A stretch of DNA of 51,867 nucleotides from a virus. Positions 1-51,867 of this stretch are shown piece by piece. The notes beneath the pieces are model-generated. The model worked only from the letters and a program-made list of their open reading frames with translations, was not told the origin of the DNA and ran no database searches. A program made the translations under genes and the position numbers. The stretch's first letter is position 1. Every line of letters begins with the position of its first letter. Location: the IMG/VR virus record IMGVR_UViG_3300028769_000012, positions 1 to 51,867 of that record; one strand, written 5' to 3'.

Positions 1-2
1 AT

Positions 3-857
3 TCAGGTGGATTTTCAAGTTCTTATGAACTAGGATCTGCTGTTCATGCTAGTGTATTACAACCAGAATTTTATACGATTTCTAATTTAGCTAAACCAAG
101 TGGTAAACTTGGCTTATTTACTGAGGAAGTATATAAATTTCGAAAAGAAGGATACAGTATTAAAGATTCAATGAAGTTAGCTTCTGTATCGGCGGATTAT
201 TATTCTAGTCAATTTACACAAACTAGAATCAGTACAGCTTTAAAAACTGCACTTCCTTTTTATATCAATCGTTTAAGAGCTAAAGAAATAATTGGAACAC
301 AAACATTATACTTATCTCAAGCAACGCAAGATAAACATGATTTATGTATGAATGGTATTGCAGCTAATCCTGCAATTAAAAAAGTATTATATCCTGAAGG
401 ATTATTACAAACTCCTGAAGTTTTTAATGAATATGCAATATTTGTAGAAGTTGATGTAACAGTTGACGGAATTACTAAACGAGCTAAATTAAAAGCCAAA
501 CTTGATAATTTTACAGTTAATCATGAAACTAAAGAACTTACACTAAATGATCTTAAAACAACAGGTAAACCAGTGAATTTCTTTATGGGAGGAAAATCTG
601 TAAATGCAGAAGGAGATACTATTCAACACGAAGGATCTTTTCAAAAATTTCACTATTATAGACAAATGGCAATGTATGGTTGGTTAATGAGTTGCTTAAT
701 GCAATCATCAGGAATCGATTATCAATGTAAAATGAATATGGTAGTTGTTGAAACTATTCCTACATATAAATCTAAAGTAATTCCTGTTACAAATGGTCAC
801 ATTAAACAAGGTCTTGCTGAATTCAAAAAATTATTAATATTAGTTACACATGGATAG
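3..857 (+). CDS. PD-(D/E)XK superfamily nuclease, 5' truncated by the window edge
   Basis: The reading frame is open from the first bases of the window, so the gene starts upstream; the ATG at 171 is internal, because the upstream codons continue a plausible protein (GSAVHASVLQPEFY). The core reads KAKLDNF, then about 10 residues, then LNDLKTTG, followed by a helix with a Gln/Tyr-rich stretch (FHYYRQMAMYGWLM). This is the D...(D/E)xK arrangement of RecB/Cas4/exonuclease VIII-like PD-(D/E)XK nucleases, with the conserved Q/Y helix after the lysine. Such nucleases act in phage recombination and DNA processing. It ends in TAG and overlaps the next gene by 8 bases, so the two are probably translationally coupled. 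The fold call is fairly secure; the exact substrate is not known. Confidence 0.72.
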   Translation, partial: SGGFSSSYELGSAVHASVLQPEFYTISNLAKPSGKLGLFTEEVYKFRKEGYSIKDSMKLASVSADYYSSQFTQTRISTALKTALPFYINRLRAKEIIGTQTLYLSQATQDKHDLCMNGIAANPAIKKVLYPEGLLQTPEVFNEYAIFVEVDVTVDGITKRAKLKAKLDNFTVNHETKELTLNDLKTTGKPVNFFMGGKSVNAEGDTIQHEGSFQKFHYYRQMAMYGWLMSCLMQSSGIDYQCKMNMVVVETIPTYKSKVIPVTNGHIKQGLAEFKKLLILVTHG

Positions 858-1236
858 ACATTCAGTAGAATCTACTGTTATTACTTTAAATGGGTTAGTT
901 TGTGATGATAAAAGAAGTGTTTACCATAAAGTTTTTTCATTAGGCAATTTTGAGTCTGGTGATATGAATGATAAGTTGATGCTAATTTCATTAGTTGCTT
1001 TAGCCTATAGAAAGATGAAAGAAAAAGATGTGGAAATGACACCTTTAAAACTGCTGATGAAACTTACAAGAGAAGAAAAGAGTAATTCTGGTTTTTATCA
1101 GTTCTTAGAAGCTCTTGCAATTCTTGTTGAAGATTTATCCTATGGGTGCACAAAGATTGACACTTGTGGTATGAAAACCTCACAAGAGATTATTAACAAA
1201 ATTAAAGAAATTTTATCACAATGGCTTCCATTTTAG
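850..1236 (+). CDS. hypothetical early protein, 128 aa
   Basis: I do not recognise this protein. It is a soluble, mostly helical 128-residue product with a Lys/Glu-rich middle, two cysteines near the C-terminus (YGCTKIDTCG) and no membrane segment. It overlaps the upstream nuclease by 8 bases and the downstream AAA+ ATPase by 16 bases, so the three form one translational unit, and it may be an accessory factor of the nuclease or the ATPase. That role is inferred from position only. It ends in TAG, showing that TAG is a real stop codon in this genome. Confidence 0.6.
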   Translation: MDRHSVESTVITLNGLVCDDKRSVYHKVFSLGNFESGDMNDKLMLISLVALAYRKMKEKDVEMTPLKLLMKLTREEKSNSGFYQFLEALAILVEDLSYGCTKIDTCGMKTSQEIINKIKEILSQWLPF

Positions 1237-2168
1237 ACCCAGACGTACCACAATTATTTGTATTAGAAGATTTTATAGAAATGCATAGAGAAAATAGTAG
1301 AGAAGAAGATGACGAAGAAAACAAAGTATCAATATGGGTTAAAACCGGAGATATTATTCGTGCGTCAATTGATGAAGAAAAATTTGAAAAACTAGAACCA
1401 GGTGTTTATACAGTTGATTATTCTAGAGAAGCAGGTTTATTTATAAAACAAATGGATGTAAAGTCTGATGAATTATTTGTATTTAGTGATTCAATTACAA
1501 CAAAACTAATGGAAGAAATTAACATGTTTTGGGATAAAGCGGATCGTTATAAAGAAAACAAATTAATTCACAAACGTGGTATTCTTTTAGAAGGATATCC
1601 TGGAACTGGTAAAAGTTCAATCATTTCAATCTTATCGAAAGAAATTATGAACAGAGGTGGTGTTGTATTTAAAATTACAGGTTATCGTAATTTAGATCAT
1701 TATGTAGAATTTCTACGTACATGTTTTAGAAAAGTACAACCAGATACTCCGGTTATAACAATTCTTGAAGATTTGGATCAGTATGAAGATGTTGAGATGG
1801 AATTATTAGATTTTTTAGATGGTAAAACCCATTTAGATCATCATGTTGTTATTGCAACAACAAATAATACTCAAGTAATTCCTGATACTTTCTTAAGACC
1901 AAGTCGTATAGACTTAAAAATAGAAATACCTTTACCTTGTGAAAACACACGTAAAGAATATTTTGAACATAAAAATGTTCCTAGTGCTGATATTGCCGAG
2001 CTTGTAGAAAAGTCGGATAAGTTTTCATTAGCTGATCTGAAAGAATTATATATTAGTATATATCTATTGGATTACTCTGTGGATGAAGCAATTGCAAAAA
2101 TTGATTCTCCGAGAGATAAAAAAAGTTATATGGAATCTCCTATACACAAAACAGTATTGGGAATTTAA
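1221..2168 (+). CDS. AAA+ ATPase, BCS1/FtsH-like
   Basis: A 315-residue protein with an N-terminal domain of about 110 residues and a single AAA+ module. Walker A is GYPGTGKS (residues 125-132), Walker B is ITILEDLDQ (about 179-187), a sensor-1-like segment is IATTNNT, and an arginine-finger region reads LRPSRID. The spacing and the phrase KRGILLEGYPGTGKSS resemble BCS1-type and FtsH-type AAA ATPases, which remodel or unfold proteins as rings. Related AAA ATPases occur in the replication modules of crAss-like phages. The start overlaps the preceding gene. A 120-base regulatory gap follows, so this is the last gene of its transcription unit. The substrate is unknown. Confidence 0.82.
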   Translation: MASILDPDVPQLFVLEDFIEMHRENSREEDDEENKVSIWVKTGDIIRASIDEEKFEKLEPGVYTVDYSREAGLFIKQMDVKSDELFVFSDSITTKLMEEINMFWDKADRYKENKLIHKRGILLEGYPGTGKSSIISILSKEIMNRGGVVFKITGYRNLDHYVEFLRTCFRKVQPDTPVITILEDLDQYEDVEMELLDFLDGKTHLDHHVVIATTNNTQVIPDTFLRPSRIDLKIEIPLPCENTRKEYFEHKNVPSADIAELVEKSDKFSLADLKELYISIYLLDYSVDEAIAKIDSPRDKKSYMESPIHKTVLGI

Positions 2169-2189
2169 CATTTTTTAACAAGGTGTATA

Positions 2190-2210
2190 GCTTTTATTCC
2201 AAATAAAAGC
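2190..2210. promoter_or_regulatory. inverted repeat overlapping a promoter (possible operator)
   Basis: Perfect 8-bp inverted repeat GCTTTTAT-tccaa-ATAAAAGC. It overlaps the upstream half of the promoter-like element at 2195-2220. It is AT-rich and not followed by a T-run, so it is a poor terminator for the ATPase gene and a better candidate for a regulator binding site. The function is inferred. Confidence 0.35.
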
Positions 2211-2220
2211 ATTATCTTTG
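2195..2220 (+). promoter_or_regulatory. promoter, TATTCCAAA-N9-TAnnTTTG type
   Basis: TATTCCAAA is followed after exactly 9 bases by TATCTTTG. TAnnTTTG is the Bacteroidota -7 element. The same upstream 9-mer with the same spacing precedes the lysin gene at 15570-15595, which makes a chance match unlikely. It would drive the gene starting at 2288 with a leader of about 60 bases. Confidence 0.6.
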
Positions 2221-2287
2221 TATTGTAATTAGATGAGGAAAACGCATAGATGAAAATTAAATTATTACAAAAAATGTAAAAGGACTT

Positions 2288-2974
2288 ATGAAAACAGTAG
2301 AAGTACAAGGGTACAACAAACAAGCAGCTTTAGAAGCAACAGGATTAGACGTGAAATTAGAAATGTTGAAAAACGCTACACAAGCATGGAAAAAAGAAGG
2401 ATCTCCAGTAAATACAAAAGATCTTAATCGTTTCATGGCTGATTATATCAAGAAAAATAAAGCAGTTGGTGCTTATTTAGTAGTTGATGCAGCGTCTGAT
2501 GATACTCGTTTACGTCCATATAGTGTGATTAATGAAACAACTATTGGAAAACGTAAAACTATCACAGTATACCAAATCAAAGAAGCTGAACTAGCAGTTA
2601 AATTTCATACTGAAAAGAAAACAGTAATTGATCCAGAAACAAAAGAAGAAAAAGAAGTAGAATTCCAATCTCCTTATCGTAAAGAAACAATTACAGTAGA
2701 ATTCAAAAATGAGGATGGTGAATTAGAAACCAAAACTAAAGAAGTTGAAATTCCTGAAGTTAAAGTTATCGCTACCGGTGCTGTTGAAGCTCGTGCTGAT
2801 AAAAAAGATTTAGCTCTTAAAATCATGAAAGAGTTGATCGAAGCAAACAAAAAAGACTACGTTATTGAAATCGTAAAAGAAGTAACTGACGGTCAAAAAT
2901 ATGCAGGTTATGGACAATATACTCCATCAAAATCTGCAAAATTAGGTAAATTCTTGTTTTTCGTACAAGAGTAA
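2288..2974 (+). CDS. hypothetical protein, own promoter and terminator, 228 aa
   Basis: A 228-residue, strongly charged Lys/Glu-rich protein with no cysteine and no membrane segment. The middle contains a long beta-prone stretch with acidic and basic repeats (about residues 115-160); the C-terminus ends in a glycine/tyrosine-rich segment (YAGYGQYTPS). I cannot assign a family. It is the only early gene with both a dedicated promoter and a dedicated strong terminator, which suggests an abundant or separately controlled product. A DNA-binding or other stoichiometric replication protein is possible but not shown by the sequence. Codon choice is more even and less AT-biased than in its neighbours, consistent with high expression. 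Confidence 0.65.
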   Translation: MKTVEVQGYNKQAALEATGLDVKLEMLKNATQAWKKEGSPVNTKDLNRFMADYIKKNKAVGAYLVVDAASDDTRLRPYSVINETTIGKRKTITVYQIKEAELAVKFHTEKKTVIDPETKEEKEVEFQSPYRKETITVEFKNEDGELETKTKEVEIPEVKVIATGAVEARADKKDLALKIMKELIEANKKDYVIEIVKEVTDGQKYAGYGQYTPSKSAKLGKFLFFVQE

Positions 2975-3023
2975 TCACTAGGGAATTAGCAACCCAGTCT
3001 TTAGACAAATAGCTAATATTTTT

Positions 3024-3058
3024 AAAAGGTCGATAGATTAATTTCTATCGGCCTTTTT
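3024..3058 (+). terminator. intrinsic terminator after the 2288 gene
   Basis: A 13-bp stem (AAAAGGTCGATAG paired with CTATCGGCCTTTT, one G-U pair) with a short AT loop and a T-run. It ends the single-gene unit before the next operon. Confidence 0.85.
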
Positions 3059-3101
3059 CATTTTATAAACATAACGGCGTAACAGCACATACAAAAAATA
3101 A

Positions 3102-4484
3102 ATGGATAAAAAGAAAGTAGTAAAAAGCGATGCTTCAGTAGATGCCGCATTTGATGGAAGAACACTGATTTCAGTTGATAGAGATAATTCGCAATCAATT
3201 AAGATTGGTTCAGAAACAGTTGGCAAGATATCTGGATATAAGTTTAAGATCTTAGTTCGTAATAAACCAGCCATTGAAGGTGAATTTACCCGCGAAGAAG
3301 TTGACTTAATGTACAGATTGTATTCTGCCGAAGGATCAAATTTAACTCAACGCACAATATCAAGATATTTCCCGAACTATACATTTCAGGATTTCAAAAA
3401 GATATTAAAAGCCTTTGGTGTTACCAAAGCCGCTTCTCCTATAGCACCGCATGTTATTGAGGAGAAATCAACAGATGAGTTAATCACATTAACTCTACAA
3501 AACAAAGAAAACGATTTTCTAAGAAAATTAGAACAAGATAGAACTCGGTTAACTGAAACCAAACTAAGAGAAATGACTGGTAAGTATTATGACTTGAAAC
3601 AACAAGTCGCAAACTTTTCAGAATTTATTAGTTCATTAAACATCACTGGAACAGCTGTAGTAAATACTCCACTAGTAAAAAATGATGTTACACTTATGGT
3701 ATATCTAAGTGATATGCATATTGGTGCCGAAGTTTCAGATTATTCTATATATGGAAACCGTTTTGATTATGATGTAGCAACAGAACGCTTATTCAAAATC
3801 TATGAAAAAGCACGTTCATTAGCATTAGTAACCGGAGCTACAAATATAATTGTTTGTAATAATGGTGATGCCTTAGATGGTTATAATGCTGAAACAACTC
3901 GTGGAGGTCATACTTTACCTCAAAATATGAATAATAAAGATCAATTTAAGAATTATGTAAAAATGATGACTAAATTTTTCTCTAATCTTTCTTCTTGTGG
4001 TCAATTCTCTAACATTAAATATGTTAGTGTTGAAGGTGGAAACCATGATGGAGATTTTGGATTTGTTGCAAATAAAGCTTTAGAAGCTGTATTAGAAGTA
4101 ATCAATCCTAATATTGAAGTTGAAATTTTTGAAAAATATATTCAACACTTTACAGTTGGTAATCATACTTTTGTATTATGTCATGGTAAAGATGCAAAGG
4201 ATGTATTTAGAAATATGCCACTTGTAATCAACGATAAGACCGAAAATCAAATCAGAGAATACTTGGATTATAATGAAATTACTGGTAAAAATGTTCACTT
4301 TATAAAAGGTGATTTACATCAATCTGCAACTACTTATGCTAAAAAGTTCAGATATAAAGCAGTAGCTTCATTCTTTGGTTCTAGTGAATGGATTCATAAA
4401 AACTTTGGTAATACACCAGCAGCTTGTGATTTCGATATTGTAGATGGTGATAGTATTTTAGAAACTCGTTTAGTATTAAGTTAA
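3102..4484 (+). CDS. metallophosphoesterase (calcineurin-like) with N-terminal helical domain
   Basis: A 460-residue protein. Residues about 200-450 hold the full calcineurin-like metal site in order: SDMHIG (D-x-H), NNGDALDG (GD), EGGNHDGD (GNHD), LCHGKD (H), and KGDLHQ (G-D-x-H). The first 190 residues are a charged region with a segment that looks like a helix-turn-helix or replication-initiator-type helical bundle (LTQRTISRYFPNYTFQDFKKIL), then a coiled stretch. The family contains phosphodiesterases including SbcD/Mre11-like nucleases, so a role in phage DNA processing is likely but a specific substrate cannot be read. It starts a long operon running to 15486. Confidence 0.78.
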   Translation: MDKKKVVKSDASVDAAFDGRTLISVDRDNSQSIKIGSETVGKISGYKFKILVRNKPAIEGEFTREEVDLMYRLYSAEGSNLTQRTISRYFPNYTFQDFKKILKAFGVTKAASPIAPHVIEEKSTDELITLTLQNKENDFLRKLEQDRTRLTETKLREMTGKYYDLKQQVANFSEFISSLNITGTAVVNTPLVKNDVTLMVYLSDMHIGAEVSDYSIYGNRFDYDVATERLFKIYEKARSLALVTGATNIIVCNNGDALDGYNAETTRGGHTLPQNMNNKDQFKNYVKMMTKFFSNLSSCGQFSNIKYVSVEGGNHDGDFGFVANKALEAVLEVINPNIEVEIFEKYIQHFTVGNHTFVLCHGKDAKDVFRNMPLVINDKTENQIREYLDYNEITGKNVHFIKGDLHQSATTYAKKFRYKAVASFFGSSEWIHKNFGNTPAACDFDIVDGDSILETRLVLS

Positions 4485-4485
4485 T

Positions 4486-4821
4486 ATGGAAGAAGAAAAA
4501 ATATATCAACCTCATGAATTGTATTTTTCAATTTATAAAGATCCAGAAGAAGATTCATCTGATTATTGGGCTGTAGGTTGGACAGTTTGTTTTACTACAA
4601 TTGAATGGTTTAATGAAGAACACTGTCAATCTGATGATTTAGGTGGACATAATGTAAATAACGAAGCTTTAATTAAAGCTGGATTATGTGATACTGAATT
4701 ATTAGAATCAGTATTTGAAGTAGAAATAGGTGATACAAAAGAAGAAATTCATCAAAATTTATTAGATGCTGGATTTATTTTTAATGTCGAATTTGATAAT
4801 TTTATGAATCAATACAGTTAA
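4486..4821 (+). CDS. hypothetical acidic protein, 111 aa
   Basis: Not recognised. A very acidic small protein (Asp/Glu-rich, with SDYWAVGWTVCF near the N-terminus). It starts 1 base after the metallophosphoesterase stop and ends 1 base before the next gene, so it belongs to the same operon. Small acidic proteins in phage early regions often bind host enzymes or mimic DNA, but nothing here proves that. Confidence 0.6.
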   Translation: MEEEKIYQPHELYFSIYKDPEEDSSDYWAVGWTVCFTTIEWFNEEHCQSDDLGGHNVNNEALIKAGLCDTELLESVFEVEIGDTKEEIHQNLLDAGFIFNVEFDNFMNQYS

Positions 4822-4822
4822 T

Positions 4823-5404
4823 ATGAAAAGACTTCCTAGTGATTTTACAAAAGAATTATGGGGAAAGCAAATGTTAGAAGATTTCAGGCCTGCTTCGGCA
4901 GAACCTGAAATCGAAGACATTTACAAACATAATTATATGGTAGTGTCTAATATGAGAATGAAAACTCTTAAAAAGACTATACCATTTTCTAAATGTGCAA
5001 CAGATGGATTGATTGAATTTTCTTATGGAGGTAAAACTTTTATGGGAATTCAAGAAGTTAAGTTTAAAAAAGCTTATACAGATTGGCAATTAAAACAACA
5101 ATTAGTTCAAGCTTTAATGTATGAATGGATGTTTGAACAAGCCGAAGTTGAATATAAACTTAGTGTTTTTATATTAAATAGCGAATCATATTTTGCTTAT
5201 GTGTATAATGATGAAATTCAACAACTTAAAAAAACTTTGTGGTCAATTTTTCCTGAAATAACCGAAACTCCTTGTAAAGCCTATAAAAATAAGCTTATTC
5301 AGGATGTTATCCGAAAGAAAGTTATTCCAATTAATAAATCACAAATTACAGATAATTATTCAATGCACGGAACAATCCGTGATATATGTAAACACTGTTT
5401 ATAA
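4823..5404 (+). CDS. PD-(D/E)XK-like nuclease, 193 aa
   Basis: The central region reads ATDGLIEFSYGG and then GIQEVKFKK followed by QLKQQLVQALMYEWMF. That matches the PD-(D/E)XK pattern: an Asp, an E-x-K about 15 residues later on the next strand, then a helix with a conserved Gln and Tyr. Trp codons are all TGG. It is the second nuclease of this superfamily in the window and differs from the one at the left edge. The C-terminus ends in a Cys/His cluster (RDICKHCL), seen in Cas4-like and RecB-like nucleases that carry an iron-sulphur cluster, but too few cysteines are present to claim a cluster. The gene ends TAA and overlaps the next start. Confidence 0.6.
   Translation: MKRLPSDFTKELWGKQMLEDFRPASAEPEIEDIYKHNYMVVSNMRMKTLKKTIPFSKCATDGLIEFSYGGKTFMGIQEVKFKKAYTDWQLKQQLVQALMYEWMFEQAEVEYKLSVFILNSESYFAYVYNDEIQQLKKTLWSIFPEITETPCKAYKNKLIQDVIRKKVIPINKSQITDNYSMHGTIRDICKHCL
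4881..4911 (+). other. UUCG-tetraloop hairpin inside a coding region
   Basis: ATTTCAGG (4881-4888) pairs perfectly with CCTGAAAT (4904-4911). An inner CTGC-TTCG-GCAG forms a C(UUCG)G tetraloop, separated from the outer stem by a small asymmetric internal loop. It begins 58 bases after the start codon of the nuclease gene. The function is unknown; it could affect translation or mRNA processing. Confidence 0.5.
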
Positions 5405-5775
5405 TGAAGTATTATTTAATTAAAGAAACAACGTGGTTTTACGATCCCCACGGTACTCCAGATTTTGGAGGAGAAACAAAAGAAGTTATTGAGGATGATG
5501 AAGAATCAGGTATAACAATTGATGGAACATATATTAGTGGATATCGTTATAATGATTATTTGGATTGTAAAGATGAAGAAATGGATTTATATTTTGATGA
5601 TGATGATGAAACTGATTTTGAATATTATCTTAAACCTGATGATTATGACAAAGTTATGAAACTATCTGGTCAAGATGGTTATAATTGTGAAGAAACTGAT
5701 TTTGAAATTAAAGAAATCTCCGAAGAACAATATAATAGATACAAAGAAATTATCAATGAATACAGTAAAATATAA
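5404..5775 (+). CDS. hypothetical acidic protein, 123 aa
   Basis: Unrecognised, extremely acidic protein with runs of Asp/Glu (for example FDDDDETDFEYY) and many tyrosines. It overlaps the preceding and the following gene by one base each (TAATG junctions), which indicates tight translational coupling in the early operon. It could be a DNA mimic or a protein inhibitor judging by charge, which is only a suggestion. Confidence 0.6.
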   Translation: MKYYLIKETTWFYDPHGTPDFGGETKEVIEDDEESGITIDGTYISGYRYNDYLDCKDEEMDLYFDDDDETDFEYYLKPDDYDKVMKLSGQDGYNCEETDFEIKEISEEQYNRYKEIINEYSKI

Positions 5776-6539
5776 TGGATATTAGTGTATCGGAATTGTT
5801 GAAAGGAAAAGCAACAATTATAAAAAATAAAGAATTTTTCCAAACTAAAAATTATGCAGAGCCTTTTTTGGAAAGAATGTCTGCATTTACAGATGATTTT
5901 CGTATTCAGGTTAAAATGCCTGATCAAATGACAGGTAGCAAAGATGCAACTGATTTAACTTATAATAGAGTTCTTATTCAAGCAGTGATGCCGAGAGAAC
6001 ATTCAATTGATGACCATGATGAAGTTATCGGTTTTTTATATGGTATTGATGTTAAGAAACCTGTTGCTAAAATATATAGAGGGTATTTAAACCAAGCATG
6101 TACTAACTTGACAGTATTCAATCCTCAGTGGATGGATGTGCAAGAAATGACTCCTGGTGATCCCTTAAATTACAATGCTGTTAAACAATTGATGGAACAA
6201 ACCAACGATTTTCAAACAACATTAAAGAAATTAAAAGCCACAACTATTAGTAGAAATTTGAGAAAACAATACTTAGGTGAGTGGGTTGACTATTCAATGC
6301 GTGAAAGTCAAGACTATGGATATGGTAAAGTAAAAATTGCAGTATCCACCCCGATTGATGCTTATAAGCAATTATTCATTGATCAAGACAGTGCTTATTA
6401 CATTCCAGAAGGAGTAGATCCGAATATGTTTGATGTATATAATGCATTTACTCAAATTATTACCGATGATAAAAAGGATATTGTTAATAAATTCGAAAAG
6501 TCAATTATAATAGGAAAAATGCTTGGAGTTGTATCCTAA
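5775..6539 (+). CDS. hypothetical conserved-type early protein, 254 aa
   Basis: A 254-residue soluble protein with a distinctive central segment (YRGYLNQACTNLTVFNP) followed by a helical region. It vaguely recalls DUF932-like phage/plasmid proteins, in which a similar RG-LN-ACTN stretch occurs, but I cannot confirm this without a profile search. It is the last gene before the GIY-YIG insertion, and the 85-base gap after it is AT-rich. All Trp codons are TGG and the stop is TAA. Confidence 0.55.
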   Translation: MDISVSELLKGKATIIKNKEFFQTKNYAEPFLERMSAFTDDFRIQVKMPDQMTGSKDATDLTYNRVLIQAVMPREHSIDDHDEVIGFLYGIDVKKPVAKIYRGYLNQACTNLTVFNPQWMDVQEMTPGDPLNYNAVKQLMEQTNDFQTTLKKLKATTISRNLRKQYLGEWVDYSMRESQDYGYGKVKIAVSTPIDAYKQLFIDQDSAYYIPEGVDPNMFDVYNAFTQIITDDKKDIVNKFEKSIIIGKMLGVVS

Positions 6540-6593
6540 TCATTATATTTTATAGTTTTTACATAATATAGTTTTTTCATAAAATTATTTTAT

Positions 6594-6601
6594 TATTTTT
6601 G
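6594..6601 (+). promoter_or_regulatory. -7 promoter element of the GIY-YIG gene
   Basis: TATTTTTG fits the Bacteroidota TAnnTTTG -7 element and lies 23 bases upstream of the ATG. The leader (TTTTGTATAA, a run of A, then AAAATATGGGT) closely matches the leader of the HNH gene on the other strand near 49120-49147. Confidence 0.5.
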
Positions 6602-6624
6602 TATAAACTAAAAAATTATAAAAT

Positions 6625-7515
6625 ATGGGTAAAACATTAACAACACAAGAATTTATTGAGAAAGCAAAATTAGTTCATAATGAAAAATACGATTATTCTA
6701 AAGTTGATTATAAAAAATCATCTAAGAAAGTAATAATTGTATGTAAAGAACATGGTGAATTTGAACAAACTCCGAATATTCATTTAGATAATCATGGGTG
6801 TCCAGCTTGTTCTAAATTAAAAAAGCGAAACGATATTTCAAAAATTCCAAATATAAAATTATCTAATTATATTGTTTCAAATCCGATTGAACTTTCAGGA
6901 AAATTAGAAATAATAGGATCTATTTATTTATTTATAAATCCTATAAATAATAAAAAATATATTGGAAAAACAATTATGAAATTAAGTAGTAGATTTTCTG
7001 CACATTTAAATAAATCAAAACATTCTGATTACTATTTTTATAGATCCATCCGTAAATATGGATGAAATGTATTTGAAAAACATGTATTATATCAAACAGA
7101 AATAGTTGATAACAATAAAGAAAATAAAAAATTAATAGATTCTATTATTTGTGGAAAAGAAATAGAATTTATTAATTTATTTGAATCAAATAATCCTAAA
7201 TTTGGATATAATGAAACAAATGGAGGTGAAGGAACAGCTGGATGTAAATTTTCTAATAAAGTTAAAGAAAAAATGAGTAATGCTAGAAAAGGTAAAGGAA
7301 ATTCAATGTATGGAAAAACATTAGATAAAAATCCTAGATCTATTCCAATTTTACAATTAGATTCTAATAATAATATAATAAAAAGATGGAGCTGTGCTGT
7401 TGAAATACATCAAGAATTAGGATACTCTATTAGTAGAATTAGAGATTGTTACAATAATAAATGTGAGATATATAAAAAATATAAATGGATAAAAGAAGAA
7501 AATTATGGAAAATAA
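6625..7515 (+). CDS. GIY-YIG homing endonuclease, contains one TGA read as Trp
   Basis: With TGA as Trp this is a 296-residue protein. Residues 1-62 form the Cys-rich N-terminal module typical of phage homing nucleases (FIEKAKLVHNEKYDYSKV, then CKEHGEF and CPAC). Residues 98-160 are the GIY-YIG domain: SIYLFINP, KKYIGKT, an Arg at 123 and His at 127. NUMOD3-like (KVKEKMSNARKGKGNSMYGK) and NUMOD1-like DNA-binding repeats follow. The TGA is codon 147 in SIRKYG-W-NVFE, where the family has a conserved Trp. With TGA as stop the protein would lose its C-terminal two thirds of the catalytic domain and all DNA-binding modules. The gene sits between two early genes and overlaps the next by 11 bases. 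It is a mobile element inserted between genes. Confidence 0.9.
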
Positions 7516-7822
7516 AATAAGATGTCCAAAATGTAGTTCAGATAAATTAACAGCAAACAAGAAAGGATTTAGTGGAGGAAAAGCTGTAATAGGTGGATTA
7601 TTAACTGGTGGTATTGGATTAACTGCTGGTTTTATTGGTAGTAATAAGATACAAATAACATGTATAAATTGTGGTCATATGTTTAAACCTGGACAAGGTA
7701 TTTCTGAAAATGAATTAACTGATGAAGAAATATTATCATCTAATTCATCTAATCAAGGATGTATGTATACTATGATTGGTATATTTGCATTAATTGTATT
7801 TATAACAATATTATTTTTATAA
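7505..7822 (+). CDS. zinc-ribbon protein with C-terminal membrane helix, 105 aa
   Basis: The N-terminus has CPKC and a later CINC, a four-cysteine zinc ribbon interrupted by a Gly-rich stretch (GGKAVIGGLLTGGIGLTAG). Residues about 87-105 form one hydrophobic helix (MIGIFALIVFITILFL) at the extreme C-terminus. Similar bacterial zinc-ribbon/Gly-rich/TM proteins exist, but the function is unknown. The start codon lies inside the last codons of the GIY-YIG gene. A membrane-anchored regulator or superinfection factor would fit but is speculation. Confidence 0.6.
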   Translation: MENKIRCPKCSSDKLTANKKGFSGGKAVIGGLLTGGIGLTAGFIGSNKIQITCINCGHMFKPGQGISENELTDEEILSSNSSNQGCMYTMIGIFALIVFITILFL

Positions 7823-7825
7823 AAT

Positions 7826-7996
7826 ATGGAACCAGAAGAATTAAAAACAGTTGATATTACAGTAATGTTGACAATGAGTGTAGAAGTACCTATTGATACA
7901 ACTGATGATATATTAAGAGAAGAAACTATGACTATATTAACTAGAGATTTACGTCATACAGATTTTGAAATTGAAGAAATATTAATTGAAGATTAA
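7826..7996 (+). CDS. hypothetical small protein, 56 aa
   Basis: ATG at 7826 opens a 56-codon frame (starting MEPEELKTVDITVMLTMSVE) that ends in TAA. It begins 3 bases after the preceding gene and its stop overlaps the next ATG by one base (TAATG), which is why I accept it. It is acidic, mostly beta-strand followed by a helix, and resembles the neighbouring 55-56 residue proteins at 8258 and 9192 in size. No family is recognised. Confidence 0.6.
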   Translation: MEPEELKTVDITVMLTMSVEVPIDTTDDILREETMTILTRDLRHTDFEIEEILIED

Positions 7997-8265
7997 TGAA
8001 AGTAATTAAAGTAATTTATAATAATGAGTGTGAATTCATTATGAAAATTGTTGCTGAAGTAACTGAACCTCATATCTTAGAGGAATATAACATCAGTTAT
8101 CGTCAAGATAGAAAAAAAGCTCGTGAAATAATGGAAAGACACGGAACAAAAAAACTTCCGTTAATAGTATTGGAGGATGAGAATCTTGAAGAATACACTG
8201 CTATTTGGAGTGAACAAAACCCAGATTGGAAAGTAGAATTAATTAAGAAAATGAGTGATGAGTAA
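7996..8265 (+). CDS. glutaredoxin/thioredoxin-fold-like protein lacking the CxxC
   Basis: An 89-residue protein. Residues 14-70 look like a thioredoxin-like fold: strand (EFIMKIVAEV), helix with KAREIMERHG, then KKLPLIVLEDENLEEY, where LP would be the cis-proline loop. The usual active-site Cys pair is missing, so it is unlikely to be a redox enzyme, and it may be a structural derivative of glutaredoxin. It begins in a TAATG junction. A small gene starts in its last codons at 8258. The assignment is tentative. Confidence 0.5.
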   Translation: MKVIKVIYNNECEFIMKIVAEVTEPHILEEYNISYRQDRKKAREIMERHGTKKLPLIVLEDENLEEYTAIWSEQNPDWKVELIKKMSDE

Positions 8266-8428
8266 ATATAGAATATATGTAGACAATAATAATTTAGATA
8301 AAACGATTGAAATAGAAGCACATGATGTATATGCACATTATCAAGCAGGTATAAACTTACTTAGAGATAAGAATAATAATACAATTGCATCTATTCCACT
8401 AGGTTTAATTATTACTAAAATTGACTAA
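8258..8428 (+). CDS. hypothetical small protein, 56 aa
   Basis: A 56-residue frame from ATG at 8258 (MSKYRIYVDNNNLDKTIEIE) to TAA, directly abutting the dUTPase start. Beta-rich with a central helix. It fills the gap between the redox-like gene and dUTPase, overlapping the former by 8 bases, as expected for operon genes here. Not recognised. Confidence 0.6.
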   Translation: MSKYRIYVDNNNLDKTIEIEAHDVYAHYQAGINLLRDKNNNTIASIPLGLIITKID

Positions 8429-8914
8429 ATGAAAGTAAACGTAATAAATAAAAGTACAAATAAACTTCCTGAATATGCTAAACCAGGTGATGCTGGTATG
8501 GATTTAAGAGCTGATTTCTCACGAGGAATTAGTGATGAATATATGTATGGTGCTGTTTATGATGAAGTAAGAGAAGTTGTATTAGTATACCCAGGTGGTA
8601 GATACTTAGTTCCTACTGGTCTATTTACTTCATTTCCACCAGGATATGAATTTCAAGTTAGACCTAGAAGTGGATTAGCTCTTAAAGAAGGTATAACTGT
8701 TCTAAATACTCCAGGAACAATAGATGCAGGTTATCGTAACGAATGGGGAGTAATCCTTATGAATTTAGGTGATGATGTATTTGAAATTCAACATGGTGAT
8801 AGAATTGCACAAGGTGTACTTGGGAAAGTATGTTTGTGTGAATGGAATGAAGTTGAAACATTGGATGAATCAGATAGAGGAAAAACAGGATTTGGAGCAA
8901 GTGGGGTAAAATAA
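8429..8914 (+). CDS. dut: dUTP diphosphatase (dUTPase)
   Basis: A 161-residue trimeric-type dUTPase. It hydrolyses dUTP to dUMP and diphosphate, keeping uracil out of phage DNA and feeding ThyX, which is encoded downstream. All family motifs are present in order: PGDAGMDLRA, RPRSGLALKEG, GTIDAGYRNEWGV (with the catalytic Asp and Tyr), GDRIAQ, and the C-terminal arm RGKTGFGASG. A 25-residue insertion between motifs 1 and 2 (about residues 32-55) is a little longer than usual. It starts directly after the preceding stop and its stop overlaps the next ATG by one base. Confidence 0.95.
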   Translation: MKVNVINKSTNKLPEYAKPGDAGMDLRADFSRGISDEYMYGAVYDEVREVVLVYPGGRYLVPTGLFTSFPPGYEFQVRPRSGLALKEGITVLNTPGTIDAGYRNEWGVILMNLGDDVFEIQHGDRIAQGVLGKVCLCEWNEVETLDESDRGKTGFGASGVK

Positions 8915-9192
8915 TGAGTAAACTACAAACAATGAAAATTTTGGATGTCCAATGGGGTACTCCAAAAATGCCTGATGATGTTAGGAGATTCTTTTTTGAT
9001 TATTATGACAATATTGGTAATGATGTATGGGTTGATTATACCGTTGGAGATTCATCAGAATATGAATATAAAGAAGATGAAGATGGAAATGAAATCTGTG
9101 ATATTAGCGAACTTAGTATTTTAGATAACTGGTTATGCTCTGAATGTGAGTTAGAACTAGGAGAAGAACTATTATTAAAACATTGGTGGTAA
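8914..9192 (+). CDS. hypothetical acidic protein, 92 aa
   Basis: Not recognised. An acidic 92-residue protein rich in Asp, Glu, Tyr and Trp, with two cysteines close together (LCSEC) near the C-terminus. Coupled to dUTPase and to the next small gene through TAATG junctions. No membrane segment. Confidence 0.58.
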   Translation: MSKLQTMKILDVQWGTPKMPDDVRRFFFDYYDNIGNDVWVDYTVGDSSEYEYKEDEDGNEICDISELSILDNWLCSECELELGEELLLKHWW

Positions 9193-9359
9193 TGAAAATT
9201 AGAGTAACATACGATCAAATATTTTATACAGAAGAACTAGGAATTATCAGTGATGATATGGAAGTTATTCAAGAAGCTATTAGAGATAGACTTTTTGAAG
9301 ATGCAGATGAAGTAGTTTCGTTTTTACAATTGGAAAAATTAGAAGATGATAGTAAGTAA
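9192..9359 (+). CDS. hypothetical small protein, 55 aa
   Basis: A 55-codon frame starting in the TAATG at 9192 and ending in TAA inside the beginning of the ligase gene (14-base overlap). Sequence begins MKIRVTYDQIFYTEEL; acidic, strand-helix pattern. Accepted because it exactly fills the interval between two real genes with coupling at both ends. Not recognised. Confidence 0.58.
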   Translation: MKIRVTYDQIFYTEELGIISDDMEVIQEAIRDRLFEDADEVVSFLQLEKLEDDSK

Positions 9360-10542
9360 AATACATTTAGTAACAAGAAATGCAAGGGATAAAGTTCAAG
9401 TTGTAGTTGCTGAATTAGAACAAAATGGTAATAGCTTTACTATTAAAAGGTCAACCGGACAATATCAAGGTAAAATGACAGAACAACCAGAAGTTACTAT
9501 TGAAAGAGGTAAAGCTAAGAGGTCTGTTATTGAACAAGCTAATTTAGAGTTTAACAGTAAAATCAATAAATATCTTGATAAAGGATATAAACGATTAGAC
9601 AGTTTAACAACTAAAAAGTTTGAGGAATTATCTGAGTCCGAAATCAATGATATTGTTCCAACACTTCGTTCTGATACTAATGGTAATCTTAAACCAATGC
9701 TTGCTAAAAAATCAGAAGACTGTCAAAATTCTGTGTTTAATAAACCACTTTATTGTTCAAGAAAACTTGATGGAGTAAGGTGTATGATTAAAATCAAATG
9801 GGATGAAGAACTTCAAAAAGTAGTTACAGTTTCAAGAGGTGGTAAAGACTATGATATAGCTGCTAGTAAAATTATGGCTCAACTTGAATCATTTTTAAAA
9901 GAACATCCAACTTATGTATTTGATGGTGAATTATATCATCATGGAACACATTTACAAACTATATCAGGTGTTGCTCGACTTAAAACTTGGGAAGATCGTT
10001 GTGATATGTTAGAATTTTGGATTTATGATTTAGCTATTCCTGATATGATATTTACGGATAGACTTTCAATTTTAGAAGAATTTGCATTTGAATGTGAAAA
10101 ACCTGAATTTGATAAAATTAAAGTAATTGAACATGTTTTAAGTTCTAGTTGGGATGATATTCAACGATTACATGATCGTTGGGTACTTGAAGGATTTGAA
10201 GGATTAGTTGCGCGTAAGCCTGATAAAATGTATGAATTTGGTAAACGTGGTTCAACTATGATTAAAGTTAAACAATATAAAGATGATGAATTTTTAATTG
10301 TTGATTATCAAGATGGATTGAGACCAGAAGACTTCTGTTTTATTTGTGAAACTAAAGATGGTAAACCGTTTGCTGCGAAGCCAATTGGTGATAGAGAGTT
10401 GAAAGCTTGGTATTTAGAAAATATTAATGATATTATTGGACATAAAGGTAAAGTTAAATACTTTAACTATTCTATTGATGGAATTCCTATCCAAACTATA
10501 TTTCAAGCTGTTAGATATGATGAGGATATTGATAAAAAATAA
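9346..10542 (+). CDS. ATP-dependent DNA ligase with WGR-like N-terminal domain
   Basis: A 398-residue ligase that seals DNA nicks during phage replication. Residues 1-95 form a WGR-like domain (RSTGQYQGK, then a helix and LDKGYKRL), a common N-terminal fusion in phage ligases. The catalytic motif is RKLDGVR with Lys140 as the AMP-accepting residue. Further nucleotidyltransferase motifs are VFDGELY, EGLVARKP and IKVKQYKDDE, after which an OB-like segment follows. The C-terminal region is short. The start was chosen at the ATG overlapping the preceding small gene; the WGR region begins right there. It ends 3 bases before the thioredoxin gene. Confidence 0.92.
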   Translation: MIVSKIHLVTRNARDKVQVVVAELEQNGNSFTIKRSTGQYQGKMTEQPEVTIERGKAKRSVIEQANLEFNSKINKYLDKGYKRLDSLTTKKFEELSESEINDIVPTLRSDTNGNLKPMLAKKSEDCQNSVFNKPLYCSRKLDGVRCMIKIKWDEELQKVVTVSRGGKDYDIAASKIMAQLESFLKEHPTYVFDGELYHHGTHLQTISGVARLKTWEDRCDMLEFWIYDLAIPDMIFTDRLSILEEFAFECEKPEFDKIKVIEHVLSSSWDDIQRLHDRWVLEGFEGLVARKPDKMYEFGKRGSTMIKVKQYKDDEFLIVDYQDGLRPEDFCFICETKDGKPFAAKPIGDRELKAWYLENINDIIGHKGKVKYFNYSIDGIPIQTIFQAVRYDEDIDKK

Positions 10543-10545
10543 ACG

Positions 10546-10800
10546 ATGCGAAAACTAATTAAATTCGGAGCCGATTGGTGTGTTCCATGTAAAACTGTCG
10601 ATAAAATTCTTATCGAATTGAGAAAAGAAACTGATATTGTTATTGAACACATCGACATTGATGAAGACGATAATAATCTAGTAGGATATTACAATGTACG
10701 TAATATTCCAACAATCATCTATTTTGTAGATGATCAACAAGTGGGTAAAACTGTAGGTTCAGTATCTAAAGAAAAGATACTAGAATCTTTTAATGTTTAA
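10546..10800 (+). CDS. thioredoxin, 84 aa
   Basis: A short phage thioredoxin. The redox site is DWCVPC (Cys12, Cys15), followed by a helix, and the cis-proline loop reads NIPTIIYF. At 84 residues it lacks the first strand and helix of host thioredoxins, as phage versions often do. It may reduce ribonucleotide reductase or supply reducing power for nucleotide synthesis, which fits neighbours such as dUTPase and ThyX. Internal TCGATAA/TTATCGA can form a small hairpin. Confidence 0.88.
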   Translation: MRKLIKFGADWCVPCKTVDKILIELRKETDIVIEHIDIDEDDNNLVGYYNVRNIPTIIYFVDDQQVGKTVGSVSKEKILESFNV

Positions 10801-10811
10801 AAAATAAAATT

Positions 10812-11048
10812 ATGTATGCATTATATAAAGTAGAAGTGTGGATTAAAGCTGATTTAGAATCAAGAACTCCATTAGCTGAAATACTGCAACAAGCTGAAAA
10901 TATTCCATCTGGTCAAGTTAACTTTATCGAAGATGAAAATTACAAAACAGCAACAGAGAAATTCATCACCCCAGTAGAGGGTGGTGAAGCTACTCTAAAA
11001 ATATTCTCTGATAAAGGAGAAGAGTTATACACAAATGAAAAACGATAA
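10812..11048 (+). CDS. hypothetical protein, 78 aa
   Basis: Unrecognised 78-residue protein with an alpha/beta pattern (MYALYKVEVWIKADLE, then a helix, then FIEDENYKTATEKF). It follows thioredoxin by 11 bases and overlaps the next gene by 14. An imperfect 10-bp hairpin lies in its second half near 10961-10987. Confidence 0.55.
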   Translation: MYALYKVEVWIKADLESRTPLAEILQQAENIPSGQVNFIEDENYKTATEKFITPVEGGEATLKIFSDKGEELYTNEKR

Positions 11049-11316
11049 AAGTAATTTAAAAAATAAAATATTATCCGATTTTAAAAAATTTATAAAAAAT
11101 TCATCTTTTCATAAAATGAATTTTAATAATAAAATGGTTAATAAGAAAGTATCTGAATATATATATTTATATTTTAGTGATATAATTATAAAAAATGATT
11201 ATGTATTAATTTGGAGTGATAATACATCACTACTTTCTGCAAAATCATTAGGAATTAAAGGATATTCGAATAAATATAAAAATTTTACTTATAGAGTAAT
11301 AAATAAAATCAATTAA
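11035..11316 (+). CDS. hypothetical Lys/Asn-rich protein, 93 aa
   Basis: A basic, Lys/Asn/Ile-rich protein of 93 residues (MKNDKSNLKNKILSDFKKF). Its composition and very high AT content differ from the acidic proteins around it, suggesting it was acquired separately. A tyrosine-rich middle (EYIYLYFSDIII) is followed by GYSNKYKNFTY. It may bind nucleic acid by charge. No family is recognised. Confidence 0.5.
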   Translation: MKNDKSNLKNKILSDFKKFIKNSSFHKMNFNNKMVNKKVSEYIYLYFSDIIIKNDYVLIWSDNTSLLSAKSLGIKGYSNKYKNFTYRVINKIN

Positions 11317-11317
11317 A

Positions 11318-11464
11318 ATGGCTACAACAGTAAAACAATGTAACTGCACAGGACCTGCTGCAGAATTTCAAGACAAAACTTATGGTAAAGGAATGCGTTT
11401 GCATAACGAAAAACTTGTAGGTAAAGGTGCTAAATGCACTGTGTGTGGAACAATTAAAAAATAG
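11318..11464 (+). CDS. small four-cysteine zinc-binding protein, 48 aa
   Basis: ATG at 11318 opens a 48-codon frame ending in TAG. The protein has CNC near the N-terminus (KQCNCTG) and CTVC at the C-terminus (AKCTVCGTIKK), a four-cysteine zinc-ribbon-like arrangement. The intervening region is basic and glycine-rich. It is separated from the upstream gene by 1 base and from the downstream gene by 2 bases. Small zinc-binding proteins of this type are frequent in Bacteroidota phages; the function is unknown. Confidence 0.65.
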   Translation: MATTVKQCNCTGPAAEFQDKTYGKGMRLHNEKLVGKGAKCTVCGTIKK

Positions 11465-11466
11465 TA

Positions 11467-12123
11467 ATGATAGTTGATAATTTTGAACAAATTAAACAAC
11501 TTTTAACTTTCAAATCTGAGGATGAGTTTTATCATCTTCAGATTCTGAAAAGAAAGAAAGATTGTCCAGAGCATGAACGAGCTCGTAATAACAATGCTCG
11601 TTGTGTTAAGACCTACTATATAAAAAATATTGAGTATTTAGAGTCGAAGAAATCCGAAATTATTGGATTGTGTGAAATGTTTAATGCTCGTGCATACATA
11701 AATCTTAATACCAAAAGCTTTGAGAAAGCGGCTTTACAATTAACTAAAGAAACAGTTAATCGAATTATATTCAAACAATATGAGCATGTATATCGTGCTT
11801 ATGAAACTGTAGTAGGTGCTAAAGAATCTAATGTTGGTGATAAACGATGGATTATTGATGTTGATGAAAAAAATATGGAACTTGTATCTAAAACAATTTA
11901 TGAAATTACTAAATGTCAATCTAATCGACCTAAAATAGGTGAAAGTACAAGTGGAATTCCAGTATATCAAAATACAATTGCTTTAATTCCAACTGTAAAT
12001 GGATATCATATTATAACACACCCGTTTAATCTTAAACAGATTGAACCTTTTAAAGCGTTACATCCTTTTGATATTCAAAAGAATAATCCAACGCTTTTAT
12101 ATTTTAATAAAAAAGAAGAATAA
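11467..12123 (+). CDS. hypothetical protein, possible archaeo-eukaryotic-primase-like fold
   Basis: A 218-residue protein. The first half is helical and basic (LQILKRKKDCPEHERARNN). The second half has a hydrophobic strand ending in DxD (RWIIDVDEK) and, further on, a strand with NGYHIITHPF, then PTLLYF. The hhhDhD and later x-H-h strand recall motifs I and II of archaeo-eukaryotic primases, so it might be a small PrimPol-like protein; this is a guess from motif shape. Its place between replication genes would fit. Its stop overlaps the next ATG by one base. Confidence 0.5.
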   Translation: MIVDNFEQIKQLLTFKSEDEFYHLQILKRKKDCPEHERARNNNARCVKTYYIKNIEYLESKKSEIIGLCEMFNARAYINLNTKSFEKAALQLTKETVNRIIFKQYEHVYRAYETVVGAKESNVGDKRWIIDVDEKNMELVSKTIYEITKCQSNRPKIGESTSGIPVYQNTIALIPTVNGYHIITHPFNLKQIEPFKALHPFDIQKNNPTLLYFNKKEE

Positions 12124-12839
12124 TGAAAAAAATAATAATTGGAGATATCCATGGAAGAACTAACTGGAAACAGATAGTTGAGAAAGAAAAGGATGCTGAT
12201 GAGTTTATCTTCATGGGAGATTATTTTGATCCTTATGATTGGACTATATCACTTGTTGATATGGTTCGTAATTTTAACGATATTCTTGAATTTAAAATAG
12301 CCAATCCAACTAAAGTAATAATGCTTATAGGAAATCATGATTTAGCTGCATTTGAAAGTTTTGCTAATAAATGTAGATATGTTGATGGAACTTATGAAAA
12401 TATGGCTCCAGTTCTTTATAATGCAATTAAGACAGGAGTTATTAAATTATGTCACTTTATTGATGATAATATAGTATGTTCTCATGCAGGATTTACTAAA
12501 ACTTGGCTAGATGAATCTGAACTTTCTTTTGATGAAGATGGTTTAAATGAGGATTTTAGAAAACATGTTGAAGATAAAACGTGTCTTGATAAATATGATT
12601 TTATTTGTAAAGAATTTTGTCAAGACGGTTCTGGTGATGATTTATGGCAGGGACCTTTATGGGTTCGTCCTGTAAGTTTATTACAAGATATGATTGATGG
12701 TTATATCCAAGTAGTAGGACACACTAGAATTAGAAAGAATTCACCACAAGAAGTTGAAAATCTGTTATTAGCAGATTGTTTAGAACACGATGAATATTAC
12801 AGTTATGAAAATAATAAATTTAAATACAATAAGATATGA
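12123..12839 (+). CDS. Ser/Thr phosphatase-type metallophosphoesterase; the only early gene ending in TGA
   Basis: A 238-residue calcineurin-like phosphoesterase with all motifs: GDIHG (residues 7-11), GDYFD (32-36), GNHD (70-73), CSHAG, and VVGHT near the C-terminus. This order is that of the PPP-like phage phosphatases related to lambda phosphatase, which act on phosphoproteins or nucleotides. It ends AAG-ATA-TGA, with the ATG of the next gene inside the stop (ATGA). Reading TGA as Trp would add only Trp-Lys-Lys before an in-frame TAG at 12846, so the protein is hardly changed under either code. Confidence 0.88.
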   Translation: MKKIIIGDIHGRTNWKQIVEKEKDADEFIFMGDYFDPYDWTISLVDMVRNFNDILEFKIANPTKVIMLIGNHDLAAFESFANKCRYVDGTYENMAPVLYNAIKTGVIKLCHFIDDNIVCSHAGFTKTWLDESELSFDEDGLNEDFRKHVEDKTCLDKYDFICKEFCQDGSGDDLWQGPLWVRPVSLLQDMIDGYIQVVGHTRIRKNSPQEVENLLLADCLEHDEYYSYENNKFKYNKI

Positions 12840-13162
12840 AAGAAATAGTAGATAATTATTTAGCACTTAAAAGTGCAGCAACTAAGCATATGATGAAATA
12901 TGTTATGGATAAAAGTATTCCATTAAGTGAAAGGTGGTATGAATTCGTAAGATCTGGTTTAGGTGAAGATGATTACTACTACTTTGATTCACATTTTGTG
13001 GATGTATCCGTTTATTATAACGATGCTGATAAATACAGCGTTAGCAGTGTTGAAGATTTAGTTACAAGATTAGCTAATCAAGGTATTGATGAAACTATCA
13101 TAGATAATGTAAAAGAAGAAATGCTAAATGCATTTAAAAAATCATATACATACAATTGGTAA
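12836..13162 (+). CDS. hypothetical protein, 108 aa
   Basis: Unrecognised 108-residue protein, helical, with aromatic and acidic patches (GEDDYYYFDSHFVD). Starts in the ATGA overlap with the phosphatase gene and shares a one-base TAATG overlap with the next gene, so it is translationally coupled on both sides. Confidence 0.58.
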   Translation: MKEIVDNYLALKSAATKHMMKYVMDKSIPLSERWYEFVRSGLGEDDYYYFDSHFVDVSVYYNDADKYSVSSVEDLVTRLANQGIDETIIDNVKEEMLNAFKKSYTYNW

Positions 13163-13413
13163 TGCAAGAACAAGAACAAGAATTTGCAGAGAACTTAGAC
13201 GATAAGTTCTCTGAAGAATTAATCCAGGCGAAAGAAGATCAAATGTTATTTAACGAGATCATGCAATCCGGATTATTATACTCTAGAGCTGGAAGAGATG
13301 CACTAGGTGTAAGACTACAACCTCAAAGACGTGAGTCCTCAAAGGTTCGTAGAAATGAGAAATGTCCATGTAATAGTGGATTGAAGTACAAAAAATGTTG
13401 CGGCTTAAATTAG
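13162..13413 (+). CDS. SEC-C motif protein, 83 aa
   Basis: The C-terminal 20 residues are a SEC-C zinc-binding motif (RRNEKCPCNSGLKYKKCC), the same element found at the end of SecA and in many small proteins, where it binds zinc and mediates protein contacts. The first 60 residues are acidic and helical with a Gln/Glu-rich start. I chose the ATG at 13162 in the TAATG junction rather than the upstream TTG at 13156. An 11-bp perfect inverted repeat lies just after the start codon. Partner and function are unknown. Ends in TAG. Confidence 0.75.
   Translation: MQEQEQEFAENLDDKFSEELIQAKEDQMLFNEIMQSGLLYSRAGRDALGVRLQPQRRESSKVRRNEKCPCNSGLKYKKCCGLN
13187..13213 (+). other. 11-bp perfect hairpin at the start of the SEC-C gene
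   Basis: CAGAGAACTTA (13187-13197) pairs perfectly with TAAGTTCTCTG (13203-13213) around a 5-base loop, 26-52 bases after the start codon. No T-run follows, so it is not a terminator. It may influence translation or mRNA decay. Confidence 0.5.
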
Positions 13414-13419
13414 AATATT

Positions 13420-13929
13420 ATGGCAAATTTATGCAGTAACATAATTAACGTAACATATTTTGATGAAACTGAGGAATTAAAATTAAAGACATCAAGATTA
13501 TTACACGAAGAATTACAAGAAAATTTTAGTAGTTTATATCCAGAATACTGTAATGCAGAAGATTGTGAAGATGAATACGAAATTGAATGTTATTTTGAAG
13601 TTGGTAGTAAATGGGTAGCTCCTTTACAATTCTTTCATCATTTATGTAACAAATATAATGTAGACATTATAGGAGTTGCATACGAATTTGGTGGAGGTTA
13701 TGTAGAATCATTTGAATTACATAATCAATTAGTAGAAGTAGAAGAACATGGTCAACATGTAATAACTTTTGTAGACGTTGATGAAGATGCAGAGATTGAA
13801 ACTATTGAAGTTTTACCTAATGCTCAAGATGATGAGATTTTAGACAAAGAATGTCCTAAAATTATAGAAGATGATGATTTTGAATTAAATTGTAAAACAA
13901 TTTTAGGTGATGGTGAAACATACTATTAA
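13420..13929 (+). CDS. Api92/YubB-like ferredoxin-fold protein, acidic C-terminus
   Basis: A 169-residue protein beginning MANLCSNIINVTYFDE. A later segment, KWVAPLQFFHHLCNKYNVDI, is followed by YEFGGGYVES. This pattern (MANxCSN, a W-x-x-P strand, and a glycine-rich YE-GG segment) resembles the Api92/YubB ferredoxin-like family (DUF1281) common in phages and plasmids, whose role is unclear. The last 60 residues are a strongly acidic tail absent from that family. It overlaps the ThyX gene by 20 bases. Confidence 0.5.
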   Translation: MANLCSNIINVTYFDETEELKLKTSRLLHEELQENFSSLYPEYCNAEDCEDEYEIECYFEVGSKWVAPLQFFHHLCNKYNVDIIGVAYEFGGGYVESFELHNQLVEVEEHGQHVITFVDVDEDAEIETIEVLPNAQDDEILDKECPKIIEDDDFELNCKTILGDGETYY

Positions 13930-15040
13930 TGCAAAGATAGTAGCTGATTCTATTAACTCACAAGGCAATAGAATCACTACTTTCGTGTTAACTTACCCGA
14001 GAATTATTCATGCTGAGATGATGACTCACAGAGTATTCTCAAGGAATGCAGCTTCTAGTAGAGCTATTCCTTTTAATAAAATGGTTAAATCTGTAGAAGA
14101 TGATCCATTTATTCCAATTGCTTGGCAAAAGGATCATAAAGGAATGCAGGGAACTAAATATATTGTTGATCCTATTGAAATTAAAAATTGTATTAAACAA
14201 TGGTTATTTGCAAGAGATGAAGCAGTAAATCATAGTGAAAATTTACATGGAGATTATTACATATATGATGGAACAGATATACCTCTTCAAATGGGAGTAA
14301 CTAAACAACTTTGTAATCGTTTACTTGAACCTTATCAATGGTATACTTGTTTAGTAACTACTACTGAACTTGAAAACTTTTATAAGTTAAGATGTCCTCA
14401 GTATTATAATATTACTACAGGAACATATTTTAAATCTAGAAAAGATTGGATTAAATTTTATTTAGAAAATGGTGGAGTTAATACTAATTTAAGTATATAT
14501 AATACAGAATATTGGCAATCTATTAATTATTCACAAGCAGAAATACATATCCAAGCATTAGCTGAAGCTATGTGGGATGTCCAGAACGAATCTAAGCCTA
14601 GTTTATTGGAAGCAGGTGAATGGCATATTCCTTTTGGTGATAAAATATTTTCAGAAGATAAAATTGAAGATTTTCTTAGAACTCAAGATGTTCAATGGGT
14701 TACAGCAGAAGGTCATGATGCAGAATTAGAAAAAATTGCATTAAAAATAGCAACTGCTCGTGCAGCTCGTCTATCTTATATGACATTTGATGGAGAAATT
14801 GATTATAACAAAGATATTCAACTTCATGATATGTTACTTAATAGTAAACATATGTCACCATTTGAACATTGTGCTCGTGTAATGACTGAGGAAGAATATC
14901 ATTTATTTATTAGAGGTAAAACTAAAGAAGATGAATCCGATAATCCTAAATCAATCTATGGTTGGTGTAATAATTTTAAAGGATTTATTCAATATCGTTA
15001 TTTATTAGAACATGGAACAGGAACAAGCGAAACGTTATAA
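13910..15040 (+). CDS. thyX: FAD-dependent thymidylate synthase, permuted phage type
   Basis: A 376-residue ThyX, converting dUMP to dTMP with FAD and methylene-tetrahydrofolate. The ThyX signature is THRVFSRNAASSRA (residues 39-52). A second block, NRLLEPYQWYTCLVTTTE...FYKLR, followed by AEIHIQALAEAM, matches the usual C-terminal half. The block normally found at the N-terminus (ARAARLSY, a helix, then SPFEH) lies instead near the C-terminus, with SPFEH at 316-320. I recall this order from other phage ThyX proteins, but it makes the protein longer than the roughly 220-260 residues of bacterial ThyX. I prefer ATG 13910 to the GTG at 13907. dUMP would come from the upstream dUTPase. Confidence 0.82.
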   Translation: MVKHTINAKIVADSINSQGNRITTFVLTYPRIIHAEMMTHRVFSRNAASSRAIPFNKMVKSVEDDPFIPIAWQKDHKGMQGTKYIVDPIEIKNCIKQWLFARDEAVNHSENLHGDYYIYDGTDIPLQMGVTKQLCNRLLEPYQWYTCLVTTTELENFYKLRCPQYYNITTGTYFKSRKDWIKFYLENGGVNTNLSIYNTEYWQSINYSQAEIHIQALAEAMWDVQNESKPSLLEAGEWHIPFGDKIFSEDKIEDFLRTQDVQWVTAEGHDAELEKIALKIATARAARLSYMTFDGEIDYNKDIQLHDMLLNSKHMSPFEHCARVMTEEEYHLFIRGKTKEDESDNPKSIYGWCNNFKGFIQYRYLLEHGTGTSETL

Positions 15041-15317
15041 TGAAGGAAAACCTCAATGGTCATTAGTTCATTATAAAAGTTTAGAACCAATGGTTAGAGT
15101 TTTAGAATTTGGATGTGAAAAATATGATAGGGATAACTGGAAAAAAGGTATGCCTACTAATAAAATTTTAGAATCTATGCAACGACACTTAGCTGCTTTG
15201 ATGGATGGTGAACAATTTGATTCTGAGACAGGAATATCTCATATGGGTCACATTCAATGTAACGCAATGTTTTATAATTATCATACAAAGAATGGCGAAA
15301 TCGAAAGCAAAATTTAA
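15012..15317 (+). CDS. dATP/dGTP diphosphohydrolase-like protein (DUF5664)
   Basis: A 101-residue protein with the DUF5664 features: RYNEGKPQWSLVHY at the start, then FGCEKYDRDNWKKGMP, then SMQRHLAALMDGEQFD and GISHMGHIQCNAMF. The family belongs to the all-alpha NTP pyrophosphohydrolase (MazG-like) superfamily, and members act on dATP/dGTP; the His/Asp/Glu residues in the helices would bind metal. It overlaps thyX by 29 bases and fits a nucleotide-pool function. No PurZ-type gene is visible in the window, so I do not infer base modification. Confidence 0.72.
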   Translation: MEQEQAKRYNEGKPQWSLVHYKSLEPMVRVLEFGCEKYDRDNWKKGMPTNKILESMQRHLAALMDGEQFDSETGISHMGHIQCNAMFYNYHTKNGEIESKI

Positions 15318-15486
15318 ATTAAATGGTGGGAATCCTGTATTATTGTGCTCTAAATGTAGTACGATTATAAAGTATTCTCATCATTTTACAGAAGATGAAA
15401 CTAAAGCTGCAAGTGGGGAAATTAAAATACCTGCGCAGTTTTGTGATAAATGTGAGGAGAAAATGAAAATCTATGGAGATGAATAG
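15292..15486 (+). CDS. small zinc-finger protein, 64 aa
   Basis: The best start is the ATG at 15292 (MAKSKAKFKLNGG), which overlaps the previous gene by 26 bases. Two CxxC pairs (LLCSKCS and QFCDKCEEK) flank a His-containing segment, a zinc-ribbon arrangement. The N-terminus is basic. It is the last gene of the early operon, followed by a strong terminator, and ends in TAG. A DNA-binding or transcription-related role is possible. Confidence 0.65.
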   Translation: MAKSKAKFKLNGGNPVLLCSKCSTIIKYSHHFTEDETKAASGEIKIPAQFCDKCEEKMKIYGDE

Positions 15487-15508
15487 TGTTGTTGAAAAGT
15501 AAATTATT

Positions 15509-15556
15509 AAATAGGGGAACTCATGGCGAAAGCTGTGGGTTCCCCTATTTTTTTTT
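15509..15556 (+). terminator. strong intrinsic terminator ending the early operon
   Basis: A 19-bp stem: AAATAGGGGAAC (15509-15520) with GTTCCCCTATTT (15539-15550), one T-G pair, then CATGGC with GCTGTG, closed by a GAAA tetraloop (15528-15531), followed by a T-run to 15556. It is the most stable terminator I see in the window and isolates the lysin gene from the early operon. Confidence 0.93.
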
Positions 15557-15569
15557 AATTTATGATATT

Positions 15570-15595
15570 TATTCCAAAAATTATTATTACTTTTG
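15570..15595 (+). promoter_or_regulatory. promoter of the lysin gene, TATTCCAAA-N9-TAnnTTTG type
   Basis: TATTCCAAA, 9 bases, then TACTTTTG, the same spacing and upstream 9-mer as at 2195-2220. It lies 25 bases before the lysin ATG and immediately after the strong terminator. Confidence 0.65.
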
Positions 15596-15620
15596 TGAGT
15601 TAAACTAAAACACTTTTATT

Positions 15621-16328
15621 ATGCCTAATGAATTAAACCAATTTGCAACATTCAAACCTATAGAAATAGCTAATGACTCTCGAGCACAAGAAGCTAGACA
15701 ATATTATCAAGATAATGGACTTGTTCCAGACAATCCTTTTATGACTAAATTTTTAGATCAAGCTACTACTACACAATCAATTCCTAATATCTCTACACCT
15801 AGTAAAGATACCGATATAGCTGCGTTATTAGTTAATAAATTAACTAAAGTTCCAATGTCTACTCCTGAAAAAGCATTAAATGATATTAATGTTAATGCTT
15901 CTGTTTTTACACCAAAAGTATCTGTTTCTCAAAAAGCTAAAGAAGCAATTAAATTCTTTATGGGTAAAGGTTATACTAAAGAAGTAGCTTCTGGTATTAC
16001 TGGTAATCTATATGCAGAATCAGGTTTAAATCATATGCGACCTCAAAATAATGGCGGTCCAGGATTTGGTTTAGCTCAATGAGAAGGACCAAGACAAGCG
16101 GATTTTAAACGCATTATGGGTAAAGATGTACATTCATCTACAGCACAAGATCAATTAGAGTTTATTAATTGAGAATTAAATAATACACAAAAGCATGCAA
16201 AAGCAGCTATATTACAAGCTAAATCTCCAGCAGAAGCAGCTTATGCATTTGCTAATAAATATGAACGTATGAAGAAATATAATAAAGAACGTGAATCTTA
16301 CGCTAATACTTTTTACACAACTAAATAA
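15621..16328 (+). CDS. phage tail lysozyme (endolysin or tail-associated muramidase), two TGA-Trp codons
   Basis: With TGA as Trp this is a 235-residue protein. Residues 1-100 are a Pro/Thr-rich linker without a signal peptide. Residues 105-232 are a phage tail lysozyme domain that cleaves the peptidoglycan glycan strand: AKEAIKFFMGKGYTKEVASG, then NLYAESGL with the probable catalytic Glu133, then GGPGFGLAQ-W-EGPRQ. Trp154 and Trp184 are encoded by TGA; the first is the conserved Trp of the AQW motif. Under the standard code the enzyme would be cut in the middle of its catalytic domain, so it should be active only once TGA is decoded. It is isolated by terminators on both sides and has its own promoter. 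Confidence 0.88.
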
Positions 16329-16334
16329 AACAAG

Positions 16335-16372
16335 AAAATCCCCTAGCCTTAACGGTTAGGGGATTTTTTTTT
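16335..16372. terminator. bidirectional terminator between convergent early and late units
   Basis: AAAATCCCCTAGCC (16335-16348) pairs with GGTTAGGGGATTTT (16354-16367; one G-T pair) around TTAAC, then a T-run to 16372. It follows the lysin stop by 6 bases and touches the stop codon of the convergent late gene, so it can serve both strands; the T-run is better on the + strand. Confidence 0.85.
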
Positions 16373-19300
16373 ACTTTCTATCAACAGTTGGTAAGATTTC
16401 CATCATATTTCAATTACCTCTTAAAAACGTAACTAAATCAGATTTACCTGCAAGTACACTCTTAAAATCGGTCATAGTATTAGTCATAATTGAAGCAAAA
16501 GCTGGTTCTCAACTTAATGCTCCAAATACACCACCAAATGGATCAAACTCCCCAAAACTCTTCATACCTACTTTAGTAGCTAGTTGTTCGTATTGAGACA
16601 TTTCTTTCATTGGTTTCATACCATCTTCTCCTTTAGACATTAATATATGTCCTAATCAAATCATCATCATAGCGATTAATAAATCATGTAACGCAACTTT
16701 AGCATTAGCTAATCTTTGAGGATCAGTATTCTTTAAATCACCAGTAGCAAGAGCTCTAATAGTTAAACCTAATGAATACATTAAACCTTCACTAGGAGAA
16801 CCAATTCAAGCATTAGCAGGAATAATAGGATCTTTAGAACCTAATTGATCTTTAGTTACTTCTTGCATTTCATAATTACCTTGTTCATCAATTACAGGTT
16901 TACCATTTTCATCAGTAGTCATTTTTTGATAATATAGAATTTTATTTCCATTATCATCAATTGTAAACTTTTGACCCATATAACCTCTAGGAGATTTTTG
17001 ATCAGGTTTACCAAAATAATATTTAACTTTAGATGGTCAGAATGTTAAGAATTGTCCAAAAATAATACCCATTGCAGTATGTTTAATCAAAGGTGACATA
17101 TCTTGATCATAAAATCCATAAGCCATATCAGAAAAATTCTTAATACTACCACGTTCTTTAGATGTGTATGCTGATGGAATATTATCTTTTTCAGTTAAAA
17201 GTTTTTCACCAAACGAAGAATTCTCACCATTAAACTCGTCAATTATAGTTAAATACAAACTACGTTGTTTATTGTATAATTCATCAGATGCATTATATTG
17301 ATATCCATTAGCTTCGCGATTTTTAAAATAATGAGCATATCTTTTATCTTTAGAAGGATCATATTGTAGTTGTCCTTCTGAATTTAAACTATGTGCATCA
17401 TAACAACCATCATGAATCATTTTTGCAAATAATAAGGATAGTCGATTTACATAATCTGGTGCAGTATTGAATCAATACATATTTTCACCCAAGAAGTTAA
17501 ATCCGAATTTATCAACTTTCTTTCTATCAACAATGTGATTTAAATCTTGATTAGCAAAACGCATTTCTAAGTTGATAGCTTCATTTAAGGCATATGTTTC
17601 TTTATTAGGATCTAATACTAATTTATAAGCTTTTGCAAGATGATCTCCATTAAAACTATCATCTCCATAAATTTTACTTCATGCATAAGATGTATTCTTA
17701 ACTGTTCCAACAAGTAACTCTTTAATTAATAATGCAGGTCTTAATGAAATTGCCATTAAACTCGATATTTTTTGTACCTTTTTAATAACAGCTAATGCTT
17801 CTGCACCTTCTTTATCAGCTACTAACGATTGACCATATACAGCAGTTTTCATTTGATTAAAGAAATCTTCAAGAGCTTCTGTAAGTTCTTTAGTCTTTCC
17901 TGAACTTCATCCGTGAAACTTCATTACTGTTAATGCAGAATGTATATTAGGAAGTACTGTATTAAAGTGTTTTTCTCTAATATTTTCAAAAGCATATTTT
18001 AAACCAATAACATCTAAGTTTACTTCAAAAGCATTTACTCCATATTTTTCAATTAAACTTAATCTATAATTGTCATTAGTATTTTTAAATTGATTATACA
18101 TACGTTTAAATCCATTAACTGATTCATAAGATTCAACACGTTGTTCTTCTGTAATATCTCTAGGATCTAATAAACCTTTAGTATCATCTCAGAATTTACC
18201 AACAGTTTTTCTAAAACCATCTGTAGTAATTGATTTTCATTTACTTAAACTCATTTTCTTAACAAGTGGAGCTTTAAATAAATCAGATCCAATAGATGTT
18301 CATTCACTAAAGTTTTCGTGCTTTTTAAATTCTTCTAATGTTTCAATATTGTATTTATTTATAGGACTATATTTAAACATATTGAATACTACTGTTTCTA
18401 AATAAGCTCTTTGAGGATTATCAAGATTAGATTTAAGATCTCATGGATTTTTAAATCTAAAATCATTATCAATAACACCATTATGTTGTTCAAAGAAAAC
18501 TTTGTGATATTGATCAGCATCTCCAATAATTATTTTTTGAAGAGTAGAACGACCTATTGCTTCATAGTATTTATTAGTTGCACTTACAATTGAAGCAGAT
18601 TCTTTATTAAATTCAGAAGCAATTTTGTTATGTGCAATGGTAATCATACCGTGTAAACGAGTCATAGCTTGTGATTGTAGAGCATCGGCAGTATTGAAAT
18701 GTTGACCTTGAAATAAACCTACAATCTTATTACCATTCTTATCATATTCTGGAGATGTTCCCATAACCATAGTTCTAATTCAATCAGTAGCATCACCAAT
18801 TCTAATTCCATATCTAGGAGTTGCATAATCAAATGTATCATTTAAATTAGTGTAATATGATACACCTAATGATACAAGATAGTATATATAATTCAAAGGG
18901 TCTGAGAAATCTTGAATTTCAGTTTGGTCTTTATTTTGAAGACTGTTTCCATATTTATCAAGAAGTTCATTTCTAAACTTTAAAAACCATTGTAATTTAT
19001 CATTAGCTGTAGACATTTCTTCATCATCTTGACGATATGAAGCAATTGTTGTTTTTAACGCAGAATTATCAATATTACCAGCTTTAGATAAAATTTCACC
19101 TCATATGGTTTTCATCATATCAGATGCTTTTAAATTTCCTGTTTTAAAATTGTTTTTAAAATCAGATTTAACTTTTACAATTTCATCACCTAATAAATTA
19201 AAATTATGAATAGCTTTATCAATTGGAATAAAATCCGCTTTATCACTGAATCAGTTATATACAGATACATTATTAATTGTTGAACCTTTTAAGTTATCAG

Positions 19301-21041
19301 TTAAAGCATTTAATACTGTCAAAGCTTTCATTATTTCAATATTAGCTGTACTTGCTGTAAGTATTCTACTATCATTAGCTAATGATTTATTAGGTTTAAA
19401 TTTACCTAAAATAGTATTACCTCTAGTAAATTCATTAACTTGATCTAAAGCATTAATAGTAATTGCAATAGCTTCTACACTTCGAGTATTAATGTTTCTA
19501 AATAATAATACACCAGCATGAGATAATTCAGGAATTGAATTTTCATCATTTACTATTTCCCATTCAGGTGTTAAATATTTATTAAGTACTCTTTGCATTT
19601 GAATTGGAGCTTCCTTACCATTAATAAGAATTCCATGTTCTTTATTTTTAGCAGCTTTAAATGACTTAACAAGGTCATTCATTTTACTATCTTTAGCATT
19701 AGTCCATTTTGTTACATAATCTTCAACTTTAGCTTGAAATCTTTCTTCCCAACCTAGTTTAGTTTTATCTTCTTCAATCCTTTCAGTATTTAAATTATTT
19801 ACAATATAAATCTTAGCTTGACCTTCTGAACGAGCAATAGCCTCTTTAACTAAATTTTCAACAGATTTACCTTTTGTTTTAGTTTTATAATCATAAGCAG
19901 GAAATGCAATCTTACAAGTATCAACAATTTCAGAATCTAAATCAGTAGTAGATAAATGATCCCTTTTGATTTTAGAAGGAATAAGAGTTCTTAAATCATT
20001 ACTCATATTACCTGAATTATATTCTAATCCTGATGATGAATTTGATCTGTCTGAAATTTCTTCTAATGTAATAGCGTTAGGATTTATTTCAATATTATTA
20101 CCTTTTTTAGGAACAATTAATTGTAGTATATTTAAAGAAGATTGAGCTGTATCAACATAACTATCTAACAACTGACGTTTTATTCCTAAAATATAATCAG
20201 TTTCTAATTTCTTAGATGAATCCCAATCAGAATATTTATTTCTTGAAACTTTAATTTCATATAAATTAGGAATTCCTTTATCATCAATTTCTAATACATG
20301 AATATTTCCATTCATATGATTAGCAGTACTGTTTACAGATTGACCTATTTTAATAATACTATTAGACGATTGCATTTTTCTACCTCAAACAATTAAATCA
20401 TTTTTAAGTGTAGCAATCGCTATTTTGTAATTGTCTAAATTAAATTCTTTTTTCTCAAAGTTAGACGTTCCATCTAATTTATCAAATTCTTTAGATGCAA
20501 ATTGATTATAATTATGAATCTCTTTCATAAGATTCTCTAAATACATATCAATATCTTTATCCTTATATAATTTACCAGCATCAGATAAAGCCAATCTTAC
20601 AAGATTAGAACCAATTTTACTCATTTCCATCATTCTATTATCAAGAGATAAATTTAAATTAACTCTTGCCATTAGAACAGCAGCAGATTCATTAGGATAT
20701 TTAACTTTTAATAAAGCTAATTGATTCTTTTTAAAATTTGCTTCAATAAATTCGGGGGAGAGTAATTTCTCTTCCCCGTTTATATTATGTGTAAGTTTTA
20801 TAAAACTATAAGGTGTTAATCCATCAGATACTTTAGGATCGATATTTGATTTTGCTGTATTATCTTCTAACACATTTAAAGTTAAGTCTTGTAAAGATTG
20901 GGTTAGTGTATCTTCAGATCTACTGTGTTTTACACCCACTTCTTTATCCAGATTGTTCTTAACAAAATCTGTTAGTTCTTTATCCGAATTAAAAGTTGCA
21001 TTAAATCCGTCTATATTTAAATAGTATTTACATTTATCCAT
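16371..21041 (-). CDS. giant late protein, 1556 aa, last gene of the late block, at least 16 TGA-Trp codons
   Basis: Reading TGA as Trp joins all fragments in one frame from ATG 21041 to TAA 16371; I checked the joins and found no in-frame TAA or TAG. TGA codons sit for example at 20385, 19251, 18441, 17907, 17037, 16656 and 16410. TGG predominates in the N-terminal third and TGA in the C-terminal third. The N-terminus (MDKCKYYLNIDGFNATF) resembles the start of the next late protein. The protein is mostly helical and Lys/Asn-rich. A hydrophobic helix (ALHDLLIAMMMIWLGHILM) and a glycine-rich segment lie near the C-terminus. No catalytic motif is recognised. Position next to the RNA polymerase genes suggests a virion protein delivered with the polymerase, or a polymerase subunit. 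Confidence 0.8.
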
Positions 21042-21052
21042 TTTATTTTATT

Positions 21053-24000
21053 TTAATAACTGCAATCTTGTATCAGTTGATCATTTTTTATTAATTGTTT
21101 TATCTTTCCTGATACATTAAACATTTCAAATGCGTTTGTAGTATCAATTAATCCATCTTCTGCACCTATTAATTTAGAACCAAACTGAGTCATTATACTA
21201 TCAATTGGTTGACCTAATAAATCTATTGAATCTTCTCATTTTAAATCAGCATCTAAATTTAATAAATCAGATATTGATTTTTTAATAGATTCATTAAATA
21301 CTTTCTCAGTAAATAATTCATCAGGTTTAATATTGCTTTTAACTGTCATTGTTAATAATTTAACAAAAGTTTCCTCTAATTTATCAGCATTTATATCTCC
21401 ATTATAACTCTTAGATATTTCTGAAAACATAGGATGATATTGTACTGAATTCACAATTCTATAATAAGAATCAGAATCATTACTTTTCATTGTAGCTAAT
21501 ACTAAATGTAGAATCTCGTGTAATGGTTCTTCCATTCCAGCTTTATCAACATTTACATAAACTCCACCTTCATAAACAAATGCCGCAGAATTATTTACAT
21601 CTAAATGTGTAAAGTCTTTTAAATCATCATTTGTAATAATATTGATCGGAACTCCGAATTTATTTTGAAGAACATCAATCATAGCGTTAACTATTTCAAC
21701 TGAATCAGATTTACTGTAAGCAGTAACATATGAACTCTTAGAAGGATTACTTTGAGTAACAACATCTTTAACTTTTTCAAAATTATCGGTTGCTCATTTT
21801 GGTAAAAACAATTGTTTTATATTAGTAGCATCTACTCCAATAAAAAATCGTTCTGCTTTAACATGATTTATTTTACTATCGTCTCCAACATTAGGAATAT
21901 TTGAATAATGATATGCAGAAACTAATAGTTTATCTCCAATCATTTTCTCAACAATAAAAGGTTTAGCGTTTCCTTCTACAAGTAAATAAGAACCTGGAAC
22001 TATATATTGAAATACTTTATCAAAACTTGTATTATCCAATGCAATTTTTACTGTATTAAAATCATCTTTTAATATACCTTTTTGTCCATTAATAGGATTA
22101 CCTTCATACATATAAAGTTTATCGGGAATTGAATTTCATTTATAGCGTTCAGCTAAAGACTCTTTATATTTCTGTGTAATATCTATATCAGATGATTCGT
22201 ATTTAGATTCAGATATAGGTCTACTATAAACATAACCTGTTTTACTTTGATAAACTTTAACTTCTTGACTATTAGTATTAGTTATATTAGGAGTGTTTCC
22301 AAGTTTAAATCTGTTTTTAATTATTCAACCTTGAGCAAAAGATTCATTTTGTGATTTATTACTCAATAATAAATATCTTGATAAATTTAAATCTGATGTA
22401 GCTACATCAATATAACGATTAACTCCTCCAAACTCAGATGATGTTTTAATATGATCATAAGCTGATTCAAGTACTTTTAATACATTACCAGTTGAAGTAT
22501 CATATATAAAATCATCTTTATTAATTGTAGATTGACTATTAATTTGCTCTATAGAAAATTCTGAATTTTTAAAAGCTCCATGATTATTTTTCTTTGGACT
22601 AAGAAATATTTCTTGCATGTTATCTAATATCTTACCATTTGAATCTGTTTTAAACACATCACTAATTGATTGTTTAACACTAACCTTTTCAGTAGCTGAT
22701 ATAACATGATCAATACTTGGAGAAGTTACATATTTAATACTATTTTCCATAACATATTTTACAGTATTGTTCTTAGTTAAATAATATACAATTTTCTTAT
22801 CTCCTGCATCAGATTGACTAGTACCATGAGCTAATACAATAGCATCAACAAGTTTATCATCTTCTTTAACAAGAACGTGTGCACCATTCATTACTCCAAA
22901 TTGTACAGGTTGTCAAGCATCATTATTTTCAATTTCTGAAATCGTATGACTTTTAAATGTATTTGTATCAACATCTGTTCCGATTGAAAAGTTTTTAATA
23001 TCACTTACTGGAACTTGTTCTCCATTAACAGTTAACATAGAACCATTTATTTCAGAAATTTCTCTATACGTTTTACTTCTTCCAACTTTTACTTTAACTC
23101 TACCAGATTTAATTAAATCAAGCATAGTACCTCACTTAACTTTACTAAATTTATTTATAGATAATTCAGATTCAGTTTTACTTGATTTGTATACAGGTTT
23201 AATTGTAGTATCATCAACTTTTCTAGAATATATATAATCTGATTTAAGTAATGATTTACGTGTTGTTAATCCATCCCCACCTGAAATTGTAGTAATAACT
23301 TTATTACCATCAGTATCTACTTTATAATCAAAAAAGATTTCATAAATAGTTTTATCTCCAAATTTAACTCCAATTAAATCACCTTGTCTAAGATTTTTAA
23401 TTAGAGTTTTTTCAGCAGGTTGATAATAATAATCACGATTTTCTTTTAATACTTTAGTTTCAAAGTTAGATTTTATAGTGTAAGCTGAATCTCTTGTATT
23501 TATTAAATCTGATACACCGTTAACATCTATAGTATTTTTATAAGATGCTTCATTATAAACAAATAATAATTTACTAAGTAATTTAGATTTATCTCCAAAT
23601 CCTGGATTAATTATATTATTTAATATCTCAGTTCTTTGTGCATCAGTACCAGTTCTAAGAGTTTCAGAGTTTTTAATGTAATTATCATTATCGTATAAAT
23701 TTAATGCCAACTCAGTTAAAGCCATTATCTTATTTTGTTCATCATAAGCATAATTTAGATTTAAAAATATATGACCTTTATGAAATTGAGTTTTTACGTT
23801 TTCATTTGCAATTCCAGCAATAACCATTTTAGAGGTCCATGATGGTTTAGGAATATTAAGTCCTTGCATTAATTTAATTACATTCTTATCTTTAATCAAC
23901 TCCGCAGGGCTGTAAAGCCCCACGGAATTTTCATTAATGTTTGTAAGTTCAATATTCTCAATTGAATCAAATTGTGGAAGCATTTCCATAATTGATTTAA

Positions 24001-24121
24001 GTTCATCCAAACTTCTACCTGATAATAATTTTTTAATTTCATTAATATCAGTAACAGGTTTTTCAACTGAACCTAAATTATATTTCTTACCTCCAACGTT
24101 AAGTATTATTTCACAACTCAT
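21053..24121 (-). CDS. large late protein with zinc-metallopeptidase motif, 1022 aa
   Basis: One frame from ATG 24121 (overlapping the upstream stop by a base) to TAA 21053, with TGA-Trp codons at 23132, 22913, 22325, 22136, 21794 and 21236. The first 500 residues have repeated beta-rich segments around KVGRSKTYREI and similar SH3/KOW-like stretches (for example LIKNLRQGDLIGVKFGDKTIY and GSYLLVEGNAKPFIVEK). Residues 868-872 are HEILH inside EEPLHEILHLVL, followed about 35 residues later by KLEETFVKLL. This is the HExxH plus downstream Glu pattern of gluzincin-type zinc peptidases. It could process the giant virion proteins encoded next to it, which is inference. Neighbours carry RNA polymerase and helicase domains. 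Confidence 0.78.
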
Positions 24122-27100
24122 TATTTATTACATTTAGTTTCTAATACACCATTTATAGATGTTAGACTATTTAAAATTTGTTTTTCTAAATTCTTTCTTT
24201 CCTCACTAGCAATTTCAGATTCATCTAAAGAGTCTAATAAAGTATAATATCTATTCTTAACAGAATCAACAATATCAACTGGATTTTCAATATCAGACAT
24301 ATCTTGAGATCTAGCTACAGATTTTTGTTCTAAATCTCTCTTTCCAAATATCTGTAAATATAATACATGTCTAAAATCTTTATCAGTTTTAATTCTATCC
24401 ATTAATTTTGGGATTAGATTTTTATCTAAGTCCATCATCCTTTGGAATTCTACGAATTTTCTTGAGAAAGTGTTAGGATTTTCCATATCTTGTGAGAAAA
24501 ATATAGTTGCTCTATTTCCACCAAATCGTCCTTCGTTGACTAAATGATTATACAAATATAGTAAATCTAAAGCTCTAATATTCTCAGAATTGTACTTATT
24601 TGATCCAGGATCAGTCTGAGATACTTTGATATTTAAATTATATTTATCATCACGATTTTCATTAAATAAATTGAGACCATGTTGAATCTTAGTCATTATT
24701 TTATGATTTGATTTATCATCATAGAATTTAATCTGACGTTGCATATTGAATATTTTATTGTTTCCAAACTTATAATCTTTTAAGAAGTTATTACTCTTAA
24801 ATTTAGATTTAAGTGAATTAATTAAATAATTCTCCATAATATATTTGTATTGTGCTAATCCAAATTCAGTTCCAAGATCAATAATTCTATAAGGAGTATT
24901 TAAAGATTCTTCTTTAGTATCAGGATCTGTACTTAATTTAATTTCAGAAGTACTAATCCTTTGTTTATCAGGATCGAGTATATTCATCTCTTTTATATTT
25001 AAGTATTTCATGATTTGAACAATGTCTAATTGTAAATTTAAATTTTTAAGCCATTCTTGTGATACATAATTATCATAAGCATCACCTGCTCCAGATAGTA
25101 CTTTTTCTCTAAGTTGTACAGAATTATCGATATTTGACATTGCTCTTGTTTGTTTAACAATATCTTTATGGTCTAATTCACCATTATCTCTACCTATATC
25201 AACTAAAGCATGAGTAAAATCAGTAACGAAAGCATATTTATTAATATCAGTTCTCATTGTTTTTTCACTATAATTAAATGATTTCAACATTCCATTAAAG
25301 TGAGGTAACTTATTTACAACATCTAATACATTGAATGTATATTTCAATAAATTATAATAACCTGTAACAGCTTCAAAATATCTTGGTTCTGTTGTAATAG
25401 GATGATCCATACTTTCGTAATAACGATTGATATCAACTCCACCAAATACAATTCCAGCTAATACAGCATCAGATAATCTTCCTTTAATATAACCTTCTGA
25501 TAAATGAGGTTTGTCAGTTTTAATTATTCTAACTAACTCAGGTAATAAAGTTTTATTAAATTCTTTAAGTATTAAAGTTTGTTCAGATGAAGATGCTTCA
25601 TTTCATTGTTTTTTAACATTATTTAAATCCGTTTTAACTTCTTCAAATATTGTATTTTGTTGAGATGTAACAACTGAATTAATTTTTCTAACAATATTAT
25701 ATATATCAATTTCAGAAGCTTTAATACCTTGATTAGCAGATAGTAATCCACCCAAAGTTTTAAGTTCTTTAGAATAGTTATAAATTTTAATAAACTCATC
25801 AAAATAAGCTTTATTAATTCCAGCTTTAGCAGGATTAAGTTTTCCTAATTGTGCATCAATTGATGAACTTTTACCAGATTTAAAGAAGTCTTCTTGTAAA
25901 GCAGCTTTAATTTTTAACGCATCATCACTAGTCATAAATTTACCAATAAGTGCTTCATCCATTCCTAATACTAACATATAAATATGCATTGAAGCAAAAT
26001 CTATACCAGCATTAATTTTAGCTAACATTAACTCTTTAGCATTATCAGTTGCAAGAGATAATAAAGCAGATATATTTAAAGCCGGATCATTTTCATCAAG
26101 AACTTTAGATAACTCTAATTTCTCTTCATCGTTAAATAAAGATCCATCTTTCTTAGTTAGATTAACTTCTTTAAGATTTTTATATACAATATCTTCTAAA
26201 GTTTTAGTTGCTTTTTCTGTTAAGTTTAATCCTCCAATCTTTTTAAGATTGTAGTTCTTACCTAAAATATGAAAGTTTCTACTAAAGAATTCATTATCTT
26301 CTGATGTTACTTCACCATTATAATAATTAGAATAATATGTAACTAAAGCAAAATAATCTTTAAGTCCTGTAGCAGCAGCTCCAATTACTTTTTTACCTAC
26401 AGCATTTTGTTCTTGTTGTAAGAATGTTGTATGACCATCATAATTACTTAAAGCATAAGAACCATCAATTTTCTTACCAATTTCTGTATACTTACCAAAT
26501 GAGATTGGAGAATAAGATGCAACTTGATTTCTAGGACTAGTACTTAATGCAATTAACTTATTAACTACAAAGTTTTTAAATCCATTTTCATTATTGTATT
26601 TATTATGTTTAGATAATTGTTTAATAAATTTATCAGCAATTAAATCATTTTCACTATCAATATATTTAATTTCAGGATGATCTTTCAAATAGTTATAAAT
26701 ATCAGCTCTTTCTTTTAATCTAAATGGATTCATGGTTGTAGGAATAACAAATGTTTCGCCTTCAAACTTTCCTCTAGTATATTCCTTTCCATTAGGTGCA
26801 GGAAGTCTTAAAGAATCTCTAACGTTATCATCAGATGAGAAATCAAAGAATGGTGATCATTTTTCAAAAGAACCATTTCTATAATCATACATCATCATAT
26901 AAACTTTATCAATATCAAAGTCAGAACCTTGTAACCATAATTGTCAGTGAGATACAAATGCATTATTCAAGTGTTCTTGAGTATATGCTACAGTATTCAT
27001 AGACATAAATGATTGATAAGCTTGTGCAGGAATACGAGCACTTAATGATAGATTAGACATTTTCCATGAATTAAACATAGTATTTTTCAAGTTAAACACA

Positions 27101-30100
27101 TAACTGTCTTTAGCTCTACTTTCTCTTAATTTATCACGATATCCACCAGTATCTCAAAGATAACTACTAATATCTTTTGTTTTAGAATCTTGAGATAAAC
27201 CTGCTGTTTTAGCAGCATTTTTCATTTCAAGATAATACTTTTGTTTATTTTTCAAATAAGTTCTTGATGCAGCATCATTTGTATTATCAACTAAAAGTTT
27301 ATATACATCTAATAAAGAATCAAGATTATCATCAGATACAATATTTTTATTAATGTTCATAAAATCATTTACATCAATTAGATCAAATTTGTTTTTACTA
27401 CCACTAATAAATGATTTTAAATCTTCTAAAGAATTAACAACTAACATTTCATTATTTGATTTATCTTTAAATAATTTACTACCTTCTGGAAGATTATACA
27501 TCTTTTTACCTTGCATATCTTTACGAACTCTTACATCCTTTCCATTAAAATTTTCAGTAGATTCGTTAACAAAAAATGATTCTCCAATTTGAGTATCTTT
27601 TCTTTTTAAAACATCATTGTCAATTGTATATCTATTATCAGAATTTATAATAATACCTAATTTCTTTCCAGTCTTTGAGTCAGATAAAAATACATCACGT
27701 TCTAATTTTCTAGGAACATTTAATGCATTATTGATAATATTTCCAAAGAAATTCGGAGTTATATCAGCATGTTTAAATTCTTCTAATGAAAATTCAGATT
27801 GATAAACTTTAGGAATAATATTTTCAGCATGTTTATGTACATAATCACTAATTATATCTGTACTAAGATATTCAGCTTCTGGATCAATACCATAAGCAAA
27901 TGTATCATTCTTTTCAGAACCACCTGATTTATATTTAAATATTTCATCAAAAGGATTAGCTGTTGTAGCGTCAGATGTTCTTTTAAAAATAACACCTTTT
28001 TCTAATAAAGTATATGATCTATTAACTCATTTTTGCAAATATTTACCAATAAATTCATAATAATCTCTCATGTAATCTTTATGAGTTTCATGAGTATCTA
28101 ATGGCATCATACTATGTATTGATTTAAAACGTTCATCATTCTTTGATAAATAATCAATGAAATTCAATACTTGTGGATGTGGAGCAAATACTCCAGTTTT
28201 CTTCCAAACCTTTATAGCTTGTTCAAAATTTCATTTAAGTTGAACTGCTTCTAAATCAAATGAGTTTTGACGTAGTCCATTAACATTATAAGTAATTTCA
28301 ACAGGTTTTAAATCTCTAGTAAGTCCATATATTTTTTCAAATTCATATTGACTATTTTCAAATAAATTCTTAAAGTTATAATAATTTTCAATTCTATCAA
28401 GATTAATTATATTGTTAGATTTATTATATTCAACTCCTCCAATTTCAACAGCATTATTATCTGTAAAAATAATTCGTATTGTATCTAAAGGATTGATTTC
28501 ATTTAATAATACAGGTTTAGGTTTGAATTCATCAGAAAAATTTAAAACATGATCAATCTTAGATTTTAATTTATCATATTCAGTATCACCAATTGGAACA
28601 AATGATGCTTTAAGTTCATCAGAAAGTTTATCAAATTTACTAAGGATATCATCCATTATATATGTCTTGCCAACATTGTTCTCATAAATCTTCATAATGC
28701 CCTGAGATGGATTTAAAACCATCGCAGCACCCCTAAATTTACGACGAATATAATCCGTATTTATTTTAGAAATTATTGATGAAACAAATTGTTTATAAAT
28801 TGTTTTATTACCATAAGGTATAAAATCAGAATCAGCAGGATTTAAAGTAGCTTCAACATTTTTATATAAAGAATCAACAATAATTTTACTGTTATTTATT
28901 TGTGAACTATTCTCTAAACTTTTTACAAATAATTTAGTCAGTTGTTTCAGTTTATCTTCTCCACCTAACTTTTGGAATTGTTTTAAAGTATTATCAATTA
29001 TTGATCCAATTCCATTATATAAATCATTAAATAACTCAGGAGCTGCATTGTTTTCAGATGCAGCAGAAAGTACTTGTGTAATTTCAGATACAGATGATTC
29101 ATCAGAAGTGTGACCAGCATCTAATTGAATTCCAAAAAATGATGTATCAAAGTTAAACCAATTAGGTTTTGACTTATTAGTATGATGTAAAACATCAGTA
29201 TGATTGATATTAGTTGCACCATTTTTAACAGCAGATTCAGGTAAAAACATTGCAATCATTTTATCTTTTAATTTCAATCCTCCATTTAAAGCATGCTTTT
29301 TAATGATTTCATTTACTATTTGAATTGATTGTTCAGTTTGAACAATTTTTTCAATCGTTCTACCATTTAAAAGTTTAGTAATCTTTTTAGATGAAAATGC
29401 TCCACCAAAGGCTTCTCATAAATCAAATAAGTTTTTAATTTTTAATGGTTGAATTTCAATATCTCCATTTGCATTAGCGTAACTTAATTCATAACTTGTT
29501 TTACCTTTACCATCAGCTTTTTTAATAGAAATAACTTGTCTAAATTCTCCGTTAATTGGAATATATAAATTATCAAGATCAATACTTAAAGCTTCTCCTG
29601 TAAGAGATGTAAATATATTATCATGATCAGAATCTTTGAATATATCAAAATGATTCATTTTCTTCATCCATTCTCTTTGATTATAAGGAGAATTGATACT
29701 AGTTCTAATATTTTCATTAGTCATTCCAAATGTAGCACATTTCAAAAAAGTACTATGTCCATTGTGAATAGAAGTACCAATTGGTTTTTGAGTTCCGTTT
29801 AAACCTTTACCAGGTTGAGCAGATATAGATTGAGCAACAAAGAAAGGGTTAGCAGGAATACCACCATCAAATACTTTTTGATCATCTGATGCACCAACTT
29901 GATTAAATACTTGAGCTTCTGGATCTTTAAATATTGCTAATTTAATTTGAGGTTCAATTCCTTGAGGACCTTTATTAAATATTGTCATACTAGCTCCAGT
30001 AATTACCATACGTTTTGTAAAACCTGTAGTTCTTTCTTTTTCTTCTAATCTCCAATCATTAAATCATCCTGATTCTTTAGTATTGATTTCAATAAAACTC

Positions 30101-33075
30101 TTTTTAAATGGGTGAATATATGCACCTTTAGTAGAAAGATTTTCATATTGACTTAATATTAAATTTCTAGACCACATATATTTTCTACCTAATTCAGATA
30201 GTTCAGTACCATCAGCATTATTCAATTTAAGATTACTAACTGATATTCTTTTACCATCTTCCATATTATAATCAAAAATATCATCAACATCTATATTAAA
30301 ATGTTTAGCTATTTGTTCAGCAATGTGTTCAGATTTAACATGATAAGTTCCTTCGAATTTAGTATTTAATTTGATTTCTTTTGGAGAAATATGTGTATTT
30401 TCTAATGTTCAAGAAGCTAAACTTCCTTCCATATTTTTACTCCATTCATTAAATAATGATTGATCATTAAATATCATGAAATTAGTTTTAAGAGCTTGAT
30501 TAATTTTCAAAGCCTTTTTACCATCAACTGAATATTCAGAATAATGTAAATCTCTAACTATTTCAGGATTTCTAAAATTATCATCATTACTATGATTATG
30601 TGTATAAGATCTTGTTAATTTTTCAATAGCTTTAACACTAGTATTTTTTTCAAAGAATTCTTCAATTTGACTAATTTTATCTTTAGGATCACGTACTGTA
30701 GATAATGAAGATGAATTATCAATCAATAATAAATCAGCATGAATATTATTTATAACTGATGTATAATATTGTAATTGATTTTGTTTAAAGTGAGATTTTA
30801 ATTCATCACTTGATAATTTAGCTAGTGTTCCACCTAAGTTATCTGTAACATTTGAATTAATTTCTAAAGCTAATATCTTACCTTTATCAGAAAAATTCCA
30901 AGGTTGAATAAACATTCTATCTTCATTAATACTTGACATTAAGAAATTTCTAGTAAATGCAAGTTTAAATAAATCTTTTGAATTTAATTCATCAATTGAT
31001 TTAGCTTCATTTTTACCAACTACTTCACTTATAATAGCAGTACCTTTTATTAGATTAGGATTTTGTTTAAAGAAAGTATTAGCATTTGCTTTAGCTAATA
31101 ATCTTCCAGTTAATGCTCCAACATAAGCAATTGACATAGTTGGTCATGAATCACCTTCCGAACTTTTAACTTGTGTTACAACGTTATATTTTTCTTCTTG
31201 ATGTCTTAATTTAAATAACTTTTTAAAGTCAAATTCTTTAGATACATTATCTTCTTGTAGTTTAGCTATAATTTCATCATTAGTTAATACTCTATCAGCT
31301 AAAGAGACATCTTCATTCATAACTTTAATATCTTTCATTAAAAGATTTTCTAATGATTTTCTAGTATTAGCTGTTAATGGATCTGATTCAGATTTAGTAG
31401 AACCTAAAAATGATTCTTTACTTTCTTTAGATAACTGTATATCAGCATATTTATCAATAAATGCAAATACTCCACCATAAGTAGAAAAATCAGCATCTCT
31501 AAATATAGTAGAATCTGTTTTAAGTTTTTGCTTATAAGAAACTGTATTATTTACAAGTTGTTTGAAATCCACACCTACTTTAGTATCCATATGTAGATTG
31601 TCAACAGTTGTACCATTTCCTTCTACATCTTCCGATCTATATGTATTTTTAACTGTATTTCTTATAGCGTGAATTAATATTTGTTCAATATCAATTGGTT
31701 TATCAGATATACCGATATTAGTTGCTTTCCATTCATTAAATAATCCCACAACTCCAGTATCTCTATGATATAAGAAATCATGAATACTATACATATAATT
31801 TTTAATGATACTTAAATCATCATATTTATCAGATTCATTTACTAAAGCTTTTAATATTGTTCTGAATGGTATATCGTTATTATCACGTTCATGTCTTTCA
31901 AATGCTTCATCAACTGTTAGTTTTGAACCTTTAATATTAAGTGTTAAGTCTTGAGGTAATGAATTCATTACTGCTCCAATAACATTAACACTAGTTGTTC
32001 CTAATGTAATACGATTATTTCCAAATAAATATCCTGAAGTTTTATCTCCATTTGATTCTTCAGATTCTTCAATTACATTGTGTTGTTTGAATGGGATGAT
32101 ATTAGAAAGTAATTTAAATAAACTTGAAGTATGATGTGATACATCAGTTCCTTCTATTGAATCAGAAGCTCATGTTGAAGTAGATGCTCCTTTAAATTTT
32201 AATGTATATTTAAATTCACTATTAGAAGGAGGTGCATATGTATTCATCCCATCCGGATTTACATTTATTACATCTCCATGTTTTTCTGACATTAATTTAT
32301 CAAAATTTGTAAGAATCAACATTCTTATATATCCTGATGTAGTTGAAATACCTTTAGTATCAATACTATATTTATCTAAAGCTTCAAATTTAGTTGTTAC
32401 TGATTCTAATACTTTAGAATATGGTGTTTTACCATCTGTATCTGGAAAAAATAAATCAGGATTCAATCTAAATGCACGAGATCCAGTAGAATCTTTATCT
32501 GTATTATACAGATTAGAATCTTTTACTTCAGTTACTCCTGAAACTTTAGTTAGATATTTTCAAATATCATTCTTATAAACAAAGATATTATGTTCCAATG
32601 CTAAATCAGATACTACAAAGTTATTAAATCCGTTATCCCTGTTATCGTTATTAACGAATGAAACAGCATACATAGCGTACTCTAATTCAGAATCTAAAAA
32701 ATTTTCAAGTGATTTATCATGTTTTAATAGTTTTGCTATATTTGAAGCATCTATTAAAGTTGGATTAGTTGATAACGATCCAGATGTTTTAGATAGTCCA
32801 TATCTAACTTGAGATATAATCTCATTAATATTATCAGAAGTTAAGTTAGGTTTGTTTAACTTTGACATTGATAAATATAACGAATTGAAATCATACACCC
32901 GTGCTTCAGGAGATTCTTCTATTCCCTTTAATATAAAATCTGACGCAGCAGATATTTCTTCATTTAATTTTTCATTATCTACTAAATCAGAACCGAAAAT
33001 ACCAAGGGGTTCTATCCCCTTGGCACCATTCAGTTTCTTGATTATTGCTTTAAAATTTTGTGAACATTTACTCAT
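24121..33075 (-). CDS. virion RNA polymerase-like protein with DFDID motif, 2984 aa
   Basis: With TGA as Trp the frame is open from ATG 33075 to TAA 24121 with 12 TGA codons (32560, 32170, 31144, 30409, 30064, 29416, 28231, 27154, 25603 and others). Residues 2052-2056 are DFDID in LQGSDFDIDKVYMM (26908-26922). This is the metal-binding DxDxD signature of double-psi beta-barrel RNA polymerases and has the form known from crAss-like phage virion RNA polymerases (phi14:2 gp66). A DG-rich segment at about 1068-1112 (VFDGGIPANPF, then GTQKPIGT, then FLKCATFGM) may belong to the second barrel, but I am less sure. Such enzymes are packaged and injected with the DNA to transcribe early genes. At 2984 residues it is longer than a typical single-chain polymerase, so extra domains are likely. 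Confidence 0.82.
33002..33023 (-). other. GC-rich hairpin in the start of the RNA polymerase gene
   Basis: Perfect 8-bp repeat CCAAGGGG-ttctat-CCCCTTGG, 53-74 bases after the start codon of the RNA polymerase gene. It is GC-rich in an AT-rich context, and on the transcribed strand it is followed by TATTTTC, giving it an attenuator-like look. Confidence 0.5.
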
Positions 33076-33082
33076 TTTTTAT

Positions 33083-36000
33083 TTAAAATTTACAATTGTA
33101 TTGGTTATTATCATTTAATCCACTTAATACTAGATTTTTGATTAATGAATTGTTTTTATTAAGTTGAACATTTTTATCAGGACCTAATTCAAATAATGAA
33201 CTTAGGGCACTAGTTATATTTAATCCGTCCATCTTTAACACTCCATTTTCAACATCTAAATCATCATAATTTTGATCAATAAATCCATTTATTATTTTGC
33301 TTACTACAGCTTTACTTTTTTCAACATCTTTTGCTTTGTCAAACAAATTACCAAGTGGAACTCCAAATGTATTACCTTCAAAATCAAATGATATGTGATT
33401 TGGTATTTCTACTCCAACTAATGTTGGTTCAGTTTTTACATTATTAGTATTTACTTCGTTTCCACCAATCTTACTTAATATTTTATCCATATTTAACATA
33501 ATTTGATTAGGTTCAACAGGATATTGCATTTCATAATTATTATTAGTAGATACTGGTAATTTACCTTCAAATTCACCACTAACAGCAGGAGAATCAATAA
33601 TAGTATTGTAATAGATAGGTTTGTCATAAGTTTGAACAAAACTATTAAATCTAGTTACAGTATCTTCGTATTGAGATTTACCTTCTGTCATTATATTATG
33701 TATAACATATAAAGGATTTGGAATTTTAACAGGTATAACATCTCTAAATCTATTTCCGATTATGGATTTTAATTTAGGATTTTCTAATAAATCATCAAAA
33801 GTTTTTTGAGTTGATGCATCATTGTTTATAAATCGCCCTAAATCCATTAAAGTTTCTACAATATGAAATGATTCTAAATCATTCTTAGATAAATAATTTT
33901 TCCAAGAAATATGATTAACCATATCATCAATAATAGTATCAATGTTTTTACCAGCAACTTGTTCAGATTTTAAGAAATCATAGAATACTTTCCATCCAGT
34001 ATATTTAGACATTAATGCTAATTTTTTATATTTAGCATCTACATCTGTTTCATGGTCAGCAAGATGTTCTTGATTTTTTAATTTCTTATCAGCTTTAAGT
34101 TCTGTATCAGCTGTAGTTATTTGTGTTCAAGCTTCACTTAAAGTTCTACTTTTAGCATTTAATACAACTAATTTAGAATATTTAATATTTCCTTTAACAT
34201 ATTCAATAGTAACATAAGGTCTATAAGCATATCGGTTGTAATATTCTTCCGAGTTTCTTAATGTGAATTCATCATTAGTTTCATTCTTACCTTGAGTATT
34301 ATAAGGAGTTTGTCTGTATTCTTCCATTGTTTTTTTAATATATTTAAGATAATCTCCATTTTGTAATACACCATGTGCATCATATTTTGGACCTCTAAAT
34401 ACTTTAATCTCACTAATGAAAGCTCCTGGAAATTTAGCTTTTAAATCTTTTACAGTTATAGCAGAATCCTTTTTAAAGGCATCTTTTTGAGCATCATTCA
34501 TAGTTGGAACTTGAACTCCCATATATGTTTTAATATCAGCACTATCAACTGTAATATCTCCTTTACTTGCTAAATCATATAACTTAGAAAGTTTTTCGAA
34601 ATCAACATTAGCTTTAACAGCAGGATTTGAAATATCAGGCAATGCTGAAAGAGTTATAAAATGATTTGCACCACCAATTTCAACATTCATTCCAAGAACA
34701 TAAATATCTTTACCTTTTAAAGCATTACTATTTACTAGTTTACCATAAGGATCAGTATACTCTCCACTTTTAAGTTTTCTTATTACTAAATCTTTTTGTT
34801 TAGTATCATTATTAAATAATCTAAAATCATCAGGTCTAGTATAAATTGTGTTATCAATTGTAGAAAATAATACTAAATTTTTCCATTTAATATAATCGCC
34901 AACAACATCTCTAACACTTTGATCAGATATATTTACTAATCTAAGAATTGAACCTAAATCAGTTCCAGTACTATTCTTTATTAAGTCATCAATATCAATA
35001 TCAGATCCAATTATTTTATCTAAGTTATTAGAAATATCATGAATTCCAATATTATTAAAGAATGAATATCCTAATATATTACTAGGATCTTTAGTTTGAA
35101 CAGTAGTAGAAATTGGAGTAATTATTTCAGGGTCTGAAGTTTCTTTCCAATCGGTATTAAATTTCTCATTTACAACTTTAACATCTTTATGTTTTATAGG
35201 ATCAGATTGTTTATAATCCTTTGTCATATCTGATAATTCATCAATTCTCTTAGTTAAGAAATCTTTAGCTCTATCGTTATCAAATACTTTTTCTTCTGTA
35301 CTTAATGACATTTCTGTTTTAATTCCAAAATTATCTAATAGAGTTTTAGAACCAACAATTAAAGTTCCAATTTTAGATCTAGTAACAAGAGTATATAAAC
35401 TACGTATAGTATCAAAATCAGAATCAGATATTTTAATTGGATCAAGAATTACTACTTGATCAAATTCTTCACCTTGTACATTTTTAGAATAAACTTTAAT
35501 GTCAGCAGATTGAATACCTAAAGTACTTGTAATTAAAGATTGTGTTGAATCAGATAATTTACCACTATCAGTTAAGAACACAATTTCTTTAGAAGTATCT
35601 AATTTTAAAAGATCAGCTTTTGTAAGATTATCTACAAACTTATCTCCATTTAAAAATGTTTTATCATAATAAACTAAAGTAGGTCTATATTTAATAGGTT
35701 CTTTCAAATATGAATCTCTATAAATAGCATCTGTAAAATTCTCCATAAGAATACAATTATCATTATGGTGTACATTCTTAGATCTAATTGTACTTTTAAG
35801 TTTAATAGATCTAGGAGTAGATATATTCTGTGTAGAAAATGATGTAGTACCAATTTTACTTCCATTTTGTAAATTATCACCCATTGCAATAACATAGTAG
35901 TTATTGTTTTTAGCTAGATAATTAAACATTTGCCATTCAAGTGTAGATAATTGACTCATCTCATCAATCATTACAATTTTAGAACCTTCAATATTATGAC

Positions 36001-39000
36001 CTAAGAATACAGAATCTAACCATTTTTCATTTATAGCAACTGCACCATCTCCTTCACCTTTTATAAAAATCTCAGGATTTAAATCATCATATTTATCTTG
36101 TTCTATTAAATTTAATTGTTCCATGTATTCATCATACTTAGAACCAATCATTGTTTTAATGTAGTCTTTAATTAAGTCTTCTTTTATTTCAACAGATACC
36201 TGATTCTTTAAATTCTCTTTTAATCCAGTAAGTGTTTTAGGTGTTGGTGCTAAAGCATGAATAGAAATATTTTCACTCGGAACTTTAGAATCAATTATCA
36301 TTCTTAAAGGAAAGTTTCCTAAAATTGTAGTTTTACCTGTTCCAGCAGAGCCAAGAACATTAAATACATATCCAATAGAGAAACTTCTAGATTGATCAAT
36401 AGCTTGTTTATAGGCTTCTTTTTCAGTAATTGTAGTACCTGCATCTTTTGCATCAGCAAGTATAGAATTCTTTAAAGTATAAATACTAGGTTGTACAAAC
36501 TCTATAGAATGAGCCATTATATCTTTTCCTAATCTACCATTAAAATAAGCTTGTTCTTGTCTTTGTACAAATTGTTGTACAAAAAATGGAGCTTTTACTT
36601 CCGACAAAGATACTTCATTTTCTAGTAACTTTTTATAGTTTAGATAAAAATCTTTACTACTAAGAGCCAGTACAGAATGTAAATAAAAATATCAATCTTT
36701 TTTCTCAAGTTGAGTCAAATCCTTTGTCAGATTAGAATCCTTACCATCAATAATTGACTTGATAATATTTTCAGAATTATCATTGCCTTTAAACGGAGCA
36801 AAAACTTCATCTAATTTGTCTGTCAAGTTTCCTTCAGCATTATGAAAATTAGTATAAATTCTATGTTCAAATTCAGCAAGTTTACTTTCAGCTAAAACTA
36901 TTTTATTAATAGCATCAAGATCATTTTGATTTATTAAAGTTCTTCCATTCACAGTTAGTTTACCTGCTGAAATTTCAGAACCATCAGTCATTCTTTTTAA
37001 AATAGAACTAACTAATGCTGTTTTGATTAAATTATGTTCTTCAATTAAAGATCCAGAGTTTCTTTCTGCAAGAGTTTTAAAATAGTTTAATTTATCTGAA
37101 ATGAAAGTTAAATCATCATTTATGATCTTAGCTGACGTACTATCAACCAATCCAAATTTTCCACTAACTTCTTCGAACTTTTCAGCAGCCATATTTAATG
37201 AAACATTATAACCATACAAATCACCACCTAATCCTACTTCTGTAGAAGTCATTGCTGAAATTACAGAACGTACAGCAGTTATTGTAGATAAAGCTTTATT
37301 TAATTGATCAATTTGAACATTATTTCTAATAAATTGAGACGGTGCTACAATATTATCAAATAAATCATAATTATCTCTTAATAGTTTAAAGAATGAAATA
37401 GGACCTGTTTTACCTCATAGATTTATCTGAAACTCATTCAACTTGTCCAAAAACGTATTCATTTTACGTTTATTGTATTTAAGAATTTCATGAATGTTTA
37501 AATAGTCTTTATATCCACGATCAATTAAAGCTTTACCTAATTCTGAATTTTCATCGAATTCAAAATTATCTAAATCAGGAATTAATGCAGAAAGAGAACT
37601 ATTTTGAATATTTACTCTAATTTCATTAGCAGCATCTGTTAATTCTTTAACCGCTTCATTATCTAAATCTTCACCTCTAGCAATTACATTATTAGCATAT
37701 TTAATTAATAAAGATCTACGTGGTGAAATCTTATCATTGCCTTTTGTAAAAGTATAATAATCATCATCAGAATGTAGCGCTTCATTATAAACTTCTTCTA
37801 ATTTAGGATCTGAATTTCCTTGATTGATAGATATTTGATCCATTTTACTTTTAACAGTAGAATTGAATACATCTTGAATTTCAGTAAGTGTTACATCAGT
37901 TCCTTTATTTTGAACATAAGTATCTAATGCTGTAACAATATCATGAGTAACTTCATCAGTATCTTTGTCAAATCAGTCTGCTAAAATTTGGTCAGCATCA
38001 GAAAAACTAATAATTCCATCTTCATTAGTAACACTAGATAATTCATCTAATACTTTATTAGCTTCAACTAATAATTTAGATTTTATTAAATCTTTATTAA
38101 CAGCTTTCTTTTCATATCCATTAACGTGGATTGTTCCAATGTTCCCAATAGTTGTAATTTCACTATCTTTGGCTAAATGTTGCATTAGAACATCTTCTGT
38201 AGCTAAATCCGCAGATTGAGAAATTGTTTCTTTCTCACCCATGATTTGTTTTACTCGTCCATTTTTACTTCCGTTATAAGCATCAAATGCTTTTTGTATA
38301 ATACCGTAATCTAACTCTGTAGACGGAAGACCTAATGAATTTACAATAGCAAATAAATGTTCTTTATCTCCAGTACTTAAAGTATTAATATCCCTCTTTT
38401 GATTTAATTCTACATCAGCATTATTAATATCAGTATTAATTTCTTCTTGAAGTGGAGCAATTTTTTCATTTATTGTATTAATTTCATCTGGTTCTGTAAC
38501 AGTAGATAATTGTTCTTCTAACTTATTTAATTCTTCAAGTTTAGGATTGATTAAAGCATCACGTCTGTTAATTATTTCAACTTTTTGTTCTTCTGGTAAA
38601 CCAATTTGAATTAAATTCATATCGTTTAAGAAATGAGCAACATCAATATCAGTATCAGATGTAAGACTTGCAGTTCTAAAACCATTCTTATCTAATTCAG
38701 TATTTAATTGTTGTAATCATTGTCAGTTAGTATAAGCGTCAGTTAAACTTAAACCTTTACCTTTATTTCTAAAGTTAGCTAAGAATGAACTTCTAGTATT
38801 AGCATATCCATCAGCATTAAACTCTGCAATTGAATGTGAGAACTCTTCATTAATTTCCAAAAATCTATCAAACATTGATTTCATTTTGTTTTTAAAATCA
38901 CCTTTACTTTCATCAAATATATTATCAAATTCTGCTTTATAAGTTTTCTTTTCAGATTCACTAAGTGAATAGAAATCTTTATCATATTTATCTTTAACAT

Positions 39001-41530
39001 AATCGTCAACAGATAAAGAAATAAATGGTGCGTGTAAATTTTTATTTAATGTAAATAGTGATAACTTATGATAGTATTCAGCCTTTTCACCTTTTAATAA
39101 TTCTTCAACTAACTTTCTTTTTTCATTAAGTTTAGATTGAATATCACCTTTACCTACTTCATTTTTATTTACACTTTTATCATCTTTTTCAGTTTGTACA
39201 TTTTCTAATTGAGTAGTAAGATCTACAATATCTCCAATTAATTGAGTAAAATCTGATTTTACAAAAGAATCAGTTCCGTTTTTCTTTAAATCAGCAATTC
39301 TAATATCATCAACAATTGCTTTTCTAATAACAGATTCATCATCTTCTTTTATGTTTTCAAGATTTAAAATTCTATCAGCATTTTGAATATATGCTTTAGT
39401 AGCATTAGCAATAACATCAGCTTGACTCATTCCACTATCACCATCTTTAGCTAGATAAATTTGTTTACCATCTACATTAGTTGTAACTGGAGATAAATCA
39501 GTACTTCCAAATCTACTTTTTTGTTTATCAATTTCTTTATATAAATCTTCTGCTTGACCATTAGCTACAAGTTGAAGTACATTATATTTTGTTTCTTGTT
39601 CAATACCGTGTCCAGATAAAATAGGTGATATAACTGAATGTTCTAATTCAAACATAGGTCCTCCAACCATACCTCCAACTAAGTTAGATACATAACGTTC
39701 AAATCCTGATTTACTAAATACATTATCAAATCCTCCAAATGAACCTTGTTTCTTAGTAAATCCACAAGCACTCATAATATCAACAATACCTTTAGCTGCA
39801 TCAGAAGCAAGTTCTTCTGAAACTTCTTCAATACCTTCAATCATTGATACTTTAAATAATTTTTCAGCTAATTGACTTTCTCCAATAGGTTGTGTAATTA
39901 AATTTTGAAATCCTTGTTTAGCTTTTGAAAATACATTCCCCAATGCTTTTTTACCAGCAATTTTATCTGTTGCAAGTAAATTAACAGCTTCTTGTGTTTC
40001 ACCCATTAATTCACGAGTAACACTTCTAATTCCAGCTTTATTAACTTCTTCAGTATAACCTGTAGATTTATCTAAAAACCAGTGACCTAAATTATTATTC
40101 TTCATTAAAGCATATTGACCTGATGCGGCTAATAATGCAGCAAAACCTGCTGTTCTATTATCATATCCTCCAGCTTTAGCATCACCATAAACATCAGCAG
40201 ATTGCGTCATAGCCATGTAACCTAAGTTTAATGTTTCAGCTAATTGTGATCGTTTATGATTTATAGATTCAAGTGTTCCAATTTTATCGTAGGCAACTTG
40301 AGCAAGACGTTCGTAGTTTTCTTTACTTCTAGTTATACCTTTTACAGCATCACCAATAGCAACATCTTGAAGAATATCTTCAGTTTGATTAGCTAATTTT
40401 GCTAAATATTCAGTCTCATGTGACTTATAAAATAAATTAGACAAACTACCAGCAGCACGTTGTTCATAGATTTGTGAAAAAGTATCTGCAACCATACTTC
40501 CCATTTGTTCATAATTCCACATAGATTGTGAACCCGCATCTGAAATACTTCTAACATCATATTTAGAAAGATATCCTTGTGCAGTATTCATTGCTTTCCA
40601 TAGTGATGTTTCATTACCTTTTTCAGTATCACCTGTAAATAATGCTTCTGCGGCTTTATAAAAAGTTGGAAGTACAGTAGCTAAACCTAATGCCATTTTC
40701 ATTCCACCATAATATACATTAACTCCAGGAATTAAATAAGGTGCAACTTGTGTAGCAAGTTTCATAGTAGTCCCAAATACAGATTTATCTTTACCATCAG
40801 AATCAAAGAAATCTACTTTATTTAATTTAGAACCATCAACAGTAATTAAATCCATAGGATTTACTATTTGTTTACCATATACTTCACGTTTACCAAGTGT
40901 TTCAATATAAAGATTTCCATCTTTATCATATTTCCAATCACCTTTTTTATGATTTACATGTCTTTTTGTCATAGGATCTATATCAGCACCATCTTCATCC
41001 CACTGAGCATAAACCATTGTAGGTCCCACTAAAGAACCCATTAAACCCATGTCATTAGCTGATTTATCTAATCATTGTTTAGATTCAGAATCATATACTT
41101 TTGATTGTTGAGCTAATTCTCTTAAAGATAAATCAGATACATCAATACTATTTATTCCAGTTTTACTATATAATTGTTTAAACGGATTATAATCCTTAGT
41201 TATAACTGGAGCTACATCTGCACGTAATGCTCCTTTTGGAGCAGTAAAATCTGTTGGATCATATTCTAACGCTTTAGCTAAAGCTTTATCATTTCCTAGG
41301 TCATTATACAACGACGCAGCTTTTTGATAAGCTGCGTTGAAGGTTTTGTCATCGAATTTACCAGATGCATCTTTAAACATCGATTGAACTTTATCTAATT
41401 TTTTATAATCGTCCATAGGTAATAGTTGAGTATTACTTGGAACAACATTAGAACTAGCTAAATCGAATAAATTTAAATCTGGTTTCTGCACTAATGCAGA
41501 AAATATATCATTTGGTTTTGTAATTTCCAT
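33083..41530 (-). CDS. giant late protein containing an SF1 helicase, 2815 aa
   Basis: The frame runs from ATG 41530 to TAA 33083 with TGA-Trp at 41072, 38723, 38717, 37973, 37415, 36692 and 34127; joins checked, no other stops. The N-terminal 400 residues include hydrophobic stretches (VAPYLIPGVNVYYGGMKMAL) and Gly/Ala-rich segments; a coiled-coil-rich section follows. Residues 1727-1734 are Walker A, GSAGTGKT, then Walker B KIVMIDEMSQ (about 1851-1860), motif III VIAMGDN, motif V-like QGEEFDQVVIL, and motif VI YTLVTRSK (2046-2053). These are SF1 helicase motifs in correct order, closest in style to RecD/Pif1/TrwC-type enzymes. The fusion of a helicase into a giant late cargo protein, directly upstream of the RNA polymerase gene, suggests that it helps DNA entry or transcription. 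That role is inferred. Confidence 0.8.
41314..41337 (-). other. 9-bp hairpin in the early part of the helicase-containing gene
   Basis: Perfect repeat ACGCAGCTT-tttgat-AAGCTGCGT, about 195-217 bases after the start codon. With the hairpin at 41483-41502 it makes two perfect inverted repeats in the first 220 bases of this gene. Confidence 0.45.
41483..41502 (-). other. 8-bp hairpin right after the start of the helicase-containing gene
   Basis: Perfect repeat TTTCTGCA-ctaa-TGCAGAAA, 29-48 bases after the start codon. No T-run follows. Confidence 0.45.
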
Positions 41531-41538
41531 ATTATTGT

Positions 41539-43392
41539 TTATTTACTATTGAAAAAACTGAAATCAGCTTTAACTTGTGGAGTTTCATATTTTTGCAGAT
41601 CTACTCTAGCATCTGTTAAGTTTTGTTGTTTATTCTGCATATGACCTGCAATTGAAGCAGCATATATAGAAGCATCTCGTTTATATGGAACTGCAATCAT
41701 TCCTTTATAATAAGTGGTTGTCATATCAGTTCAACCAGTAGGAGCCTTAACTTTATTATCTTTTCATACTGTTTTTAAAGCATCTGATACAGTATCTTGT
41801 TCTTTACTGTCCAAGGCTTTAACTTCAGAATTATTATCTGCTTCAGAAGCACCTTCAGCAGTATAACCATACATTATTAAGAATGGTTTTATATTATTGT
41901 TTTCTCGTACTACAAAATCATTACCAACTTGAACATATCCAAATCCATGACGTTTGTAATAATCATTGATTATAGCAGGAGACCAATCATTTTTATGTTT
42001 TTCAATTTCTGATTGAACTTCATTAAATTGTTTAAGTGCATTATAATTAACAGTACCATCATTATTAGACGGCATATATACTTTAGCAGCAGTTCCACCA
42101 TCATAAATAATATCATTAGCGCCTTTCATTCCAATAATTTTATCACCAAATGTAGCCTTACTCATATCAACAAGAGAACCATTTTTAGAATTCATTATAT
42201 TTTTAAATGTAGTCATACCTAATGGAGTTCCATCTTCTGTAGCTAATCTTGCAGCACCTGTAACATGTAATATCATTTTCTTATTAGTTGTAATATCATT
42301 TCATTGCATTGGAGCTGAACCAGTTTTGCCATTATGTAATAATTCAAAAGGTGATACATTAGCTAATCCTTTTGCCGCGGCTGAAGCTTCTTCTGTAGCT
42401 CCTGGTAATTTCTCTGGAGAAATCGCAGAAGATGTTTTAGCAGTTGTATTAGTAATCAACATATCTAATATAAAATCTCTTGGATCTTTACCACCATTAA
42501 CTATAGCAGTTGCTTTTAGTTTTTGTTGAGCATGAACATCCATTGTTTTTCATAAATAGTCTAAAGCTTTATCAATATGATTTCTTTCTGAACTATTTTC
42601 TGTAATAACTTTATAATGATCTCCAGGAGTGTTAATTATTTGATTTAAACTTTCTAAAGCAGATTGTTGTTCTTTTGTTGGACCTTTTACTGATACTTGT
42701 GATTTTAAAATATCATACTGTCCTTTAACTTGATCTTTAGAATAAAAATTTTCATTATGAGTATCTTCTGTTCCTAAAGAAGCAATTAAATCTTTAAGAT
42801 TAGTTTTTATTTTATCTAACCCAATAGCATTATTTGCAACATCAAATATTGAATTTTGTCCTGATAATTTAGGATTATATTGTCTTTCATTTAATAACTC
42901 TGCAACAGATAATAGTTTATATTGATCTTTGTGTTTATCGTATTCGTTAACGTTAATTGCACTAACATTTCCTTTAGCATCTTTACCATAAACCATATCA
43001 TTATTTACAGCAACTTCACCATAACCTCCTGCAGCAGTAGCTGTTTTAGCAGCTTCATCTCAAGCAGATTTACTTTGTTTAAGTTCATTAATTTTACCAA
43101 CTAATCTTAATGACATTGCTCTATTATTACTTTGAGCATATGGATACATACTTCCCGAATTAGTTGATTCAATTTTAGCTAATTCAGAAACAAATCCGTT
43201 AACATCATTTACTAAACCTTTACCCATTAAATCTTTAAATACATCATCATCTAACATAGATGAAATAGTATGTTTACTTTCTTTAGATGAACTAGATGAT
43301 GAAGAAGTTGCTTGTACAGGTTGTTGTTCAATGATGGGGGTGAATGTTGCAAACCCACCCCCTTGTTGAAATTTATTTATATTATATTTCAT
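41539..43392 (-). CDS. late virion-type protein with N-terminal FQQGG tag, 617 aa
   Basis: Under the TGA-Trp code the frame runs from ATG 43392 (overlapping the upstream stop by one base, TAATG) to TAA 41539. TGA codons lie at 43060, 42550, 42301, 41764 and one more near 41734. It starts MKYNINKFQQGGGFATF; the same FQQGG string recurs within the upstream protein. A Ser-rich low-complexity patch (residues about 30-37) follows, then mostly helical sequence. No enzymatic motif is seen. By position, between a 1302-residue protein and the helicase/polymerase giants, it may be a packaged cargo or ejection protein of a crAss-like virion; this is inference. Confidence 0.72.
43336..43362 (-). other. 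G/C hairpin right after the start of the 617-aa gene
   Basis: GGGGGTG (43336-43342) pairs with CACCCCC (43356-43362) around a 13-base loop, 31-57 bases after the start codon. The stem encodes part of the FQQGGG tag, so its G/C content is partly dictated by the glycine codons. Confidence 0.35.
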
Positions 43393-46300
43393 TATTTTGC
43401 ATTTACTTTCTTATTGTTTGATGCTATTGTCTCATAAAATAATTTATCTGAATCTAAAGCATTTGTTTCAGTTTGACTCAAATCTATATTATGTTTATCC
43501 ACAGGATTATTAACACTATGAATTACTTTATAAAATTGTTTTCTGTCTGCTTCTACTTTTTTAGCTATTTGTCCACCTTTCTTTAAAGATTGTCCGTACA
43601 TCATAGCCATTTGAATATTTTTTAAACGTTCATTAAATGGTTTAATTTGAGATTCTTTAGCTTTAAGAGCAGTTTGTCATTTAGCATAATCAGATGATTT
43701 TTCCCAATCAATAGGAGTTATTCCAGGAGTTTTCATTTGAGTATCATAATTCTTTCTAAATGAATTATTAGTTTCATCAGCTAATGTATTATACTCTTCA
43801 CCTAATTGTTTATATTTAGGATCTTGTAAAATATTAAACATTCCAGTTTGACCTTCACGTTGTTTTTTCATTATATCGTTTTTCTGATTAGCTAATAATA
43901 GAACATTAAGAGCTGTATTCTGAGCTGAACTTTGAAGCGCATTTATTCCGTGGATTTTTCCAAATGCGTTAGCGGCTAAACCTCTATTCTTACCAAGAAC
44001 TTCAGTATTATATTTAGCGGTATTAGCGTTCATTTGTAATTGTTGTCCACGCATTTGATCAAGTCTTTGAGTATCTGCCATTTGAGCTTTATCTTTTAAA
44101 ATATTACCTTGATTAATTCCAGATAATCTAACACTAAATCCTTTATCAATGTCAGCAGTTGAAGCAGCCATTCTAGCAGTTTTACTGTTAACAGCAGCAG
44201 CTTGTTTGTCAGCTTCTAAAGTATGTGGTCTATCAGCTCTAATATAAGTATTTGACATATAAGGTAATGTGTACATACTATCTGCAACACCTTTCCTTTG
44301 AGCATTTCCAATATCTTTATTAGTTCTAACTGTATTTAAATACATTGCTGTATTTAATAAATCAACTTTATTAAGTTTAGGAAATTTAATTCCTTCACTT
44401 TGTTTATTAACTGTTGTTCCAGATTGTGTAGTTGGTGTAGTTGTGTTTCCAAATAAATTAGTTGGAAGTTTTACTGCGGCAACATCAAATCCTTTATTTT
44501 TAGGTTCTAATCTTGTAGCAGATTCATTAAATTTATTAGTCATATAATTATGATATGGACCATATTTATTATCAGTAGCTAATCCTTTAACTTGTGCTAA
44601 ATCTTTTACTGATACATTACTTCCAGCAGATTGAATAAATTTATTTAAATCTTCTTTATTTCTAGCTAACCAATTTTCATCAAGACCATTAACAAAATTA
44701 GTGTATTCAGGAGTATACCCTCCATCTTTAGTTTGCCATGTAGATACATCTTTTAAATCACTATAAGGTAAATAATTACCTGAACCTGGATGTTTATATG
44801 TAGTATTAGCTGTTGGTGCAACTGTAACTTTAGGTGCAATAGTACCAACTAATTTAGTAGGAACAATTGGTTTATTAATAACAGGTGCAGATATAATAGG
44901 TTGTTTTGTAGAATCAGGCAATGTCATAGATTGACCTTTATTATTAGTAAATGTATGACCAGAAGCTCCGATTGTTTCATTAGTAAATCCAGCCTTTCTA
45001 AGTTTACCTTCTTTTAAAGCTTTATCTAATACAGAAAAATCCATTTTAAATGCTCCACCTTGTTGGAATTGTATAACTCCACCTTCTTTATGTTCTACCA
45101 TATTTTTATTATATTTGTTTCAGGCTTTGTTTAAACTTATTTTTCTTTTATAATCAGTGGCTTTATTAGCTCTATCTAATCCAAGAATAGCTTTTACTTT
45201 AGGATCTTTAAGTTTTTCTAAATTCTTTTGTTCACCTTGACGTAATTTACTAATAGCACTTTCTTGGAATTTCTTACCATATCAAGAACGTGGATCAGAT
45301 TCTTCTTTTATAACTCGTTCTGATTTAGCTTTGTTATCATTCATACCCGTAACCTTAGCTACTTTACCTTTAATACCTAACCAACCTTTATCAATTTTAG
45401 CAGCTTTTTTAGCTTCATCAAGAGTTTCTATTTCAGCTTTAAGTTTAGAAATAGCACCTTCATCAGGAGTTTCTTTTGCATTTAAAGCATCTAATACTGA
45501 TTTTTTAGGTGCAATTACTTTATCAAAATGTTCATTAATTGCAACTTCTGGATCAGTTCCTTTAGGAATTGTAATTTTAGATTCAACACCTTCTGGTACA
45601 TTCTTTAATTTAAAGTCCGTACTAGCTTCTTGTGTTTGAATTTTAGTAGTTCCAGCGTGTACTTGTGCTAAATTATATAAACCTTTAACAGCTTGCACAC
45701 CATGTACTAAACCTCTAGCATCTTGAATAGAAACATTTCCTAATCCACCTTCTTCTATATCTTGTGCAGTTTGTCTAGCAGCTGTTCCAGCATTTACTAA
45801 ACCATAACCTAAAAATGCAGGTTTTGCTAATTTTGCAGCTTTTGATACTATTGATGATGCTGGTTTGAATGCTCCTTTTACTAAAGCTTTAGTTTCTGGA
45901 ATTCCATATTTAGCAATTTTAGCAACTTTTTCAACTTCACTTAAACCCTCAGCTGATTTTACAATAGCTTTAGCTCTATTTAAATTTAATAATTCTTTAC
46001 CTACTAATTCAACACCTTCTGCATCTTTAATTGCAGTTTTTGCAATTTTAAGAATATGTTCAGCCTTTTCAGCTTTAGTTGCAAGTTTAGCTATTTCAAT
46101 ACCTGTTTTAGCACCTTTTAAACCAAGTTTAGCAGATGCTGCTCCTGGAATTAATGATAATGCTGTAAATCCTAAATTCAATGCAGCATTTCCAGCAGTT
46201 TCTCCAAATCCATGTCCACGTAATATATCTGAACCTAATGTTGCAGCTGTTGATGTTAAACCTCCTGCAAGTCCGGCAGCGGTTCCACCTAAACTTACAA

Positions 46301-47300
46301 CATCTCCACCTAATGCAATAGCATCTAAATAATCTGCTGTAGATCCTTTTCCAGATAACATATCTCCAACTTTACCACTACCTGTAGCAGTTGGTTTTTC
46401 TTTTGGATGAAAATAAGTTGTAGTTGTTTTACGAATATATGCTTGTGGTTTATGTGGTGTTGGTACTACTGGTGCAGTTTTTGCAGCAGTTGCTGCTGTT
46501 AAAGCAGCTGCATCATCAGCAGCTTTCTTTTCTGCATCTAATTCAGTTTGTGTTTTTGGTGGAATCAAATAATCATTCATTTTCCAACCTAATGCATATG
46601 CTTTCTCAGTTACTTTATCCCAATTAGGATTTGGTTCACTTAAAGCAAGTTTTAATGCCTGAGCATTATCGTAATCTTTATAATCGTAAGAATCTTTATT
46701 CTTAGTGTAATCATTTAAATAATCATCAACTCCTTCTTTTGCCCAACCTAATACTCTAGCTTTTCTTTCATCATTAGTTTTGAAAGTATTTAAATGTGTA
46801 GCAAGTGCATTAACATCATCATGATAATGTTTATTTGATACAATATTAGTTAAACCTTGTACTTCTTTTGAATACCCTGTTTGCGCTGTTGGAGTTGTAG
46901 TAGAATTTGTTGACTCTATGTGTGTTCTTAGTGCATTCATTGCTGAACTAAGTGATTCTTTATCAGCATCATTACCTCTAATCTTAACACCTAATCCTAA
47001 CATATCTTTACTAAGAGGTTCGTCATGACCTGTTCAGTTGAATTTCTTTAATTCTTCTGGAAGTTGAGATGTGTCAATACTATATGTTTGATCTGGATTA
47101 AATTTTAAAGCTTTATCCATAGCTCCACTTTTTACAAGAGCAGCTACTTGATCGTAAGCAGGCTTAGCTCTTCTAGCTTCTTTAGAAGACATCGAATACA
47201 AATTATCGTATAATGCCTTTTCTACCTGAGAATAATCTTTTGGAGTATTATTTGGATCAGGAGCTTTACTTCCCGTTTGTAATTTTCTTACTAATGCCAT
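43392..47300 (-). CDS. large late cargo/ejection-type protein, 1302 aa
   Basis: ATG 47300 to TAA 43392 with TGA-Trp at 47034, 45282, 45120 and 43677. The N-terminus is MALVRKLQTGSKAPD. Residues about 220-330 are rich in Gly/Ala and hydrophobic (GGDVVSLGGTAAGLAGGL, LNLGFTALSLIPGAAS), able to insert into membranes; a long Lys/Ala helical section follows. From residue 734 a second half starts with MVEHKEGGVIQFQQGGAFKMD, which looks like the N-terminus of another cargo protein, so the gene may be a fusion of two. The membrane-active segment and the position fit an ejection protein packaged in the head or neck, comparable to the cargo proteins of crAss001. The homology is not proven. Confidence 0.75.
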
Positions 47301-47327
47301 GTTTATAATTTTTTTAAATTAAACAAT

Positions 47328-47361
47328 AAAAGGGAAACAGGTTTTTTACTGCTTCCCTTTT
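47328..47361 (-). terminator. terminator-like hairpin between two late genes
   Basis: On the - strand AAAAGGGAAGCAG pairs with CTGTTTCCCTTTT (one mismatch) around an 8-base loop, then ATTGTTTAATTT. It lies between the 98-aa gene and the 1302-aa gene and is the only hairpin in an intergenic space inside the late block, so it may reduce transcription into the giant genes. Confidence 0.55.
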
Positions 47362-47370
47362 AAGGTAGGC

Positions 47371-47667
47371 TTATTTTCTGCCCACGAATACTAGTTTACC
47401 GCCTTTTCTTTGGTAAGTAGGTTGACCTTGTGCTTCTGGAGCTCCACCTTGTTCACCTTGTGCACCTTGAAGCATTTGCATGATCATTTGTGCTAACATA
47501 GCAGCTGCTTCTGGTCCTAATTGTTGAACAATTTGTTGTGCCATTTGAGCAACTTGTTCTTCTGCTCCACCACCTTGTTGTCCACCTTCTGCAGGTGCTG
47601 CTGCCGGAGCTGCACCTTGTTCTGGAGCAGGAGCTGCTCCACCTTCTTGTAAAAATTTTACTTTCAT
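47371..47667 (-). CDS. Gln/Ala/Gly-rich small virion-type protein, 98 aa
   Basis: A 98-residue protein starting MKVKFLQEGGAAPAPEQG and ending YQRKGGKLVFVGRK. The first 35 residues are low-complexity Ala/Pro/Gly/Glu; residues 36-70 form an amphipathic Gln/Met-rich helix (VAQMAQQIVQQLGPEAAAML). Its base composition is richer in G+C than its neighbours because of the Ala/Gly/Pro codons. The FLQEGG start is akin to the FQQGG tags of the large neighbours. Probably structural or cargo; the function is unknown. Confidence 0.72.
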   Translation of the reverse strand: MKVKFLQEGGAAPAPEQGAAPAAAPAEGGQQGGGAEEQVAQMAQQIVQQLGPEAAAMLAQMIMQMLQGAQGEQGGAPEAQGQPTYQRKGGKLVFVGRK

Positions 47668-47675
47668 TTTAATTA

Positions 47676-48254
47676 TTAATTTTTGGATTTTACATATTCA
47701 GGATCAGTTTCAGACTGTACCTGTAAAAACTTAAACATTCTTTTACCTAATGTTTTGTAATCATTATCATTATTAGTTATTGCAGCTTTTTTCGCAAACT
47801 TAATTAATGTTTTAGTATGTGTCCGACTAAATATTCTTTCACCACCAACTAATTCCATTTGAGAATTTCCTTCTGCATCTAACACGTGCATTTTATCTGA
47901 TTTTAGTTTATTATCAGGTTTGAATTCTAGTTCATCACCTTCTTTAACTCCAGAATCTTTGTTTAATTCTAACACATACATCACATTTTGTTCTGTGATT
48001 AAGTCTTCTGATTCAGGTACTCCTTCATGAACTGATATAACGTTCATTTCTTCATCTATAAAAATTATATCTAATGGAATATGAGTATCTTTCATATAGA
48101 AAGAAATCTCATCAGGCTCATTAAATATAAATAACATTCCTTCGTTTTCAGGTAATTCAGTTACACCTTGTAATCCTTTATCATGATCTTCATCAGATTC
48201 AGCAAGTTTAACCGTATATTCTTTATTACCAATCTCTATTTTTATTTCTTTCAT
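47676..48254 (-). CDS. DUF192 family protein with virion-type C-terminal module
   Basis: A 192-residue protein. Residues 1-85 are a DUF192 domain: EYTVKLAESDEDHDKGLQGV, then ENEGMLFIFNEPDEISFYMK and IPLDIIFIDEEMNVISV. DUF192 is a small beta-barrel of unknown biochemical role found in bacteria, archaea and some phages. The C-terminal part carries GGERIFSRTHTKTLIKFAKKA, a module that resembles the C-terminal segment of the 379-aa protein at 49202-50341. The ATG lies within the ATGA overlap with the upstream gene. Ends in TAA, 8 bases before the next gene. No TGA codon inside. Confidence 0.75.
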   Translation of the reverse strand: MKEIKIEIGNKEYTVKLAESDEDHDKGLQGVTELPENEGMLFIFNEPDEISFYMKDTHIPLDIIFIDEEMNVISVHEGVPESEDLITEQNVMYVLELNKDSGVKEGDELEFKPDNKLKSDKMHVLDAEGNSQMELVGGERIFSRTHTKTLIKFAKKAAITNNDNDYKTLGKRMFKFLQVQSETDPEYVKSKN

Positions 48255-48502
48255 TTGGTTAATATCTCAGGGATAATACTATTTAAAATTCCTCCATTTT
48301 CATGATGTCATTTTTTTGCATTTTGAGCAAAAATTGCACGTTTCTTCGTTAATGGATTTTTACTATGTGTAAGTTCTTCTGTAGATTTTCCAGTTTTCTT
48401 TTTAGTTGCAGTAAATTTTCCTTTATTTGCAGGATTAATATGAATACCACCCGATTTAAAACTTTGGATATTATTCATTTGATTTGATATTGTATATTTC
48501 AT
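48242..48502 (-). CDS. small basic virion-type protein, 86 aa
   Basis: With TGA as Trp the frame runs from ATG 48502 to TAA 48242. It contains SFKSGGIHINPANKGKFTATK and NPLTKKRAIFAQNAKK-W-HH. I recall this kind of small basic protein (SGGIH-KP-N-GKFTA-KK-TGK ... ARKW) from Bacteroidota phages; the TGA at 48308 falls at the Trp after NAKK. The second TGA (48251) overlaps the next ATG and is followed by AAG AAA TAA, so read-through adds only Trp-Lys-Lys. The start overlaps the HNH endonuclease gene by 32 bases. Function unknown; basic charge fits DNA contact in the virion. Confidence 0.72.
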
Positions 48503-49118
48503 AATTTTTTATATATTCATTAATTAATCGTTGAGATTTTATATCTCCATCATGAGCAATATAATGACAATATATACACAAAGTTATTCCATTAGTTTCA
48601 TCAAATTCTAATGAGTTATCAATTGATTTTGGAATAATATGATGAGCATGTTGTATAGTTTTTTCAGAATTACCACAATTTTGACAAGTATAATTATCTC
48701 GAGTTTTTACTAATTTTCCTCATTTTCTAAATGCGTCTTTTCTTCCTTCAATATGATTACATTCTTTTCATTCATAATGATTTTTACCTATTGTGTATTC
48801 TTCTGAACATTTTTTACAACAGAAATTATTTGTAGAATTAATAAGATGTTCTTTTCTATTAAAATTTGAACCACAATTAGTACATTGTATTGCTATTATA
48901 TCTGAACTTTTATTTTTAACTTTACATTCATGCGAACAAAATTTAGAATCTCTATATTCTTGAACTTCATACTCTTTATTACATTCTTCACAAATTAATA
49001 TCTTTCTTAATTTTCTAGAATTATGTGAACATTCTTGACTGCAATATTTTCTAGTTTTTATCCCTTGAAATTCAGCTCCACAATGTTCACATATTTTAGA
49101 TTCTTTCTTATAACCCAT
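48471..49118 (-). CDS. HNH homing endonuclease with zinc fingers, two TGA-Trp codons
   Basis: A 215-residue protein read with TGA as Trp. Residues 1-105 hold three Cys-rich fingers (CEHC...CSQEC, CEECN...CSHEC, CTNC...CKKC). The HNH nuclease domain follows: RK-W-GKLVKTRDNYTCQNCG, then HAHHIIPKS, then NGITLCIYCHYIAH, with paired CxxC motifs and the His-His-Ile of the active site. Trp117 and Trp133 are TGA; Trp133 is the conserved Trp before the metal-binding core, and under the standard code the whole nuclease domain would be lost. It sits between late genes with its own promoter-like element. It is a mobile gene adapted to this phage's recoding. Confidence 0.87.
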
Positions 49119-49139
49119 ATTTTATTTTTTGATATTATA

Positions 49140-49147
49140 CAAAAGTA
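49140..49147 (-). promoter_or_regulatory. -7 promoter element of the HNH gene
   Basis: On the - strand TACTTTTG fits TAnnTTTG and lies 21 bases before the HNH ATG. The leader TTTTGTATAA, A-run, AAAATATGGGT is close to that of the GIY-YIG gene on the other strand. Confidence 0.5.
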
Positions 49148-49201
49148 TAATAATTTTTCCATATAATATCTATAAACTGATTAAATTTTTAATTACAAAG
49201 A

Positions 49202-50341
49202 TTAAGCTTCAACAGTTTCTATAAGTCCTGTATTGTCTTGAGTATTTTCTAATATCTCATAAACTAACAACTTACCAGCTTTAAGTGCTATGTCTTCATC
49301 TCCATCTTTATATTGTTTAAACATCTCTTCTAACTTGTCTGTAACATCTTTATTAAAAATGATTTCATTAAGTTCAATTTCTGCGTGTTGAGTTATAGCA
49401 CCACCTTCATCCATTGTTACAACCGGAATACCTTTATCAGTAACTTGTTCTGAAATTTCTTCTGGCAGATCGTGTTTTCTAGCATGTAATGCTCCATCAG
49501 GTATAACATTAAATTTACCACCATCTTCAAATACATCTATTTCAGGAACTTCAATTACTTCTATGATCGGTTTAACTCTTAAAGAATAATTAACCCGATT
49601 TTTAATATTAGTCATTTGTAGTTTACTTCCGCGTTTTGCAGCTAATATATTAGTTGTTATACCTCCAAACAATTTCTGTTGATTTTTGGTAGCGATGTCT
49701 CCAAATGAATTCGCAGAAGCTAACATATTCTGTTTACTTTGAAACATAGAATTACCCGCAAGTAAATTCTGTTTATCATCATATTTAGTCAAATTGTTAG
49801 CATTTCTAGTTTTACCAGCTCAAGTACCTAATAAAGTCTGTTTCTTTCCAGCATTAGTATTCATATTAAATGAATATGCTCCAGTATCTAATCCAGTAGT
49901 ACCTTGCTTTTTAGCTGTAGTTCCTGCAAATTTATTTAATGTTGTAAGAGCAGTAAGACCAGCTCCGATTCCCATTAATGCAGGATTACCAGATTTAAGC
50001 ATCATACCAGCTCCTTTATCCATAAGTCCCATTGTACCCTCTTCTAAATCTGAGCCAGTTTCAGCACGTTTTAAACCTGCTGCTTGTAATCCAGTTTCTA
50101 ATAGTTGTGGAGCTTCTCCAAGTATTTCAGATCCTACAGAAGCAGCGGGTGCTGCTCCTGGGATTTGTGTTGAACCTGATTTAATAGTAGATCCATTTGC
50201 ATTCATACCTAAGTTTTTATTAAGTCCTTTTATAATTTTATTTATATCTAGACTATTTGTAGATAAATATGAATTCTTAGAACTTAATTGTTGTAAAGAT
50301 CCAGATGGTGTTTGATATTTTTTAATTAATTCTTTAGGCAT
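49202..50341 (-). CDS. late virion-type protein, 379 aa
   Basis: One frame from ATG 50341 to TAA 49202 with a TGA-Trp at 49820 (QTLLGT-W-AGKT). The N-terminal MPKELIKKYQTPSG is similar to the starts of other cargo genes here. Residues about 85-155 are Gly/Ala-rich and hydrophobic (MGLMDKGAGMMLKSG, ALMGIGAGLTALTT). The C-terminal region reads FEDGGKFNVIPDGALHARKH, then ITQHAEIELNEIIFNKDVTDKLEEM. I have seen such a VIP-GALH/QHAEIE module in Bacteroidota phage structural proteins. It overlaps the upstream structural gene by 8 bases. Probably a packaged or neck-associated protein; exact role unknown. Confidence 0.72.
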
Positions 50342-51866
50342 AACTTATAGTGAATAATGTTCTTAGAGCATTAATGACTGCATATTGTGTACCATCATAT
50401 TTTACTCGTATTTTAATATATTTATCTCTAATTTTCATTTCATTTGCTTTAGTAAATAATAATTCATTATTTTTAACATAAGCATAAGTAAAATTAATTG
50501 GTTGAATTTGAATATCTCAAGAATCTTCCATATATTGCATATTACCTTTTACTCTACCAAATTGTTTAAGGTTTAAACCTTGTTGATAACTGTTAACTAA
50601 TTTTTCTTTAGTTTTATTATGTTCTTTAATACTTATATCTTTAGTACGTATTAAATTTCCATAAAATGAATTTGGTAAATTAATATCAAAATATTCACTA
50701 TTAGAATTACTATCTTTTTGTGTAATAATATAAGGAAGTTTTGGTGTTAAAGGTTTTGCAATTAAATAAAGTCTATAGCGTTCATCTAAATCTGTGATTC
50801 CAGTTAAATTAACTCCATTAACATTATTTATTGTGATGTTATTTAATTTTAATATTAAATCTTTATCTTTATTCCAATCAAATCCTTCGCCAACAACTTC
50901 ATAATAAAATGAGTTGGGTTCTGCTAAATTAGATATAATTTTTAAGTTATTAAATATTTTCTGAACTCCAGGAATTCCATTAGCAACAAATTCAAATTCG
51001 AATGGATATTGGGCATCATACCAATAAGTTGGAAGAATTGTTCCTTGCTCTTCTTCGAATCCCGCAAATCCGTGTTTATACAAGTAATTAGATGCATTTT
51101 CATGCTTCTCTGTATTTGCAAAGGTATAAAAAATATTATTTATATTTTCTGAAAATTCTGGAAACCATGTATATTGAGTAACCCATTTGTTTGTAAGTTC
51201 ACTATGACATAAATGTCAAGATACATTATTATATTTAAACACAAACATAACATCTTGTTTAAATGCGTTATAATGTGATTTTACAAAATTTACATTTATA
51301 CTATTATCATAATCAGATTCTTTTAAATTAATATGATCATTTAAGAATTTTTGAATTTTCAAATCAGATATAACTTCAAATTGTTGTCCATTAGTTCTCC
51401 AAATCTTTTTAGCAACAGTATCAATACCGTAAATAAACTTAGATGTTTTAATTATAGAATCTGCTCACATAGATCCAAATGTATTTGATAATACTTTAGG
51501 ATTTTTAGGAAGTACTGTATCAGTATTAATGTATACATTATCTCCTTGTGCATTTGTCATCATTGCTCTTTCGTTTACAGGAATCATTAATACTCCATGT
51601 TCCATAACAGCAATAAGTGTTCCATATCATTCCTCTAATTTTACAAGTTCACCATGTTCAAGAGTATAATCTTGATAATTTGGAGATTCGAATATACGAG
51701 TTCCATTTACAAATGATGATTGTTGTAATTTATTTGAATAATTGATTCTATTTGTAAATGAAGTTTTGATAAAAGGAACATCAGGGATTTCAAAATAATT
51801 TTTATCTCCTAATGATTTACTAATACCTCCATTAATTATATGAGATTCAGGTAAACTATCTTGCAT
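50334..51866 (-). CDS. crAss-type tail/neck structural protein, possibly 5' truncated
   Basis: Read with TGA as Trp (codons at 51627, 51465, 51216 and 50517) the visible frame has 510 residues from an ATG at 51866 to TAA 50334. Only one base lies beyond that ATG, so it may be an internal Met and the gene may start outside the window. The protein is beta-rich with Asn/Tyr/Phe-rich strands (GIDTVAKKIWRTNG, FVFKYNNVSWHL, ILPTYWYDAQYPFEFEF). It lacks enzymatic motifs. In crAss-like phages a large beta-rich tail (muzzle/stabilisation) protein lies directly upstream of the cargo and RNA polymerase genes, and this matches in position and size. The identity is inferred from order, not from a sequence match. 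Confidence 0.6.
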
Positions 51867-51867
51867 A

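Follow-up and report, generated by a model that had tools for sequence, protein, structure and literature searches.

The window, a stretch of 51,867 nucleotides from the IMG/VR record IMGVR_UViG_3300028769_000012, very probably covers the place where the early arm meets the late arm in a crAss-like phage whose own tRNA(UCA), charged with tryptophan by the host tryptophanyl-tRNA synthetase (TrpRS), competes with release factor 2 (RF2) at the UGA codons of late genes, while early genes keep TGG. The arms were assigned as early (rightward, plus strand) and late (leftward, minus strand) by gene content and strand only. The decoding of late-gene TGA as tryptophan, claimed in a preliminary description of this DNA, is supported, at the level of sequence, by alignment to homologues and by a tRNA(UCA) gene on the phage.

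A longer phage contig of 213 kb contained the whole window at 100% identity. In this contig, a 1945-bp repeat links a crAss-like part to a temperate siphophage part, so that a single 213-kb genome is doubted. The two parts were treated as separate phages; they may also represent a co-integrate. The crAss-like part closes through the repeat as a circle of 176,645 bp, and a tail-fibre frame stays open across this closure; the closure of the siphophage part was derived from coordinates alone. The window phage is a crAss-like phage of about 176.6 kb that is probably lytic and probably infects Bacteroides-type bacteria. Crassvirales markers were found for the major capsid and muzzle proteins (PF23898 and PF25731, above cut-off) and for the terminase (phrog_6681) and portal (phrog_6547). 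The terminase matched 128 phage records, including, by name, 49 uncultured, 30 Bacteroides, and 29 Flavobacterium phages, and the 754-aa reductase had 134 relatives. The closed genome size falls in the range of 145–192 kb given for the zeta group of crAss-like phages (PMC7886860). A search of the phage collection returned no close relative of the window, and the late 617-aa protein had no match in any of the 12 records searched, none of which was a positive control.

The late arm of the window is dominated by six large minus-strand frames, located at 16371..21041 (1556 codons, 16 TGA, 5 TGG; homologues in MT835470 and MT835492), 21053..24121 (1022 codons, 6 TGA, 1 TGG), 24121..33075 (2984 codons, 12 TGA, 11 TGG), 33083..41530 (2815 codons, 7 TGA, 11 TGG; an AAA/UvrD-type domain in the middle of the protein), 41539..43392 (617 codons, 5 TGA, 1 TGG), and 43392..47300 (1302 codons, 4 TGA, 7 TGG). 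As described earlier, none of them contains a TAA or TAG codon; 42 to 221 were expected per frame from base composition, and the two other frames of the minus strand contain 35 to 369 over the same ORFs. The 2984-codon ORF carries the motif SDFDIDK, whose DFDID core we take to resemble that of crAss-like RNA polymerases, and no Pfam or PHROG match to a crAss-type RNA polymerase was obtained for the giant ORFs. The remaining minus-strand genes are two of 98 and 192 aa (the latter DUF192) at 47371..48254 with neither TGA nor TGG, a small ORF at 48242..48502 (86 codons, 2 TGA), an HNH homing endonuclease at 48471..49118 (2 TGA), a gene at 49202..50341 (379 codons, 1 TGA), and the C-terminal part of the crAss muzzle/stabilisation protein (PF25731) at 50334..51866, which is cut by the window end and has 1419 codons with 11 TGA in the full contig. 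About 60 in-frame TGA codons had been reported, and 62 were counted: 59 in the twelve minus-strand ORFs, two in the lysin, and one in the endonuclease at 6625–7515. TGA is present in 10 of the 12 late genes and not in all of them as had been stated, the exceptions being 47371–47667 and 47676–48254.

The early-arm end at 171..15486 (plus strand) encodes exonuclease-like, ATPase, DNA repair exonuclease, dUTPase, DNA ligase, phosphoesterase, and thymidylate synthase genes together with small genes, and TGA is absent from it where related genomes align. On the early arm, in-frame TGA occurs in three homing endonucleases and, where the arm ends, in the lysin; it was otherwise confined to late genes. 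One of these endonucleases (GIY-YIG, NUMOD3; 6625..7515, plus strand) has a single TGA at 7063–7065, flanked on each side by PHROG and Pfam matches, and measures 296 aa in code 4. The lysin, a tail-type lysozyme (Phage_lysozyme2; 15621..16328, plus strand), contains two in-frame TGA codons, the first of which corresponds to the tryptophan of GLAQW. The sharp code border placed at 15.5 kb therefore holds for ordinary genes only, since a TGA-containing endonuclease sits within the early block. The early plus strand was likewise described as intact in the standard code; 26 ORFs of at least 80 aa in the window agree with this, and two of them are the halves of the interrupted endonuclease. ORFs called with table 11, including the whole-arm set of 162 early ORFs, are by definition free of TGA, and a fair test is thus a count at aligned positions.

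TAG, which had been assigned as a stop to five early genes, ends four of the 26 ORFs (857, 1236, 13413, and 15486), and the fifth TAG (12848) comes just after a TGA stop. This last case is the metallophosphoesterase (12123..12839, plus strand), where the TAG represents a back-up stop in an early gene. Over the whole arm, TGA served as the stop of 17 of the 162 plus-strand ORFs, at least two of which are interrupted endonucleases. The median distance from early TGA stops to the nearby TAA or TAG was 5 codons (one-sided p = 0.004 with two long read-throughs excluded and 0.04 with them included). Such back-up stops may have arisen as a side effect of high AT content.

The identity of the residue at TGA was determined by comparison with two related genomes, one standard-coded and the other TAG-recoded in large genes. 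In a check run on the window genes, tryptophan was the best fit for the 51 residues opposite TGA, 32.7 nats ahead of the runner-up, and the 67 residues opposite TGG, used as a control, gave the same picture. In a larger set, 33 of the 83 residues opposite TGA in the two genomes were tryptophan, which was the best fit by 64.3 nats; the pattern at TGG sites (153 residues) was as for TGA. A sister phage (the record of L034) had TGA at 14, TGG at five, and a threonine codon at one of 20 aligned TGA codons, and TGG at 23, TGA at four, and a glutamine codon at one of 28 aligned TGG codons. At terminase TGA sites, 268 alignment cells from 34 relatives below 95% identity, among which L034 and L195 are one contig entered twice, contained 106 Trp, 80 Phe, 39 Tyr, no Ser, and no Gln. 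Three TGA codons had been proposed to fall on conserved tryptophans. This stood for the lysozyme AQW site only, where three of three homologues (two of them mutually close) have Trp; the GIY-YIG site lies opposite V and S in two weak homologues, and the HNH sites were covered by no homologue. The second TGA of the lysin aligned next to a tryptophan, off by position.

When positions aligned with related genomes were counted over the whole phage, 27 early-arm genes had 66 TGG and no TGA, and 29 late-arm genes had 46 TGG and 57 TGA (Fisher p = 1.6e-16). Within the limits used, late-arm ORFs of at least 60 codons contained 6 + 44 + 96 TGA versus 7 + 33 + 57 TGG. The claim that early genes use the standard code is better put as an avoidance of TGA as a sense codon in early genes. 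The major capsid gene (7 TGG) and the ribonucleotide reductase gene (14 TGG) have no TGA, indicating that the gating does not cover every late-arm product.

The candidate decoder is a tRNA(UCA) of 74 nt, encoded at 30014–30087 of the contig on the minus strand, in the late arm and outside the window; the same tRNA was present in other assemblies (L029, L031, and L032). It was labelled a selenocysteine tRNA by ARAGORN. Selenocysteine tRNAs are about 95 nt long, with a long variable arm and an 8-bp acceptor; the label was rejected for this 74-nt ordinary cloverleaf with a 7-bp acceptor. Its fold energy was no better than that of shuffled sequences (z = −0.62). The tRNA carries the tryptophan identity bases G73, A1-U72, and C35-A36. 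Escherichia coli TrpRS recognises C35, A36, and G73, with A1:U72 as a minor element, and discrimination between C34 and U34 is unnecessary (PMC12135181). Profile searches of the phage revealed no gene of the TrpRS family and none of the RF-1 family of release factors. Upstream of the suppressor gene on the same arm are two ORFs with 6 TGA, five of them in a GNAT-type acetyltransferase ORF, and an arrangement in which this gene heads all TGA genes was thereby ruled out.

In relatives, the tRNA(UCA) occupied one gene slot in all four TGA-coding lineages whose loci extend there; L216, of the same clade, has C1-G72 in place of A1-U72. When the suppressor slots of the TGA and TAG clades were compared, the upstream genes gave no blastp match, and Rfam at the gathering threshold detected no tRNA in seven TAG-clade loci. 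Against a host set of 49 distinct tRNAs from one Bacteroides genome, the D arm of the window-phage tRNA(UCA) was closest to tRNA-Gln, with host tRNA-Glu one point behind. By whole sequence, the tRNA was nearest to other suppressors, followed by the phage's own tRNA-Cys and tRNA-Leu and host tRNA-Trp, and not to tRNA-Gln. The sister phage and 56 other viral loci encode a UCA tRNA with a fifth arm, which is a second, tRNA-Trp-type anticodon arm with the loop UCCAAA. It is conceivable, at somewhat less than even chances, that the opal suppressor is not a mutated tRNA-Trp but a Gln-type body, with a D arm resembling that of the neighbouring clade's amber (TAG) suppressors, re-aimed at TrpRS through the tryptophan identity bases, which would enable a switch between recoded stops; in the five-arm tRNAs, the UCA arm would read the codon and the CCA arm may serve synthetase recognition or another step. 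Literature searches turned up no report of such five-arm UCA tRNAs, of a Gln-like D arm, or of a one-slot placement.

The proposed mechanism builds on the codon distribution, the tryptophan identity, the tRNA gene, and the absence of TrpRS and release-factor genes by profile search. The phage would produce its own UCA-anticodon tRNA from the late arm, and host TrpRS would charge it with tryptophan because G73, A1-U72, and C35-A36 are present. Accumulated tRNA(UCA) would then compete with host RF2 at UGA, allowing full-length proteins to be made from late transcripts with in-frame UGA. Early genes, presumably translated before or without this tRNA, would thus keep TGG, and those stopping at TGA would tend to be backed by a second stop close behind. 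As the suppressor gene itself lies on the late arm, another step must admit the first UGA genes. The order of events is a conjecture, as is a delay as the selected benefit.

The main competitor to such a timer is that the suppressor attacks the ends of host proteins, as proposed for crAss-like phages (PMC7886860; PMC12386605), or that late genes drifted neutrally to TGA while the tRNA was abundant. We regard this as a serious minority view, at roughly one chance in three, for TGA use differs gene by gene, the capsid gene has none, and early-arm homing endonucleases carry TGA too; however, ordinary early genes avoid TGA completely where testable (0 TGA, 66 TGG). Such complete avoidance suggests selection, but drift combined with early translation would yield the same. 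A serine or other residue at TGA in some relatives, suggested by the long tRNA-Ser-like variable arms of UCA tRNAs, is very unlikely. The tRNA(UCA) of L034 is indeed 93 nt long with tRNA-Tyr and tRNA-Ser as its best host matches, but it retains G73 and A1-U72, and TGA in that phage swaps with TGG and never with Ser. Nothing pointed to errors of sequencing or assembly, or to pseudogenes, as the source of the in-frame TGAs, and the chance of this is negligible, given that several assemblies have the same or almost the same sequence and that the sites are kept as TGA or TGG among divergent phages.

A host that itself reads UGA as tryptophan (code 4), with no recoding and an early arm keeping older codon habits, is improbable. 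The companion siphophage in the contig has TGA in most genes and no suppressor tRNA was found there, and the identical 1945-bp tail-fibre piece in both phages implies that they probably share a host. However, relatives of the siphophage terminase occurred in eight genomes, seven of Bacteroidales (Bacteroides, Parabacteroides, Phocaeicola, Prevotella, and a MAG) and one Dyadobacter; the terminase lacks TGA in seven of the eight, and the one in Bacteroides neonati adjoins its own tRNA(UCA). A putative standard-code host is indicated only through these terminase relatives of the siphophage sharing the tail-fibre piece. Moreover, in a code-4 host a phage-borne UCA tRNA would be superfluous, and the early genes of the window phage shun TGA and at times stop at it.

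Borges et al. (2022, Nat Microbiol) reportedly described stop-codon recoding as a brake on lytic genes, in which structural and lysis genes contain the recoded stops and a suppressor tRNA is present. According to PMC10746230, some of their code-4 phages have genes for RF1 and TrpRS as well, unlike the window phage, in which neither was found. The statement that late-gene recoding is known in crAss-like phages is borne out by the account of Crassvirales by Yutin et al. (2021, PMC7886860), where TGA encodes Trp mostly in the late-gene part of the genome, the phage carries a suppressor tRNA, and related branches use TAG as Gln or the standard code, as do relatives of the window phage. A conserved slot and D-arm type of UCA tRNAs are not among the features described in the available parts of that account. 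The zeta crAss-like phage Lera (179,624 bp, 26 tRNAs) has a tRNA-SUP-TCA and reads TGA as Trp in structural genes and lysins; by description, it differs from the window phage in an additional tRNA-SUP-CTA and a putative Parabacteroides host (PMC12386605). Theta ribozymes adjoin phage suppressor tRNAs, with amber making up 99.7% of suppressor cases, and likewise concern phage suppressor tRNAs through their processing (PMC10879173).

Late-gene TGA-to-Trp recoding is thus already published for crAss-like phages, and the window phage adds a further case. This case is cleanly split and makes it possible to compare the decoder, the boundary between the codes, and relatives that use three different codes (standard, TAG-sense, and TGA as Trp). 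If the proposed origin of the suppressor is true, phages would move from one recoded stop to another by redirecting a single suppressor body to a different synthetase, and the UCA tRNAs with two anticodon arms, labelled selenocysteine tRNAs by ARAGORN, would constitute a new tRNA shape.

The window record, a linear 51,867-bp fragment of an IMG/VR phage, was translated with TGA read either as stop or as Trp. The preliminary description held that all 12 late genes become intact only when TGA is sense; the 12 minus-strand ORFs (16371-51866) were reproduced, but TGA lies inside 10 of them rather than in all 12, and two late genes of the window contain neither TGA nor TGG. These ORFs hold 59 in-frame TGA codons and no in-frame TAA or TAG. 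With two further TGA codons in the lysin gene (15621-16328, plus strand) and one in the GIY-YIG endonuclease gene (6625-7515, plus strand), the earlier figure of about 60 is borne out. From base composition, 42, 77, 86, 111, 202, and 221 TAA and TAG codons would be expected in the six large frames, and the remaining two frames of the minus strand carry 35 to 369 of them at these positions. A DUF192 protein is encoded amid the late genes (47676-48254).

Near-identical contigs were found with a late protein as the query. The window corresponds, with 100% identity across its full length, to positions 114088-165954 of contig G001 (213,486 bp) and is also 100% identical to a portion of another assembly, G004 (112,425 bp). 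G001 contains a 6.6-kb stretch in two copies and a 1945-bp sequence in three (6236-8180, 182881-184825, and 211542-213486), an identical tail-fibre segment outside the window. Between these copies lie a crAss-like part (8181-182880) with a crAss-type terminase and portal, GroEL, PhoH, ribonucleotide reductase, capsid, and muzzle, and a siphophage part (184826-206897) with a different terminase, portal, head protein, tape measure, and integrase. Other assemblies of the crAss-like part span 8054-82974 and 70583-183007 (G001 coordinates), and these end 127 bases inside the repeat where they reach it, as expected of an assembly break. Closed via the repeat, it measures 176,645 bp with 29.5% GC, and the tail-fibre frame is open (1556 codons). 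A co-integrate of the two parts is nevertheless possible because assembly G005 (64.8 kb) again crosses the repeat, joining the crAss-like part to the siphophage part. The crAss-like phage and the temperate siphophage have the 1945-bp segment in common, and TGA is sense in both; no suppressor tRNA was detected in the siphophage part by ARAGORN or Rfam.

The amino acid at TGA was determined by alignment with two related genomes, MT835470 (standard code) and MT835492 (TAG sense in large genes). Of the 83 residues opposite TGA across both genomes (10 gaps excluded), 33 were W, followed by F (9), L (8), Y (7), V (5), and others in smaller numbers, with a single S. Of the 153 opposite TGG, 62 were W, followed by Y (21), F (19), I (12), S (6), and less frequent residues. 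In a BLOSUM62 likelihood, Trp was the best residue at TGA by 64.3 nats and at TGG by 117.9 nats; with window genes only, it was best at TGA by 32.7 nats (51 residues in six genes, 18 of them W). The sister phage, represented by the 18-kb record L034 and with a terminase 82% identical, had 14 TGA, 5 TGG, and 1 Thr at 20 aligned TGA codons and 23 TGG, 4 TGA, and 1 Gln at 28 aligned TGG codons, so that TGA and TGG are exchanged in both directions between the two phages. Additional TGA codons of the sister phage face F (3), L, and D. The terminase comparison covered 42 loci plus L034, of which the 34 below 95% identity were counted (L034 and L195 are one contig, and other near-duplicates are present). 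TGA sites there gave W 106, F 80, Y 39, and V 21, with no Ser or Gln, in 268 cells, and TGG sites W 67 and Y 34 in 122 cells. Seven loci (61-82% identity) use TGA and have 0-1 TAG, 26 loci (37-48% identity) have no TGA and 2-21 TAG, and the distant locus L227 has neither. The recoding is real and, as judged by alignment, TGA means Trp, as had been proposed from the sequence.

The use of TGA was compared between the arms of G001 by aligning its frames with MT835470 and MT835492; only TAA and TAG counted as stops, and TGA and TGG were masked. The aligned columns held 0 TGA and 66 TGG in the rightward, early arm (34.3-129.7 kb; 27 genes, 5932 codons) and 57 TGA and 46 TGG in the leftward, late arm (29 genes, 11,497 codons; Fisher p 1.6e-16). 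As to the earlier claim that early genes use the standard code, sense TGA is absent from the 27 rightward genes where related genomes align. A simple standard-code ORF choice (at least 60 aa) gave 162 plus-strand ORFs in the rightward arm and two on the opposite strand. The 162 ORFs end in TAA (122), TAG (23), or TGA (17) and contain 367 TGG, internal TGA being impossible by definition. The median distance to the next TAA or TAG was 5 codons after TGA stops, 7.5 for TAA-ended ORFs, and 17 for TAG-ended ORFs; the shorter distance after TGA had a one-sided Mann-Whitney p of 0.040 with all read-throughs included and 0.0039 once the two longest were removed. When TGA is translated, three long frames of the rightward arm each join over a TGA within a homing endonuclease: G001 45864-46376 (NUMOD4 and HNH_3 over the cut-off, TGA inside the NUMOD4 match), 81875-82618 (HNH match below the cut-off), and 120712-121602, the GIY-YIG gene of the window. 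The lysin is the last gene of this arm, and in the other listed code-4 frames with TGA, the frame is short or the TGA lies close to an end.

Among leftward ORFs of at least 60 codons, those lying upstream of the suppressor gene contained 6 TGA and 7 TGG, those from there downstream as far as 8.2 kb contained 44 TGA and 33 TGG, and those at 130.4-182.9 kb contained 96 TGA and 57 TGG. The major capsid gene (G001 178083-179513) has 7 TGG and no TGA, though TGA is used in most genes of its arm. The ribonucleotide reductase gene (26818-29082), with 14 TGG and no TGA, has perhaps moved between phages. The reductase has 134 relatives in viral contigs, most of the 80 listed being approximately 68% identical, and a search of 12 records for the late 617-aa protein gave no match in any of them.

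The window contains no tRNA gene. ARAGORN found 25 tRNAs on G001, 24 of them at 76.6-88.8 kb in the rightward arm and the other a tRNA(UCA) at 30014-30087 on the minus strand, labeled SeC. Despite this label, the tRNA is a 74-nt cloverleaf with a 7-bp acceptor, A1-U72, G73, and loop CUUCAAAA, and its fold energy is ordinary compared to shuffles (z -0.62). Bacteroides tRNA-Trp likewise has A1-U72 and G73, with loop CUCCAAAA. According to a structural study, E. coli TrpRS reads C35, A36, and G73, and discrimination between C34 and U34 is unnecessary (PMC12135181). Neither an RF-1 family protein (search controls positive in 11 of 14 genomes) nor a tRNA-synt_1b protein (14 of 14) was found in G001 or G004. 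Four odd tRNAs stand in tandem at G001 82862-83211, including one that ARAGORN leaves unnamed, with an anticodon loop of 6 nt, and an 82-nt tRNA-Trp(CCA) with an enlarged variable region.

The UCA tRNA occupies a common slot in G001, L034, L216, and L198, the four TGA lineages with loci long enough to cover it. It follows a homologue of one small gene and precedes reductase or PhoH, all on one strand, and the terminase comes 8 to 12 kb after the tRNA. In L034, an 81-aa ORF lies between the small gene and the tRNA. Among the TAG relatives, a CUA tRNA was located 2.4 to 3.5 kb ahead of the same-series exonuclease gene in L203, L211, and L212 and on the opposite strand in L210; none was found in seven further ones. 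The upstream gene in the TAG relatives has no recognisable match to the small gene. L153, a relative of the siphophage, is TAG-recoded as well, with 9 TAG in its terminase gene, and its CUA tRNA near the terminase (7569-7640) is most similar to those of crAss-like phages. The G001 UCA tRNA was compared by its D arm with the 49 distinct tRNAs from a single Bacteroides genome; tRNA-Gln scored best (12), followed by tRNA-Glu (11), with tRNA-Trp at 3. For the D arm of L198 the scores were Gln 17, Leu 12, and Trp 0. Gln was not the top match when whole sequences were compared. A pattern scan of IMG/VR for a Gln-type D arm with CUUCAAAA returned 37 stretches, and a stricter pattern with a Trp-type D arm returned two. 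These scores and counts fit a putative origin in which a suppressor of Gln type was redirected to TrpRS.

The distinct UCA tRNAs in the 37 stretches comprised 8 of 72-73 nt and 20 of 92-96 nt, the long ones having a hairpin before the T arm with UCCAAA in 19 of 20 and UCCAUA in one. A pattern requiring this second-arm motif returned 58 stretches, five of which were excluded since ARAGORN gave no UCA tRNA; the reversed-motif control returned two, one (L293) being the same tRNA. The pooled long UCA tRNAs (46 distinct, 92-96 nt, at 56 loci within L288-L364, e.g., L300) are five-arm tRNAs, combining a UCA anticodon arm (loop CUUCAAAA) with a tRNA-Trp-type arm (loop UCCAAA) before the T arm. G73 is present in all 46, and the first pair is A-U in 35, G-U in 9, and G-C in 2. 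The second arm has a 7-nt loop and five adjoining pairs, each position being occupied by more than one type of pair, and lies 3-5 nt from the T stem; its pairs were canonical in 215 of 230 cells compared to a shuffled mean of 124.6, the pair closest to the loop in just 34 of 46. The motif was absent from 49 other long tRNAs of the same loci. In one of these tRNAs, whose fold is a cloverleaf with five arms, the 3' half resembles tRNA-Trp genes from named phages (matches in 22 records, none covering most of the tRNA's length).

ARAGORN labeled as SeC both the five-arm tRNA of the sister phage (L034, 3564-3656; loop CUUCCAACC) and that of L168 (9493-9586), a cultured Bacteroides neonati genome; the UCA tRNA of the window phage is not of this type. 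In L168, the tRNA adjoins a terminase with TGA at a conserved Trp, and the terminase frame is interrupted after approximately 285 residues. At TGA sites of 58 five-arm loci (including L034 and L168), the majority residue was W in 70 of 181, Y in 18, and Cys in 12, the frames being unfiltered for real genes. Neither TrpRS nor a release factor was found in the 20 five-arm contigs searched.

Late-gene recoding of TGA to Trp has already been published for crAss-like phages (PMC7886860), and TGA is reported to mean Trp, mainly in structural genes, in the zeta phage Lera (PMC12386605); the window phage adds another case. A literature search, with most subscription papers outside its coverage, returned no paper on phage suppressor tRNAs with such variable arms, a Gln/Trp origin, or double anticodons. 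Lak and jumbo phages are described as having tRNA introns, some possibly encoding another tRNA (PMC6784885, PMC13037316); the five-arm tRNAs may differ from these in kind. The suppressor tRNA findings are the element that a specialist would not expect, and the second arm may serve in synthetase recognition, act as an anticodon-nuclease decoy, or be a relic.
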